Source of the DNA: Sipunculus nudus
Taxonomy: Eukaryota; Annelida; Sipuncula; Golfingiida; Sipunculidae
Direction of reading: 5' to 3'
Assembly: GCA_026874595.1 (NCBI GenBank)
Contig: CM049314.1
Coordinates: 34,763,229 to 34,827,228, forward strand
Length of the DNA stretch: 64,000 bases
Numbering within the stretch: position 1 is the stretch's first letter; every line of letters starts with the position of its first letter. Under the pieces are notes generated by a model that was not told where the DNA came from, made no database searches, and worked only from the letters and a program-made list of their open reading frames with translations. Made by a program: the position numbers and the translations under genes. Below are positions 1 through 64,000 of the stretch, piece after piece.

Positions 1-2345
1 AGAAGGTAGTGTGCTCTTCATGGACAGGCCGCACAGCTCAATACAGAAGGTGATGTGCACTTCATGGACAGGCCACACAGCCCAATACAGAAGGTGGTCT
101 ACACTTCATGGTCAGGCCACACAGCTCAATACAGAAGGTGATGTGCACTTCATGGACAGGCCACACAGCCTAATACAATAGGTGGTCTACACTTCATGGA
201 CAGGCCACACAGCTCAATACAGAAGGTCTGCACATCATGGACAGGCCACACAGCTCAATACAGAAGGTGGTGTACACTTCATGGACAGGCCACACAGCTC
301 AATACAAAAGGTGATGTGCACTTCATGGACAGGCCACACAGCTCTATACAGAAGGTGGTGTGCACTTCATGGACAGGCCACACAGGTCAGTATAGAAGTT
401 GATGTACACTTCATGGACAGGCCACACAGGTCAGTATAGAAGGTGATGTACACTTCATGGACAGGCCACACAGGTCAGTATAGAAGGTGATGTACACTTC
501 ATGGACAGGCCACACAGGTCAGTATAGAAGGTGATGTACACTTCATAGACAGGCCACACAGCTTTATACAGAAGGTGATGTACACTTCATGGACAGGCCA
601 CACAGCTCTATATAGAAGGTGATGTACACTTCATGGACAGTCCACACAGCTCAATACAGAAGGTGATGTACACTTCATGGACAGGCCACACAGGTCAGTA
701 TAGAAGGTGATTTACACTTCATGGACAGGCCACACAGGTCAGTATAGAATGTGATGTACACTTCATGGACAGGCCACACAGGTCAGTATAGAAGGTGATG
801 TACACTGAATGGACAGGCCACATAGGTCAGTATAGAAGGGGATGTACACTTCATGGACAGTCCACACAGCTCTATACAGAAGGTGATGTGCACTTCATTG
901 ACAGGCCACACATTTCTATACAGAAGATGATGTACACCTCATGGACAGGCCACACATGTCAATACAGAAGATTGTGTACACTTCATGGACAGGCCACACA
1001 GCTCAATACAGAAGGTGATGTGCACTTCATGGACAGGCCAAACAGCTCAATACAGAAGGTGATGTACACTTCATGGACAGGCCACACAGCTCAATACAGA
1101 AGGTCTGCACTTCATGGACAGGCCACACAGCTCAATACAGAAGGTAGTGTGCTCTTCATGGACAGGCTGCACAGCTCAATACAGAAGATGATGTGCACTT
1201 CATGGACAGGCCACACAGCCCAATACAGAATGTGGTCTACACTTCATGGTCAGGCCACACAGCTCAATACAGAAGGTGATGTGCACTTCATGGACAGGCC
1301 ACACAGCCTAATACAATAGGTGGTCTACATTTCATGGACAGGCCACAGAGCCCAATACAGAAGGTGGTCTACACTTCATGGACAGGCCACAAAGCTCAAT
1401 ACAGAAGGTCTGCATATCATGGACAGGCCACACAGCTCAATACAGAAGGTGGTGTACACTTCATGGACAGGCCACACAGCTCAATACAAAAGGTGATGTG
1501 GACTTCATGGACAGGCCACACAGCTCTATACAGAAGGTGGTGTGCACTTCATGGACAGGCCACACAGGTCAGTATAGAAGTTGATGTACACTTCATGGAC
1601 AGGCTACACAGGTCAGTATAGAAGGTGATGTACACTTCATGGACAGGCCACACAGGTCAGTATAGAAGGTGATGTACACTTCATGGACAGGCCACACACC
1701 TCAATACAGAAGGTGATGTGCACTTCATAGACAGGCCACACAGCTCAATACAGAAGGTGGTGTGCACTTCATGGACAGGCCACACAGGTCAGTATAGAAG
1801 TTGATGTACACTTCATGGACAGGCTACACAGGTCAGTATAGAAGGTGATGTACACTTCATGGACAGGCCACACAGGTCAGTATAGAAGGTGATGTACACT
1901 TCATGGACAGGCCACACACCTCAATACAGAAGGTGATGTGCACTTCATAGACAGGCCACACAGCTCAATACAGAAGGTGGTGTGCACTTCATGGACAGGC
2001 CACACAGGTCAGTATAGAAGGTGTACACTTCATGGACAGGCCACACAGGTCAGTATAGAAGGTGATGTGCACTTAATGGACAGGCCACACATCTCTATAT
2101 AGAAGGTGATGTACACTTCATGGACAGGCCACACGTACAGCTCAATACAGAAGGTGATTTGCACTTCATGGACAGGCCACACAGCTCAATACAGAAGGTG
2201 GTGTGCACTTCTTGGACAGGTGGCACAGCTCAATACAGAAGGTGATGTGCACTTCATGGACAGGCCACACAGCTCAATACAGAAGGTGACCTGCACTCCA
2301 TGGACAAGCGCCATACAGGTCAATACAGAAGTTGATGTGCACCAG
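1..2345. repeat. 44-bp satellite / minisatellite array with higher-order repeats
   Basis: About 53 tandem copies of a 44-bp unit built around ATGGACAGGCCACACAG, running in from the left window edge. Two main monomer types alternate: one with CTCAATACAGAAGGTGATGT, one with GTCAGTATAGAAGGTGATGT. Because 44 is not a multiple of 3, any open frame cycles through all three frames, so the reading frames here are by-products. A block at 1-190 recurs at 1139-1327 (offset 1138) and a five-monomer block recurs with offset 220 (about 1581 and 1801). The array ends in degraded monomers at 2280-2345. Confidence 0.97.
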
Positions 2346-4562
2346 CAGCCAAACACATTATGATATAGAATATTGAAGGAGCAATGCAGTTATAACATTT
2401 TTGTTGATGAAAAATATTGTTTATATCAGTTTAGACATGATGCTACTTGGATGATTAAAATCATACTGTAATAATCATCTATAAAACTGATCATATTAAT
2501 TGAACTGTCACTATTATAAAATAGTTATAAGATCATGTTAAGTTACTGCTCATTGGAGGTAACACATGAAACAAAAGTTGGTCCTTAGTGTGATATCGCT
2601 ATAAATATATACATGTTTTTTTTGCTGTCTCACAGATTGGAGTGTCATGACTAAGAACTGATGGCGAACCAAGGAGGTCTGCACAAAGATTTGCAAGAAC
2701 AGAAAGATATCTTGGGAGGATAAAATCTGGTCATTATTCCACCGAGAATAGATGTAAATAAAATGACACAAATGTGTTGGTACATCTGAAATTGTACCCA
2801 GTGGAAACATGTATTATATCTGTCTGGATTTTTGGTGCCTCTGTGATCGTTATGCAATCTGAACTCAGGTATCAGGGGTTATTTGTCAGAATATATTGAA
2901 TTCATGCACCACATTTTCTGGAATGGAAAAAAAGACTGATGAATGACTTGGGGTTAAAGCTGACAGTGGGGTTTGTTCAAGTTGACGAGTAAGATAAAAC
3001 GAAAACATCCTAAGAGTATTGCCATGGCAACAGCAGTACAAAGGGCTCTATTTATACAAAATTCCAATAAGCTTCAGACACAGATATACATATACTGAAA
3101 TCCCCTCTAGCAATTTAAATAATGATTTATTTTCCATTTTAAACAGGTTGTAACTGGTTATTTTTTTATATTAACAATGCATGATGATCACTGTTTTCAC
3201 ATCATCTGATGTCCAGTTGAGTTGAAGAACTTCTGAAAATAAAGCATTTTTTTCCCAAAATGAATGCTTAAGGATAAAACCTAATGACAGGTAATTGCAA
3301 GTAAATTGTTGTGTCAAGCTGCTTTCAGACAAGTATCCTTCTTTCCTTGTTTATATCCCTTTCAAAATTTAGTAAAGTTATTACCTAGGAAACTTCACCT
3401 ATACGTCAATAGATTGTTAATATAGATTGTGCTTTTATTATATTTAGTGTATAAACATGTATGTGCCAATACAAAAATTATATATTTTCAAAATTTCATA
3501 AATGTGTTGGTGAGACACAGTTGTATTATGATTTGCTGCATACAATAAGGCATTTTTGGCTTTGCACTTATCAGTCTACAATAAGCCAAATTAAGCTTTC
3601 ACAATATACATCTTAAAAATCTTTAATTCCATGACAGTCTACATAAATCAAATATAAGCAAATACCAAAAAATGCCACTGAAATTGTTTAGTTTCCTGAT
3701 AGTGTCTATAAATCATATATAAGCAAATACCAATAAATTCCATTAAGGTAAATGCCTAGACTGAAAGGTGTGACACTTCACTCCATAAATGCTTGCTATG
3801 ACATTTGTCTTTCAGACATATAGAAGGTGTTGACATATATAGAAACACTGGCTTGCCGGGGAAAACTGTGGGAAAAAAACTTGTTACAATTAGATAGCAA
3901 GTTACTATAGAATTTGAGGATGATCTGTTGTGATATTAAAAGATAATTTGTTGTACAATTACGCTATAACACTCTGAGCTGGAGCTGAGCTGGATGCATA
4001 ATGTAATACCATGCTCTCATTGGTCTGATTACAATTCTGTGCTCTGTGCCAGTTTCCCTGGTGGTCAGACCCAGAGAACCTTGTCATACAAAGCAGCAGT
4101 TATAGCTACAGAGATATATTCTACAACTGCAGTGTATAGTGGGAGCATGAGGATCAGCATATCAGACTTTTATCTGTTAAGTTTTACAAAGATTCGTGCC
4201 TCTTCGGACTAGACTGGCACTCTTTCACATTTTCTCATATGAGGACAGATGAGACCAGAGGTTATTCTGTATATAGAATAAGATGGGAACTTGTTTTGGA
4301 ATTAGAGAATAACATGTAGAATTAGTTGTCAGGTTAGATGACAACTTGAAGAAAGATACAACTTGCTGCGGAAATAGAAAAGAGCTTGCTGGTCAATTTA
4401 CTTGTTGGTCAATAACTTGTTGTAGCGTGAGACCATATAACTTGTTGTAAAATAAGACAATTACATATTCTTAAAATGCAAAATATTTTTTTAAAGAATG
4501 TAAGACACTAAATATTTGTAAAATTAGATAACTAACCTGTGTAGCTGAAATACAATGCCACA
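2346..4562. other. AT-rich non-coding sequence
   Basis: No supportable gene. A short direct duplication of about 78 bp (near 3630-3745) repeats the motif AAATATAAGCAAATACCA. From about 3880 to 4480 the motif ACTTGTTGT recurs irregularly and may be a very decayed tandem array. The only open frame of note (3994-4212, 72 codons) has no recognisable features. Confidence 0.6.
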
Positions 4563-5782
4563 AGGTCTGGCTTTACTTTGAATCGTTGGCAACAGTTATT
4601 GGGGCTATGCCGTTTGGACTAATGCTACAATATCAGACTTCACTTTGTATTCTGGACAACTATAAGGGTTATGGACTAATGATATTCAGATGGTCAAGAC
4701 TTTTCAATGTATCCTGAACAAAACTTGGGGAGCTGAACTGTAAAGGCAAACATTAACTCTATTCCAGACAAACCTTGTTTAGGTGCAATGTTCAGACTTT
4801 ACTTTTAATTCTGGACAACACTTGTGGTGTTGTACAACAAAATTTCAGACTACTCTTTGTTTTCTGGACAACTTTTGTTGAGTTAGAGAACAAGGTCAGT
4901 CTTGACTTTGTATTTAGGACAACTCGTGTGGGGTTGGACAAAAATGTCCACTTTACTTTAAATTCTGGAAAACTCTTGTTGAATTGGACAAAAAGGTCAG
5001 TATTTACTTTGTAATCTGGAAAACTCTTGTGGAGTTGGGCAAAAAGGTCAGAATTTACTTTGTAATTTATGGGGTTGGACAAGAAAATTACACCTTTGTA
5101 TTCTGGACAACATTTATATGGTTGGACAACAATATTATACTTTGTGTGCTGATTTTTATTTGTGGGCCTCAGAATACAGTGTCAAACTTTACTTTGTATT
5201 CTGGACAACACATATGAGACTGGACAATACTATCCGACCACAATGCCAGACTTTACACTAGTTGGTTGGACAACAATGTCAGACTTTGTATTCTGGGCAA
5301 CGATATTTGACATTCTGTATTTTGGACTCATTTGTATTGTTGGACAATCATATTATACTTTACTTTGTGTTCTGAACATTATGGGAAAGAGTAAAAAAAT
5401 GAAACTTTACTTTGTAACCTGAACAATACTTGTGGAATTAGTCTATGTTCGACTACAATGTCGGTTCTATTATACTTTGTATTTTAGACAAACCCTGTGG
5501 GAGTTGCACAAAGATTGTTAGACTTGACTTTGTATTCTGGACAGCTCAGGTTGAGTCAGACAATGACATTACACTTAACTTTGTATTCTGTACAATATTT
5601 GGGAGGGACAGACTACAAATTGAAACTTTGTAATCTATACAACACTTGTGAACTAGACTACAATGTTTGACCACAATGTCAGATTATACTTGGTATTCTA
5701 GGCAATTCCTATGTGGTTTGGACTATTATTGTCAGACTTTATTTTGTATTCTGGACAACTTATCTGGGGCTGGACTATAACA
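4563..5782. repeat. Degenerate 51-bp tandem repeat
   Basis: Roughly 20 diverged copies of a 51-bp unit with the core CTTTGTATTCTGGACAAC followed by a TTGTGGAGTTGGACAA-like half. Copies at 4792-5050 are the most regular, and later copies vary in length. Since 51 is 17 codons, 17-residue periodic peptides appear in open frames on both strands (4775-5014 plus, 4792-5082 minus). The copies are too diverged and too often broken by stops to be a coding repeat. The array ends about 10 bp from the minus-strand exon donor at 5794, so it would lie at the start of that gene's intron. Confidence 0.9.
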
Positions 5783-5793
5783 CTCAAATTTAC

Positions 5794-5986
5794 CTTGAAC
5801 ACTGAACGTAGACGGAGCACCACGGATCTCTGACTTCCAAGACTTGCCGGAAATCCATCAAAGGTAACCACTTGGGAAGCAGATGCTTGGTCGCCATGGC
5901 AACACCCAAATCCCATGACAACGGTTACCACCAGCACCATCCTGATACACTCCATCATGGCTGGGGAGGTCTGATTGTCCGTCTCC
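5794..5986 (-). CDS. First coding exon of a secreted or membrane protein (partial gene)
   Basis: The coding part is 5958 to 5794, 55 codons beginning MMECIRMVLVVTVVMGFG. Residues 7-20 form a hydrophobic signal-peptide core with likely cleavage near CCHG/DQ. The exon ends CAAG|GTAAAT, a good donor, in phase 0 after a Lys codon at residue 55. Upstream, TCATTTCAG|GG gives a plausible acceptor, so the exon would start at 5986 with 28 bases of 5'UTR. An in-frame Met 17 codons further up (6009) is less likely to be the start. The segment is clearly richer in G+C than its surroundings. The mature start (VVTFDGF then SVVLRLRSVFK) has the hydrophobic/charged rhythm of the first strands of a laminin-G/LNS-type domain, but that is a weak inference from one short exon. 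The remaining exons would lie at lower coordinates and none were found within 1-5793. Confidence 0.5.
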
Positions 5987-6441
5987 CTGAAATGACCCCA
6001 GATAATCAAGAATAAGAACTCCCATGATCATTTATCATAATGATTTCTTGAAATGGCTCGTCCATCTTCAAGCTACCCAGTTCTGCTCAGCCACAAAGTA
6101 ACTGACCATGTTGTGCAGTTAGATCAAAGAAACAGTATTATTTAATCTACTTTTTTAATAACTGCCTGAAACATTTAAATGTTAGATAAAATACTGGTTT
6201 ATTCTTTAAACCATACACATCAACAACTGCATGATATCTTTTACTTAAAATTATCTTTTCATATAACTGGTGATATTACTGGTTTTGCATTCAAAATAAG
6301 TTCATGAAAATATATTAATTCCATGGATGAAATGGATGGAGAGAAACCCATGTATATAAAAGACAGGTGATTTAAAAATTAAATACAAAACTGAAAAGAG
6401 TGTAAGCTTTCGATTATGCTGGCACCTCTGACAGTCCAGTA
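5987..6441. other. Upstream intron or 5' flank of the minus-strand exon
   Basis: AT-rich apart from 6050-6120. No exon or repeat was recognised. If the acceptor at 5986/5987 is real, this is intron and the promoter lies further right. Confidence 0.35.
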
Positions 6442-7435
6442 ACAAGGGACCTATGGGTCACTGTGCTCAGCTGACGTTAACTTTGAAGGTAAAAATCTAA
6501 AATAATATCAAATGGAGATAAAGTGTAAGAGGAAGAGGCAATAAAGGCTATGGTTGGTTTATATGATTGGTTTGTATTGATGAGCAAGAAATTGTTGCAA
6601 AAAATATTCTGTGACCTGACCATGTGTTTCCTAATGTTGAAACTAAAGCATGTGAGCAGTTTGTGAACAAATGATCTGTACTATTACCATGATCATTAGT
6701 TGGTTTTTCTATTAACTGTTGACATTTCAGTAGTTTACACATTTGTTCAATTGAATCTATTTTTTTTGGAATAATATATATTATTAAATATATATGTATT
6801 TTTTTATGAAATGTATACAGTTGAAATATAGCTAATTAACAACATAAAACAGGGCAAACAAAGCCTGATCTCAAATTCTGATGAAAATAATGAACAAATG
6901 TTTGTATTAAATCCTCATTTTTTTATCACATCAATTATTTTCTAGTTTAAGTTTATATTTCTATACATTTCCAATTTAACATATATATCTGAATATAAAA
7001 GTTGATTCATAATTCTCAATTGCATCATCATAAATCTTAATCTTGTCAGATAACACCACATCATGCATACAAATGTTTATTAATTTTTCACCACAAATTT
7101 ATATCTTTTAAATCTGCAAAACAATAAATATCTAAAAATAATACTTGATTTAGATTTCACAATTTTTAATTGTGTCTTTATTTATCCATAATGTGCTTCA
7201 TATTTTATAATAATTTAAGCATACTGATGGGTTCAATTATATTTGTTAAAATCATTTAAAAGAAAATTGATTTCTTTAAAAATGCTACATTACACAACAT
7301 TGCATCTTCTGGATTACACCTTGAATTATTTTTTCAAGGAAAGTCTTTGCATATTGGAGTGGAAACAGCATTACAATTAAGGAGATACAGTAAAAACAAT
7401 AACAATTACTGCATAACACTTGGTGGGTTGGGTTT

Positions 7436-7447
7436 GGGGGGGGGGGG
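7436..7447. repeat. Poly-G run inside element A
   Basis: Twelve uninterrupted Gs on the plus strand (poly-C on the element's own strand). Matching C-runs sit at the equivalent place in copy C (about 62824-62838). Confidence 0.9.
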
Positions 7448-9586
7448 TTTGGTTGGGATGGTGATATGAGAATAACTGTACACCTGTCACAGCAGGGGAT
7501 CTCCCCCAGTGACTGTAACAAATCAGAAACCCTGGCATAGCTGACTTCCAGTGACCTGGAGTGGGACCCTGCATCTGTAATCAAAGCAAGTGACTACACA
7601 AACCATTTGAAAAGCTAAGAGAAAATGGCCCAGCTTAAATGAACCTCTGTAAATTATAGAATAATGGACATGAGCTAAAGCATATGGACTGTGTAATAAA
7701 TGAAACCTTTGGCCTGAAACCATTTAGTGATGCACCAAGGGAAAAAATGGGCCTATGGTAAGTGTCATATAAAAGTTCCATTTTATAAACAAATAATGTG
7801 TGAAGGTAATTAAGTTTTCAAAAGTTAAATATATGGCTATATGAGTTAAAAATTAATCCCAAAAAGTTTGACCAATATTCCTAATTTTAAAACTAGGTTT
7901 AACAGTGTTATTCACACCCAGGCCCCGCCTACTTTAAGAGATATGAATGAAATGCTACCAAGTATTTATATCTTCTTAAATCTTGTCAGTTAGCACTTAC
8001 ATTGGGTCCTAATATTTTACCATATTTGAATATTAGGATTAAATTCCTGAAAATTTTTTTCTTTAAAAAAATCAAAATTGTCCAAGTCTCAACAAAAAGA
8101 ATTTTTTTAACATAAAAATTATAAGCTTTGTCTTGTATATTAGTCCTGAGTATCGAAGCGGTGGGTCAGGGAGGGGTCTCTGTTGTTACTGTTCATCGCT
8201 GAAAAAATGTGAAATTATAAGATTCATTTTTTTAGAGTACACATCTGTCAACAGAATGGGGTGGGGGTGGGGGGGGGGGGGGAGAGAAAGGCTCCCTGTG
8301 GTATTATGCTGGCAGCCTGGTCAAGCTCAACAAGAGAGAGGGCTTGCCTGAGTGATGGGATTACATAATAGCCTGGGGAGCATTGAGAGTTGCACTGAAT
8401 GACCTACAGTGACCTCAGTGGACTGCTTGACAATGTGAGGGAATACAACCAGAGCCTCCAAACACATTAAATAACTAGCCTAATTTTGCAGCTTTTATTT
8501 TCAAATTCAGATTTTAACAGATTAAATCCTTATGTGTACATGCTGTGAAAATAACATCCACAGTACTTACAGGAAAAAATTGTGCCGTGGCCAAAGTTGG
8601 GCAAAATCTAAGGTACTGATTTTATATTTATGCTAATAACTTAAAAAAAATTCATTTTTCAGATCTAATTTTCAGTATACAATTGAATCTTGATTAAATG
8701 ATGTTATATTCCTGATAAAACGTCTCAGCCATTCTTATTTTAAGTGAGTAAATATATATCCTGATTTTTTACAAGGTGCATTATGTAACTTCAACAAATT
8801 ATGCAATACTGACCGAAATTTTGGTATGTACATAGGAAATGTATGGAAGAATATGAATATTTACAATTACATCTAACATTATGCCAATTTTTGGATTACC
8901 AGGTAAACAAAAGTAGGGTCATGATGCTAGAAAATACAAATACATTAAGGCTTCTAAAAAACTTCAATAGCTAGACTAATTTTTAAGCTTATACTTTCAA
9001 ATTCAAAGTTCATCAGATTAAATCCACATGTAAACTGGCTGTGAAAATTAAATCAAATGTACTTATAAGAAAAAAATGTGACATGGTCAAATTTAGGCAA
9101 AATTTAAGGTACCAATTTTTTATTTTTGCTAATATTTTAAATTTAACAGATTTTGATCTAATTTTGGGTATACAATTTAATTTTGATTAATTAAAGATAT
9201 ATTACTGGAAAAAAGTCCAAAGCTTTAAAATGTTTTGTTTTAAGTGATCAAATATCTTTCCTGATTTTTTACAAAATGCATTATGTTTGGGTCCATAACT
9301 TTTTTAAATTATATAATACAGACCTAATTTCTGGCATATACATAGGAACTATATAGAGAAATATTTATGGTAAATATGAGGAAAAACAGATGAGCGGTTT
9401 CAATAAAAGCCAGTCCTGAAGTGTGAAAATAGGTTTTTAATAAAAAATTGAGGTTTTTCCTAAATTTCTCAAAGGAATGAAGTCGCAAAGACCCAGTTTT
9501 CGGCTTGGTAGGAGATCTTGGGGACATCTAACATTATGCCGAATTTTGGATTCCTAGGTCTTACGGTTTCAAAACGTGCCACATCT

Positions 9587-9645
9587 ACGGACGGACGGAC
9601 GGATGGACGGACGGACGGACGGACAGACGGACGGACGACGGACAA
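9587..9645. repeat. (GGAC)n microsatellite of element A
   Basis: About 14 units of ACGG/GGAC with one T and one A interruption, directly next to the 5' hairpin. Read on the minus strand as GTCC repeats. It gives rise to the repeated Arg-Pro-Ser-Val peptides seen in open frames here, which are not evidence of coding. Confidence 0.95.
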
Positions 9646-9658
9646 TGGACCACGACTA

Positions 9659-9689
9659 TAGCTCAGATGACTTATAGTCAGCTGAGCTA
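9659..9689 (-). repeat. 5' terminal hairpin of element A
   Basis: A 31-nt near-perfect palindrome: 8-bp arms TAGCTCAG/CTGAGCTA, one mismatch, a 5-bp inner stem TGACT/AGTCA, and a 3-nt loop. The identical structure is at 61247-61277. Confidence 0.92.
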
Positions 9690-10191
9690 AAAATCCAGTG
9701 ATGAATATGAGTAAATCTGCCAATAATGTGTTTCCAAAAGTGACCTCAAAATCCAAAATCCAAAGTTCTAACCACTTGGCTATATCCTTCCCTGAAACCT
9801 GGCAACAATAATAACTATTGCAGTTTGTGTATATAAGGTAACATAGAGGAAGAAAGATGAATATATATACCAATTAATGTCAGCCTTGAATTTTTTATTC
9901 CAAAGCATTCACTGAGTACTTTAATCGCCCCAAAATTCAATGACACCCAGTAAGCTAATAATGTAAAATCCACTTCATCTTAAATATGGAGGCTCCGGTT
10001 TAGTAAGTATTTTTAGTTAACTATGTCTTATATTACTAAATGTGCATGAAATTTGGTAAAACATGCATTTATTTTATCCGTGTCACATGTCATGTCTGTT
10101 TATCTGAAGAATAAATTCTCTGAATATGTAATTAGTAGCTCAACACATGTTAATGAGTGATAATTTGGATGTCTACTGTCTGCAATATTAA
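9690..10191. other. AT-rich non-coding sequence
   Basis: Nothing recognised on either strand. The long minus-strand open frame crossing 9469-9873 is produced by the microsatellite and element A. Confidence 0.5.
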
Positions 10192-10915
10192 GAGGTAACT
10201 GTTCCCTTCTTGGGACAGATGTTTCTTGAGCTGTATATTGTAAGCAGGGTAAAGTTTCTGCTCAAACAAGTGACCTATGAACCACGGTGCTCAGCAAACA
10301 AGCATTGTGACCTCTAACACTCTTTATGCATGACAGTAGAACAATGTAAATGCCCACTTATCTGATGGGGTGGCATCTGTATTATAAGTGACACAAATGC
10401 TAATCCTTTGGAACAGATGTTCTTGGCTATAGAGTATTGCTAGAAATGTAAATTCCCTCCAAGCTTAAATAATTAAGTGACCCATGAGCAATGACACGAT
10501 CTGGCCAACATTGTAGCCAGTAACACTTTGTATTACATCAAACAGTGTCAATACCCAATAATGTTGTAAGGTAGCTTTTGTGTCATAAATGAGGTAACTG
10601 CATGGAAGTCCTTTTTGAGAGACATTGTAGGCCTTTCCCATTAGAGAGAATTCATTCCCTGTTCAAACTGTTTATCCATAGGCAATGACACTCAGCTGAC
10701 AATGGTATGACTGATTACATGACACGTACTGCTAGAGTGTTAATGCAAAATTATCAGTTCTAGTAGCATTTGCATTATAAATGAGACAATTGCTGGCGCT
10801 TGGGGAAAGATGTTCCTGAACTGCATATTATCAGGAGAGTGAATTTTCTGCTAAAACAATTCACCCATAAGCCAATTGAGACACTCAGCAGACAAATACT
10901 GACCTCTTATACTTA
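10192..10915. repeat. Four diverged tandem copies of a ~197-bp unit
   Basis: Units begin near 10192, 10390, 10588 and 10783. They share a GTAACTG-like start, GGGACAGATGTTC, a TATATTGTAAG-like stretch, AATTTTCTGCTCAAACAA, a run like GTGACCCATGAGCCAATGACAC, and a CAGTGTCAATGCCCA-like tail. Copies differ by many substitutions, so this is an old array. No open frame is conserved across units. Confidence 0.75.
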
Positions 10916-11737
10916 AGTATAAAATCAATAGAGAACTTACACTTGAGTGAAGGAAAACAGATTGAGTCAATAAACAACAAAGTCCTCTCTCAGTGATCAC
11001 ATATTACATTTGTTCAACTCACAGTCATCAACTGCTTGCAGTTACTGCATATTCCCTTTATAAACCTGCCTTTTTGAAGCCATACCATGACTTTTTCTAA
11101 CCCTGCCAAAAATTCCCTCAGAAGAAGGAATTCTTGAAAAACCCTGTTTGCAGCCCATGCATCCAGGATTCCACCACCTGAGAAAAGGGTTCACTGTATA
11201 TCACCACAAAGGTGCTGGCACAGAGCCAAAAATATTCTAACCAATGAGATCAAAGCTTTGGCAGTTTCAAACTAAAGTCTCAGTTTAAAAATTTATTCCA
11301 AACAGAGATCAAGTGGACAGTTTTAAAACAATTGTAACAATACTGCCGCATGAGGACTTTACAATGAAATATACAGCTAATATTGTGAAAAAAAGTATAA
11401 TTTGTTATAGACAAAAAGGGAGAATAGTCATGAAATACTCATCACATTGGCACAGCATGAATAATATTTCGATGATAAAAAAAATATATCTTAGATTAAT
11501 GTATCTATTTATAAATTAATTCTCCGCTAAAATGATTGAGGCTGAATACATCGGAGGGTTAACAAATTATTTTCATATAACAGTCATCATGCTATTTGTT
11601 CTAAACCCCAAAAGTTTGAAAAAAAACTTTGAAAAAGTATGAAAAATAATAAAGGTGTTTTTTTGCTGAATTTTATTTAAGTATGAAGAGGCAACCCTGG
11701 ATTTCCATGAGGGGAAGACTTTTCACATGTTCTTCAG
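10916..11737. other. AT-rich non-coding sequence
   Basis: No gene recognised. Segment 11040-11240 is somewhat richer in G+C but has stops in all frames. The 68-codon frame at 11313-11519 has no recognisable features. Confidence 0.5.
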
Positions 11738-12041
11738 TTAGGTACATGTAAGATGCATGGTGGTGGGTACTTTGGCTGTGTATCATGCTTTTACCTTTCA
11801 CAACTAAGCATTAAGATCCTCTCTGTATCATGTTGTACAGTATAAATGTCACCTCTACTAGTGGCCATTAAGCACTGGTTCTTAAGTAAGGTACATATGT
11901 AAGATGCATGGTGGTGGGTACTTAGGCTGCGTATAATTCTTTCACCTTTCACGACTCAGTATCAAGATCCTGTATATAACACATTGTATAGTACAAAATG
12001 CCACCACTATTAGTGGCCATTAAGCACTGGTTCTGAAGGAG
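11738..12041. repeat. Tandem duplication of a ~150-bp segment
   Basis: The copy at 11738-11886 is repeated at 11887-12041. Shared landmarks are GTAAGATGCATGGTGGTGGG, TCACCTTTCAC-like text and AGTGGCCATTAAGCACTGG. Identity is roughly 85-90 percent by eye. No coding signal. Confidence 0.85.
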
Positions 12042-12211
12042 GTAAAGTCACGTATCTCTTCAGTTACAGCTATCTAAAAAACATATCTAGTCATGCCATG
12101 TCTGTCTGCATGTATGAAAGAATAACATTTTATTTAGGTGACTGCCTCCAGTATGTACATCTCAGAATTCCAATCCAATTTCAGACTCTGTTACAGGGCA
12201 GTAGCTCATTT

Positions 12212-12570
12212 TATATCCTGGAAATAACCAGGCCCAGGGACTGTTGCACCTGTTGTCCCAGGGTTTTTTATCATATTTATGAAGAACCCCCCAGGTATGT
12301 TAATCCTAACAGGAATAAATGTATGTAAAGTGATTATGACATGATTCAATGCATATAATGACAGCTAAATAAATAATAAATTTATTAGTATTATCATTAA
12401 GGTGAACTTTTGAGGGTGAAACACAGCCGTTGGGCACCACCTTCCCATTAAGACTGCAGAGTGCACACATTGGGTGGGGACCAACTGTGGAAAACCTTAC
12501 CTTATTGGCTAAGATTTGAACTCACCATCTCCATGCTAGAAAGAATTACATTGTCTGAAGCCTGCTGTCA
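12212..12570 (-). repeat. tRNA-derived SINE-like repeat, copy 1
   Basis: Read on the minus strand, the head (about 12570-12510) contains a B-box-like GAGTTCAAATCTTA (complement of 12513-12523). The body carries a stretch whose plus-strand form is TTCCCATTAAGACTGCAGAG and, further on, CCAGGCCCAGGGACTG. The same order of blocks is found at 29680-29945 and 60462-60718. This copy has about 100 bp of extra AT-rich sequence in the middle (12300-12405). Confidence 0.65.
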
Positions 12571-12660
12571 GAGATTAATAATAACAGTGATATGTGTATT
12601 AGCACTGTGACAATACTTTAGCTTTTTGAACTGATACAATGCAAAGAAAAATATTTAACT

Positions 12661-13093
12661 AGCATCTCATGATGTCATATATTGTATCTGATGTCATTTA
12701 TTGTATTAGCATCTCATGATGTCATATATTGTATGAGCGTCATCTGATGTCATATATATTGTATCAGCATCATCTGATGTCATATATTGTATCAGCATCT
12801 CATGTCATATATTGTATGAGCATCATCTGATGTCATATATATTGTATCAACATCATCTGATGTCATATATTGTATCAGCGTCATCTCATGATGTCATATA
12901 TTGTATCAGCATCATCTGATGTCATATATTGTATCATTGTCATCTGATGTCATATATTGTTTCAGCGTCATATGATGTCATATATTGTATCAGAGTCATC
13001 TGATGTCATATATTGTATCAGCGTCACCCGAAGTCATACATTGTATCAGCGTCATGTGATGTCATATACTGTATCAGCATCATCTGATGTCAT
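12661..13093. repeat. 28-bp AT-rich minisatellite
   Basis: About 15 copies of a 28-bp unit, typical form ATCTGATGTCATATATTGTA plus TCAGCGTC, with length variants of 24-30 bp. The open frame over 12957-13172 is a by-product. Confidence 0.95.
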
Positions 13094-13189
13094 GGAATCG
13101 ATAAATCCAGAATATTTGATTATCATATCAGACACCACACAAAATTTTCCTAGAATTAAAACAAAATTATAAATGATCCACATATATAC
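13094..13189. other. Short AT-rich spacer
   Basis: Nothing recognised. Confidence 0.4.
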
Positions 13190-13454
13190 CTATTAGCTGT
13201 GATCCAATTAATAAATTATATAGATGATTAGTCTTTTTCTTTCACAATGGATTAAACTGGAGGCAATTATGAGTATTACATGCAAAGAAATCATTAACTA
13301 GAAAGAACTATTCTAATCCAGTCAGAGAAGTAAGAAATAAGGGACACAAAGTAACAAACAGCATAAAAACTTAACCTTGTGTAGTCGTCAACAACTTGGC
13401 CTGACCTTGACCTTTAAGCCTGTGTACAAGTCAGACATAAGGCCAAATGGAATA
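13190..13454. repeat. Dispersed repeat R3, copy 1 (left half of a split R3-R4 repeat)
   Basis: Aligns by eye with 32873-33160 and 34120-34400. Shared landmarks are a CAATAAAT-like start, TTTCACAATGGATTAAA, CATGCAAAGAAATCAT, and GTCAACAACTTGGCC / GTCACCAACCTGGCC. Here it stops at the MITE terminus at 13455, and the rest of the repeat resumes at about 16490. Confidence 0.6.
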
Positions 13455-13661
13455 AAAGGTATGGTTCTCAGGAAACACCTGAGTCAATTTTAACCCCCCA
13501 CATCAAAATTTTTTATTTTGATTTTCATCTTTCAAGAAGATAAAATTATCAATTTTGATATGTTTTCCTTTGTTATGTAGTGCTTTTGCCTGTTTAGAAA
13601 AAAAATTATGTTATTATCATGCTTTTCCCAAATCATGTGACATTTTTATCTAAACATACAA
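13455..13661 (-). mobile_element. MITE (M family) left part, interrupted by element B
   Basis: Starts with the terminal repeat AAAGGTATGGTTCTCAGG and follows the reverse complement of the intact copy at 49498-49727. Shared landmarks are TTTGATTTTCATCTTTCAAG, TTTCCTTTGTTATGTAGTGC, GACATTTTTAT and AAACATACAA. It carries about 45 bp of extra sequence after 13592. Homology stops at 13661, where element B begins, and the other terminus is at 16429-16450. Confidence 0.75.
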
Positions 13662-14500
13662 ACAAGGGACCCATGGGTCACAGCGCTCAGCTGATCATGA
13701 CTTGACTATAAATGTATCACCATTCTGATACTATATTGAGTAGATAAAGCTTAGAATATCAGGTCATGTTGGGCTTTTATAAAGGAATATGTAATATGTG
13801 AGTAAATGATATATGAAATAACCTGACTGATGGATTAATATGGAGTAAAATATAGTGGTTAATTTTTTATTTATTTGGGAGGGGTCAAAAAAAGCAATTT
13901 ATCTGAGCAAATATGAATGCAATGACAGTATACTAAGCAGTGGTATAATGATGATAAGGCTATTTGTTGAAGGATCTATAATGTATGGAAAACTGCAAGA
14001 TTTCAATTTGACAGATACAAGGTTATGATTAACTATGCTGATGAGGGGATTTATGAATTTGTGACTGTATCACATGATATCTTGACAAGATCGGTCTTGA
14101 CAAGGTACATTATTTTGATGCCCCTCATGTCTACATATTACACAATATTGACATAATTTTTGGCATGTACATAGGTACCTATGGACAAATGGTCAACATT
14201 ACTGAACCACCTGGAAGGTTAACATCTTAAAAATATGATGAAATGTAGATAAAGTTTGAGAGGAAGAGGTAATCTGGGCCATGGTTGGTTTATATGATTG
14301 AAGAAAATGTTGCAAATAATATTGAGATCTGACCATGCCTTTCCATTGGTAACCTTTTTGATAAGCTGTTGACAGTTCAACAGTTTACACATTTGTCTGA
14401 TGAGATCCAATTTATTTGGTAAACCTTTTTTATCAATTTTATGATATGTATACAGTTGCCATTATGTCCCCACTCCACAGGTGCAATAACTTGATTTGGG

Positions 14501-14512
14501 GGGGGGGGGGGT
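14501..14512. repeat. Poly-G run inside element B
   Basis: About 12 Gs followed by TGTTATGATCAGAGTTACAA. A similar C-run with GTTGTAACTCCCATCATTCC lies at about 63630-63670 in copy C. Confidence 0.85.
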
Positions 14513-15018
14513 GTTATGATCAGAGTTACAATGCCTCTGTCTCTCTGTAGATATTTTCTTTAATTATTAAATTTTATGCTATAGCCATAGAACTATTGTT
14601 CACAGTGCCAAGGAGCAAAGCCTCAGTGGGATGAAGAAGGGTATGGTGAGAGTTACAACACCCTTGCATATACATACAGGATATGAAATTTAATTCAACA
14701 GTGCTTATAAAGAAAAGTTTATTCATGAACATTAAAAATTTAAAACAGGCAGAAAGATGGAGAAACAAAGCAAACCATTTTCTCTATTCTACTGAGCCAA
14801 GAAAAAATTAACAATATTTGCATTTATTCCTTTTTTCATTACATAATTTTAATCCAAGTTTTTGAATGTAACTATAAATTTACAGTATAACATACATGTG
14901 ATTGTGAATATTTCAGTTGATTCACATTTCTAAATTGCATCAACATTTATAGGTAATGTATCTAGTTTATAGTACTTGTCAACAGAATGGGATGGAAGGA
15001 GGAAGGGAGACAATTAGG

Positions 15019-15093
15019 GTGAGAGAGACAGAGAGAGAGAGAGAGAAAGAGAGAAAGAAAGAGAAAGATGGAGAAAGAAAGAGAAAAGGGAGA

Positions 15094-15145
<52 letters not shown>

Positions 15146-15187
15146 CTAGACTGCCAGAGAGAGAAAGAAAGAGAGAAAGAGAGGCTC
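15019..15187. repeat. (GA)n polypurine tract inside element B
   Basis: Nearly unbroken purines on the plus strand, mostly GAGA with AAAG variants and one short break at about 15145-15155. Copy A has a G-run at the matching place (about 8263-8290), flanked by the same GTCAACAGAATGGG and AGGCTC sequences. The Glu/Arg/Lys-rich and Ser/Leu-rich peptides in open frames here are by-products. Confidence 0.95.
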
Positions 15188-16428
15188 TCTGGTAATTACT
15201 GCCTGACCCAGCCTGGCCCAGACACTCACAGTGGCAGTAGGTCAGACCTGAAAGTGTTATGTAACTGCCCAGTACAATGCATTTATACTGATCTGATGTA
15301 AACAATGAAGTCATGGTACCTGGAAACTTGAATGAAATCTACAGTTTTTGATCAATTGGTTTCAAATTTCAGATTTTAACAGATGAAATGTTAATGTGTA
15401 CATGCTGTGAAAATTAAATCCACAGCACTAACAGGAAAAATTTGAATATTTATATTTTTTTAAATGGTATCAGGAAAAAAGAAAAGTATTCTCAAATATA
15501 AAACTAATACATGTGTTAAAATTAATCCAAGGATCAAAACACCCTATATATTATACCAGGAGCAAACTGGAGTTGGGAATGTTTAATCTTATGAACTGAA
15601 ATAAAGGACCAGCAATATAAATTTTGATTATTTAGTCAGTATCATGTAACAACTGATACAACCATGAGTTATAAGTCAAACAAATTAAAATCTTTAATGA
15701 GCAATATTTTAAATTTTTGACATATTTATTTATTATTTTAATTTTGTAATAAATATAAACTAACAAGTTAAACACCTGGAAAAGACCTGGAAATTTAGAT
15801 TAATTTAATATAATCAACTGCATCCTTGTCTATCATTATCTTCATTATCTTCATATATTCCCTAATAGTAAACAACAATTTATTTTAATTATTTGTTTTT
15901 CATTTTTAGTGTTGAAATGAAAAATACCCAATGGTGACTGCATGGTGTCATTTGAAATACAATTTTGGCTATCCATGGAAGATCCATAAATGATCAGTAA
16001 TTGCAAGGTAATTCCCTGTAACTCAATTTAAGGTACCAATTTTATAGTTTTACCAATATTTTACATAATTTAACAGATTTTGACCTAATTTTTGGTATAC
16101 AATTAAATTTTGATTATTTAAAGTAGTATTACTGAAAAAAAGTCCCTACCTTTAACACTTTTGGTGTTAAGTGACCAAATATCTTTCCTGATTTTTTTAC
16201 AAAGTCCATAATGTTTGGCCCATAACTTTTTTAAATTAAATAATACTGACTTAATTTCTGGCATGTACATAGGAACTATATAGAGGTATATTTATGGTAA
16301 AAAATGAAGAAAACCAGATGAGTGGTTTTGATATTAGGCAGTCCTGAAGTGTGACAAAAATTTCTAATAAAAAGTTGAGGTTTTTCCTTAATATCTTGAA
16401 GGAACAAAGTCCTATTGACCCAATTTTC

Positions 16429-16450
16429 GTGCATGAGAACCATACCTTTT
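16429..16450 (-). mobile_element. Right terminus of the interrupted MITE (M family)
   Basis: GTGCATGAGAACCATACC followed by a T-run. It is the inverted match of the terminus at 13455 and corresponds to the other end of the intact element at 49498-49727. Confidence 0.65.
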
Positions 16451-16489
16451 TTTTTTGGCCTAATTTATTTGGTCAATTTTTTCTATCAA

Positions 16490-16640
16490 GCGAATTTCAA
16501 AATAACACAGAAGGTAAATAAAATGATCAATTAATAACCAATCATTGGCCGTCTTTTTTCTTTTCAAACACTGAACACGATTTTACAACCAATTCAGATG
16601 ACTAGTACCTATGCATTTGTTAGTAAAGTTAACATTAAGT
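16490..16640. repeat. Dispersed repeat R4 (right half of the split R3-R4 repeat)
   Basis: Aligns by eye with 33225-33370. Shared landmarks are AGAAGGTA, AATTAATAACCAATCATTGG and AAAACCGATTCC-like text. At 32873-33370 the R3 and R4 halves are adjacent. Here they are about 3 kb apart with the MITE and element B between them. Confidence 0.5.
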
Positions 16641-16921
16641 GTCTTCCACTGGCTAATATATGTATAGCCAACACACTTTAAGAGAATCAGTCTAAGCTTG
16701 GACAAAAATTGCATGATATAAAAAAGTCCCTTTGCAAACAGATCAAGTACCCAATCTGACAATAAAGCTGTCTGTTTGAAGTTGTCTCAAAAACCGGCCA
16801 CTCTTTGAATCGCAGTTGAATATCAAATAAGGCTTATATCACGATCATCAGTTTTCCAAAGAACTGTACAAAAAGGTTAGGTCACATGACAGGTTAGAGA
16901 AGATCTACCAACAGAAGCCCA
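16641..16921. other. Non-coding sequence
   Basis: No gene or repeat relationship recognised. Confidence 0.35.
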
Positions 16922-16937
16922 TGGGGGGGGGGGGGGG
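16922..16937. repeat. Poly-G run
   Basis: About 15 consecutive Gs, similar in context to the G-runs of the dispersed elements. Confidence 0.85.
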
Positions 16938-17019
16938 TCTTTTTCAAGGTAAGCAAAACTTAGTCATTATAGAAATTACAAGAGCAACGAAAGGGTGCAT
17001 AATATGCCTGTTGTATGTC

Positions 17020-17460
17020 TTGTGACATCTGACCTCATTAAATATGCTTGAATTTGCTGAGAATTTAAATCAGGGGAGAAAATCTATTGGTTAATATTTA
17101 AAATGATTTTCATGAAAGTTAATAAAATTTTTGGTACATCATAACAATGACATAGAAGGCTGGTGACCTTTGACCTCATTAAATATGCATGGATATTGCT
17201 GGGAATAGAGCTTAGGTGAGATATCATTTTGAAAATTGTTGTTGTTTTATCAAAATCTATAAAATTCCTTGGAAATTATTGCTACAACACCACAAAGTAG
17301 CTTGATGACCTCTGACCTGACGAAATATGTATGGTTTCTGCCTACAATGGAAATAATGGTGATTGAGATAATAGATTGGTTAGAAGTTATGGTAAGTTTC
17401 ATAAAAATCTGTCAAACCAGTTGTAATGACATTATCACCATGACACTAATAGTTAATTTT
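17020..17460. repeat. Three diverged tandem copies of a ~139-bp unit
   Basis: Copies begin near 17022, 17160 and 17301. Each carries a TGACCTCTGACCTCATTAAA-like landmark, a TATGCATGGATATTGCTGGG-like segment and a TTCATAAAAATCTATAAAA-like tail. No conserved open frame. Confidence 0.65.
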
Positions 17461-17639
17461 TAAAGGACAGACCATAATATATATACCATAATATACCATA
17501 ATATATGTCCTGTCACAGAGAAGCATAGAAAATAAATGGTTACAAGTGCTATGAGGATTTCGACAAACCACTCACATACCTGAGTGCATGAAACTTTGGG
17601 GGGTTGCTACTTAGGGATTATGACAGCCACTCATAAAGA

Positions 17640-18060
17640 TATCTTTACTCATTTGTGGAAAGCTCAATGAAATTTTTTTAAGTCATTGCACTGAAAGCTT
17701 CAAAAAGTTATATTTATAACTGATGAACCATGGACATGTCAGATATCCAAGATCTTTAGTCAAGTTGATTTTTGGATCAATCCATGCAAGATTTCTTGAG
17801 ATATTTAAGTATTTTGTGCAATTTTCCTGTTATTTAAGGTCAAGGTCACTCTACTAGTACAGGTCATGACCCCATTTTACAAAGGATTAGTCCTCTTACC
17901 CATATCTATGTACATGTCAAGTTTGGTAAAGATCTGTAAAACAATTTTTGAGTTATCCGTCCAAATGAAATCTCAGCAGCGGTGGTGGTGGCGCAACCAT
18001 GCTAAAACCATAATATCCCGACTTTGTCTGGGGATACAATTATGTCTCTTACCTATTAAA
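17640..18060. repeat. Probable old dispersed repeat remnant
   Basis: The text AAGTTTGGTAAAGATCTGTA then TTTTTGAGTTATCCGTCC, followed by a GGTGGTGGTGG run and GGGGATACAA, resembles motifs I associate with abundant mollusc dispersed repeats. There is no second copy in this window to confirm it. Confidence 0.35.
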
Positions 18061-18284
18061 TCAGGTGATAAAAGAAACTGGATAAGGTCTCCTTTTCAGT
18101 GAGGTCACAGAACTCCTTTAAAAAAAGGTGACAAGTCAAATATCCTATAGTTTAATGGTAGATCTAACCAATAATTTTATTACAAAACATGGCCCATGAG
18201 CTTCTGTTTTTCCCAAATATTTAGGCGTATCCAGCGAGGAAGCAGCCCATTACCACACGTAAAAATGTTTTCTTTTCTATGCAG

Positions 18285-18415
18285 GGATGGCCCTACAATA
18301 TATGGAAGCTGACAAATTTCTTCCAAAAAAGAAAATGGTGGACATCTTTTGGGTGTGGAGCAAAGGAAGCCAGCCATTAACGTTTTGCAGTACTGTTGCA
18401 CCACTGGAGCAGCAA
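18285..18415 (+). CDS. Weak candidate internal exon (unknown product)
   Basis: A strong-looking acceptor (TTTTCTTTTCTATGCAG at 18268-18284) precedes an open stretch starting at an in-frame ATG (18287). It encodes MALQYMEADKFLPKKKMV and continues with IFWVWSKGSQPL. A possible donor CAA|GTATAG follows at 18415; read straight through, the frame stops at 18419-18421. The opposite strand is also open, for 101 codons over 18180-18485, with more Cys and Pro than expected from AT-rich noise. The block has higher G+C than its flanks. Both strands being open means at most one reading can be right, and it may instead be a fragment of an old mobile element. No family recognised. Confidence 0.18.
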
Positions 18416-18524
18416 GTATAGGGTGTATACATGTGTCAGCTCTGTACTTATCTTGACTGATGTACACTTCTTTACAATAAGACATTCCTGTCTAAGGCTA
18501 TCTTATTAAATAACAGGCCTGCAA

Positions 18525-18943
18525 ACTGTGGTTGGCTTAATATTCGCGAGGCTGAAATTTTGCGATTTCTTCATTTTAAATGTTTTGCGAGGGTTTCATT
18601 TTCATGATTGCACCAGAATCTATGAGATCGAAGTACAATAATATTTCAATTATTATGAAAATTAAAATAAATTCTACAATACTTCCATCAAAACCATTAT
18701 AGTAACTGTATTATGACCTAGCTGTAACATAGTTATTGTTTTGACAATTATTATTGCATGTTTGCATGAGGAGGTTTCGATATAACATCCTCAGATTATG
18801 TTGTTGAGTAATAACCATGATTTTGGAGGTGTGATACCTTGATAAAAGGGCAGTTTATTCCCGAGGGTTTCATATTGGCGATTGTATCTCATTCGCGAAT
18901 ATCGCAAAAATAAAACCCTTGCAAACAAAAGGGCAACCGCAGT
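18525..18943. mobile_element. 419-bp inverted-repeat element (MITE)
   Basis: The left end ACTGTGGTTGGCTTAATATT continues with CGCGAGGCTGAAATTTTGCG. The right end read on the other strand is ACTGCGGTTGCCCTTTTGTT continuing with GCAAGGGTTTTATTTTTGCG. The termini are similar over about 45 bp. Internal copies of GCGAGGGTTTCATTTT-like text (18586 and 18860) and TTCGCGAATATCGC give it an unusually CpG-rich, palindromic character for this region. It has no coding capacity. Confidence 0.65.
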
Positions 18944-19511
18944 ATGTTGTACTGATGTTGTACAGTTGTACACAAAGCAGTTCCTGTTTAACATCTTCAT
19001 CTTGAACATCCCCTCTGCCTCTACCACACTAACAAATAACCTTGTCTGAACCAGAAAAAAAAATCTATACCTTCTGTGTTGTGCAGCTACCTGTTGGTTG
19101 GAACAACTTTTAAAACTAATCAGAATAAAGATCAGAGACTAAAATAGTTTTTGAGAACCATTCACACAGCTATATATACATAGAATATTCTATATTAAAT
19201 GTAATTTGACAGCATGCAAACAGAAGATGTCTGCTACATTGTCATGGATTTCTTTCTTGTGGCCTTGTAAATATATAATAATACATTTTCTTTTTGTATG
19301 TTAAAGTGATTCATCTGTTAAAAGGTTACATGTTATTAGGATCTAGATTCAGAGATAAGTGATTAAAATAGCTTGTAGCAGTGACCATTAACACCAGCCT
19401 ATACCAAACAAGAATAATCTATAAATGTTATCTCACAACATACAAGCACAGGAAAATGACTGAAAAGCTGTCATGGGTTTCTTTAATGTAGCATTATAAA
19501 CTAGATATTTC
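18944..19511. other. AT-rich non-coding sequence
   Basis: Nothing recognised. Segments 19100-19250 and 19370-19500 share short phrases (gaacaat..tctataaatgt, catgggtttctt) and may be very old duplicates. Confidence 0.4.
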
Positions 19512-20290
19512 TTGGCACCGCAGGTGCCAAAGTATCTCCAGACAATCCCTTTAATCCCTTAATCCCTTAATCCCTTCCCCCTTTAAGAATAAGCTTCCCA
19601 TCTTCAGCAGCATATTATATGGACACTTGGCAAGTGACTATGCATGGTTTCTTTGATCCATCTATCAACTTGAGAAACAATATTTTTCACCAAATATGGA
19701 GCCAATATGTTGAATTTTTCTTGAGAAAAGACATTAATTTATTTGACAGAAAGGGAAGGTAGGTGGTGCTACCTGTCTAGTTTACGAGAAAAATTTTCCA
19801 AGAATGATAGACATGCCAAATTTAGGACCAATACCGTGAACCTCTCCAGAGATATGAGCAATTTTCACCCAAAGCACATGTACAGATGGACACCACGGCA
19901 AAACAATTGCAGATGGTGCCACCAGTCTTGAGTACAAGATGGAGGAGTTCAAGATCTATGGCAAGTGACTTGGCAAGTGACTATGCATGGTTTCTTTGAT
20001 CCATCTATCAACTTGAGAAACAATATTTTTCACCAAATATGGAGCCAATATGTTGAATTTTTCTTGAGAAAAGGGCATTAATTTATTCTACAAAAACAGG
20101 AAGGTAGGTGGCACCACCTCTCTGATTTACGAGAAAACTTTCCAAAACGGATGGACATGCCAAATTTCAGACCAATACCTTGAACCAATCCAGAGATATG
20201 AGCAATTTTCCCCAAAGCACATGTACAGATGGACGCCAAGCCAAAATGATTGCAGATGGTGCTACCAGTCTTGAGTACACGATAGAGGAT
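19512..20290 (+). mobile_element. Hairpin / microsatellite / tandem-repeat element (family 3)
   Basis: Begins with a perfect palindrome TTGGCACC-GCA-GGTGCCAA (19512-19530), followed by about four CCCTTTAAT/CCCTTAAT units (19546-19580). Two tandem copies of a ~343-bp unit come next (19629-19971 and 19972-20290). Copies share GGCAAGTGACTATGCATGG, CCAAATATGGAGCCAATATG, CAGAGATATGAGCAATTTTC and GTCTTGAGTACA. No coding content. The layout copies that of element family 1 and the pearl-like element. The 3' end is not defined. Confidence 0.6.
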
Positions 20291-20572
20291 AGAGTTAAAT
20301 GGTAAATAAGAGCATATTCATTTTTCATATAGCCTGTCATTTTGTAAAACATCAGGCTGACCACATCAAACCTTTGCTCAATAAAATGACACGATAATGT
20401 GACAATGAAGAGCATATCTATCACTCTCTAAAAAGATTGGAATATATATGCATACACGTCCTTAATTGACCACCCTGCATAAAGATGATGTTTTGTGTAC
20501 AAAAAAATGTGTAAAATAGTATTTACAAATGTAAACCAACCAAAAGAGGTATACGCTCATCAAGCAGCTACA
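20291..20572. other. AT-rich non-coding sequence
   Basis: Nothing recognised. Confidence 0.4.
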
Positions 20573-20827
20573 GGTTGCTGCGGTCAAGACCTCAGCTTTG
20601 TGCGCTCCTTGAGCATGTTCTCTGAGCCAACAGTTGCAGTGCCACGCCAAGCCAAGCAGGGAGCTGCAGAGGCTGCCATCGTCCATCCCGAGCCGGTGAC
20701 CTATTTAGAAAGCTACAGCATCCACAGCCATAAAGCCAGAAGCAACCCACATTCCCTCTACCGATCCCAGCAGCGGAGACCTAGTCATGCCATTCCGCCC
20801 ATTCAAGAGCCGAACTTGATCTTGTGA
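20573..20827 (+). CDS. Candidate terminal exon (unknown protein C-terminus)
   Basis: A block with markedly higher G+C than its surroundings. One plus-strand frame is open from before 20573 to a TGA at 20825-20827 while the other two plus frames are broken early. The peptide has GQDLSFVRSLSMFSEPTVAV, later VTYLESYSIHSHKARSNPHS, and ends PSHAIPPIQEPNLIL. It is rich in Ser, Arg, His and Pro with no hydrophobic segment, like a disordered cytoplasmic tail. An AG at 20572-20573 after AAGCAGCTACAG could be the acceptor, though its pyrimidine tract is poor. A small hairpin AACTGGG/CCCAGTT lies at 20889-20905 downstream. No poly(A) signal is obvious nearby. It could equally be a fragment of a processed pseudogene or mobile element. 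Family not recognised. Confidence 0.3.
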   Translation, partial: GCCGQDLSFVRSLSMFSEPTVAVPRQAKQGAAEAAIVHPEPVTYLESYSIHSHKARSNPHSLYRSQQRRPSHAIPPIQEPNLIL

Positions 20828-22477
20828 ACGACACTGTTTTGAGACCCATAGCCCTTGTACTTGAGGTTTCGGCCATTTGGACCGTATTAACTGGGTTTCC
20901 CAGTTATGCAAGTTTTAGCAAGTTTTTTTGTCATCGGCATTACAAATGTAAAGTTTTTGAAAATTATAAAAAGTAGTCTTATCTGAAAAAATATTATACT
21001 TCAAGGAAAGTTTAGGGATAGGTTTCTTAAAGATATGAAAAAGAATTGCGAAATTACTGCAAAAAAGTTATTTCTCTAAGGAGAGGGGAGTTTATGGCCT
21101 GGCCCCCTTTTGTCTTAAGGTCTTATGATCCTCAAACTACCTTGGTTTAATTTAGCAGTAAAATCTATATTAAAAAGAATTTTAGCCACAGTGATGTATA
21201 CATATATAGAATCCTTAGGATATTCTCCATCAGATAAGATATATATAAACAGTGTAACAGAATGTTTCACTTTGATGATTTTAAACTTAATATAATTTAA
21301 ATTTAAAAAAAAATCAATGTTTCTCAAATTTGGCACAGGGTATTTGTGTGAAAATAGTACTATTTGAAACTACATACAATATTTCCAGGTGTTTTTTTAT
21401 TATTTATTTAGTCTTTTTGCCTTACTGAATTTTAATTGAAAAAAAGTGTGCTACAAACAATGCTTCTTTTGTTAATATGGAGTATAATTACTAGACGCTA
21501 AAAACAATATCAGAAAAAAAAGAAAAAAAACACATTTTATATTACATGTTGATTAACACATATGTAAAATTTGAAATCTCTATTTTAGTTGTCTTTTGAA
21601 ATTGCACCGAATGGCAGCATTGCCCTTTACAGTTACATCAAGGGAATTACAGAAATCACACTTCATGGTGTTGCATATAGCACAAAATAGCAATGAGCAC
21701 TCCATTCCAGTGGTGATATCTTTTACAGGAGTTCAACCATTTTGCTTCAAAAATTGAAACTGTGAGCCAACTGGGGCAAATGATGAAGCACATGGTTTAA
21801 CACGTTAATACTAATGACAATGAGCATTGGTTGTTGGTGTCCCCCAGGGACCTGACAGTATGGAGCCATCTGACCCAGTTATCAACCACAAATGGAAAAT
21901 TAATCCTGACAGTTAAGATCTAATTGGATGAGGATGATGGTTCTGGTCAAATATGTGTAACTTCTGTACAGATCAGAGCAGTATTGTCAGTATACCTGAT
22001 TGATTATTGGTATAGGGAATGTCCATTATGGACTTGGGAGACGTTGAATATAGGATTTGGGGCAATTATTCTTCTGCTAGCATTAACAATTAAGGCAGCT
22101 TGAAGCTCATGCTTATATTAATACAATCCTATATATACCCTTTTTTGAAACATGTATTTCATATAGATTAAATATGCAAATTAAATCATAACATGACACA
22201 TAAATTACATATATACTTTTGCGTCACCTTCAAAGGTTGAGTATATATACTTTTAATTGTTTTAATTTACCCAATTAGTATTTCCACTCATGTATGCATA
22301 TCCCTATCCATGTCAGTTATCCTTATACAATTGAATTAACGTGAGTGTTCATTCATATTCACAGGAGCACATTTCTTCATATGAATTATGTTTAGGTTTC
22401 TAAATGCTGGAAAGCTATTTCTTCATAAACAAAGGCAGAATCTAGTATTATTACAAGAAATTTACACTAAGAGAGGG
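20828..22477. other. AT-rich non-coding sequence
   Basis: No gene recognised. Segment 21600-21960 is richer in G+C than its flanks and has stops in all frames. It holds GTGGTGATATCTTTTACAGG- and GATGAGGATGATGG-like text but no motif I can name. Confidence 0.45.
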
Positions 22478-22720
22478 GGCAGACCTCTGCCAAGGCAGCG
22501 CATTACCCCCATATGTCATTGTCAGAAAAGCAGCAGTTTTCCTTAAAACACCTGGATCCAAGTAATGATCTAGACTAATCAACTGTTATATATATCATTG
22601 CCAATCTATCCTGAAAATTTCATTAAAATCTGTTAATATTTTTTTTAGTACTGTTGATAACAGACAGAAAAACCAATGCCACCAAATACATAACTCCTGC
22701 TACTTGGCTGAGGTAATCAG
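22478..22720. mobile_element. Small hairpin-ended dispersed element (degenerate)
   Basis: The left end has CCTCTGCCAAG (22484-22494), which also forms a CTGCC-AA-GGCAG hairpin. The right end has CTTGGCTGAGG (22703-22713), its inverted match at 10 of 11 bases. Between them, TCCTGAAAATTTCATTAAAA, AATCTGTTAAT and GATAACAGACAGAAAAACCA resemble a widespread invertebrate repeat type. Only one copy in this window. Confidence 0.45.
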
Positions 22721-23599
22721 AGAAATTCCTTTCTACCAGGAATAATTGGTATACCATATAAACCTCTATAAATGGAGTTGATATCAGTTTAATTTGAGGC
22801 ATGTGTTATTAAAGTATTGGTATTTACAAACCAAGTCACAATAAAATGTGAATGAGTAATATAATTACGTTAATGGCTGACACAGGTACAGTTCTCTGAT
22901 TATACAGTTACCCGAGTCAGCTACTCTGGTAATATACGTATAGCTATACTCATGATATATACCACATAGTAACTTATCGTAAAAATTGAAGCACAACCTC
23001 ATGCAGCTACAGCTGCTGGCAAAATGGATATTACATAATATCACAATTTGATCAAAGCTAGAGGACTGGAATATATATATTTTTATGCAAGAATGCATTC
23101 ACATAATATAAAAAAAAATATTATTAAGTGATTGATGGTGATGGGGACTTAATTACAATACACAAGAAGGGATTCCTATTACAGAATGAAATGCGTGTGA
23201 TAGATGATATGGATCTTGGAGAAACATGCCTCACACCAGAAAACAAATCCATATGACACAAACTTAATGTGATGTATGGTGGAGAACACCGTTCATCTGA
23301 AATTACCAACAGTTTCACTGTGTTACTTCACAGAATTTGATAAAAATGCTTTATGATAAGACAGAAAGCAAAGATTTGTGTTGAATGACTGATGCACAGT
23401 TATACCACAAGAATATAAACATTTCTGTGAGTTTTCCTCGTCCTGACAAGGTTTAAGTCAACTCTCCTATACATATATTACATTAAAATTTGGTTAACCA
23501 GTTTAAATTTGCCATTCCTATTTGCGCAAATCCTTGTACTGATAGACAACATGGCTGAAGAAATTTGGATTACGTAATTAACGCATGAACATGCACATT
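22721..23599. other. AT-rich non-coding sequence
   Basis: Nothing recognised. The small minus-strand open frames here (22865-23098, 23124-23318) lack supporting features. Confidence 0.4.
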
Positions 23600-24399
23600 A
23601 CGAAAAATTCACTTTTGTCCATCTGGGTATTCTGACGGACTTCAGTACTTCAGTTACTGCCTATATTTCGAAATATATGTGCTGTAATGCGAACCCTGAC
23701 ACGACATCGTAAAGCCCGTGGCCGGAGACCGTTCACCAGTCCGTAACAACACCAAAAACACACACGTAACGGCTCATCAACAAGGACAAAAATAAGAAAT
23801 ACCTGAGAGTTACAATGATTCGGTCACTAGACGTTTTAACCGGAATGTCCACATGGCAGAGACGCCGAAATTACAATATACAGCCAGAAATCTCATGTAT
23901 TCCAAGCCGGGGGGTTACCGATTCTGTGATCACTTGTCCGGGCCACTGCAAAGTTGACAAGAGGCCCATCTATTGTCTGTCCTCCCCAAAACAATCAATA
24001 TAACGTCAGCGTTTAATACACCCATGTGAATACATTTATCTAAGAGAACCATTTTCCTTGATGTACATGTACAGGATTTAATAGTGTAGAGGTTTCCACC
24101 GCAGATCTCAAAAGTAGAATTTGTTACAAATGATACGCAATTGTGGCTAGGGTTTGGGGTGGTAAACATAACAGCCGCTATCGCCATGTGCTGCAGACGC
24201 CGAGTTGACAGGTGCGCGATCAGGTTTGTACTTCAAAGCTGACGAGCAAGTTGGATGTCCAGCACTGGAAATTCATTGCTAATACCAAACCCGGCCTGAT
24301 TGAACGCAGTCATTACCTGACATAACCCGGATATGTTTTTATGATGTAATAGCTTCAGATCCAAGTTTATCTGGATTTGGATAAAGTTATTTGTGCGCT
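23600..24399 (+). promoter_or_regulatory. CpG-richer promoter and 5'UTR region
   Basis: From about 23600 to 24700 CpG dinucleotides become frequent (GACGGAC, CACGACATCG, CCGTGGCCGGAGACCG, AGACGCCGAAA, GCGCGATC, ACCCGGCC, AACCCGG), against near absence in the flanks. The peak lies just upstream of the ATG at 24400 and ends soon after the donor at 24553. This is the pattern expected around an active start site. No clear TATA box was identified, and the exact start cannot be placed by eye. Confidence 0.45.
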
Positions 24400-24552
24400 A
24401 TGAGATTATATGCTGTTCTAGCCCTGTGGGCAGCAATAGTTGGAAGTGTCCAATGCAGCGGCAGTTGTTATAGTTACGTTTCTAAGGAAACACTTGGAGT
24501 GAACGTACCTGGAGACGGACTTCACCAGATTCACGTTCGTCATAATTTAAAG
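24400..24552 (+). CDS. First coding exon of a secreted or membrane protein (partial gene)
   Basis: 51 codons starting at an ATG after GTGCGCT. The peptide opens MRLYAVLALWAAIVGSVQC: a basic residue, a hydrophobic core at residues 3-17, and likely cleavage near VQC/SG, a textbook signal peptide. The mature part begins SGSCYSYVSKETLGVNVPGD and continues to HVRHNLK. The exon ends AAAG|GTAGGT, a strong donor, in phase 0 after the Lys codon. The open frame running on to 24621 is intronic read-through. An alternative TTG three codons upstream is not a credible start. It sits at the downstream edge of a CpG-rich island, supporting a real transcription unit read left to right. Downstream exons were not found with confidence; the spliceable-looking AG at 25169 is weak. 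Family not recognised. Confidence 0.6.
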
Positions 24553-27010
24553 GTAGGTGATCTGATGCACGACGGAAAGCATTCAGTAAACGGACGGCAG
24601 CCTGTCTACGAGGGCCTATAGGGGTTACAATGTATGTATCCTCAGGCGCGAACACGAAGTTACGTGGGGTTACACCGTTAATGAGCAGGAGTTATACGGC
24701 ATTGCCTCATCAACGATATTAAATATCCACTCTGATTAAGCCTGCTATATCAAATAACAATCAGATACTTTTTAGCAACTGTTGACTATTCATTTAAACT
24801 CCTGTTGAACATCATTGAATTTCTTAAATTGAGAATTTAACAGATGATTTCTAATGTTAAAATTTCTAATGTAAAAATCTTATTTTCTAATGTTAAAATC
24901 ACACTCAAATATGTTCCTTGCAATGAACCTTTCAACTTCAAGAACATTTTTTTCTTAGTTTATAAATGAGGCCTGCAGTCTTTTAAAGTTAAAGAAAAGC
25001 AAGGAACAACACTTGCCACCGTAAATTTGAAATACCTTGAAATGTAATAAATATCAAATAATTAGTATATTATTGATAAATTTGCATGTGTATACTATTG
25101 GGACAAAGGCAAACATCAGTTTTACAGCTGTGTTATTCATTTCTTTGTGACTGGTTCATTAAATTGCAGGCTGACATGTACTTTAGAAGTGAGCATTCAC
25201 AGTGCCTTGCATGCTCTATTGGACTCTGGTCTGTGGCTCTATTGTGCTTCAGTTACAGATCAGTGTATTCCAGGTCCATACAACATAAGGTCTATGTTTG
25301 GTGCAAACAGGTCCAAACATCGTATGGATCATGTCCATATATTTAGTGGATCAGGATATGGGTATTTGATCAGAGTTTAATTGAATAAATCTTGGACACA
25401 TTTTTTTTCTGATAATGTCACTGATGCCTCTTAAACTAAAGAGATTGGATTTAATTGAGGAAGGTCTGTCTCAATATATATACACATTTCTAGATATCAG
25501 ATAGCAGATGAATTTTATAATACAAATATAAGTTCATCATTGCAGTATATGTTATGCTGGTAATAAACACATACACTGCAAGCCCATTTTTTTTGGTAAT
25601 TGTGTTTCATGATGTGCTTTATGATTCTTTATTATATTCTTGTTTCATTTATCAAATAGCAATCAAAATCACTCTAAAGTTCAATCCTGATTATTCCCAG
25701 TATTTTGTATTACATTTATTTCAAATATCAGGTAGGTGTGAAACTTATATCTAAAGCAAGCTGCTGCTCGATCTATATAACAATGTGAAACTTAAGAACT
25801 ATAAATAATATCAAGTTTATGGTATCACTTTGATGATTTATCAATGTATCAAGGAGTTAATGCATAAAAATGGATTGGTGTTTCTGGAATGGTAATTGGA
25901 TATGATACAGTAAGGTAGTCATAATCAGTATATATATAAGCTGATAGATTTTTAATTTGTATTACACTTGAATACTGCATTTTAGACATTAAATAATTAG
26001 TTATTTGAAAAAAAAAGTCTTATGAAAAATGTAGCCTTTCCGGTGGCTTTATCTTTAATCATGATAAAGATGATGCCAAGATGAACATTAAACATTATAC
26101 ATTACCTTAACATTTCTGTGGACAAAGTGATGTTTAAATTTTCTCATTCAGTAGTATGTTAACATCTAATGAAGAATACAAGGTATCATATTCTTTATTT
26201 AATTACAGTACTCACCACTTGATGTATATTTTTAACTCTTCTTGCAAATGAGCTAGAGGTAAATTGGTAGAAAGTGACTTTTATTAAGATTATTATTACA
26301 TACCTCATTTGATTTTCAGTGAATGATTGGCTTTGATTCAATGCATCAATTATTTTGGGCTTTGTTAATTTTTTTAATCAAAAGCGTCTTGATCTACTGA
26401 GCTGTAAAATCCATTATACCACAGGTGTTACTTATAAACATATACTCGCTAGGTGAATACTCAGGTACTTATCAGAGAAGGGTCTGATTGTAAACCATAG
26501 ACAGTGGACGTATCATGTATAAACAGAAATCACATACATGTATAAACAGAAGGGCACCAGAGTTAACAGCAGGCTTCCATGTCAATCACCAAACCGTATA
26601 TTTATTATTGTTGTTTGATGTTCGGAGACAGAGTGCAGGGCCGGTATACTGTCATAACCTACCTACACTGCTCCTGGCCTTGTTGTAATGATATCTGGCA
26701 GACTACACTTGTACATAATTAAATAACTACCAGCATATACATGTACTATGTTCTGGTATAGCCTGCCAGGACTCTGTCATTGCTCCTGAAAGACTATTTA
26801 TCACCAAACACAAATAACTTTTTTGTGGATTTTTTTTTTCAAGTCACAATTGCTACATGGTTCAACACTTAAACATGTTATTAATATGGAAAACTTGCAT
26901 CAGAGTGACAAAAGCTTTGTATAATTTGATACCTAGAAATTTCTTGTTGATTATATTACCTGTGTGGCCCAGAGATTGTGTTCAGCCATTAAGAACACAA
27001 CATGCTACAG
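24553..27010 (+). other. Probable first intron of the 24400 gene
   Basis: CpG content falls off by about 24720 and AT-rich sequence takes over. Two overlapping open frames at 25086-25380 follow a TTCATTAAATTGCAG acceptor-like site but have no good donor or recognisable product. Segment 26430-26780 is moderately G+C-rich with no frame. Nothing else recognised. Confidence 0.4.
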
Positions 27011-27539
27011 AAACTGGTGTAGCATATAACTGCGTGGTGGCCAGTGCCAGATTAAACTGCTGTAGTTGGGGCCCAGGGGCTGACTGGAATTTAACAGCTC
27101 TTGATCAAGAGAAAGAAAATCTTATTTCTGCTTTATCTACTTGATGAAAGGAAAACTTTGCTGAAATTATAGCACTAAAAGGTGATTTCAGATGAATTAA
27201 TGATTTTATTATGGTGAAATAAGTAAAGAATTAATAAAGATGATGACCAAACAACTTACATATAGCAATAGCTGTGTTCCTGATATAATCAAACCAAAAG
27301 ACATGGTTATGTAAGCAGACACTTAACTTCCCTACTTCAGTTATGCCATTAATTTTTTCTGCTGTTTAGATTTTTTTTATGATTTCTAGTCTCCAAAGGT
27401 TGGTAAGCAGAATTTAGAAATTTATTATTTGCAAGAGAATATATAGCTGTCATAGTGAGCCAGAAAATATATAGAGAATATCTTTTTTTATTATTCTCCT
27501 CAGAAAACAGACGTGTTATATACAAGAAATATAAGATGT

Positions 27540-27613
27540 AGCATATACATATGTATATACTACATATACATATATACAGTCTATGTATATACTACGTATA
27601 CATGCATATATAC
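27540..27613. repeat. Alternating TA/CATATG tract
   Basis: Self-complementary purine-pyrimidine alternation (ATACATATGTATATACTAC, ACTACGTATACATGCATATA) next to the hairpin at 27614. Such tracts readily form cruciforms. The copy-2 equivalent is at about 28580-28650. Confidence 0.8.
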
Positions 27614-27701
27614 AGTCTTCTGATTCAGTATTCTGGATGAGCATGATCTCTGGAAATAATATGGCTTGATATCATAATCCAGAATATTGAATCAGAAGAC
27701 T
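27614..27701. repeat. 88-nt inverted repeat (hairpin), copy 1
   Basis: The left arm at 27614-27638 begins AGTCTTCTGATTCAGTATTC. The right arm at 27677-27701 is its reverse complement at 24 of 25 positions. The loop is 38 nt, and within it ATGAT and ATCAT can pair to extend the stem. The size and shape resemble a microRNA-precursor-like hairpin or a tiny fold-back element, and the sequence alone does not decide between them. Confidence 0.85.
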
Positions 27702-28050
27702 TTAGCGAATTTAAGAGCAATGATATCAGATCAGGCAGATATTTAAGAAAAAATTGATAGCCATGACTTCCATATGATATGTATCTAGATTTAAGATGAA
27801 CTAATTTTGCAGCACAGTGTTGGGGAATATTGGGGGAAATGGGTGGTTGCTATGACATTGTTACATGTTTGCTTTCCATTCATTTAACAATCATGAAAAA
27901 GCTTTTAAATGAGAGAGAAAAATGAGCTATCAGGCGAATGTCTTCTGTCTAGTGACAGTTTGTAATTACACCAACTAATACCAAATCGAGGATAAAATGT
28001 GACCCAATTCCAGAAAATAAATTAATGCCATAGATAACACTCACAATAAG

Positions 28051-29087
28051 AAACTGGTGTTGCATATAACTGCATGGTGGCCAGTGCCAGATTAAACTGC
28101 TGTAGTTGGGGCCCAGGGGCTGACCAGAATTTAACAGCTCTTGATCAAGAGAAAGAAAATCTTATTTCTGCTTTATCTACTTGATGAAAGGAAAACTTTG
28201 CTGAAATTATAGCACTAAAAGGTGATTTCAGATGAATTAATGATTTTATTATGGTGAAATAAGTAAAGAATTAATAAAGATGATGACCAAACAACTTACA
28301 TATAGCAATAGCTGTGTTCCTGATATAATCAAACCAAAAGACATGGTTATGTAAGCAGACACTTAACTTCCCTACTTCAGTTATGCCATTAATTTTTTCT
28401 GCTGTTTAGAATTTTTTATGATTTCTAGTCTTCAAATGTTGGTAAGCAGAATTTAGAAATTTTATTATTTGTAAGAGAATATATAGCTGTCATAGTGAGC
28501 CAGAAAATATATAGAGAATATCTTTTTTTATTATTCTCCTCAGAAAACAGACATGTTATATACAAGAAATATAAGATGTAGCATATACATATGTATATAC
28601 TACGTATACATATATACAGTCTATGTATATACTACGTATACATATATACAGTCTTCTGATTCAGTATTCAGGATGAGCATGATCTCTGGAAATAATATGG
28701 CTTGATATCATAATCCAGAAAATTGAATCAGAAGACTTTAGCGAATTTCAGAGCAATGATATCAGATCAGGCAGATATTTAAAAAAAAATTGATAGCCAT
28801 GACTTCCAATATGATATGTATCTAGATTTAAGATGAACTAATTTTGCAGCACAGTGTTGGGGAATATTGGGGGAAATGGGTGGTTGCTATGACATTGTTA
28901 CATGTTTGCTTTCCATTCATTGAACAATCATGAAAAAGCTTTTAAATGAGAGAGAAAAATGAGCTATTAGGCGAATGTCTTCTGTCTAGTGACAGTTTGT
29001 AATTACACCAACTAATACCAAATCGAGGATAAAATGTGACCCAATTCCAGAAAATAAATTAATGCCATAGATAACACTCACAATAAG
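28051..29087. repeat. 1.04-kb tandem duplication, copy 2
   Basis: Matches 27011-28050 with scattered substitutions and one- or two-base indels. The hairpin equivalent at about 28651-28737 carries extra mismatches in both arms (TTCAGGAT on the left, GAAAATTG on the right), so pairing is weaker than in copy 1. Confidence 0.95.
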
Positions 29088-29679
29088 GGTTATATACCCA
29101 GTATCAGAGTAATTATTTTGGCTATCTGTTCTGTGTTACTCTAATTTTTCTATCACATTAATCTTGTGAAAGAGAAATTGAATATGTATTATAAATGAAC
29201 AGTTAATTTAATTATCACATCTGTAATTGTGTAATCAGTATATCAGGTTAAAGTTGTCAATGACCTGATGAAACTGCTTCATTAATTGTTTTAATTAACA
29301 TATGTAATCAGAGTTGTGTGCAGTCTCACAAAGATGCATATCATCTGTGTCTGATACATATTAGCTTTAAATTAGAGATACCATTTGTCTCTTTCATAAA
29401 GCATATTTTCACACCCATACAATTTGGACACAAATTATGAAATTACAAAATTGGTTTATCACAAGGTTATTCTCCTAGTGGGAAGAGCCTGTGCCAAGGA
29501 TTCAGATCCCTATACAAATTGCCTGTTCAGGACTTTTTTTAATTTTTTTTGTGGAGGGAAACATCTCCATTTTTATGCAGTATGTCTTATTATTCTTCTT
29601 AACTAAAGCATGTAAATCTGTAGAGTCCCATTTCGGTTAAGGACTGTGACAATGCTCTCACTTTGTGTCATGTTATTTT
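29088..29679. other. AT-rich non-coding sequence
   Basis: Nothing recognised. Confidence 0.4.
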
Positions 29680-29945
29680 GTATCCTGGTGTCACCCAGGC
29701 CCGGTGTGTAATACACCTGTTGGTCATGGGTCTGTAATCAACTACTGGATGTGTATTAATTCAGAGGAACTTCCCAAAGATGCACTTTTTGTGAGTGATA
29801 CACGGCTTTGGGGCATAGCCTTCCCATTAAGACTGTAAAGTGCTCAGTGCTCACTGTCAGTGGATGCCGACTGTGAAAAATCTCACTGATTTGAACCCAT
29901 ATCCCCTGGCTTTCAGTTCTATGTTTTGTCCCTAGATTAAAGAAA
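29680..29945 (-). repeat. tRNA-derived SINE-like repeat, copy 2
   Basis: On the minus strand the head includes GGGTTCAAATC (complement of 29889-29899), a near-perfect RNA polymerase III B box. An A-box-like TCTAGGGACAAAACA lies about 40 nt before it. Body blocks match copies 1 and 3, with plus-strand forms GGCTTTGGGGCATAGCCTTC, CCCATTAAGACTGTAAAG and CACCCAGGCCCGGTGTG. No pol III terminator or 3' tail was assigned with confidence. Confidence 0.7.
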
Positions 29946-30020
29946 CTGGTCTGCCTGTACATGCAGGGGCATTTTGCTCACTTTTGAGATGTGGGCTTGA
30001 TTGTTCATCCTTGGTGAGGA

Positions 30021-30023
<3 letters not shown>

Positions 30024-30075
<52 letters not shown>
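30024..30075. repeat. (CT)n microsatellite
   Basis: About 26 uninterrupted CT dinucleotides. The Glu-Arg repeat peptide on the minus strand is a by-product. Confidence 0.97.
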
Positions 30076-30078
<3 letters not shown>

Positions 30079-30739
30079 TCTTCTTAATGTCACAGACAAT
30101 AAATCAGTGTGTTCAAAGACCAAGGTTAATGTCTTTTTACATTAAGATTTATTTGGTTTAATTAAACACAAGTTACAAGTGAATCATTTCCTAACTGATA
30201 AGTGTGTGTTCAACACATCCCGTTGAAATAATGGTTGCTCCCACAGAGGGCCTGGGAAGAACCCATTAGTAGATAAATAGGGGTGTCAGGTTTTAATGCC
30301 ATGTAATCAAAGGGTAATTTCCCTCAATTAATCAAATCTAGACATGACATGAACCTTTCTTGAGTGTTCTTTAGTGTCAGTGTGCTTGTTAGATTAAATA
30401 ATGGGAGATAATTCAGCAATCAATTTATTATAAAAACTGAAATTACAGAAGATTGAAAAAAAACCACTTTAGTTGTCATTTGCTTAGAACTAAAGCCAGA
30501 ACATGTGTCAAGTATTTCTTATGTTGGCTGGTTGTCAGGTTTTCCGGTGTCTGGCTTTCAGATAAAGAGAACTATAAGAACTAAACAGTATATATCTTAC
30601 TTATTGTTGAAATTAAAATGTAAGATAAGTGATACATATATCTGGGATCAAATTAACTAGATATCAGATATGTTATTAATATACATATTGTCAGTGGATT
30701 TCCACATATATCAAGACAATTTGCGATAATACATCACAA
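30076..30739. other. Non-coding sequence
   Basis: Nothing recognised on either strand. Confidence 0.4.
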
Positions 30740-31400
30740 AACAGCTGAGCAAATAGCATCTCTTTACAAAACACCATATGGTGTAAAGTCTGTAGAACAA
30801 TTAAAATATTGTATATCATATAATATTGTCAGGATAAATAACACAGCATAATGGCATTTGAAAATTAAAATACCACAGAACTTATTGTACAAATTACACA
30901 TCATTATGTCGATTGAGAAAATATAAAAAACAAACTGTCCACAATCATAAGGTTAGTGTACAAAATGTCACAGGACACTTTGTTCATGGGCAAAAAACAC
31001 TTAGCATAATGTCCATTGGGGATGTATGACAAAATATATTGTCCACAAAATACCCTGAATATAAGATCATTTTACAAAATATCACAGAACATATTGTCCA
31101 TGGACAAATACTACTTAATATACCGTTAATTGAGATAATATGACTTAAGGTACTCTCACCAAAATAGCACTGAACATAAGGTTATTTTATAAAATACTAC
31201 AAAAGATATTTTCCAGAACGAACACAAAAGGACAAGGTTCTTTGAAAAAAAAATACTATAGAACATAATGTCAAGGAAGACAAAATGAAACAGAACATAA
31301 TGTTCGTGGACAAAATATCACAGGACTGTCCATTGATAAAATACAACAGAATTAACATAATTAGCCAGACATATTACCAGAGAACATCATGTTTTTAGAT
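30740..31400. repeat. Very decayed tandem repeat (ACAAAATATCACAGAACATAATG-type unit)
   Basis: Recurrent phrases such as ACAAAATATCACAGAACATA, TTGTCCATGGACAAA and AACATAATGTCCA appear at irregular spacing of about 30 or 60 bp. The copies are too diverged to count precisely. Confidence 0.55.
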
Positions 31401-32872
31401 GAAATAAAATCTGTGATTCAGAAAGAACAGTAAATTTCTTATGAATTCATGAACATTTGTAAATTATGACTAATTAGAATTTTAGATAATTATATAATAC
31501 CAGGTTACAATAGAAATCTTTTTGACCGAGGAATTTAATAAGTACCTGATACCAGGATTGAAAAATTAAATGTACACTAATTAAGTAAAAATATAACTGT
31601 TTTTCCCTGCATTAAAACAGAACTGTTATAAGTGCAATTACTTCAAGTAGTGTAGAACATACAGTATGATTATATAGAAGTGGTAGCAGCTAGACTCTCT
31701 TGTTTACATATGTACTTGAGACCTCTTGAAGCTGAGAGCTGAGGTGTACTCTATTAAATCTCCACTTGTCTGATCAGATCATGTTTAAAGATGATGCTAA
31801 AGAGTCTGATTAGTGATGTTTAGTTTGTAATCAATTGCCTTACAATACTGACAGCTGGTCAAGGACTGACCAGGTGTCTTCATTCCATGCTTGACCAGCA
31901 TCAGGACACTGACTGTTACAGTCAGAAGGGTCAGTCAGTGTGATCATAAGTCACCAGCCATGATTTCCTAAGGTAGATCATGTACTAGGAAAAAAACCCT
32001 CATTCAAAATCAACCAAAAAGTTGTTTAAAAGTAATATTAGACCCTTTAATTGTATATTATGTTTAATCTGGTGCTGATTGTATTCATATTTTTTAACTT
32101 TCATTCATTTTCATATGATATTTTAACATTTATTTTTTTTTCAACCTAAATTTGACTACTGAAATTTGTTGAAAATTTTCAAATCTAAAGAATCTTTTTG
32201 CTTTCTTGTATAAAACAGTTTCTCTCCTCCTTTTCCAGTTTATGGAGGTTATGTGTATTATTTTTCCTCTTCATATATTTTTCTTTTTTTTTTCTTTGTG
32301 GCAAGCAGCCTATCAGCCCGGCAACAGAAACAGCGAAGGATACCAAATACACAATTGGCTTGTGTTTTGAGGCATGGAGCTGATATTGTGTCCAGTCAGC
32401 TGTATTGCACATGGTACAGACTTCACCTCCATGATATTTAAGAGTTTGTGTTGATCTGAGCTCTTTCCATACCTTGCCTGAGCCATATTGAATCTCTAAG
32501 AGTACACTGGTAGCTCTATTTACAACCATTCAGATCTTCTAAGAGTGCAGTCTGTTTAAAAAGCTAATCTCAGGGGTTAAATGTACCTATTGAATATATT
32601 TATTATAATGAATTAAAAAAAAAATTGTATCATTATATGTATCTGGGCTAAGTGTGCATTGAATATGCCACAAAACAAGACATATCCACAAAAAAGCTTG
32701 CGGACCAATGTTTTTATAAAAAAAGTGGTTACAAAATGTAAAGGATGACAAAATGTTCACAAAAGAAAAGGATGACAAAATGTTCACAAAAGAAAAAAAG
32801 AGAAGTGCTCTGTACTTCATCATTTCTTGCATTTACTCTTAGTTGGTCATGTATTCATAGTAGAACAACCAT
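31401..32872. other. AT-rich non-coding sequence
   Basis: 31820-31980 is richer in G+C and contains irregular GACTGACCAG/TGACCAGCATCAGG-like repetition. 32740-32800 holds a doubled AAGGATGACAAAATGTTCAC. The overlapping 60-114-codon frames at 32185-32529 lie on both strands over a T-rich stretch and look like chance. Confidence 0.45.
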
Positions 32873-33370
32873 AGTTTATATTAGTGATGTGTCAATAAAT
32901 AGATTAGATTGTATCAAAGATTGTCCATTTTCTTTCACAATGAATTAAATCAGTTGCATTTATGCATAATCGGTCACAAACGATCCAAAGAAATCATATT
33001 ATCCAGATAAAATATTATAATTCTGTCAGAGAGATAACAAAGCACAAAATAGCACATATATTGCATTTAAACTGAAAGTTGTGCTGTGAATAAATGTCAC
33101 CAACCTGGCCATTAACTTGACTTTTCCTCACGATGTAGAAGTCAGACTTAATTAACTGCCTTGGTACATCATTATTATAGTTATAAATCTATACAGTAGA
33201 TTTCATGTTGATAATATAGAAGGTATATTAATAATTGATTAATAATCAATCATTGGTCTATCTACTGTCAGGTTTTGAATATTATTTTAAAACCGATTCC
33301 TACAACTATTATATATCATGTGAAGGGATATGAATCTAGTCATCTGCAGTGAAACATAACATGGCTAATC
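32873..33370. repeat. Dispersed repeat R3-R4, contiguous copy
   Basis: The R3 half (32873-33160) matches 13190-13454 and 34120-34400. The R4 half (33225-33370) matches 16490-16640 through AGAAGGTATATTAATA and AATAATCAATCATTGG. This copy shows the two halves belong together. Confidence 0.55.
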
Positions 33371-34119
33371 ACTTGTCATACATTATCACTTATAATATGT
33401 ATCTTGTACATATCTACAGGTGTGATTCTTACTTAACCAGCAGGTTCAATTCCAAGACAGAACAATCTGAAGAAAGCAAATTTCAGTAGTTCCTGGTCCA
33501 ATTACCAGTTAGACTAATATGTCATTGAGGTTTTGAAATAACTCAGTCTGATATGCATACAAATTGTTGCAGTCTTATCCAGACAAATTTAGTTTTATGT
33601 CTACTGGTGAGACAATCTGATAGTAGCAAACTAGAATGATACAAAGAAAAAGCAAGGTCACAGTAGATAGTGTAAGTGGTATAAATCCAGACAATTAATC
33701 AACGTGATGTTCTGAGCACATGGACACAAAAGAAGATCTAAAGACCTTAGGCCAGTCAGTAATGAAAGAGTAGAATCACTTGGCTAAACAGAAAAACACT
33801 AGAAAGGATTATTTATCATTATCATAATCAAACAGAATGCATTACCAGTATCTATCTAAAATTCCAGCATGCTATCCATTATACTAGGGCGTAAGAAGAT
33901 CAAAAGGTGAAACGTGTTTTATGAAGGGATCCCTTTAATGACAGACATTTCATGTAGCAATACACAGAAGTCACTTGGCCAAGAATGCAGAGGATTGAGG
34001 CAGAAAGTCAATATGAGTATTATAAAACTATTTGCTTCTGGAACTTATTTTTGCCTATATCAAATACAATGTAAATGGTTTAATATAGATGGGTGTCATG
34101 TTGTGCTCTCTAAATTACT
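33371..34119. other. AT-rich non-coding sequence
   Basis: Nothing recognised. The 74-codon frame at 33914-34138 runs into the R3 repeat and has no features. Confidence 0.4.
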
Positions 34120-34400
34120 AATAGTGGTGTACCAATAAATCAATTATATTGCAATGATTGGTCATTTTCATTCACAATTCATTAAATTGGTTGCTTTTGT
34201 GCAAGATCTGTCTTAAACGATTATGTTTATTCACATGCAAAGAAGTCATATTATTCAGATAAAATATTCTAACTCTGTCATAGATATAAAACTAGATTGG
34301 GTACAACACAGGGAAATTAACAGCATTAATTAAAACTTCACCTTATGCAACGAAAAAGTGTCATCAACCTTCCTATTACTGTGATTTTTCAGCATGATGT
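34120..34400. repeat. Dispersed repeat R3, copy 3
   Basis: Matches 32873-33160. Landmarks are CAATAAATCAATTATATTG, TTTTCATTCACAATTCATTA, CATGCAAAGAAGTCATATTA, TCAGATAAAATATTCTAA and GTCATCAACCT. Confidence 0.55.
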
Positions 34401-37400
34401 ACATTTAAGTTATATCCTGTAATTTAAAATTATATCCTGTAATTTCTTGTCATTGTGTACTGTTCTTTGATATTTTACTGATGGGCATTCTGTTCCAATT
34501 GTGCTATTTTGAAAATTAAAATTAAAGACATCAGGTTTTAGGGTATATATCCTGTGGACAATATGTCCTATACCTGGTTTTAGGACAATGTCCTTCTCTA
34601 TTCTGTCTTCAGAGAGAATTCAGCCTTAATTTTTGTATAGAGAAGTGGTATGGCATTATATCTGTGGACAATATACAGGAATACCAGCTGTCCTGGAAAA
34701 CAAGGGAAACCTGGAATATGAATATCTTTTTTGCCAGTAAGAGGAAAGTCCAAAAATTTTTGAAAATGCTTCAGATCAGAAAAAATTCAGGGAATTAGAA
34801 TAGGTCTGGTCAAAGAAAAGTGATAATTTTAAAACATTGTCTCATGTCCAAACAACACATCTTATAGTTGATTTCTAGTGTATTACTCCTCCCAAAAATG
34901 TAAAAAATTATTAATCTGGAATTTAAAAAAAAACAGCAGGGGGAAAAAACAACAACTTTTGTTTTCATGAAATGATGGGAATTGGGAACCTTGATATATT
35001 ATAGGGTATCATTTATGTGGAGAATATTTTCTATGATATTTTTCAAGTTTTACACAGTAATGTAAATAATTCAGCATTTCGTTTGCTGACAGTTGTTCCA
35101 GATAAAAGCTCCCATGAAATTTGCATACTCTCAGGTGTCAGAAAAAAACTAACTGGTCCCTGAGTAATGTGTCATTGTGGAAGCTCTAGCTCAGCACTGC
35201 AGTGACTGATCGTCACCTTGACCAGGTGCTGGTGGCGCTGGCGACCATGAGGGTCTGGCTGTGGCATCCCTGTCAGCTCAGGCTGTTCAGCAGTGAAAAG
35301 CCACTACAACAGATTGTCGGGTACTGAATATTGGCAATTAATTTTTTGCAAGCTCATGCTAGAATCCCTACAGAAATCTTGTTAGTCATTGTGTGAGCTG
35401 TCTGCAGCATATGAAATGTCTGGATGGAAGAACAAATTGAAACGAAGCCAAACTTGATACAAACTTGCAGAGACAGGCGTGTTTCACTAATGTTCAGGAT
35501 TCTTGTGACCCGAGTGTGACAGGCTTCTTCTTCCTGGAGAATTAACGGCTGTTTGTCTGATATCTTAGTTCATCCTGTTAAAAAGTGAAAGTATTTTGAT
35601 GTCTGTAAACTGAGATCATTATGTGCTCTTTGACAGCTATAGGTAGAAATATTGATTTCAATTTACTGCAGAAACAATAAAAAACCTATAAATTACAATT
35701 AAACAATGGACCCTTTTCATACCAAATAAGTGTTTGTTCATTTTACTTATGATTTTGGAATACTGGTATTTAAAGAATATATCTCAGCACTGTTTCATCT
35801 TCTCTGTTTTCTCAAAATACATTTTGGTATCCTCTTGTAGACTAATGTTTTAGATGATATATGATAGAAGAATATGAACCAAATGATGGACTTATCAGAA
35901 TGTCTCAATACCATTTTCCTTCTTCTTCTTTTTAAATAATTTAACACCAAAATGCAGTCAGATGATTATTATCTAACAACTCTGTAAAAAAAGAATCAGT
36001 TTACTTTAAAATCTATATAAATAGGATACCAGTGTGTTTATATTCACCATTATTTCTCTTACTGGTACATATATTATTTAATTTTTTACTTTATTTATCT
36101 CATGTTTGGCAGTGTGCATTTCTGTATTAAATTAATGGCTGAAATGTGTAAGTCTTTGCATGAATTAACTCATGCTGATCAAGGTTCATGCTCTTTATAC
36201 TCAAGTGTTTTGTATGCACCATATATTTGTAAAATGCAACAAAGTCAAGACAGTTTTGCCAAATGTTTTGTAGCTGGCTACCTAGCTGTATATGTGATCC
36301 TGTTAAATATACTACTTAGGGAAAAAATACAGGACACTAGACAGGTACCTAATTTGTCACAGTGTTCTATGTTGTTAATGAGGTGCTGCGAAAGGAGTTG
36401 CATCATACGCACGATACATTAATTTATATTCCTTGACATATGGTGTTAGAACCCATCAATATAGTGAGTGACTGGCAGCATTTAGGCAGAGCAATATATG
36501 CTATGTCTTTCTCCTGTCACATAACTACTGAAGTGAAGCAGCATTTTCAATAGGCAGGGGCTATCAATCAGACAGGCTTCATGGTGAGATAAAGTTTTCC
36601 TGAGGTTTGTGTCGTTTCATATTATTGATAAGAGTTAACGACAAATGGACCATTAATTGATACATGGTTGCCACACTAGGATTCTGTACATGTATCTTTG
36701 AGCCCCATCTATAGGTATATGATATGAAATTTATGGCACATTTTATTTTATTGTTTGTTTCCCCTAACTAATAAAAGCTGCTCCCCGCCCCCCCCCCCCC
36801 CTTTGATAAATTACTTAACTGAAAATAATACCCTGAAGGTCTTAATATATACATAGCCCATGGCTTTCAGGAATTTATGCACAGATAAGTGTCTCTGATG
36901 CTGAAAGTATCTTACAGATGCCTGGTTCTGGGTATCCAAGCGTTCAGTTGGATGCATGAATTTCTGACTGTAGGACCGAGAGCACCAAAGCTGTATGGCT
37001 TGCATGGCAGCCACACCATTGCAATCTAACTCAGACCATTTGCATATAAGCACTGCACTTTCAACTGACCCATACAATTCAATATAATCAGATGACATAT
37101 TATGACATCATATATATTAAATCATAAAATGATACAATAATGATGTGAAATATGTGTACTAAAAATTTTAGTCTTATACAACCCTTCAAAATTTGAAACA
37201 AGTCTCCTTTAGTTGACATATGCTACAAATCTAAATTCTTTCCGACCCTCTGAACCTCCTGCACATCTCCATTTTTTTTGCTGTTGGAAGTCCTGTAGGC
37301 TTAAATGTCTTAATCTCATTCAGTGTAAATAATTTTTATATTGATGATGATCATTCATTAAATTTTTTATGATAATCTGTATCAGAATTTTACACAGTGA

Positions 37401-37481
37401 AACTGAGATATATCTGCTAAATGACTTCATTATCTATAAACAGTTTAACTGCAATTCATGATTTAACATGTAATTAAAGGT
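34401..37481. other. AT-rich non-coding sequence with one G+C-rich patch
   Basis: At 34398-34442 TTATATCCTGTAATTT occurs twice in tandem. A conspicuous G+C-rich patch at 35185-35300 holds CACCTTGACCAGGTGCTGGTGGCG-type text. A plus frame there is open for about 45 codons and ends at a TGA near 35327, but without a start or splice support I do not call an exon. A poly-C run lies at 36787-36802. The 106-codon frame at 36102-36422 has no recognisable features. Confidence 0.4.
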
Positions 37482-37813
37482 GTGTAATGTTTATGGCGCT
37501 GAAATTGTAACAGCGAGATAGCAGGTTCATTTTCCAATATGACCTCTCTCTGCACTAAGACTCCTATATAAAGTCTGTACCACAAGGGTGCACTCCTATC
37601 TCAGGAGAGAATGAGTACAGGTCACGGGCAGCTTGCATATATGTAGAATGACTGTATCCTTCTAGCACCTATTATGGCTGTTTGGGCCATATGCTTCTCT
37701 GGAAGCTGAGAAAAGGTACAAGTAAGAACAGTCCTCAGAGACCATCAGGAAGGCAAAGTGTATAAAGTCAGATGAGACTGGCATTGTATAAGTGATACCA
37801 GACTGTAAACCCC
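37482..37813. repeat. SINE-like dispersed repeat, second family, copy 1
   Basis: Matches 42950-43208. Shared blocks are CTCCTATATAAAGTCTGTA / CTCCTAGCCAAAGTCTTAT, CACAAGGGTGCACTC / CACAAGGGTACACTC, and AGGAAGGCAAAGTG with GAGACTG. A GCAGGTTCATTTTCC phrase near 37520 is a possible B box. That makes a tRNA-derived origin plausible but unproven. Confidence 0.5.
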
Positions 37814-39272
37814 CCACGTTTTACCCAAAACTGCCCAGAGGTCAATGATATTTGCCATGCAAAAAAATTAATTGTTCTATGGAATATGGGGCCATAGATA
37901 AGAAGTGAGCAGGAAATTTTTTAAGTGTATAATCATTGCATGATCAAAACAAAATTGTGTGTAATAATTCTTTGTAATGATATATAGACGATGCACACAA
38001 ACAAGGTGTAATCCACTCTAAATGGTACCTTTATGAATGAATTAGCAAAAATAGTATATACCTTCCAACCAAAAGAAAGATCAATATAAAAAGGAGCAGA
38101 GAATCTGTAAAACAATACATTTTATAAGGGATTATATTTGAAAGTTCACCTTGACAACCAAACCTGGTGAGGTCTCAGTTGTTATTTGCAATTCTTTAAG
38201 TTACATATACCTGAAATTACTATGGTAAAAAAAAGATAAATATGAATTTTGTGTACTGTTGATTTTTCCTCACCCTGAGGCAGGTTTATCTTATTATAAA
38301 GACTGATGAGAAAAAACATGATTGCTTTGGATTGAAAAAGTGACAACAGCAAATGGTTCTAGTGAGAATCAATTGGATTTAGATAAACTGACGGTTATAC
38401 AGTGTTTGGATGTGGCCCCCAACAGATGTGCATTTCATTTTTTGTGCCCTAATTGTAAACACATTGGTTGATTAGTATTGCAACAAGATAATCACAGGGG
38501 ACATTATTTGGCCTGGAATATTGTCTCAGTTGCTGAAAGTAGTCATCAGCTAATTGTGTCATGTGCCAAGTCAACCTTTTGATTGCTCTGTTAAAAAAAT
38601 ATTCCATGGCCAAATGCCACCTGCGTTCTCTTTTGAATGGTCGAAAGTAATTCAATATCAGAACTAAAAAGCTCTTCAGTGATTGGATGCTATCATCCCA
38701 AACAATTCAGAGGCCATGTCAAGTAATCTAAAATACTTTAACAGTTTCAACGAAGTTTCCTCAAATATTTAAATAGCCTTGTAAAATCTGAAGGTCAACA
38801 TGATCAGTGTGGATTTAACGCACATTTTGCTGGTGGGGGAAAATATTCTATGGAATTAAGAAAGCAAATATTTCTATGCAATTTTAGGCATCTTTCCTGT
38901 CACTACAAAATGAATACAAGTGATACATATGAAGGACTCTAATCTCAATGTAAAACCTAAATTTAATAAACTGATGGAAGAAGCCACCAAATTTTGCTTT
39001 TGGTGTCAAATATACATAAAATGAAATATCTTTGTTGACATTAACAACTATTTTCTTCACACAGAAGATACAGACTACCCAGTCTTGTCCCTGTTTGTGG
39101 CTGTTAGCCAAAATAAGGTGATCAAAGTCTTCAAACTATTAATGTTTTATATCAAAATAGACCTTCTTTAGCCTTAACATCAGAAGAGACTCATTTTAGC
39201 GACTGAAAACTGGGTAAAACATGAAGATATATATATCAGAGCTGATTTTGAAATTTCTGTGGGAATATTTTT
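37814..39272. other. AT-rich non-coding sequence
   Basis: Nothing recognised. Small minus-strand frames here (37933-38115, 38449-38655, 38884-39111) have no supporting features. Confidence 0.4.
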
Positions 39273-39303
39273 TATGCCCCCGCCACAAAGTGGCCGGGGC
39301 ATA
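39273..39303 (+). repeat. 5' terminal hairpin of the pearl-like element
   Basis: Arms 39273-39286 and 39290-39303 pair with one mismatch across a 3-nt loop. Confidence 0.92.
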
Positions 39304-40539
39304 TAGTTTTACCCATGTCCGTCCTTCCGTCCTTCCGTCATTCCGAAATCAAACAGTTGTACAGACTTTTTTTCGCAATGCCTGCAGATATTGGCCTGAT
39401 TTTTGGTGTGTGGGCAGATATAGACCAGTTACAGATCGAGTTCGCGTTTCGTCCCGGTTGACCTACTTTTGACCGTTTTACGTCTCCTAAACTTAGAAAT
39501 TTTCATGAAAAATAGAAATATTCATGACAGATACACATGTACGGACTTTTTTTCACAATGCCTGCAGATATTGGCCTAATTTTTGGTGTGTGGGCAGATA
39601 TAGACCAGTTACAGATCGAGTTCGCGTTTCGTCCCGGTTGACCTACTTTTGACCGTTTTAAGGCTCCTGAACATAGAAAATTTCATGAAAAATATGAAAT
39701 TTCATGACAAATACACATGTACGGACCTTTTTTGGCAATGCCTGCAGATATTGGCCTGATTTTTGGTGTTGGCAGATATTGACCAGTTACAGATGGAGTT
39801 CGCATTTCGTCCCGGTTGACCTACTTTTGACTGTTTTACGGCTCCTGAACATAGAAAATTTCTTGTAAAATATATTTTCATGACAAATACACTTGTACAG
39901 ACTTTTCTTCACAATACCTGCAGATATTGGCCTGATTTTTGGTGTGTGGGCAGATAATGACCAGTTACAGATCAAGTTCACATTTTGTCCCAGTTGACCT
40001 ATTTTTGACCGTTAGACGGTGCTCTAACATAAAAAATTTCATAAAAAGGTGCATATGTATGGACTTTTTTTTGCAGTGCCTGCAGATTCAGGCCTGATTT
40101 TTGGTGTGTAGGCAGATAATGACCAGTTACAGATCGAGTTCTTGTTTTGTCTCAGTTGACCTACTTTTGACCATTTGACTGCTCCTGAACATAGAAAGTT
40201 TCATGAAAAATATAAATTTTCATAACAAATGCATATGTACTGACTTTTTTGTACTGATAATGACAGTTACAGATCGAGTTTGCGTTTCATCCCGGTTGAC
40301 CTACTTTTGATTGTTTTACGGCTCCTAAACATAGAAAATTTCATGAAAGACAAAATGCACATGTATGGACTTTTTTTCACAATGCCTGCATATACTGGCA
40401 TGATTTTTGGTGTGTTGCTTGATAATGACCCGTTACAGATCGAGTTTGCATTTGCCCTTGTTGACCTACTTTTGACCATACGACACCTCCTGAACTTAAA
40501 AAATTTTCCAAAATTTACAAATGTTTCTAATTTGCCCAA

Positions 40540-40573
40540 GGCGGGGGCATTCGTGTCGTTCCGACACATCTAG
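40540..40573 (+). repeat. 3' end of the pearl-like element: inverted motif, hairpin, CTAG
   Basis: GGCGGGGGCAT, a 6-bp-stem hairpin, then ATCTAG. A hairpin followed by CTRR is the known Helitron-type 3' signature, though the 2-nt spacing here is shorter than the canonical form. Confidence 0.75.
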
Positions 40574-42949
40574 TTTACCTTCTGCCCTTCTGTAACAAAG
40601 TGACTTTATATCATGATTTTTTCCCTTCAAAGAACTGTGACTCAGTCTTCTACTTTAAAATTGTAAATTTCCTTGCTTTTGTCTTTTCCCTTACCCTATA
40701 ATATAAGCTATATGAAACTTGCCAGTCTTTTCTTTGACTTTTTCTCATGTGTACCACTGTTAACATGAGTTCTATCATCTGATATATCTATTTTTGTATA
40801 ATATGAATCTTAGTAAGGCGCTCATAGCTGAAATGGCATATTCTGATACAGCACTTATGTGGTTTTTGTTTTTGTTTTCCTTTAAAATAACATTGCATAA
40901 ACCACATTTCACATGTGTATCATATTCCTCATGTAAATTAATTTCAAGTTCATTTTCATGTGAGATTTAAGATACATCAATCAGTATGTAGTAAAAATTG
41001 TCAGGAATAACAATTGCTGCAGTATTTTAGTGCTTGTACTACAATTAGTCCTGGCTTTGTGTAGGCATGTGAAAGTATTTCTGGGGTAATATCATCTTTT
41101 CCTACCAAAGCTGTGAGGAGTCCAGTTACATACATAATCAGATCAAATCAGTTTCATAATGTGTTCACTTTGTTGCCCTTGCTGTATATATTACAAAGAA
41201 ATGTTTGATTGCTTTAAACATAGTCCCTTGATATTCACATGTTCCTGTTCCTAATCCAGCCAGGACCAAGATTCTTCAGATGTAATGTACTGACTGACCA
41301 CAACAAATTAGGAACAGATGTTTGTTGAATCATAGAAATAAGATGAAAGGTATTGATGCAATATATGCTAGATGAATTAGGAAAAATACACTGCAATAGG
41401 CAAATGAAAATAATGCTTTTGGAAAAGTTGAATCTCTTTTCTGTTGTGTTTTATAAATGGTCCTTTCATTGAAACTGTTCCACTCAATATTCAACAATGA
41501 AAGGATCAATAACTTTTGTTGATTAAATCTCAGGCCTCTTTGAAAATTGGATTTAGTTTCTTTGATGTTTTGTGCTTTTGTTTTGTCTCTGGAGCTGCTT
41601 CCTCTGGAACAAGTATAGTTAATCCTTTGATTAACCACTACCATCAGATATTCACGTTAACCCGGGTAGTCAAGACCAGCGACCAGCTGGGCTCCAAGTT
41701 CCCCTGAGACTGCGTGGCTCAGACTTGGCTGGTCCACCATTTTCACTGAATCAGCTGTGTTAAGACTAAATATGCAGAAATGTTACAGTGTTATGGAAGT
41801 AGAAAGCCTTGGTGCACCTGGTGGCTGGGTCAAACCCAAGTAGAAAGCAATATACCAGCTGATCCCCGGGTCATTAGGGATCTTTTCTTTTTCCCATCGG
41901 ACACAATCGCAGGTGACATTTCAAGGCACTCTTTGGCTATAACGCATATCACAGAATGAGTTTGTGTTTTTTACGTTGTCTACTTTACTGAAAAATAGGC
42001 TTGGTTTGTTTATATTCTTCCAATATAATGTTATTGGTTGTTTCTTTTACTGTTGTGGTGCATTAGACGTTGTTCAAAGGAGTTCTCAAAGGAACATAAT
42101 CAGGAGCAATATTATGCCTATTCTTTCACACTTTCAGTTCAGTTTTGCTTTATACAAAGGTTTTCCAACAATAGTCTATACCATTTCTGCACACAGTCTC
42201 AGTACCTGGCATACGGGTGTTTAACACCTTGTTATGGCTGTGCATGTTTGTAAACATAGTCCACGTGTGTCTGTGTACCATAACAAGGCCATGTGACCAG
42301 AAGTCCGATTATGAGCTGCAACACACAAAATTTCGGCCAGCAGGAACATGTAATACATTTTGAGGCAAAGTCAGTCAGGGCATCTCGTGATTGGCAGGTG
42401 TTTCTGGTTAGCAATGCAAAGAGTCCCATGTGTTATGTTTATGTTGACACCTTTGATAGCGCCCGGTCCACTGTTTTTAACACACATTTACAGGAGTAAG
42501 CCAACGATTTCAGGGCAATGTTTTGGCAGGTAAAAATTTATTTTAAAGGGAAGAAGATATTTTTTTGTGTTAATTCAACATACATGCTTTATAGGTGATT
42601 GGGCCCCTTTAATTGGTTCGTAACAGACCAACAGATGCGTGTTGGTTGTCAGCTCTTTTAACCCGATTGGGTGCCTATGGTAATCTGCCCAAAGTGGTCG
42701 GCTGTATTAATTAGGCCAGTTTATGATACACCAGTATGTTCAGTTTTTATTTTTCGAACAGGGCTGGTTCCTGACATAAATTTACTGATTATTTTCAGTT
42801 TCTTTGACTTTGCAGAGTGATGACAGACTTGCCAAGGTTGTCAATTTTTTTGACCAGACCAGGGTCAATTGTCAGTTCTTTTGACAACAGAATTACCAGG
42901 GATGTCAGTTCTTTTTTTTTTTGAGTCTGGTGGTGTAATAATTATTGTT
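40574..42949. other. Non-coding sequence with a few structured spots
   Basis: 41640-41960 is a G+C-richer block (CCCGGGTAGTCAAGACCAGC, GCACCTGGTGGCTGGGTC) with no convincing exon. An inverted repeat CCTTGTTATGG / CCATAACAAGG lies at 42229-42288. 42790-42925 has a loose tandem repetition of GTCAGTTCTTTTGAC-like text. The open frames at 41516-41707, 41964-42224 and 42293-42499 lack supporting features. Confidence 0.45.
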
Positions 42950-43208
42950 CTACAAGGCCTTATGCTCTAAAACTCCTAGCCAAAGTCTTATTCACAAGGG
43001 TACACTCACTGCAACCAGGATTGAATATGTACAAGTCAAGGGTTACATGCAAATGTAGAACAAATTTATACATTCCTGGTGATGTTAATACTAACTGGGT
43101 TATATGTTGCCCAGGGAGGCAAGAAAAGCAACAAGAATGAAAAGACCAGGAAGGCAAAGTGGACTGAGACTGACAATTTTCGTTAGTGATATGAAACTAT
43201 AAATCTTC
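42950..43208. repeat. SINE-like dispersed repeat, second family, copy 2
   Basis: Matches 37540-37813 as described there. The 5' part containing the possible B box is less clear in this copy. Confidence 0.5.
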
Positions 43209-43912
43209 ATTGTTTTATCTTTACCTTTTTGACCTGGCTTGGTGCTGACATAATTAAGTCTCCCAAAAGCTTGAGGTTTCTTTTCTTCTGATGACACTGG
43301 TTACTATAACGACAGATTTACAAGAATTATATGTTCTTTGACCGGGAACATGTTCAGACAGTAGGCAGGGCTCACTGCTTAGGTCACAGGCACCTGAGGT
43401 GTAAATTCAGAATAAATCAGTAGTTTCTCAATATAAAAATGATATACACATCCTCTGAGTAATCTATAAAAACACAAGGCACCTATCTATGCTTCTTATT
43501 TGTCAGTACATTCTCACTTCAGTCCATTTATTCCCACTTGATTTACAGTTATTGCCACAATAACCCTTGGTCACCACCAAGAAAACTACCTAATTCACAT
43601 GCTGACACCACCATTCTGTTCATACATATGCTAGGACTCTATATAATCCACTTTGTTTGGCAGATATTATATGCTTCCCCCTGATTTATTCTGGTTTTAC
43701 ACATCGTGTGCCTGTGGTTTGGGCTGTCCATTCTTTACCAGGTCAGCTGAATATACAGATCTCTTCCCTAATCTAAATTCCCTGTCATAATAACCTGGGT
43801 AACAGCACATATATTGACTCCTGCTCCAAAGCCATGGTACACAGAAGCTACCCTTACCTTCCTGTTAATGATTATTGTCAGATTCTTCCTGAAAATGATT
43901 CATTTTATAATT
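43209..43912. other. Non-coding sequence
   Basis: Nothing recognised on either strand. Confidence 0.4.
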
Positions 43913-44332
43913 CATGGTTCCCATGGGGCCTTAAAAAGTCTTATTTTTGATTTTGCATTTTTAACGCCTTGAAAAGCTAGGTCTTACAAATGCGAGGAAT
44001 CCTGACATAGGTCTTAAAAAGGTCTTAAATTTGATTTTACCCATCCTGATATATTGAATTTGCACAAACAGTTTAGTGATCAAACAGATGCTTCAGACAG
44101 TTTAGGAGAATTTGCCCTTTTACTTGTCAAAGAAAGATCTCCATAGATTTTCAGGATAGACTACCACGAGACCTGAGTCCCAACTTGTAGTGATCACCAT
44201 TTGGGATCTTCAGTAGTTTTAAAGCGTGGTAGGGCCATTAAAGAATTCTGTGTATAACAGGCTCTTAACTTTTCTGTCAGCTGGTCTTGAAAAGGTCTTA
44301 AATTTGCTTTGCCAAGAGGTGTAGGAACCCTG
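43913..44332. mobile_element. hAT-like non-autonomous element (degenerate)
   Basis: The left end CATGGTTCCCATGGGGCC and the right end read inverted, CAGGGTTCCTACACC, resemble the CAGGG-type termini of hAT elements. Both arms carry the GTCTTAAAAAGGTCTTAAAT motif (43934, 44010, 44284), a repeat type seen in many animal genomes. Flanking 8-bp duplications are not identical (TTATAATT and TAATGTTA), so the boundaries are approximate. Confidence 0.5.
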
Positions 44333-45911
44333 TAATGTTATGGTACTAATATTTTTCATCCACAAATAAATAATTTCACACACAAACATACCTTAAGCAG
44401 TAACGTAATCTTGGTGTTTTTAAAAATAGCACAAAGATCCACCAGTAATTTAAGTGAAAATTTTATAAAAAAAGATAAAATCAATGTGTTGTTGATAAAC
44501 AGAGTTTCAAAACAAGTAATATTTAGAGTAAGGGCTTTTTTAAAATTTAGTAGTATTTGGGGTGGGGCTCTCTTCTACCAGTGGAGATTTTTCCCCAGGA
44601 GGAAAATATTTAATTGGGTGGGAGGAGGGGGGGCATGTTGTCTGATCATTGGTGATATGTCACTTTGATCAGCTGCTGTATGATCCTGACTCAGACATTG
44701 GTTATGAGTGCGTGGTGTCGTTTGTTTCTCAGCTCCGGCTCATTTGTAAGATGACGGTGATTGTCCTAATCTAATAGGAAACTGTTTGTCAGGCATCGCA
44801 CCTGCACCAATACTCCACCGCATCATGATCCCGGTGATCTGTGGGGCTTTATCACAGTGAAACCACCTGCAATATGACCACCATCATGTCAGTATCTATC
44901 TAATGATGGGAATGAGCTCTCTTTGTGAACAGATTAATCAGATACTGTGGTAGACAAGTGTCCATGCTGATTGAATTGGTTTCCCTCATTCGCAGATGGC
45001 ATGCATCAAATGTCTTTGAGTAGGTGATGTATTTTTAATGTTTTACTGTATCATTTAATATTAATGTTAGCTTAAGCATTTAGAGATGAAGATATTTATA
45101 ATACTTTAGAACTTTGATAATCTGAACAGTTCAGATCACAGCAGATATGTTTAAAAATTTGTTCCCATGGACAAGTTTGCATTGTATAATATTTAAGTAA
45201 TATAAAATATCTTTGGATTACCTAAATTCATGGATAAACTGATCATTCAGATGTGTTGATTTTCCAATTATTTATAACACAACTGTATTGCAGTCAGTAT
45301 GGTATAATAAGGTAAACATGTAACACTGAAGTATTGGTGCAAATTCTTTGAATAAAACCCAAGAATTAAATACAAATATAAGTTGTGCATATTCCATATT
45401 CCATTTATTGCATTTACTAAATTTTTGTCCATGGGCAGATATAAATGCTAGGTATACAAGGTATATGTGTTTGACTTCTGAACTTCATGAGATTGTCAGG
45501 TCTTTACATAGCATTTAATACCTCATGTAAATGTGACAGCAAATCTGTAACCTCTCTGCAGTTTTTCAGCAACTGTCATCAGATTACTGCTGTATGATAG
45601 AGTTGAACAGTGATTTGGCATATAATTTTCTCTCTGCTCAATATTAAATGATTTCCAGCTAATCCTGTGTTTTGATGTCCAGTGGTGGTGGGATAGGTAC
45701 TAATGTATAAAACAAACATACCATTGCAATCCTGCATTAGGGCACTTACACCAGTATAAGCAAATGTAATTTAACACCAAACATCTTGTGAAGAGATATT
45801 TATATGTTTTGGTAATGCTCACAATGCTTACTGTTTAAATTATTGGGGATATATACCTTTAATGTTGTAGAGACTAGAGGGTAGAATTAGTAAACAGGCT
45901 TGAAAAGGAAA
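44333..45911. other. Non-coding sequence with a possible conserved element
   Basis: 44650-45010 has higher G+C and complex, non-repetitive sequence (CAGCTCCGGCTCATTTG, GCATCGCACCTGCACCAATA, ATCATGATCCCGGTGATC) without an open frame. It could be a regulatory element or UTR. The remainder is AT-rich with nothing recognised. Confidence 0.35.
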
Positions 45912-47216
45912 GCTTTGGTGCCCAGGAACAGTTTAAGACCAGGAGCTCTAAAAAGCAAGTTGTTTTGCCCAGAGTAAAGTTTTCAATCAGGTGCTCCAAG
46001 AAGGTGCCCAGAGAACAGTTTAAGATCAGGAGCTCCAAGAAGGATGTTCTGGTGCCCAGAAAATGGTTTAAGATCAGGAGCTTTAAGAAGGATGTTCTGA
46101 TGCCCAGAGAACAGTTTAAGATCAGGAGCTTTAAGAAGGATGTTCTGGTGCACAAAGAACAGTTTAAGATCAGGAGCTCCAAGAAGGATGTTGTGGTGCC
46201 CAGAAAATGGTTTAAGATCAGGAGCTTTAAGAAGGATGTTCTGGTGCCCAGAGAACAGTTTAAGATCAGGAGCTTTAAGAAGGATGTTCTGATGCACAGA
46301 GAACAGTTAAAGATCTGGAGCTCCTAGAAGGATGTTCTTGTGTGAATTGAATGGTTTATGATCAGGAGCTTTAAGAAGGATGTTCTGGTGCCCAGAGAAC
46401 AGTTTAAAATCAGGAGCTCTAAGGAGTATGTGCTTGTGCCCAGAGAACAGTTTAAAATCAGGAGCTCCAAGAAGGATGTTCTGGTGTCCAGGAACAGTTT
46501 AAGATCAGGAGCTCTAAGGAGTATGTGCTTGTGCCCAGAGAACAGTTCAAAATCAGGAGCCCCAAGAACGATGTTCTAGTGTCCAGGAACAGTTCAAGAT
46601 CACAAACTCCAAGAAGGACATTCTGGTGCACAGAGAACAGTTAAAGATCAGGAACTCTTAGAAAGATGTTCTGGTGTGAAGAAAATGGTTTATGACCAGG
46701 AGCTTTAAGAAGGATGTTCTGGTGTGCAGGAACAGTTTAAGATCAGGAGCTCTAAGTAGGATGTGCTGGTTCCCATGAACAGTTTAAGATCAGGAGCTCT
46801 AAGTAGGATTTTCTTGTGCTTACAGAACAGTTTAAGATCAGGAGCTCTAAGGAGGATGTGCTGGTGCCCAGGAAATGTTTAAGATCAGGAGCTCTAAGTA
46901 GGATGTTCTGGTGCCCAGAGAACAGTTTAAGATCAGGAGCTCCAAGAAGGATGTTCTTGTGCTTACAGAACAGTTTAAGATCAGGAGCTCTAAGGAGGAT
47001 GTGCTGGTGCCCAGAGAACAGTTTAAGATCAGGAGCTCTAAGAAGGATGTTCTGGAGCCAAGAGAACAGTTTAGAATCAGGAGCTCTAAGAAGAATGTTT
47101 GGGTGCCAAGAGAAAAGTTTAAGATCAAATGCTGGAAGGAGGATGTTCTGGTGCCCAGAGAACAGTTTAAGATCAGGAGCTCTAAGAAGCAAGTTGTTTT
47201 GTACATGAATAGTTTG
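45912..47216. repeat. 48-bp minisatellite (16-codon unit)
   Basis: About 27 copies of a 48-bp unit, typical GGATGTTCTGGTGCCCAGAG followed by AACAGTTTAAGATCAGGAGC and TCCAAGAA, with occasional 47-bp variants. Because 48 is 16 codons, several frames stay open on both strands: KKDVLVPREQFKIRSS repeats on plus, LLKAPDLKLFSGHQNI on minus. Frame-breaking 47-bp units, stops between blocks, and equal openness on both strands argue against a coding role. First and last units share the variant GCAAGTTGTTTTG. Local dimers (about 46410-46600) and a trimer (offset 143 at 46811 and 46954) show higher-order structure. Confidence 0.95.
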
Positions 47217-47279
47217 AAGAAGAAAAGTCACGTGACAATGTGTATCGTGAAAGTCTTGTTTAAGAACATGCTCTGAAGG

Positions 47280-47645
47280 CTTAGAGGTCAGGTTATGAGT
47301 ATATGGGTCAGATTTAGTTGAAGTTATGTTTCCATCTTTAGATTATGCTCATTTTGATGAGGTTGCCATAATGTTTTTATTTGTAGGGTTAAATTTATAT
47401 TTATAAGGTTACGCTCATATTGGTAAATGTAATATTCATATTAGTTAGGTTGTAATCATATTGGACATATTATTTGTAGTTTTGTCTGAACAAGTTTACA
47501 GTGGTCATGTTATATTCATATTGGTCAGGTGATTTTAATATTGGTGAGGGAACGTTCATCTTGGTAGGGTTACATTCATATATTGTTGTTGTCACGTCCG
47601 TACAGGTAAGGTCATGTTTGTATTGGTAATGTTATGTTCGACTGC
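47280..47645. repeat. Degenerate short tandem repeat (TCATATTGGTNAGGTTA-type)
   Basis: Irregular copies of about 25-40 bp with GTTATATTCATATTGGTCAG, GTTACGCTCATATTGGTAA, GAACGTTCATCTTGGTAGG and similar. Strongly diverged. Confidence 0.6.
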
Positions 47646-49497
47646 CTGATTTTACAAACTTGCGTGTATGTATGATCTCTTTGTCACCAACACTAAGAGG
47701 ACGGGGATATTTATATAGACTTGATAGTACTGGCAGAGGCCCCTGCTGCTAAAATCACGACAAAGAACGGCTTAATGCCCAGTTACAGAGTCCGCATGCA
47801 CATCAAAGGCACTGAATAAACCCCCACTATTCAGCTGAGCAGAGAACTTGTAGCGGACTGTGACTCTTGCTCAGACTTGTCACAGTGAATGGATGAAATA
47901 TTTACATGCTTTGAGGACAATATGTGAAAAAGGTTGAATTACTGAGTATTGATTTGTAGTGTGTATATACTATCTACTCTCAGAGTTTGCAGGCAAGCTC
48001 TGTAAAATGAGTAAACACGCATGTACTGCTGAAATGGTGTGCATGCAGGCAGCAAACAAATCAGTTGGTTTACTCTGAAAAAAAGTGAACATCAAACTTC
48101 AGTTGATCAAATTGTATTAGTGTTTATACACAATACCTGGGAGTTCAAAATGTAGTCTGCTGGTAGGGTATATATGCATGTAATTATCCTCATAATTTTA
48201 GGTATTGATAATCAATGTCAATTAGCTAACTGTTATATTTTCTGAAGAGATAGTGTACGTGGCAGTTATACCAGCATATTTATCATCATACACCTGTCGT
48301 ATATAAACTGACCATACATATAAGAGTTAAAGCATTTTACATTGGAATCCATTCAGCTCAGAACTTAACCAGTTTCCCTTGGAAAAGTAATATTCATTAC
48401 CAAGTTCAAATTGCTTTCAGTTTACTTTGGAACTCTAAAGCTAATTAAACTCCAATCTGCAATGTTTTACTTGTCAGATTTCTAAGATCACAATTTACAT
48501 TGAGTCAGAATATTATAAATATCATGAAATTAACTAGTTCACTTTTAAGGTTTTACATGCTTCAATGTATAGATTGCTTTTAGATTATATTTGAATTTTA
48601 AAATAAATGGCTCAAGTAGGAATTCATGTCCACACCAATATCCTTTGCACCTATGAGTACAAACTCCAGTGAAACAAACTTTGCTTAACAAAATGTGTGT
48701 ATACATATGCTCATTCAAGCCTATGAATAAGTACTAAAGGGACAGCAGAAGAGAAAACAAAAAAGTTTGTTATTTATGATTTGAGTACTTGTTGTCTAAA
48801 TTTATGGTTACAGCAAAAGAGATTAAACACAGACACAATTTCTTTATGTGTGAACAGCAGAAAAAAAGGATATGATATAAAACTTAATTACTTTATTCTC
48901 AAGCTAATGCCTCAATCATCACTCAAATAATAATTCTGATTTCTGCTTGCTAGTTCAAAGTGGGTATTTTACCTTTGAATTATACACAGTATGCTATAAT
49001 TGTATAAGAGTGAATCAGCTGATTCATCTTCACATATTTCCTATTTCAAGTTCTCTGAAGGTGTAATATTTAATAGAACCGCAAAGTTTGAGGGACCTTT
49101 AAATCAATTCAGTTATTGATTATTTACCTTTAGTTCAATCCTTAATTCATGCAATTCTTACTTAAGAGGTAAATTGCAGACTTTAAAAAATAAAAGCAAT
49201 TTTACCAAAATGGATGTCGGTAAATTTAAGAAAAAGTAGCTCTCCATGTTTGTTGCTGCCATATATGTCTCTATGTGAGTGGTGTGGTCCACTAGCAAAA
49301 GTAGATCAGAGATTAATAATTGATTACAATTTAATCAAGGGCTTGCAATTAAATGCTTTGATTCTTCAGTGCATTGTAACACACCCTATTCTTTAACATT
49401 AGAATATTAAAAAAATGTATACAATAATGTATCCACTAGCTTTTACTTGTTTACTTTGGAATGTGATTGAAATTGGAAAGTTAGGCCAACAAAATAA
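47646..49497. other. Non-coding sequence
   Basis: 47690-47890 is moderately G+C-rich (GGCAGAGGCCCCTGCTGC, GAGTCCGCATGCACATC) with no frame or repeat match. The rest is AT-rich with nothing recognised. Confidence 0.4.
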
Positions 49498-49727
49498 AAA
49501 GGTATGGTTCTCGGGCACTTTTTTTCAGAAATCACTGCAGGCAGGCGTTTTTATATTTTTGACATTCTTTTTGTATGTTTCAATAAAAATGTCATATGAT
49601 CAGGTAAAAGCACTACATAACAAAGGAAATTGTATTATTTTGTCTTTTTGAAAGATGAAAATCAAAATCAAAATGTTTGACGCGGAGATTAAAATTGACG
49701 TGGGCGGTGCCTGAGAACCATACCTTT
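49498..49727 (+). mobile_element. Intact MITE, M family (~230 bp)
   Basis: Terminal inverted repeats AAAGGTATGGTTCTCGGGCA and GTGCCTGAGAACCATACCTT pair at 20 of 21 positions. The interior is AT-rich, with GGTAAAAGCACTACATAACA and GAAAGATGAAAATCAAAATC. A second, interrupted copy is at 13455-13661 plus 16429-16450. No coding capacity. The open frame at 49415-49651 simply runs through it. Confidence 0.85.
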
Positions 49728-50200
49728 ATTTTTTTTTTTGCCTTAGCTGTTTAGTTTTTAATTCAAACCACTTTTGTAAAAGAGAAGGCAAATTAGCTTA
49801 ACCATGTTTTCAAAATTCATTTGCTGAATTAAATATTTTCTGAAATCAAAACTACATTAGAATTCCTAGAAGTAAACTGAAGTTCCAAACTGGTGCACGC
49901 TGGATTCCAGTATATACACTGAGACAAATATATACCTATAGCCTAGGGAAGATATCCAGCCATGCGTTTTATTGGCAGGTCCATTCATTTAATTAGAGGG
50001 CAGTCATCCAAAACATGACATGGACTTCATCACTTGTTCAGCCTCACTGAAGACACAGCAGGAGTGACCTGAACTGTGTCAGGGGTGAAGGAACAAAACC
50101 CCACCTGGCAATTAACACACCCTCTGACAAACATCCACAGACAAAACAGCATATATGTGACCATTAAATTGCAAAATAGGATAAAACCCAACCTCTTAAG
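49728..50200. other. Non-coding sequence
   Basis: Nothing recognised. Confidence 0.4.
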
Positions 50201-50562
50201 GTATGTTTTCATGTGCACGTATAGGTGTATGTGCATATATGCTTAAAAAAATAGGTGTTTCCATGTGCACGTATTTGTGTATATGGGTGAACTGCAAGCC
50301 AGAAGTATATATATATTTGGACAGTGGATCAAGCAGGCCTTCCACAGAAAGATGGTGAAATGACTTCATTTTACCCTGAACCCCTGAGTTCATGCAGACC
50401 CTGTGCGTGAAAATCTCTCCTGTGGTGATTTTCAAGCATATATGCACAAACACATATACGTACGCTGACGAACACATGGAAACATCCCAGTTACAAAATC
50501 ATATGAGTGATTTTTCACGCATATACACACGTACACATATACACATACATGGAAATGCCCCT
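50201..50562. mobile_element. Fold-back inverted-repeat element
   Basis: The left part has two successive arms built on TTTCCATGTGCACGTAT and GTGTATATG (50205-50245 and 50256-50290). The right part has two matching inverted arms (about 50435-50487 and 50505-50556). GCGTGAAAATC and its inverted form GATTTTTCACGC bracket the right side. The 140-bp middle is unrelated unique sequence. No coding content. Confidence 0.6.
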
Positions 50563-52110
50563 TTATGATAAATTAAGGTTGTAAATATCTCTGTGATTTG
50601 TCCTTGTTGTATCTTGGTGCCGATTTATGCTGTAATCAGAGCATTCATGCATATATAAACATTTCAACTTCTATTTTTTGCCATATTTTGTACATTCAGA
50701 TAATTTTATGAGTTAGATATACTGTGGTATTGTATTCAAAAAAGATTCTTGGGTTTATTTAGTTCTGTCTTTTGCATTAATATAAAGTATATGGGGTGGC
50801 TTTCATGAGGTAATGATGTCATCATGGCGACATTGTCATATTTAAATTTTAATGGAAATAATATAGCACAGCCATCACGTCAATGGCATGATGTATTTTA
50901 AAAGTACTTAAACTTTAAAAGTTTCCTATTAATTTGTAGTATAATGCTATAGGCCATCTGTCTTCATGTGAGAAACAGGTAGATATAGCTCATTGTCATA
51001 CAAGTTTTACAACTTTAGTATCAGACATCAGCAAGTAGTTGACTTTGTGGTACACTAGGCTAAAAAATGTGTTAATCATCAATAACTCCAGAACTGTTTT
51101 GTTAATTTATAAAATTTGGTCATAGGAGGTCCAATAGATGAGGAAAATTTGATTAACTCTGCAGGTGAATAAAATCAAATTTAGGGGAGAACTGGATGAG
51201 GAATAATTAAGGGATTGGTGGAGGTATATGTGCTCTGTGAGTGCTTTCTAGTTTAGAAATGCATTGGTAGTCATTAAATTGGATTGTCATTCTGTTGTGT
51301 AGAGTTAGTGGGAACCCTCAGTATAACAAGTTACAAAATCTTTATCATGTTAACAACATTAGAAAGGAATCTCAAATATTTCACACCTATATACATTGCA
51401 GACATATAATATATGATATATATTTGACATGATATATTTTTCATTTGACTCTTTATTCTATCTGAACGTGACAACCAGAATACTAATATACAAAGTGTTC
51501 TTGGGCTATTTCAATACATTACCTTACACATTCAAAGTCATGATTTTTGCAAGTGATGTCACAGACCTATGTATATACATATCTATGTAAGTGTGTGGAT
51601 TATCTCAGTGTGTGCTCTGCATTCAGCAACATTTCCTGTACACAAGAAAGCCTATCCTATAGATGTATACTCATGCACATATAATTGTGGATGAAGTTTT
51701 CCACCTGACTGGTTTTATATAGCATTTTGATGCCTATCAGTTAGATGAATGGGGAGTCAGGTCCCGGCCCCCACTGTGTTAGGATTTGGACAGTTTAATG
51801 ATGTGTGAAGAAGGTCTGGTATTCGTTTTGTGAGCCACGCTTCATTCAGTCTGGAGCATTGTGCGAGTTCATCCCCCTGTGGGGAACCATACATGTCAGT
51901 GCAGAATATATTGTGTTAAAGGCCTGATAATGATAGAATATTACAAGAAGAAAAGGCAGACAGTAAATTGGTTTGGTGACTTGGAGTTATAACATAAAGG
52001 TGGGAACCATTGTATATATCAAGCACTGGAAAAGTTAAATTGACTGCTCCATGCTCCAATACCCCTTGGATGAAAGCTCCTCTCCATGTTATATATCATG
52101 TTATTGGCCA
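50563..52110. other. AT-rich non-coding sequence
   Basis: 51720-51900 is a G+C-richer patch (GGGGAGTCAGGTCCCGGCCC, GTGAGCCACGCTTCATTC) with no frame. Otherwise nothing recognised. Confidence 0.4.
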
Positions 52111-52299
52111 AATGCATTAATGAACAAATTTATTAATGCACAAATTTATTTATTGCTGCACAGATTCATTAATGCATAAATTAATCAATGATACATTTAT
52201 TAATGCACAAATTAATTAATGTACAAATTTATTAAAGAGCAAATTTTTTTATGCATAAATTTATTAATATACAAATTTATTAATGCACACATTTATCAA
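52111..52299. repeat. AT-rich minisatellite (~18-19 bp, TTATTAATGCACAAATT)
   Basis: About ten imperfect units of AAATTTATTAATGCAC type. Confidence 0.85.
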
Positions 52300-53644
52300 T
52301 GTAGACTTTAGAAGAAGCATTTGCCTTATAATATAAAATGTAAACATAATTTTTATAACTAAAGTATTAATTGTATGTTATTAGATCTAATTTGTTGTTT
52401 AAATGTAGAAAACCCAATTTAATTGCATTATTTGCTTTAATTATCTATCTGTTTGAAAATCCTGTACGTACCACCAAAACAATTATATATTATCACTGAA
52501 CTGAATTGGTGCTGATTGTTTTATAAATCATACTAGGTATACATGAAATAAAGTGTTCTCTACAAGAAATATAATATGATCTGCCAACATTTTGTTCTAA
52601 AACCCATTTCCTGATGCCTATACACAGTGGAAATAAACTAGCACCTGGTGTAATCAGTGCCACAAAAAGAAAACATAATCATAACATCCTGAACTAATGT
52701 CATAAATCCAGATGGTGCATGACCATGCAGCAGTAAAAAACTTGTCTATTTGTTATTCATGACATATCTTCCATACATAATAATACATTTTTGCCCATGT
52801 GTAATATCAGATCTTTGGCCACTCAGTCTTGTTAAAGTAAACAGGCACACTTACCAATAGATTGTATTTACCACCACAGAACCAAAAACAAAATATATAA
52901 AACAAGTGAAAAAAAGACACTTTGTCTGTAAGCCAGGGTGGTTTTGCTTGGACACTTTTGTATTTAGCCAAAATGAGCTGATATAATGGAAGGTAATACA
53001 CATTGTTGCAAGTGACTGAGTACCTTTAAGCATATAATCTTGATCATAATCTGTGATATATGTGTATAGGCTGATCCATCAGGTATGACATATAACTTTG
53101 AGAGTATAGCTACAGAAAAGTGTTCACTTCACCAACTATGCAGTACCAGTCTGCTTAAGATAAGAAAGATTATAAATATTGATGGCCAATTGTTAATGTC
53201 TCCTCAGTTTATTGAATTAATTTATCAGACTTTGCATGTGGTTCCTTAATGTAAAAGATGGTTTGAGATAGTAAGACTGGCCTTTTTTGGTAACACTCCT
53301 CCCATGCAAGCTCTCTGCTGCTTGCTACAGTTAGTGACCTCACGAACATGACATATTTAAATGTCAAGGATGAACTTGGATAAAGCAGATTATCTGAAAG
53401 CCAACTCTCACACATGTTTCTAGGTCCTCCAGAATTTTGCCTGGATTACTCTGATTGGCTGTAAAGGAGCACTTGAGTAGAGATTACCCTGGCATGGCAG
53501 TGTGGCTGGCAGATACTTGTTAAACCCTTGAGTCTGACAAATTACCCAGGCCCTTCATTCCATAGATCATCCACCAGCTAAGCTTAATAGAGGACAGTTG
53601 CAGTTATGTTGCAAGATCCTGCTCCACAGAGAATCTGCCACCCC
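52300..53644. other. AT-rich non-coding sequence
   Basis: Nothing recognised. Minus-strand frames at 52807-53033 and 53209-53415 have no supporting features. 53270-53560 is moderately G+C-rich. Confidence 0.4.
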
Positions 53645-53826
53645 TCCTACACTGACCAGCCCACCCTACCTACACTGACCAGCCCATCCCCACCTACACC
53701 AACCAGCCCACCCCACCTACACTGACCAGCCCCCCCCCCCCAACATCTACACAGACCAGTCCATCCCACCTACACTGACCAGCTCTCCCCACCTACACTG
53801 ACCAGCCCACCCAACCTACACTGACC
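53645..53826. repeat. 23-bp G+C-rich minisatellite
   Basis: About eight units of CCACCTACACTGACCAGCCC, one interrupted by a C-run (53730-53741). Confidence 0.93.
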
Positions 53827-53969
53827 GGGTCTTCAGTCCACATTAACTATGGCACTAGTTTGCCTGCTACATTCATAGTATTATGGCAAGTTCATGGCAA
53901 AACTTTGTATAATTGTTCCAAATGTGCCTTGGTCCACCTGCCCAATCAAAGTGACTGAGCCACCAATGC
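53827..53969. other. Short spacer between two minisatellites
   Basis: Unique sequence, nothing recognised. Confidence 0.4.
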
Positions 53970-54830
53970 TCGTTTGGCCTCACTTGCAGTGACTGAGACA
54001 CCCACAGTGACTGCTGTACCCACAGTGACTGAGACACCCAGGTCCTCTCCCACTTGCAGGACTGAGGCACCCAGGTCCTGACCCACAGTAACTGCATGAG
54101 GCACCCAGGTCCTGTCCCACAGTAACTGCATGAGGCACCCAGGTCCTGTCCCACAGTAACTGCATGAGGCACTCAGGTCCTGTCCCACAGTAACTGTATG
54201 AGGCAACCCAGGTCCTGTCCCACAGTGACTGCATGAGGCAACCCAGGTCCTGTCCCACAGTAACTGCATGAGGCACCCAGGTCCTGTCCCACAGTGACTG
54301 CATGAGGCACCAAGGTCCTGTCCCACAGAAACTGCATGAGACACTCAGGTCCTGTCCCACAGTAACTGCATGAGGCACCCAGGTTCTGTCCCACAGTGAC
54401 TGCATGAGGCATACAGGTCCTGTCCCACAGTAACTGCATGAGGCACCCAGGTCCTGTCCCACAGTAACTGCATGAGGCACCCAGGTCCTGTCCCACAGTG
54501 ACTGCATGAGGCACCCTGGTCCTGTCCCACAGGGACTGCATGAGGCACCCAGGTCCTGTCCCAAGTAACTGCATGAGGCACCCAGGTCCTGTCCCACAGT
54601 AACTGCATGAGGTACCCAGGTCCTGTCCCACAGTGACTGCATGAGGCACCCAGGTCCTGTCCCACAGTGACTGCATGAGGCACCCAGGCCCTGTCCCACA
54701 GTGACTGCATGAGGCACCCAGGCCCCGCCCATAGTAACTGCATGAGGCACCCAGGTCCTGTCCCACAGTAACTGCATGAGGCACTCAGGTCCTGTCCCAC
54801 AGTGACTGTCAGTGAGTGTGAGTGAGACAT
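53970..54830. repeat. 34-bp G+C-rich minisatellite
   Basis: About 23 near-identical units of GTCCTGTCCCACAGTAACTG plus CATGAGGCACCCAG, with more diverged units at the left end. All three minus-strand frames stay open for long stretches (up to 289 codons, 53980-54849) because one repeat cycle of three units is 34 codons with no stop. The three frames spell the same repeated words, which marks a by-product rather than a gene. The two alternating forms ACAGTAACTG and ACAGTGACTG are interspersed. Confidence 0.96.
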
Positions 54831-55045
54831 CCTGTTGCTTCTGTCCCATCCATAGTGATTGAGGCAGTAAGGTCCTCCTGTCCTACTAATAGTCCACCTG
54901 TTCAGTTCTGGAGTAACTGTGTCCTAGCCCCTAGAAGGTAACTGTGGCACCACGGTCCCGCTGATGTACTGTGAGTAACTGTGACCTAGTCCACTCAGAC
55001 TGACTGTGGGTCCATGTGTTTAGGCCCTCACAGAGTGACTGTGAC
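54831..55045. repeat. Decayed flank of the 34-bp minisatellite
   Basis: Scattered GTAACTGTGNC, AGTGACTGTGAC and GTCC words at irregular spacing suggest old units that have drifted. Confidence 0.55.
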
Positions 55046-56859
55046 ATCCAGTTACACAAGTCTACCTGTACTATAAGAGTTACCAGTAGGCTTTTGTCAA
55101 ATATACAGGCTTTGAAAATGGTTCACTCTGATACTGTTTCACTTAATTACCCATTTTTAACCTTGAAACTACCAAACCTAATTGCTGTAAGCATGAGATA
55201 AGTATGTCACTTTCTAATTAGTGTTTTCTTATAATCATTATAAGGATGATTATCATTCACATCACACCATAAATCCAATCGTACTTAATATCTTAGATGT
55301 GCATGTTTGTTTTTACAACAAAACTCAAGCTCATACTGTTGAAATCCTCAACATACCACCTGGGACCATAAACTGCCCACCGCTACCTCCAAAATTAATG
55401 CAAGTTTGCCTAAACTGTTTTTATATTTGAAGTTCCCCAGACAAACTCTGCCAAACCAAGAAGAAAAATGCTGCCCATATGTATCAGGTGCCAGACGCCT
55501 TCTTTTTTATACCTCTAATATATTTTGGTCAGTGTTCATCAATGGACCAAAGCTCACTGCATTCTTTGTAACAAGCTAAAAAATTTAAAATATTTCCTGA
55601 CAGAAGGCTCATCTGACTGGCAATTAAAATTATGTGAGTGTATATTTTGCAAAGTATTTATTATAATGGGCAAAGTAGTATTTCATTTACGGACAAGACT
55701 GGTTTCTTTCCTACACTTATGTTTATTGTAGGTGTTTTGAATCCTCACAAGAACTTTGTTATAATTTGTTATTAAAATATAACTATACCTGAATGTGTGT
55801 CATCAATTAAATATTCATTTAAGGTATGTACCATAAATTACATTAAAGCCATGTTTTGCCTGACCTATTTGTATAACTTGTGTGATTTCTGGCTTACTTA
55901 TCGATGAACTGTAGTAATTCCTTCCTGCCAAGAAAGGTTCTTATAATGCCTCTGTGATGGATGTATGAGCTTGTATATCTACAAGTTGTTAATAAAACAT
56001 GGTACATGCAGTGTTGACAAACAGGAAAATCATGTAACTGAAGGTGGTTGATAGCATATGAATATATCTGTGTGGAAGTTGAAAGGTCACACGTTGCAAA
56101 TCACTATTTGCAAAACTCTTGGTTCGTCTGTCTTGCTGGCAAATGTTAATTGTATTTAGTTAACAACATGTGACCAATTGTTTGCAGGCCCCCCCACATG
56201 TTATAAAAAGTAGATATTTAAAAAAGGAACAGCATGGGTGTTGTGGGTTCTGCATTAATAAAAAATGTTAGGGTCATCTTCATATAAGAGTCTCGTGCCA
56301 TTAGTAAATAGATGTCAGAATTTAGAATAGGCATCTTAAAATAAACTACAATCGGGTGTTTCCATCAAAGTGTAGCAGAAAGGAGAGATGTTTGAAACAA
56401 AAGAATATTCAAAAGTTATTATGCCATCATGAGAAATAAAGAAAACTCAATTTTAATTTCTCATCAAATGTAAATATATCTCAAGCTTAATTTTAATAAG
56501 TTTTAATCACTTTTAATCAATTTAATAAAGACACTCAATGATTAAGAGCTTCTGGGACATATTTTCATGTCCAAGGTACTTACTTAGCAAGAGTTACCCT
56601 AATCCCACTTTATTCTTAAATCATAACTTCATTAATGTATGTAGGCCTGCAGTTTTAGATGTTTAAACAATTACCTAAATAATCTGTTAATTGGTTTAAT
56701 TATCTAAGCAGTGTAAACAGTGTGTGCTTCCTATCTGTAGTGCTACAACATCTGTTCATATATTTCCTACTTGCATTTAGTGTGGTTATACCTATGTATG
56801 GATTACAATAAAAAAGGCAGTCATAAATCATGCTGTTTTTTTTACATTAGAATAATACA
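55046..56859. other. AT-rich non-coding sequence
   Basis: Nothing recognised. Open frames at 55016-55201, 55221-55430 and 55525-55731 are short and featureless. Confidence 0.4.
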
Positions 56860-57330
56860 GGTGTAGAGTGTCGCCATGGTAATGAGCACTTGTGTGGGAG
56901 TCAGATAATGCCGGTCCATATCGAATACTACAGGGGAAAGTTTAATTACCACCTGTTGCAGCCTTTGTATTTTTACTAGTTGCTGACAATGTACAGTACG
57001 TACATGTTGATGCATGTGAGTAAATAGTTTATTCATGATGAACATTAGTGGGTGATGATACATGTACATTAATGAACAGAAGAAGGATCCCTAAGGGGAG
57101 ATTTGTTAGTATACATCAAAGCAGGAGAGAGGCAGCCTTTCGCACATGGCTGAAGTTGCGTGCAGTCATTTTGCGGTTCATTCATTGGCAATGAGCAGAG
57201 TGTAATAATAGTGCAGTGTAATTTCTGACAGCGTTAAGTCCCACTCGCTGAGAAATATGCAGATTATTTTAGAAAATCAATCACCTGGAATGAGTCATGT
57301 GCCAGCCAGTAATTAGTTCATCCATTGTTA
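56860..57330. promoter_or_regulatory. Possible conserved non-coding / regulatory segment
   Basis: Complex, non-repetitive sequence with higher G+C than its flanks and no open frame. It includes GTCGCCATGGTAATGAGCAC, TTCGCACATGGCTGAAGTTG, TCATTCATTGGCAATGAGCA and CCAGTAATTAGTTC, words of homeodomain- and bHLH-site type. This is a compositional judgement only. Confidence 0.2.
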
Positions 57331-58890
57331 CCTTAACGAAGGAAAATCCCCTTTAGTTCTGTTTGTCTTTTTCTTCAGCTTGGTGATTTGATCAGTCAGC
57401 GTACAGTTTGTTTAGCTAACTAAGTCAGCCATTTAAGCCAGTTAGTTATTATTGAAATTATTGGGACCAAAATAGTCCAAGACAAGACTAGCTGTCATTT
57501 GGTATTTTAAAAAAAAATCATCAAATCTTAAATTAGTTAGGTTATGCGATTTTACTTGTGACAACAAACTAATAATTTACAGTTGGCTTGCTGTTTTAAA
57601 TCATACCAGTAGGTAAATGTATGAAGAACACCGCTCTTGATATCAGATTAGTTTTACTTCACTCCTTAATTTGAGTTAATTTAGAGTTCACAGGTGTAAA
57701 GAGGAAAGTAAAATTCTGACGGAGTGAGTTATTGATCAAAATATATTGATTGAAATGCCCTAACGAATAAAGACATCTGTCATATATTCACCATTGCATG
57801 TACTTATTTCTGCACTCTTGGTGCTAATTAAATAATTATAATTTGATTCCTGTATGAAAATAAATTTTACATTTTTTTTTTGCTTGAGAGATGTTCAGCA
57901 GGAGATAATGATGATAATATTGTGATAATACATTGTAAAAATTTTTGAAAAGTAAGATATATTCAACAATTTCATTATCTGTGAGTGTTAAACTCTCTAG
58001 CAAACAAAATTTTTTTTGTTTATAAATGTATCAGTACTGTTAAAACACAAATGAGTTCTTCACTATTATAAAAGGTATGGCATCAGTATCATTTTGAAAA
58101 TTTAAAGATTTTCTCTTGAAAGCAGGTGTGTCTCTTTGTCATTCAAATCCACTATTAGAAATTACCTCAAATTTGTCGGAAAACTGATTTTCAGATAAAA
58201 AAAGTACTAAATTTAATGTTGATGCTGGATTTTTTGTTGCTTATGGTTGAAAGTACAGATTAAAAATTAGATTAATTAAATTTAAAAAAAAAACAATTTC
58301 AGTTCCAAAAGTGAAGCAGATAATTTCTGTGTCATTATGTATATATTTAACCAAAATAATTAATTTGTGTATCCTGAAATCATATAAATTCATTAAATCT
58401 ATAGCACTTGCACCAAATGACATCAGTGGGAATAATGAATAGGAAACATCAGGTTGCAGTTGTTTGTGTTCCCTAAGCCTGCATAGTGCCTAAATGCATC
58501 CTCATACAATGAAGCATGTTGTGGTGAATTTCCTTCAAGGGTACATGTGTGGAGACTATTGTTGCAAATGTGTGTGTATGCAGGGAGAGTGTTAGCATTA
58601 TTTCAGGACATACTGGTACAATTAGTTTTAATGTTTGATGAGATAGCCACGGGGCATGTAATACAGGAATATATCTTGTGTTTTATGTCGACTCTGTCAT
58701 TTATGATGCTTCAGTGCTTCAGGTCACAGATGCTGTTTGAGAGAATAGAGTATATGTAACAGGGTTTCCCTTGCCTGCAAGCCCTAAACGGCACAGTTTG
58801 TTGGTGTACTTTAATGCTCCTTTTATACACAAAATATTTTTAAAATAATTTGGGCAAAGCAGATTAACTAAGTGAATTTCAATGTGTTTT
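57331..58890. other. AT-rich non-coding sequence
   Basis: Nothing recognised. The 70-codon frame at 58547-58759 has no supporting features. Confidence 0.4.
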
Positions 58891-59210
58891 GCGTTCACAT
58901 GGGCATTAGGACCTATTCATAAGGACATGTACATTTCACATATTTTTAAAAATGGAACAACATGCTGACACAAGGATTTGCGCTTGCACTGTGACCTAGT
59001 TGCTAATTGAAAACTAGGTCCACACCATTCTAGAGCATTCACATGGCACTTCAGCAAAGTGGATTAAACGATTCTCATTCAAAACCATTTGAAACCATCT
59101 CTGGCTTTTGCCAAAAAGGTTTGAAAATGCTTTGGATTGTCATGTGAACGCTCTAATGCACATTCAAAATGGTTTGATACCAGTTCGCATTTGCCGTGTG
59201 AAAGGGGTAT
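58891..59210. mobile_element. Probable inverted-repeat element with internal hairpin
   Basis: GCGTTCACATGGGCATTAG near the left end and, inverted on the right, TACCCCTTTCACACGGCAAA bounded by TTAA. An internal inverted repeat pairs CATTCTAGAGCATTCACATG (59025-59044) with CATGTGAACGCTCTAATG (59140-59157). Repeated words AAACCATTTGAAACC/AAATGGTTTGATACC support a fold-back structure. The boundaries and superfamily are uncertain; TTAA would fit piggyBac-type insertion. Confidence 0.45.
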
Positions 59211-60461
59211 TAAACTCATAGTACACCTGCTATCCCTTAAAACCAGACTTCTCATTTGATATTTTAATTTATTTAATTTCTGAAAGCACCTACCATGTGC
59301 AAAAAAAAAAAATGTTACAACTCCGATATTGGTAAAACACCCTGCATGTTTGATGAATTTCTGGCTGTATGAATACAACACATTATAACTGGATAATGCT
59401 AACCAGCTATTACAGACACAGTGTATTCTGTTGTTTAAATTCATCCCTAGTAATCTAATGGTAAAATAACTGGCTGCATGTTTACAACAATATTGATGCA
59501 ATAGGATGGATGGCTGCTGCAGTGCATTCCCCTGTATGGCTTATGTCATGGCTGAAGTAGGCTTACCAGTCCAATATAAATGCCTACGTGGTTGATTATT
59601 CATAGCTACCCCTTCATGTGCTCCTTTATTTCATGCACATATTGGTTTGTGTTCCTAAATTCTAACAAACAAACAAACAAATGAACAAACAGACTGATAA
59701 TTGGTTGATTTCTTTTAAATTTAGCTCATCTCTACAGGTGTGGCTGCATAGAAGTTAAAACTTTTTAAAAATAAAGTTATGACCTTCACAGACACTGACC
59801 TTGACCATATATATCTATTTTCTTTTAAATTCTTTTATTTAACTGATCAAATTTCTATGGAATGGCTATATGGATATTTCTGAGATGATATGTGGCCATT
59901 CATTATGCATATATTTTAGCTGTTGAATAAGTCTTTTTGTCCCACCTACTTATTATTTATCATTATTGTTGGATTTAGATTAATGGTATTTAGATTTCTC
60001 AGGGATGACATCAGTGGCTTGTATTGAGATTTGATGTGCCCATTGGACCAGAAATGCTGCAGTGTTACCAAAAAGTTTTATTACTCTGAAATTTGATGTG
60101 CCTGTTGACCTTTATTAGTTTATATATCCACTGAACAAGATGTTTGATATTAACAGTAAATGTTTTGTTTTTGTTTTTACTGCTTATTTAATCATAATGT
60201 GTAAGCTCATGTGGGAAATAACTTGAAAAATAATGGACTTGCTCTTTTTAAATTTGCATATCAGCAAATATATGACTGTCAAAGGTTGGTCTTTATTTAA
60301 AAAGAGATGTGGTTTGCCATGGCTTGCAGATATTCTATTTGGTTTGAGGTAACCAACTCAATTTTTTTAATGCTAGCTTAACTAAGTATTTATATATCTG
60401 CAGAATTCTACACCATTTTCAAACTACGTTGTACAGGTTTCTTTTCATTGTATATTGTTGT
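59211..60461. other. AT-rich non-coding sequence
   Basis: A short duplication around GAAATTTGATGTGCC (60025 and 60090), a CAAACAAACAAA run at 59667-59690. Otherwise nothing recognised. Confidence 0.4.
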
Positions 60462-60718
60462 GTTTGCCAGGCCCTGTGACTCCTACACTTGCAGGTCATG
60501 GTGCATGTGTAATCATCCCCATTGTCTGGTCATGTCACTCAGTAACCTCCGAAACGTGCGCGTGTTAGTGAGAAACATGGCTTTAGGGCACAGCCACCCC
60601 ATAAGGTCTGCAGAACATTCAATCATCCTAATTGTGGGCGGAAAAAAATCTCACCACCTTGACTGAGATACAAACTAACGCCTTTGTGTCTTGTGCTCTA
60701 CCCCAAAGCCATAGAAGC
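60462..60718 (-). repeat. tRNA-derived SINE-like repeat, copy 3
   Basis: The minus-strand head has TGGCTTTGGGGTAGAGCACA, an A-box-like stretch, and GTTTGTATCTCAG where copies 1 and 2 have the B box. Body blocks match on the plus strand: GGCTTTAGGGCACAGCCACC, CCCATAAGGTCTGCAGA, TTGCCAGGCCCTGTGACTC. Confidence 0.6.
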
Positions 60719-61246
60719 AGATACTATTGCATCACATATTTATCTGGTTAATTTAAAAGTTTGCAGGTGACATGCCTCTTAAATAAGGAATTATTCCTCG
60801 ATCAGAAATTGGATTGATGGAAGCCAGCCAGGTATTTACGACCAGGGAGCCTGCGTAACTAAGACATGCATATGTCTTCGCTAACAGGCCATTCTTTCAT
60901 GAAACGATATTCCTTTTTATCTGTAAAGAAAGGAGATTAGCTATCATAACCTGATCACGACTCTTATTAATGTCTGAAGGCTCAGCTGGTGTAATGGATA
61001 ATCAGATTTCATGCTATCATATATCAACTGCAGGTTGTAAAGTCTTTTTTATCTGCTATGCTGAGCATCAGTATGCAGATTTTTGGCGTTATAGAGATTG
61101 CACGGTATTAAATTAAATTTTATTTATCATATATCAACTGCAGGTTGTAATGTTTCCATATTTTTTTATCTGTTATGAAGAGCATCAGCTTTTGATCTGT
61201 GTAACTTTTTTTTTTTTTTTTTGGATGAGGTCACCGCCTCCATTTT
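60719..61246. other. Non-coding sequence with a short duplication
   Basis: ATCATATATCAACTGCAGGTTGTAA-type text at 61015-61040 recurs at 61124-61149 (offset about 108), followed by TTTTTTATCTGYTATG in both. 60780-60960 is G+C-richer and contains ACATGCATATGTCTTCGC. A 20-T run lies at 61207-61222. Confidence 0.5.
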
Positions 61247-61277
61247 TAGCTCAGCTGACTATAAGTCATCTGAGCTA
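61247..61277 (+). repeat. 5' terminal hairpin of element C
   Basis: Identical structure to 9659-9689: 8-bp outer arms, one mismatch, 5-bp inner stem, ATA loop. Confidence 0.92.
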
Positions 61278-61292
61278 TAGTCGTGGTCCATT

Positions 61293-61353
61293 GTCCGTCG
61301 TCCGTCCGTCTGTCCGTCCGTCCGTCCGTCCGTCCGTCCGTCCGTCCGTCCGT
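61293..61353. repeat. (GTCC)n microsatellite of element C
   Basis: About 14 GTCC units with one CGTC and one TGTCC interruption, next to the hairpin as in copy A. Confidence 0.95.
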
Positions 61354-64000
61354 AGATGTGGCACGTTTTGAAACCGTAAGACCTAGGAATCCAAAATTCA
61401 GCATAATGTTAGATGTCCCCAAGATCTCCTACCAAGCCGAAAACTGGGTCTTTGCGACTTCGTTCCTTTGAGAAATTAAGGAAAAACCTCAATTTTTTAT
61501 TAAAATCCTATTTTCACACTTCAGGACTGCCTAATATCAAAACCACTCATCTGTTTTTCCTCATATTTACCATAAATAATCCTCTATATGGTTCCTATGT
61601 ACATGCCAGAAATTGGGTCTGTATTATATAATTTAAAAAAGTTATGGGCCCAAACATAATGCATTTTGTAAATAATCAGGAAAAAAATTTGATCACTTAA
61701 CACAAAACTTGTTAAAGCTAAGCACTTTTTTTCCAGTAATATAACTTTTATTAATCAAAATTAAATTGTATACCCAAAATTTGATCAAAATCTTTAAAAT
61801 TTTTTTAAATATTAGCAAAAATAAAAAATTGGTACCTTAAACTTTGCCCAACTTTGACCATGGCACGTTTTTTTCCTGTAACTGCTGTGGATTTAATTTT
61901 CAAAGCATGTTTTTGTTAGCATTTCAACTGTTAACATTTAAAATTTGAAACCAGTTGATCAAAAACTGTAGATTTTATTCAAGTTTTCAAGCACCATGTC
62001 ACATATTGTTTACATCAACCTAGTGTTATGCAGTTTGCTAGAGCTCAGCTCCCCAGCTTCAGCTCTAAGTTCCTTAAATTAGGCATACAGTAAGATGTCT
62101 CCAAAATCCCCTACCATGCCAAGAATTTGGTCACCAGAACTTAATTCCTTCGAGATATTAATGAAAAACTTCATTTTTTCATTAAAAACCCTTTGTTACA
62201 CTTCAGGACTGCCTAGTATCAAAACCACTGATCTGACTTTGATCATATATAATATACATATTTTTCTATACATTCGCTATGCACATGCCAGAAATGATGT
62301 CAGTGTTGCGTAATTGTTTTAAGTTATGTGCCCAAACAAAATTGACTTTGTAAAAAATCAGGAAAAATATTTACTTAGGTTTCATGAAAATTATTGAAGC
62401 TAGAGAATTTTTTTAAAGTATATAACTTTGTTTAAGTAAGATTTAATTGTATACCCAAAATTAGATCTGTATTTAGTAAATTTTATAAGTTATTAGCATA
62501 AACATAAAATCAGTACCTGAAATTTTACCCAACTTTGACTATGGCACATTTTTTCCCTGTGAGTACTGTTGATTTAATTTTCTCAGAATGTAAACATAAG
62601 TATTTAATGTGTTTAAATCTGAAATTTGAAACTAAAAGGTTGAAAATTAGGATAGTTATTGAATTTTATCTTGAGGGTCTATTGTAGTCACTTGCTTTGT
62701 TCCAGATGCAGGTAGGCCACTCCAGGTCACTGGAAGTCAGCTATGCCAGGGTTCCTGATTTGTTTCAGTCACTGGGGGAGATCCCCTGCTGTGACAGGTG
62801 TACAATTGTTCTCATATCACACCCCCTCCCCCCCCCCCCATGAATATATAAATATACATTTGTATGCATGATGTGGTGTTACATGACAAGATTGAGATAT
62901 ATGATGATGCAATTTAGAATTATGAATCAACGTTTATATTCAGAAATATATGTTATATTGGAAATGTATACAAATTAAACTTAAAATAAAAAAATGAGGA
63001 TCTAATACAAACATGTGTTCATTATTTTCGAGCCTCAGCAGAATTGGAGATCAGGCTTTGTTTGCCCTGAATGTTTATGCAAAAGTGTTGTTAATCCCAT
63101 CTCTTCCCCCCCCCCCCCCCCCCGGCTGTCATTGATCCTTAGCACCTCACCGTCACCTGTGCACTGGGACATTAGTTAATATTGCAAATGTGTACAATTT
63201 TTTCAATTTGAAAGATAATTGGATTAGAAAAAATTAAGATCTAATATTGAAACATATTCTTGCCCCAGGAGAATGGAACATAAAGTGATCAGCTCTTGTC
63301 TGTCCATCACCTCTCAATTATCATTAAATATATATACTAATTATGAAATTTTTCCTTTAAGCACTATTGAAATAACTTTCATATGCTGTATGTGTATGGA
63401 TTTAAGCCATTAAAGTCTGAAATTTGAAAGCAACTTATGTATTCAGATGTGTAATATTGCAGATGAAAAACTTTAAAATATTAAAATATATTATCAGCTT
63501 TGTTTGTCTAACAGTCTGTCTGTCCTTTTTTAAATATTATGTAATTGTGAATGGACTATTTAATCCTGTAAGTATTGTTGAATTAAGTGGAAATCCTATA
63601 TGTATATACACTATGTTAATACAGAGATGTTGTAACTCCCATCATTCCAGCCCTCCCCCCCCCCCCCCCAACCACCACCACCAGGTTCTTGCATCTGGGG
63701 ACTGGAGACATCAGTTATATTTCAACTGTATACATTTTATAAAATAAAAATACATCTATTTAATAATATATATTATGTAAAATAGATCCAATTGAGCAAA
63801 TGTGTAAACTACTGAACTGTCAACAAACTATCCAAAAGCCAGCCAATGATCATGGTAATAATATACATCTTATGTTCACAAACTGCTCACATGCTTCAAT
63901 TTTGACATTAGAGAATGCATGGTTTGGTCACAAAATATTATTTGCAACAATTTCTCACTCATCAATACAAACCAATCATGTCAACCAGCCATGGCATATA

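Follow-up and report, generated by a model that had tools for sequence, protein, structure and literature searches.

Shared layout and shared orientation of two HINE families in Sipunculus nudus

The window, a stretch of 64,000 nucleotides from the Sipunculus nudus genome, contains two repeat families, family 1 (F1) and a pearl-like element, that have no body sequence in common and are nevertheless built alike. What kind of element are they, what moves them, and what sets the strand on which they lie? Target choice by animal Helitrons and Helentrons is poorly understood. An earlier sequence-only reading had described the common layout, suggested HINE-type elements, and concluded that one enzyme mobilizes both families. 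Here, both are identified as HINEs, i.e., nonautonomous Helentrons, because each structural feature tested agrees. Their layout is a real and already known kind of architecture.

The complete F1 copy lies on the minus strand at 6442 to 9688, with its 5' end at 9688, its 3' end at 6442, and a T on both sides. On that strand it comprises a 5' subterminal inverted repeat (subTIR) with an inverted repeat that together form a hairpin (9654 to 9688), a GTCC-type microsatellite (9587 to 9643, by Tandem Repeats Finder), the 3' subTIR TCAGCTGAGC (6465 to 6474), and the 3' palindrome GACCCATAGGTC with the tail CCTTGT (6442 to 6459). A 5'-truncated copy occupies 13662 to 16437, also on the minus strand, with its palindrome and tail at 13662 to 13679. 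The elements recognized earlier at 6442 and 13662 are thus present, but on the minus strand, so that both positions are element 3' ends; the copy at 13662 ends near 16437 and carries neither the GTCC stretch nor the 5' hairpin. The third copy, on the plus strand at 61248 to 64000, is cut by the window end: the 5' hairpin (61248 to 61282) and microsatellite (61293 to 61353) described for a copy at 61247 are inside the window, and the 3' end lies beyond it. Some F1 copies in the genome are nested inside F1. The F1 5' hairpin is nearly palindromic, which produces reverse matches in pattern searches. As a DNA query, the F1 5' end returned no match, probably since its words are too common, and patterns were used instead.

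The pearl-like element lies on the plus strand at 39273 to 40573. Its 5' subTIR and inverted repeat form a hairpin at 39273 to 39303, and the 3' subTIR GGCGGGGGCAT, the palindrome GTGTCGTTCCGACAC, and the tail ATCTAG occupy 40540 to 40573. Long tandem repeats had been ascribed to both families. They are present in the pearl-like element (180 bases × 5.1 at 39358 to 40250, by Tandem Repeats Finder), but F1 has no long array: Tandem Repeats Finder detected only short-period repeats in it, and BLAST detected divergent repeated blocks.

SubTIRs are found at both ends in F1 (GCTCAGCTGA/TCAGCTGAGC) and in the pearl-like element (ATGCCCCCGCC/GGCGGGGGCAT). In both families an inverted repeat and a microsatellite adjoin the 5' subTIR (missing in the truncated copy at 13662), and a palindrome lies 3' of the 3' subTIR. 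The hairpins, GTCC-type microsatellites, subterminal inverted motifs, palindromes, and tails of the sequence-only reading were all located, and the consensus termini of both families fall at the positions that it gave. These features are far beyond chance: exact F1 3' ends numbered 27,102 in 1.43 Gb (13,604 plus 13,498) and pearl 3' ends with at most one mismatch numbered 3,752 (1,856 and 1,896), with 0 matches to either reversed pattern. Insertion was at TT and left no target duplication: a T stood on either side of the element in all 22 target-site rows (13 pearl and 9 F1, two of the latter re-using a 3' end), and nothing besides T runs was duplicated. The F1 tail read [ACT]CT[TA]GT|T at the 19 of 20 sampled loci that could be read, and the pearl tail read ATCTAG|T in 13 copies, the one in the window and 12 fetched ones. 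Thus, the earlier statement that the families share no obvious sequence holds for their bodies, but in both families the tail has CT[TA]G with a T after it.

As reported previously, one grammar over unrelated sequences is known from oyster HINEs (PMC7492417, in the part available). According to that part, Cg_HINE of Crassostrea gigas likewise has a 5' subTIR with an inverted repeat, a GTCY/GTCC microsatellite, tandem repeats, a 3' subTIR with a palindrome, and a TT target without duplication, with unrelated families following one grammar. That study failed to link it to an autonomous partner, whereas here a Helentron bears the F1 3' end; orientation relative to the gene strand does not appear in the same part. 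Bivalve Pearl elements, likened by description only, resemble the pearl-like element in their central repeats of about 160 to 180 bases and HINE frame (PMC7492417, same part). The accessible description of Helentrons, HINEs, and DINE-1 (PMC4067079) has in common with our elements a Rep/helicase/endonuclease protein, ends shared with nonautonomous copies, and a T-rich target. In contrast, the subTIR, palindrome, and tail sequences of F1 are its own, and polarity with genes is absent from that description.

The F1 3' end recurs on a Helentron of this genome that codes for Rep, a PIF1 helicase, and an endonuclease, a finding that is new here. Three loci of this Helentron are 98.3 to 98.6% identical as far as the F1 terminus, and their flanks differ beyond it. 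Judged from these sequences, it is likely the partner of F1, which touches a link left unresolved by the oyster study (PMC7492417, as available). As defines an autonomous Helentron, all three domains occur in one protein: Rep and PIF1 were detected in 4 of 4 Helentron proteins; the endonuclease reached E ≤ 0.001 in all four and exceeded the curated cutoff in three. In the F1 partner copy L065, the endonuclease scored 21.2 bits, under the cutoff of 24.5. The Helentron 5' end was not found at the Rep loci read; base 2297 of the joined C17 locus was considered and rejected, as homology runs past it. The genome has more than one Helentron family.

The expectation of Helentrons with the same 3' ends was borne out for F1 but not for the pearl-like element, whose 3' end was found at 0 of 10 Rep loci, each read in part (at least 8 kb for six of them and, for the other four, no more than 1.6 kb where the 3' end was expected), from 143 Helitron_like_N matches. 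The same T^T target and the same polarity make the families compatible with one kind of machinery, and together with the grammar they are what a single enzyme reading structure instead of sequence would lead one to expect. However, the F1 partner itself bears the F1 terminal sequence, the CT[TA]G tail is common to both families, the pearl end did not appear at the ten Rep loci read in part, and there is not just one Helentron family. Overall, we regard the proposal of one structure-reading enzyme as improbable.

F1 and the pearl-like element also have a local strand orientation in common, which is new here. On C1, pearl-F1 pairs within 50 kb lay on the same strand in 57 of 66 cases (14 of 15 at 0 to 10 kb, 15 of 17 at 10 to 25 kb, and 28 of 34 at 25 to 50 kb). 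The agreement extended over stretches of gene size and decayed to chance level within about 100 to 200 kb. In one 1.1-Mb block of C1, 71 of 72 copies were on one strand. Such blocks could also arise if copies duplicate locally or if similar repeats in inverted pairs are lost: inverted Alu pairs are depleted (PMC3215922, in the part available), and F1 is nested in F1 at some copies. This account is disfavored and very improbable, since the bodies of the agreeing families are unrelated and the sampled 3' flanks in the C1 block differ, apart from a single 21-base match, out of register, shared by two flanks.

In introns of strand-known genes, 18 of 20 F1 and pearl 3' ends were in the sense orientation. 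The 10 genes lie on ten chromosomes; 8 had all copies in sense, 2 were split, and 0 had all copies in antisense. That these elements point with the gene is new here and rests on samples. The count includes F1 and pearl 3' ends only; set apart were reverse matches of the F1 5' hairpin (L025:6703, L053:5659, and L054:247), the remaining 5' ends, microsatellites, bodies matched by BLAST, and the B, C, D, E, and H families. Because the matching allowed up to 4 to 5 errors, the 18 sense ends include diverged ones. As for the antisense ends, L058:5825 mismatches at several bases, and the variant L027:7004 has the palindrome GGCCCATGGGCC. GTCY microsatellite marks were sense in 11 of 11 cases (L021, L023, L024, L025, L028 twice, L032, L053 twice, L054, and L057). 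True 5' ends went with their elements, L027:3473 being part of the antisense copy. The supply of T runs on the intron sense strand (TTTT:AAAA, 2182:1924, or 1.13:1) was judged insufficient as the cause. For a control with other transposons, 20 intron ORFs were scanned with Pfam, and no transposon domain was detected. Kinase exons on C1 were tried as a strand test against nearby F1 marks and dropped as too few and mixed; near the minus-strand exon at C1:17,785,292, an F1 33 kb away had the opposite orientation and another, 48 kb away, the same one. No report on Helitron or Helentron orientation relative to the gene strand was found among the best-ranked titles and abstract openings searched, a scope outside which most subscription journals lie.

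We propose, with confidence and doubt evenly balanced, that Helentrons mobilize both of these HINE families and that the element is transferred onto the nontemplate strand exposed by transcription. Rep would attach the element, as a single strand, to a target that was single stranded beforehand, and transcription would expose the nontemplate strand as bubbles or R-loops. The element strand would go to the sense strand because that strand is exposed, and its orientation would then track transcription. More tentatively, and somewhat short of even confidence, transposition of animal Helentrons in general may be coupled to germ line transcription, with Rep targeting the nontemplate strand and new copies lying in sense. 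In the bacterial IS200/IS605 group of transposons, the enzyme is of the one-tyrosine kind. According to the part available (PMC5371812), that group also has an HUH enzyme, and its orientation is set by single-stranded targets, as may hold here; the cue there is replication, whereas the cue proposed here is transcription. The accessible account of Helraiser (PMC4778049) states that HUH nucleases cut single-stranded DNA, reports enrichment in promoters and gene bodies and in genes with high expression, and includes a single-stranded-target model. Unlike our elements, Helraiser is a canonical Helitron with 5'-TC to A junctions, and orientation bias is absent from that account.

Intronic transposons of other kinds are known to acquire an orientation bias through selection. 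The main rival is that insertion was random in orientation and that antisense copies were then purged from genes by selection, for instance because of cryptic splice sites or RNA hairpins. Preferences could be family specific, as family D shows: this third HINE-like family of the same grammar was antisense in 5 of 5 intron copies, which weighs against the transcription-strand proposal, and opposite to the nearest F1 or pearl copy in 3 of 3 cases up to 50 kb away and in 5 of 7 up to 100 kb away. Yet pearl copies with exact 3' ends, presumably young, already agreed with F1 in 80 to 93% of cases within 50 kb. Poly(A) signals were insufficient as a cause, with similar totals on both F1 strands and none in the pearl-like element, and the weak splice donors of the latter (5 sense, 0 antisense) would disfavor sense copies. 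Overall, we consider selection rather unlikely. The cue could instead be replication fork direction, with the element joining one of the two strands there and most genes running the same way as the fork. The bacterial IS200/IS605 elements behave so (PMC5371812, as available), and 1.1 Mb is long for one gene. However, agreement fades within about 100 to 200 kb, and intron strand predicts orientation on ten chromosomes, which would need very strict co-orientation of genes and forks; we give this reading a low probability. Family E, a repeat without a class label, agreed with F1 and pearl in 3 of 3 cases within 25 kb on C1 (among 8 places in range of marks), and thus the sense bias may not be particular to Helentrons; in introns, 3 copies were sense and 2 antisense by manual reading.

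A strong sense bias across families would link target choice to single strands exposed at transcribed genes, and any assembled mollusc genome that has gene models would allow an immediate check. If the proposal is true, the copies are a fossil record of germ line transcription direction, with tens of thousands of dispersed markers, and a transcriptional counterpart to the tracking of replication by IS200/IS605. In the window, 20 ORFs had no match, and 56 further ORFs when aligned gave two matches only (E = 0.006 and 0.0096), neither credible. F1 and families C and H lie on the minus strand up to 18 kb, and the pearl-like element and F1 lie on the plus strand from 39 kb; that this switch marks the gene strand is only a prediction.

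The remaining families were mostly sense in introns, with 5 sense copies and 1 antisense (L023) for family B, which has pearl-like central repeats, 4 sense for family C, and 1 sense for family H. Family H in the window (17736 to 18050, minus strand) has a HINE-like 5' hairpin (ATCCCC...GGGGAT), and the family C repeat (16961 to 17430, minus strand) shows weak similarity to the sequence that precedes the Rep frame of the C17 Helentron.

Four copies of two repeat families lie in the window, which spans C9:34,763,229-34,827,228. Family 1 (F1) is represented by a complete copy at 6442-9688 and a copy with its 5' end missing at 13662-16437, both on the minus strand and located by motifs and BLAST, and by a plus-strand copy at 61248-64000 that runs off the window end; this copy and the pearl-like element (pearl; 39273-40573, plus strand) were located by motifs. 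The structural description given in the sequence-only reading stands with corrections: the motifs quoted for both families were found in the window, and the long tandem repeats claimed for F1 were absent from F1 with Tandem Repeats Finder. Large tandem arrays were present outside these elements, with units of 44 bases (53 copies, 1-2342), 48 bases (27 copies, 45916-47189), and 34 bases (23 copies, 54030-54808).

The termini of both families, proposed in that reading as a check, were consistent across copies. Of 20 pearl copies fetched from the genome, 12 had both ends within the fetched stretch; adding the window pearl copy and nine rows for F1, two of them drawing on a 3' end already counted, made 22 rows. 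A T directly flanked the element on both sides in 22/22, and T was the only sequence matching across the insertion site. The tail was [ACT]CT[TA]GT followed by T in F1 (readable at 19 of 20 loci) and ATCTAG followed by T in the 12 fetched pearl copies. In the 1.43-Gb genome, 13,604 forward and 13,498 reverse exact F1 3' ends were found, along with 1,856 and 1,896 pearl 3' ends on the two strands (at most one mismatch); the reversed-pattern controls each gave 0. These features agree with the description of HINEs, non-autonomous Helentrons, in PMC7492417 and PMC4067079, and F1 and pearl are HINEs of a known kind. Two nested insertions approximate an empty site and support the T^T junction: in one, a Helentron immediately precedes the 3' end of an F1 (L071:1-1080, element orientation), and in the other, a sense F1 lies within an antisense F1 (L058:2248-5855). 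Among F1 3' ends on contig C1 (loci L033-L052), several subfamilies differed in the sequence immediately upstream and had one 3' terminus in common, resembling end-swapped derivatives.

The interesting result is a sense polarity common to F1 and pearl in the introns sampled. Introns of known strand were derived from myosin-head and kinase exons; 16 genes, spread over ten contigs of chromosome size, supplied 19 stretches. The F1/pearl 3' ends were 7 sense and 1 antisense in myosin introns (12 stretches), and 11 sense and 1 antisense in kinase introns (7 stretches). Overall, 18/20 were sense (two-sided P of 0.0004 by copy and 0.008 by gene). The 20 ends fell in 10 genes, of which 8 had sense ends only and 2 had both kinds; none had antisense ends only. 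The other six sampled genes had no F1/pearl 3' end. Such a polarity common to two families was absent among the matches listed in a literature search.

A shared orientation was also found at the beginning of C1, searched by pattern. The first 100 F1 ends listed formed 8 same-strand runs (shuffle mean, 31.8; 0/10,000 shuffles as few), and 71/72 exact ends at C1:64,043-1,169,108, spanning 1.1 Mb, were on the minus strand. Sampled 3' flanks in this block were mutually different, barring one 21-base off-register match, and thus the copies there are separate insertions; the block reflects a long series of genes facing one way or, alternatively, a cue other than genes. When the first 100 pearl ends listed were compared with the first 100 listed for each of two F1 variants, strands agreed in 14/15 pairs at 0-10 kb, 15/17 at 10-25 kb, 28/34 at 25-50 kb, 29/41 at 50-100 kb, 61/90 at 100-200 kb, 99/168 at 200-400 kb, 205/316 at 400-800 kb, and 286/588 at 0.8-1.6 Mb. 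With the first 2.4 Mb of C1 left out, pearl agreed with the nearest F1 within 50 kb in 32/40 cases. Over C1:0-23.4 Mb this agreement was 24/31, which 16/2000 circular shifts reached (mean, 0.49). The runs test was weak on sparse single lists, where 810/10,000 (pearl) and 335/10,000 (F1 ACAG) shuffles reached the observed value.

Inverted-pair loss or local duplication could also produce agreement in orientation. As main causes, both are argued against by the agreement between F1 and pearl, which are unrelated in sequence. The supply of T runs on the intron sense strand was far from 9:1, with 2182 TTTT vs 1924 AAAA (HINEs masked), and poly(A) signals were alike in total on both F1 strands and absent from pearl. 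As reported in PMC4778049, HUH enzymes cleave single-stranded DNA and expressed genes are enriched for Helraiser; in IS200/IS605, orientation tracks replication via single-stranded targets (PMC5371812). From these, we infer that the element would be transferred onto the non-template strand while the gene is transcribed, the single-strand step and its timing in F1/pearl insertion included.

Two further families gave results at odds with this polarity. Family D, a short HINE-like family, has the same grammar as F1 and pearl (5' hairpin CCTCCGCCAGGAGG, 3' GGCAGAGGC, palindrome TGCATTCCTTAGAATGCA), with a tail, GATTT, unlike CT[TA]G. Opposite to F1 and pearl, it was antisense to the gene in 5/5 intron copies (L021:1881-2200, L022:1091-1440, L024:4592-4693, L031:4231-4510, and L059:3212-3456). 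Its strand was opposite to the nearest F1/pearl in 3/3 cases within 50 kb and 5/7 within 100 kb (13 C1 places). Possibly family D is part of a different group of Helentrons or is under selection. Family E was sense in 3 and antisense in 2 intron copies, and concordant with F1/pearl in 3/3 cases within 25 kb on C1; thus, the F1/pearl polarity cannot be called Helentron-specific.

The genome held 143 Helitron_like_N matches. Ten Rep loci were read in part: six over 8 kb downstream from the Rep domain, three of them extended further, and the remaining four for 1.6 kb where the 3' end was expected. Rep and PIF1 were present in 4/4 Helentron proteins scanned, as was an endonuclease (E ≤ 0.001; under the curated cut-off in the C17 locus, L065). 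The C17 Helentron has an open frame of 2,342 aa, and those on C5 (L070) and C10 (L071) were 98.3% and 98.6% identical to it over 1,147 and 1,031 bases, respectively, up to the F1 terminus, TCAGCTGAGCATCATGACCCATNGGTCACTTGTT, beyond which all three flanks diverge. This Helentron is likely the autonomous partner of F1. The pearl 3' end was found on none of the ten Rep loci in the parts read, so the search for Rep-helicase elements with matching 3' ends succeeded for F1 and not for pearl. These data do not establish the single structure-reading enzyme proposed for both. A fourth member of the C17 family, on C13 (L064; coding part 93% identical), lost homology right after the stop codon, and the 8 kb covered there contained no F1 end. 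The 5' end of the C17 family was looked for and not found; a candidate Helentron 5' end was refuted. For a second Helentron family (the C2 Rep locus, L061, and L062), a 3' end was sought over up to 14 kb and not found. The Rep locus at C8:22.66 Mb had an F1-like end with the tail ACTAGT. In the second family, the Rep open frame led directly into tandem repeats of about 330 bases, which have diverged (L060, L061, and L062).
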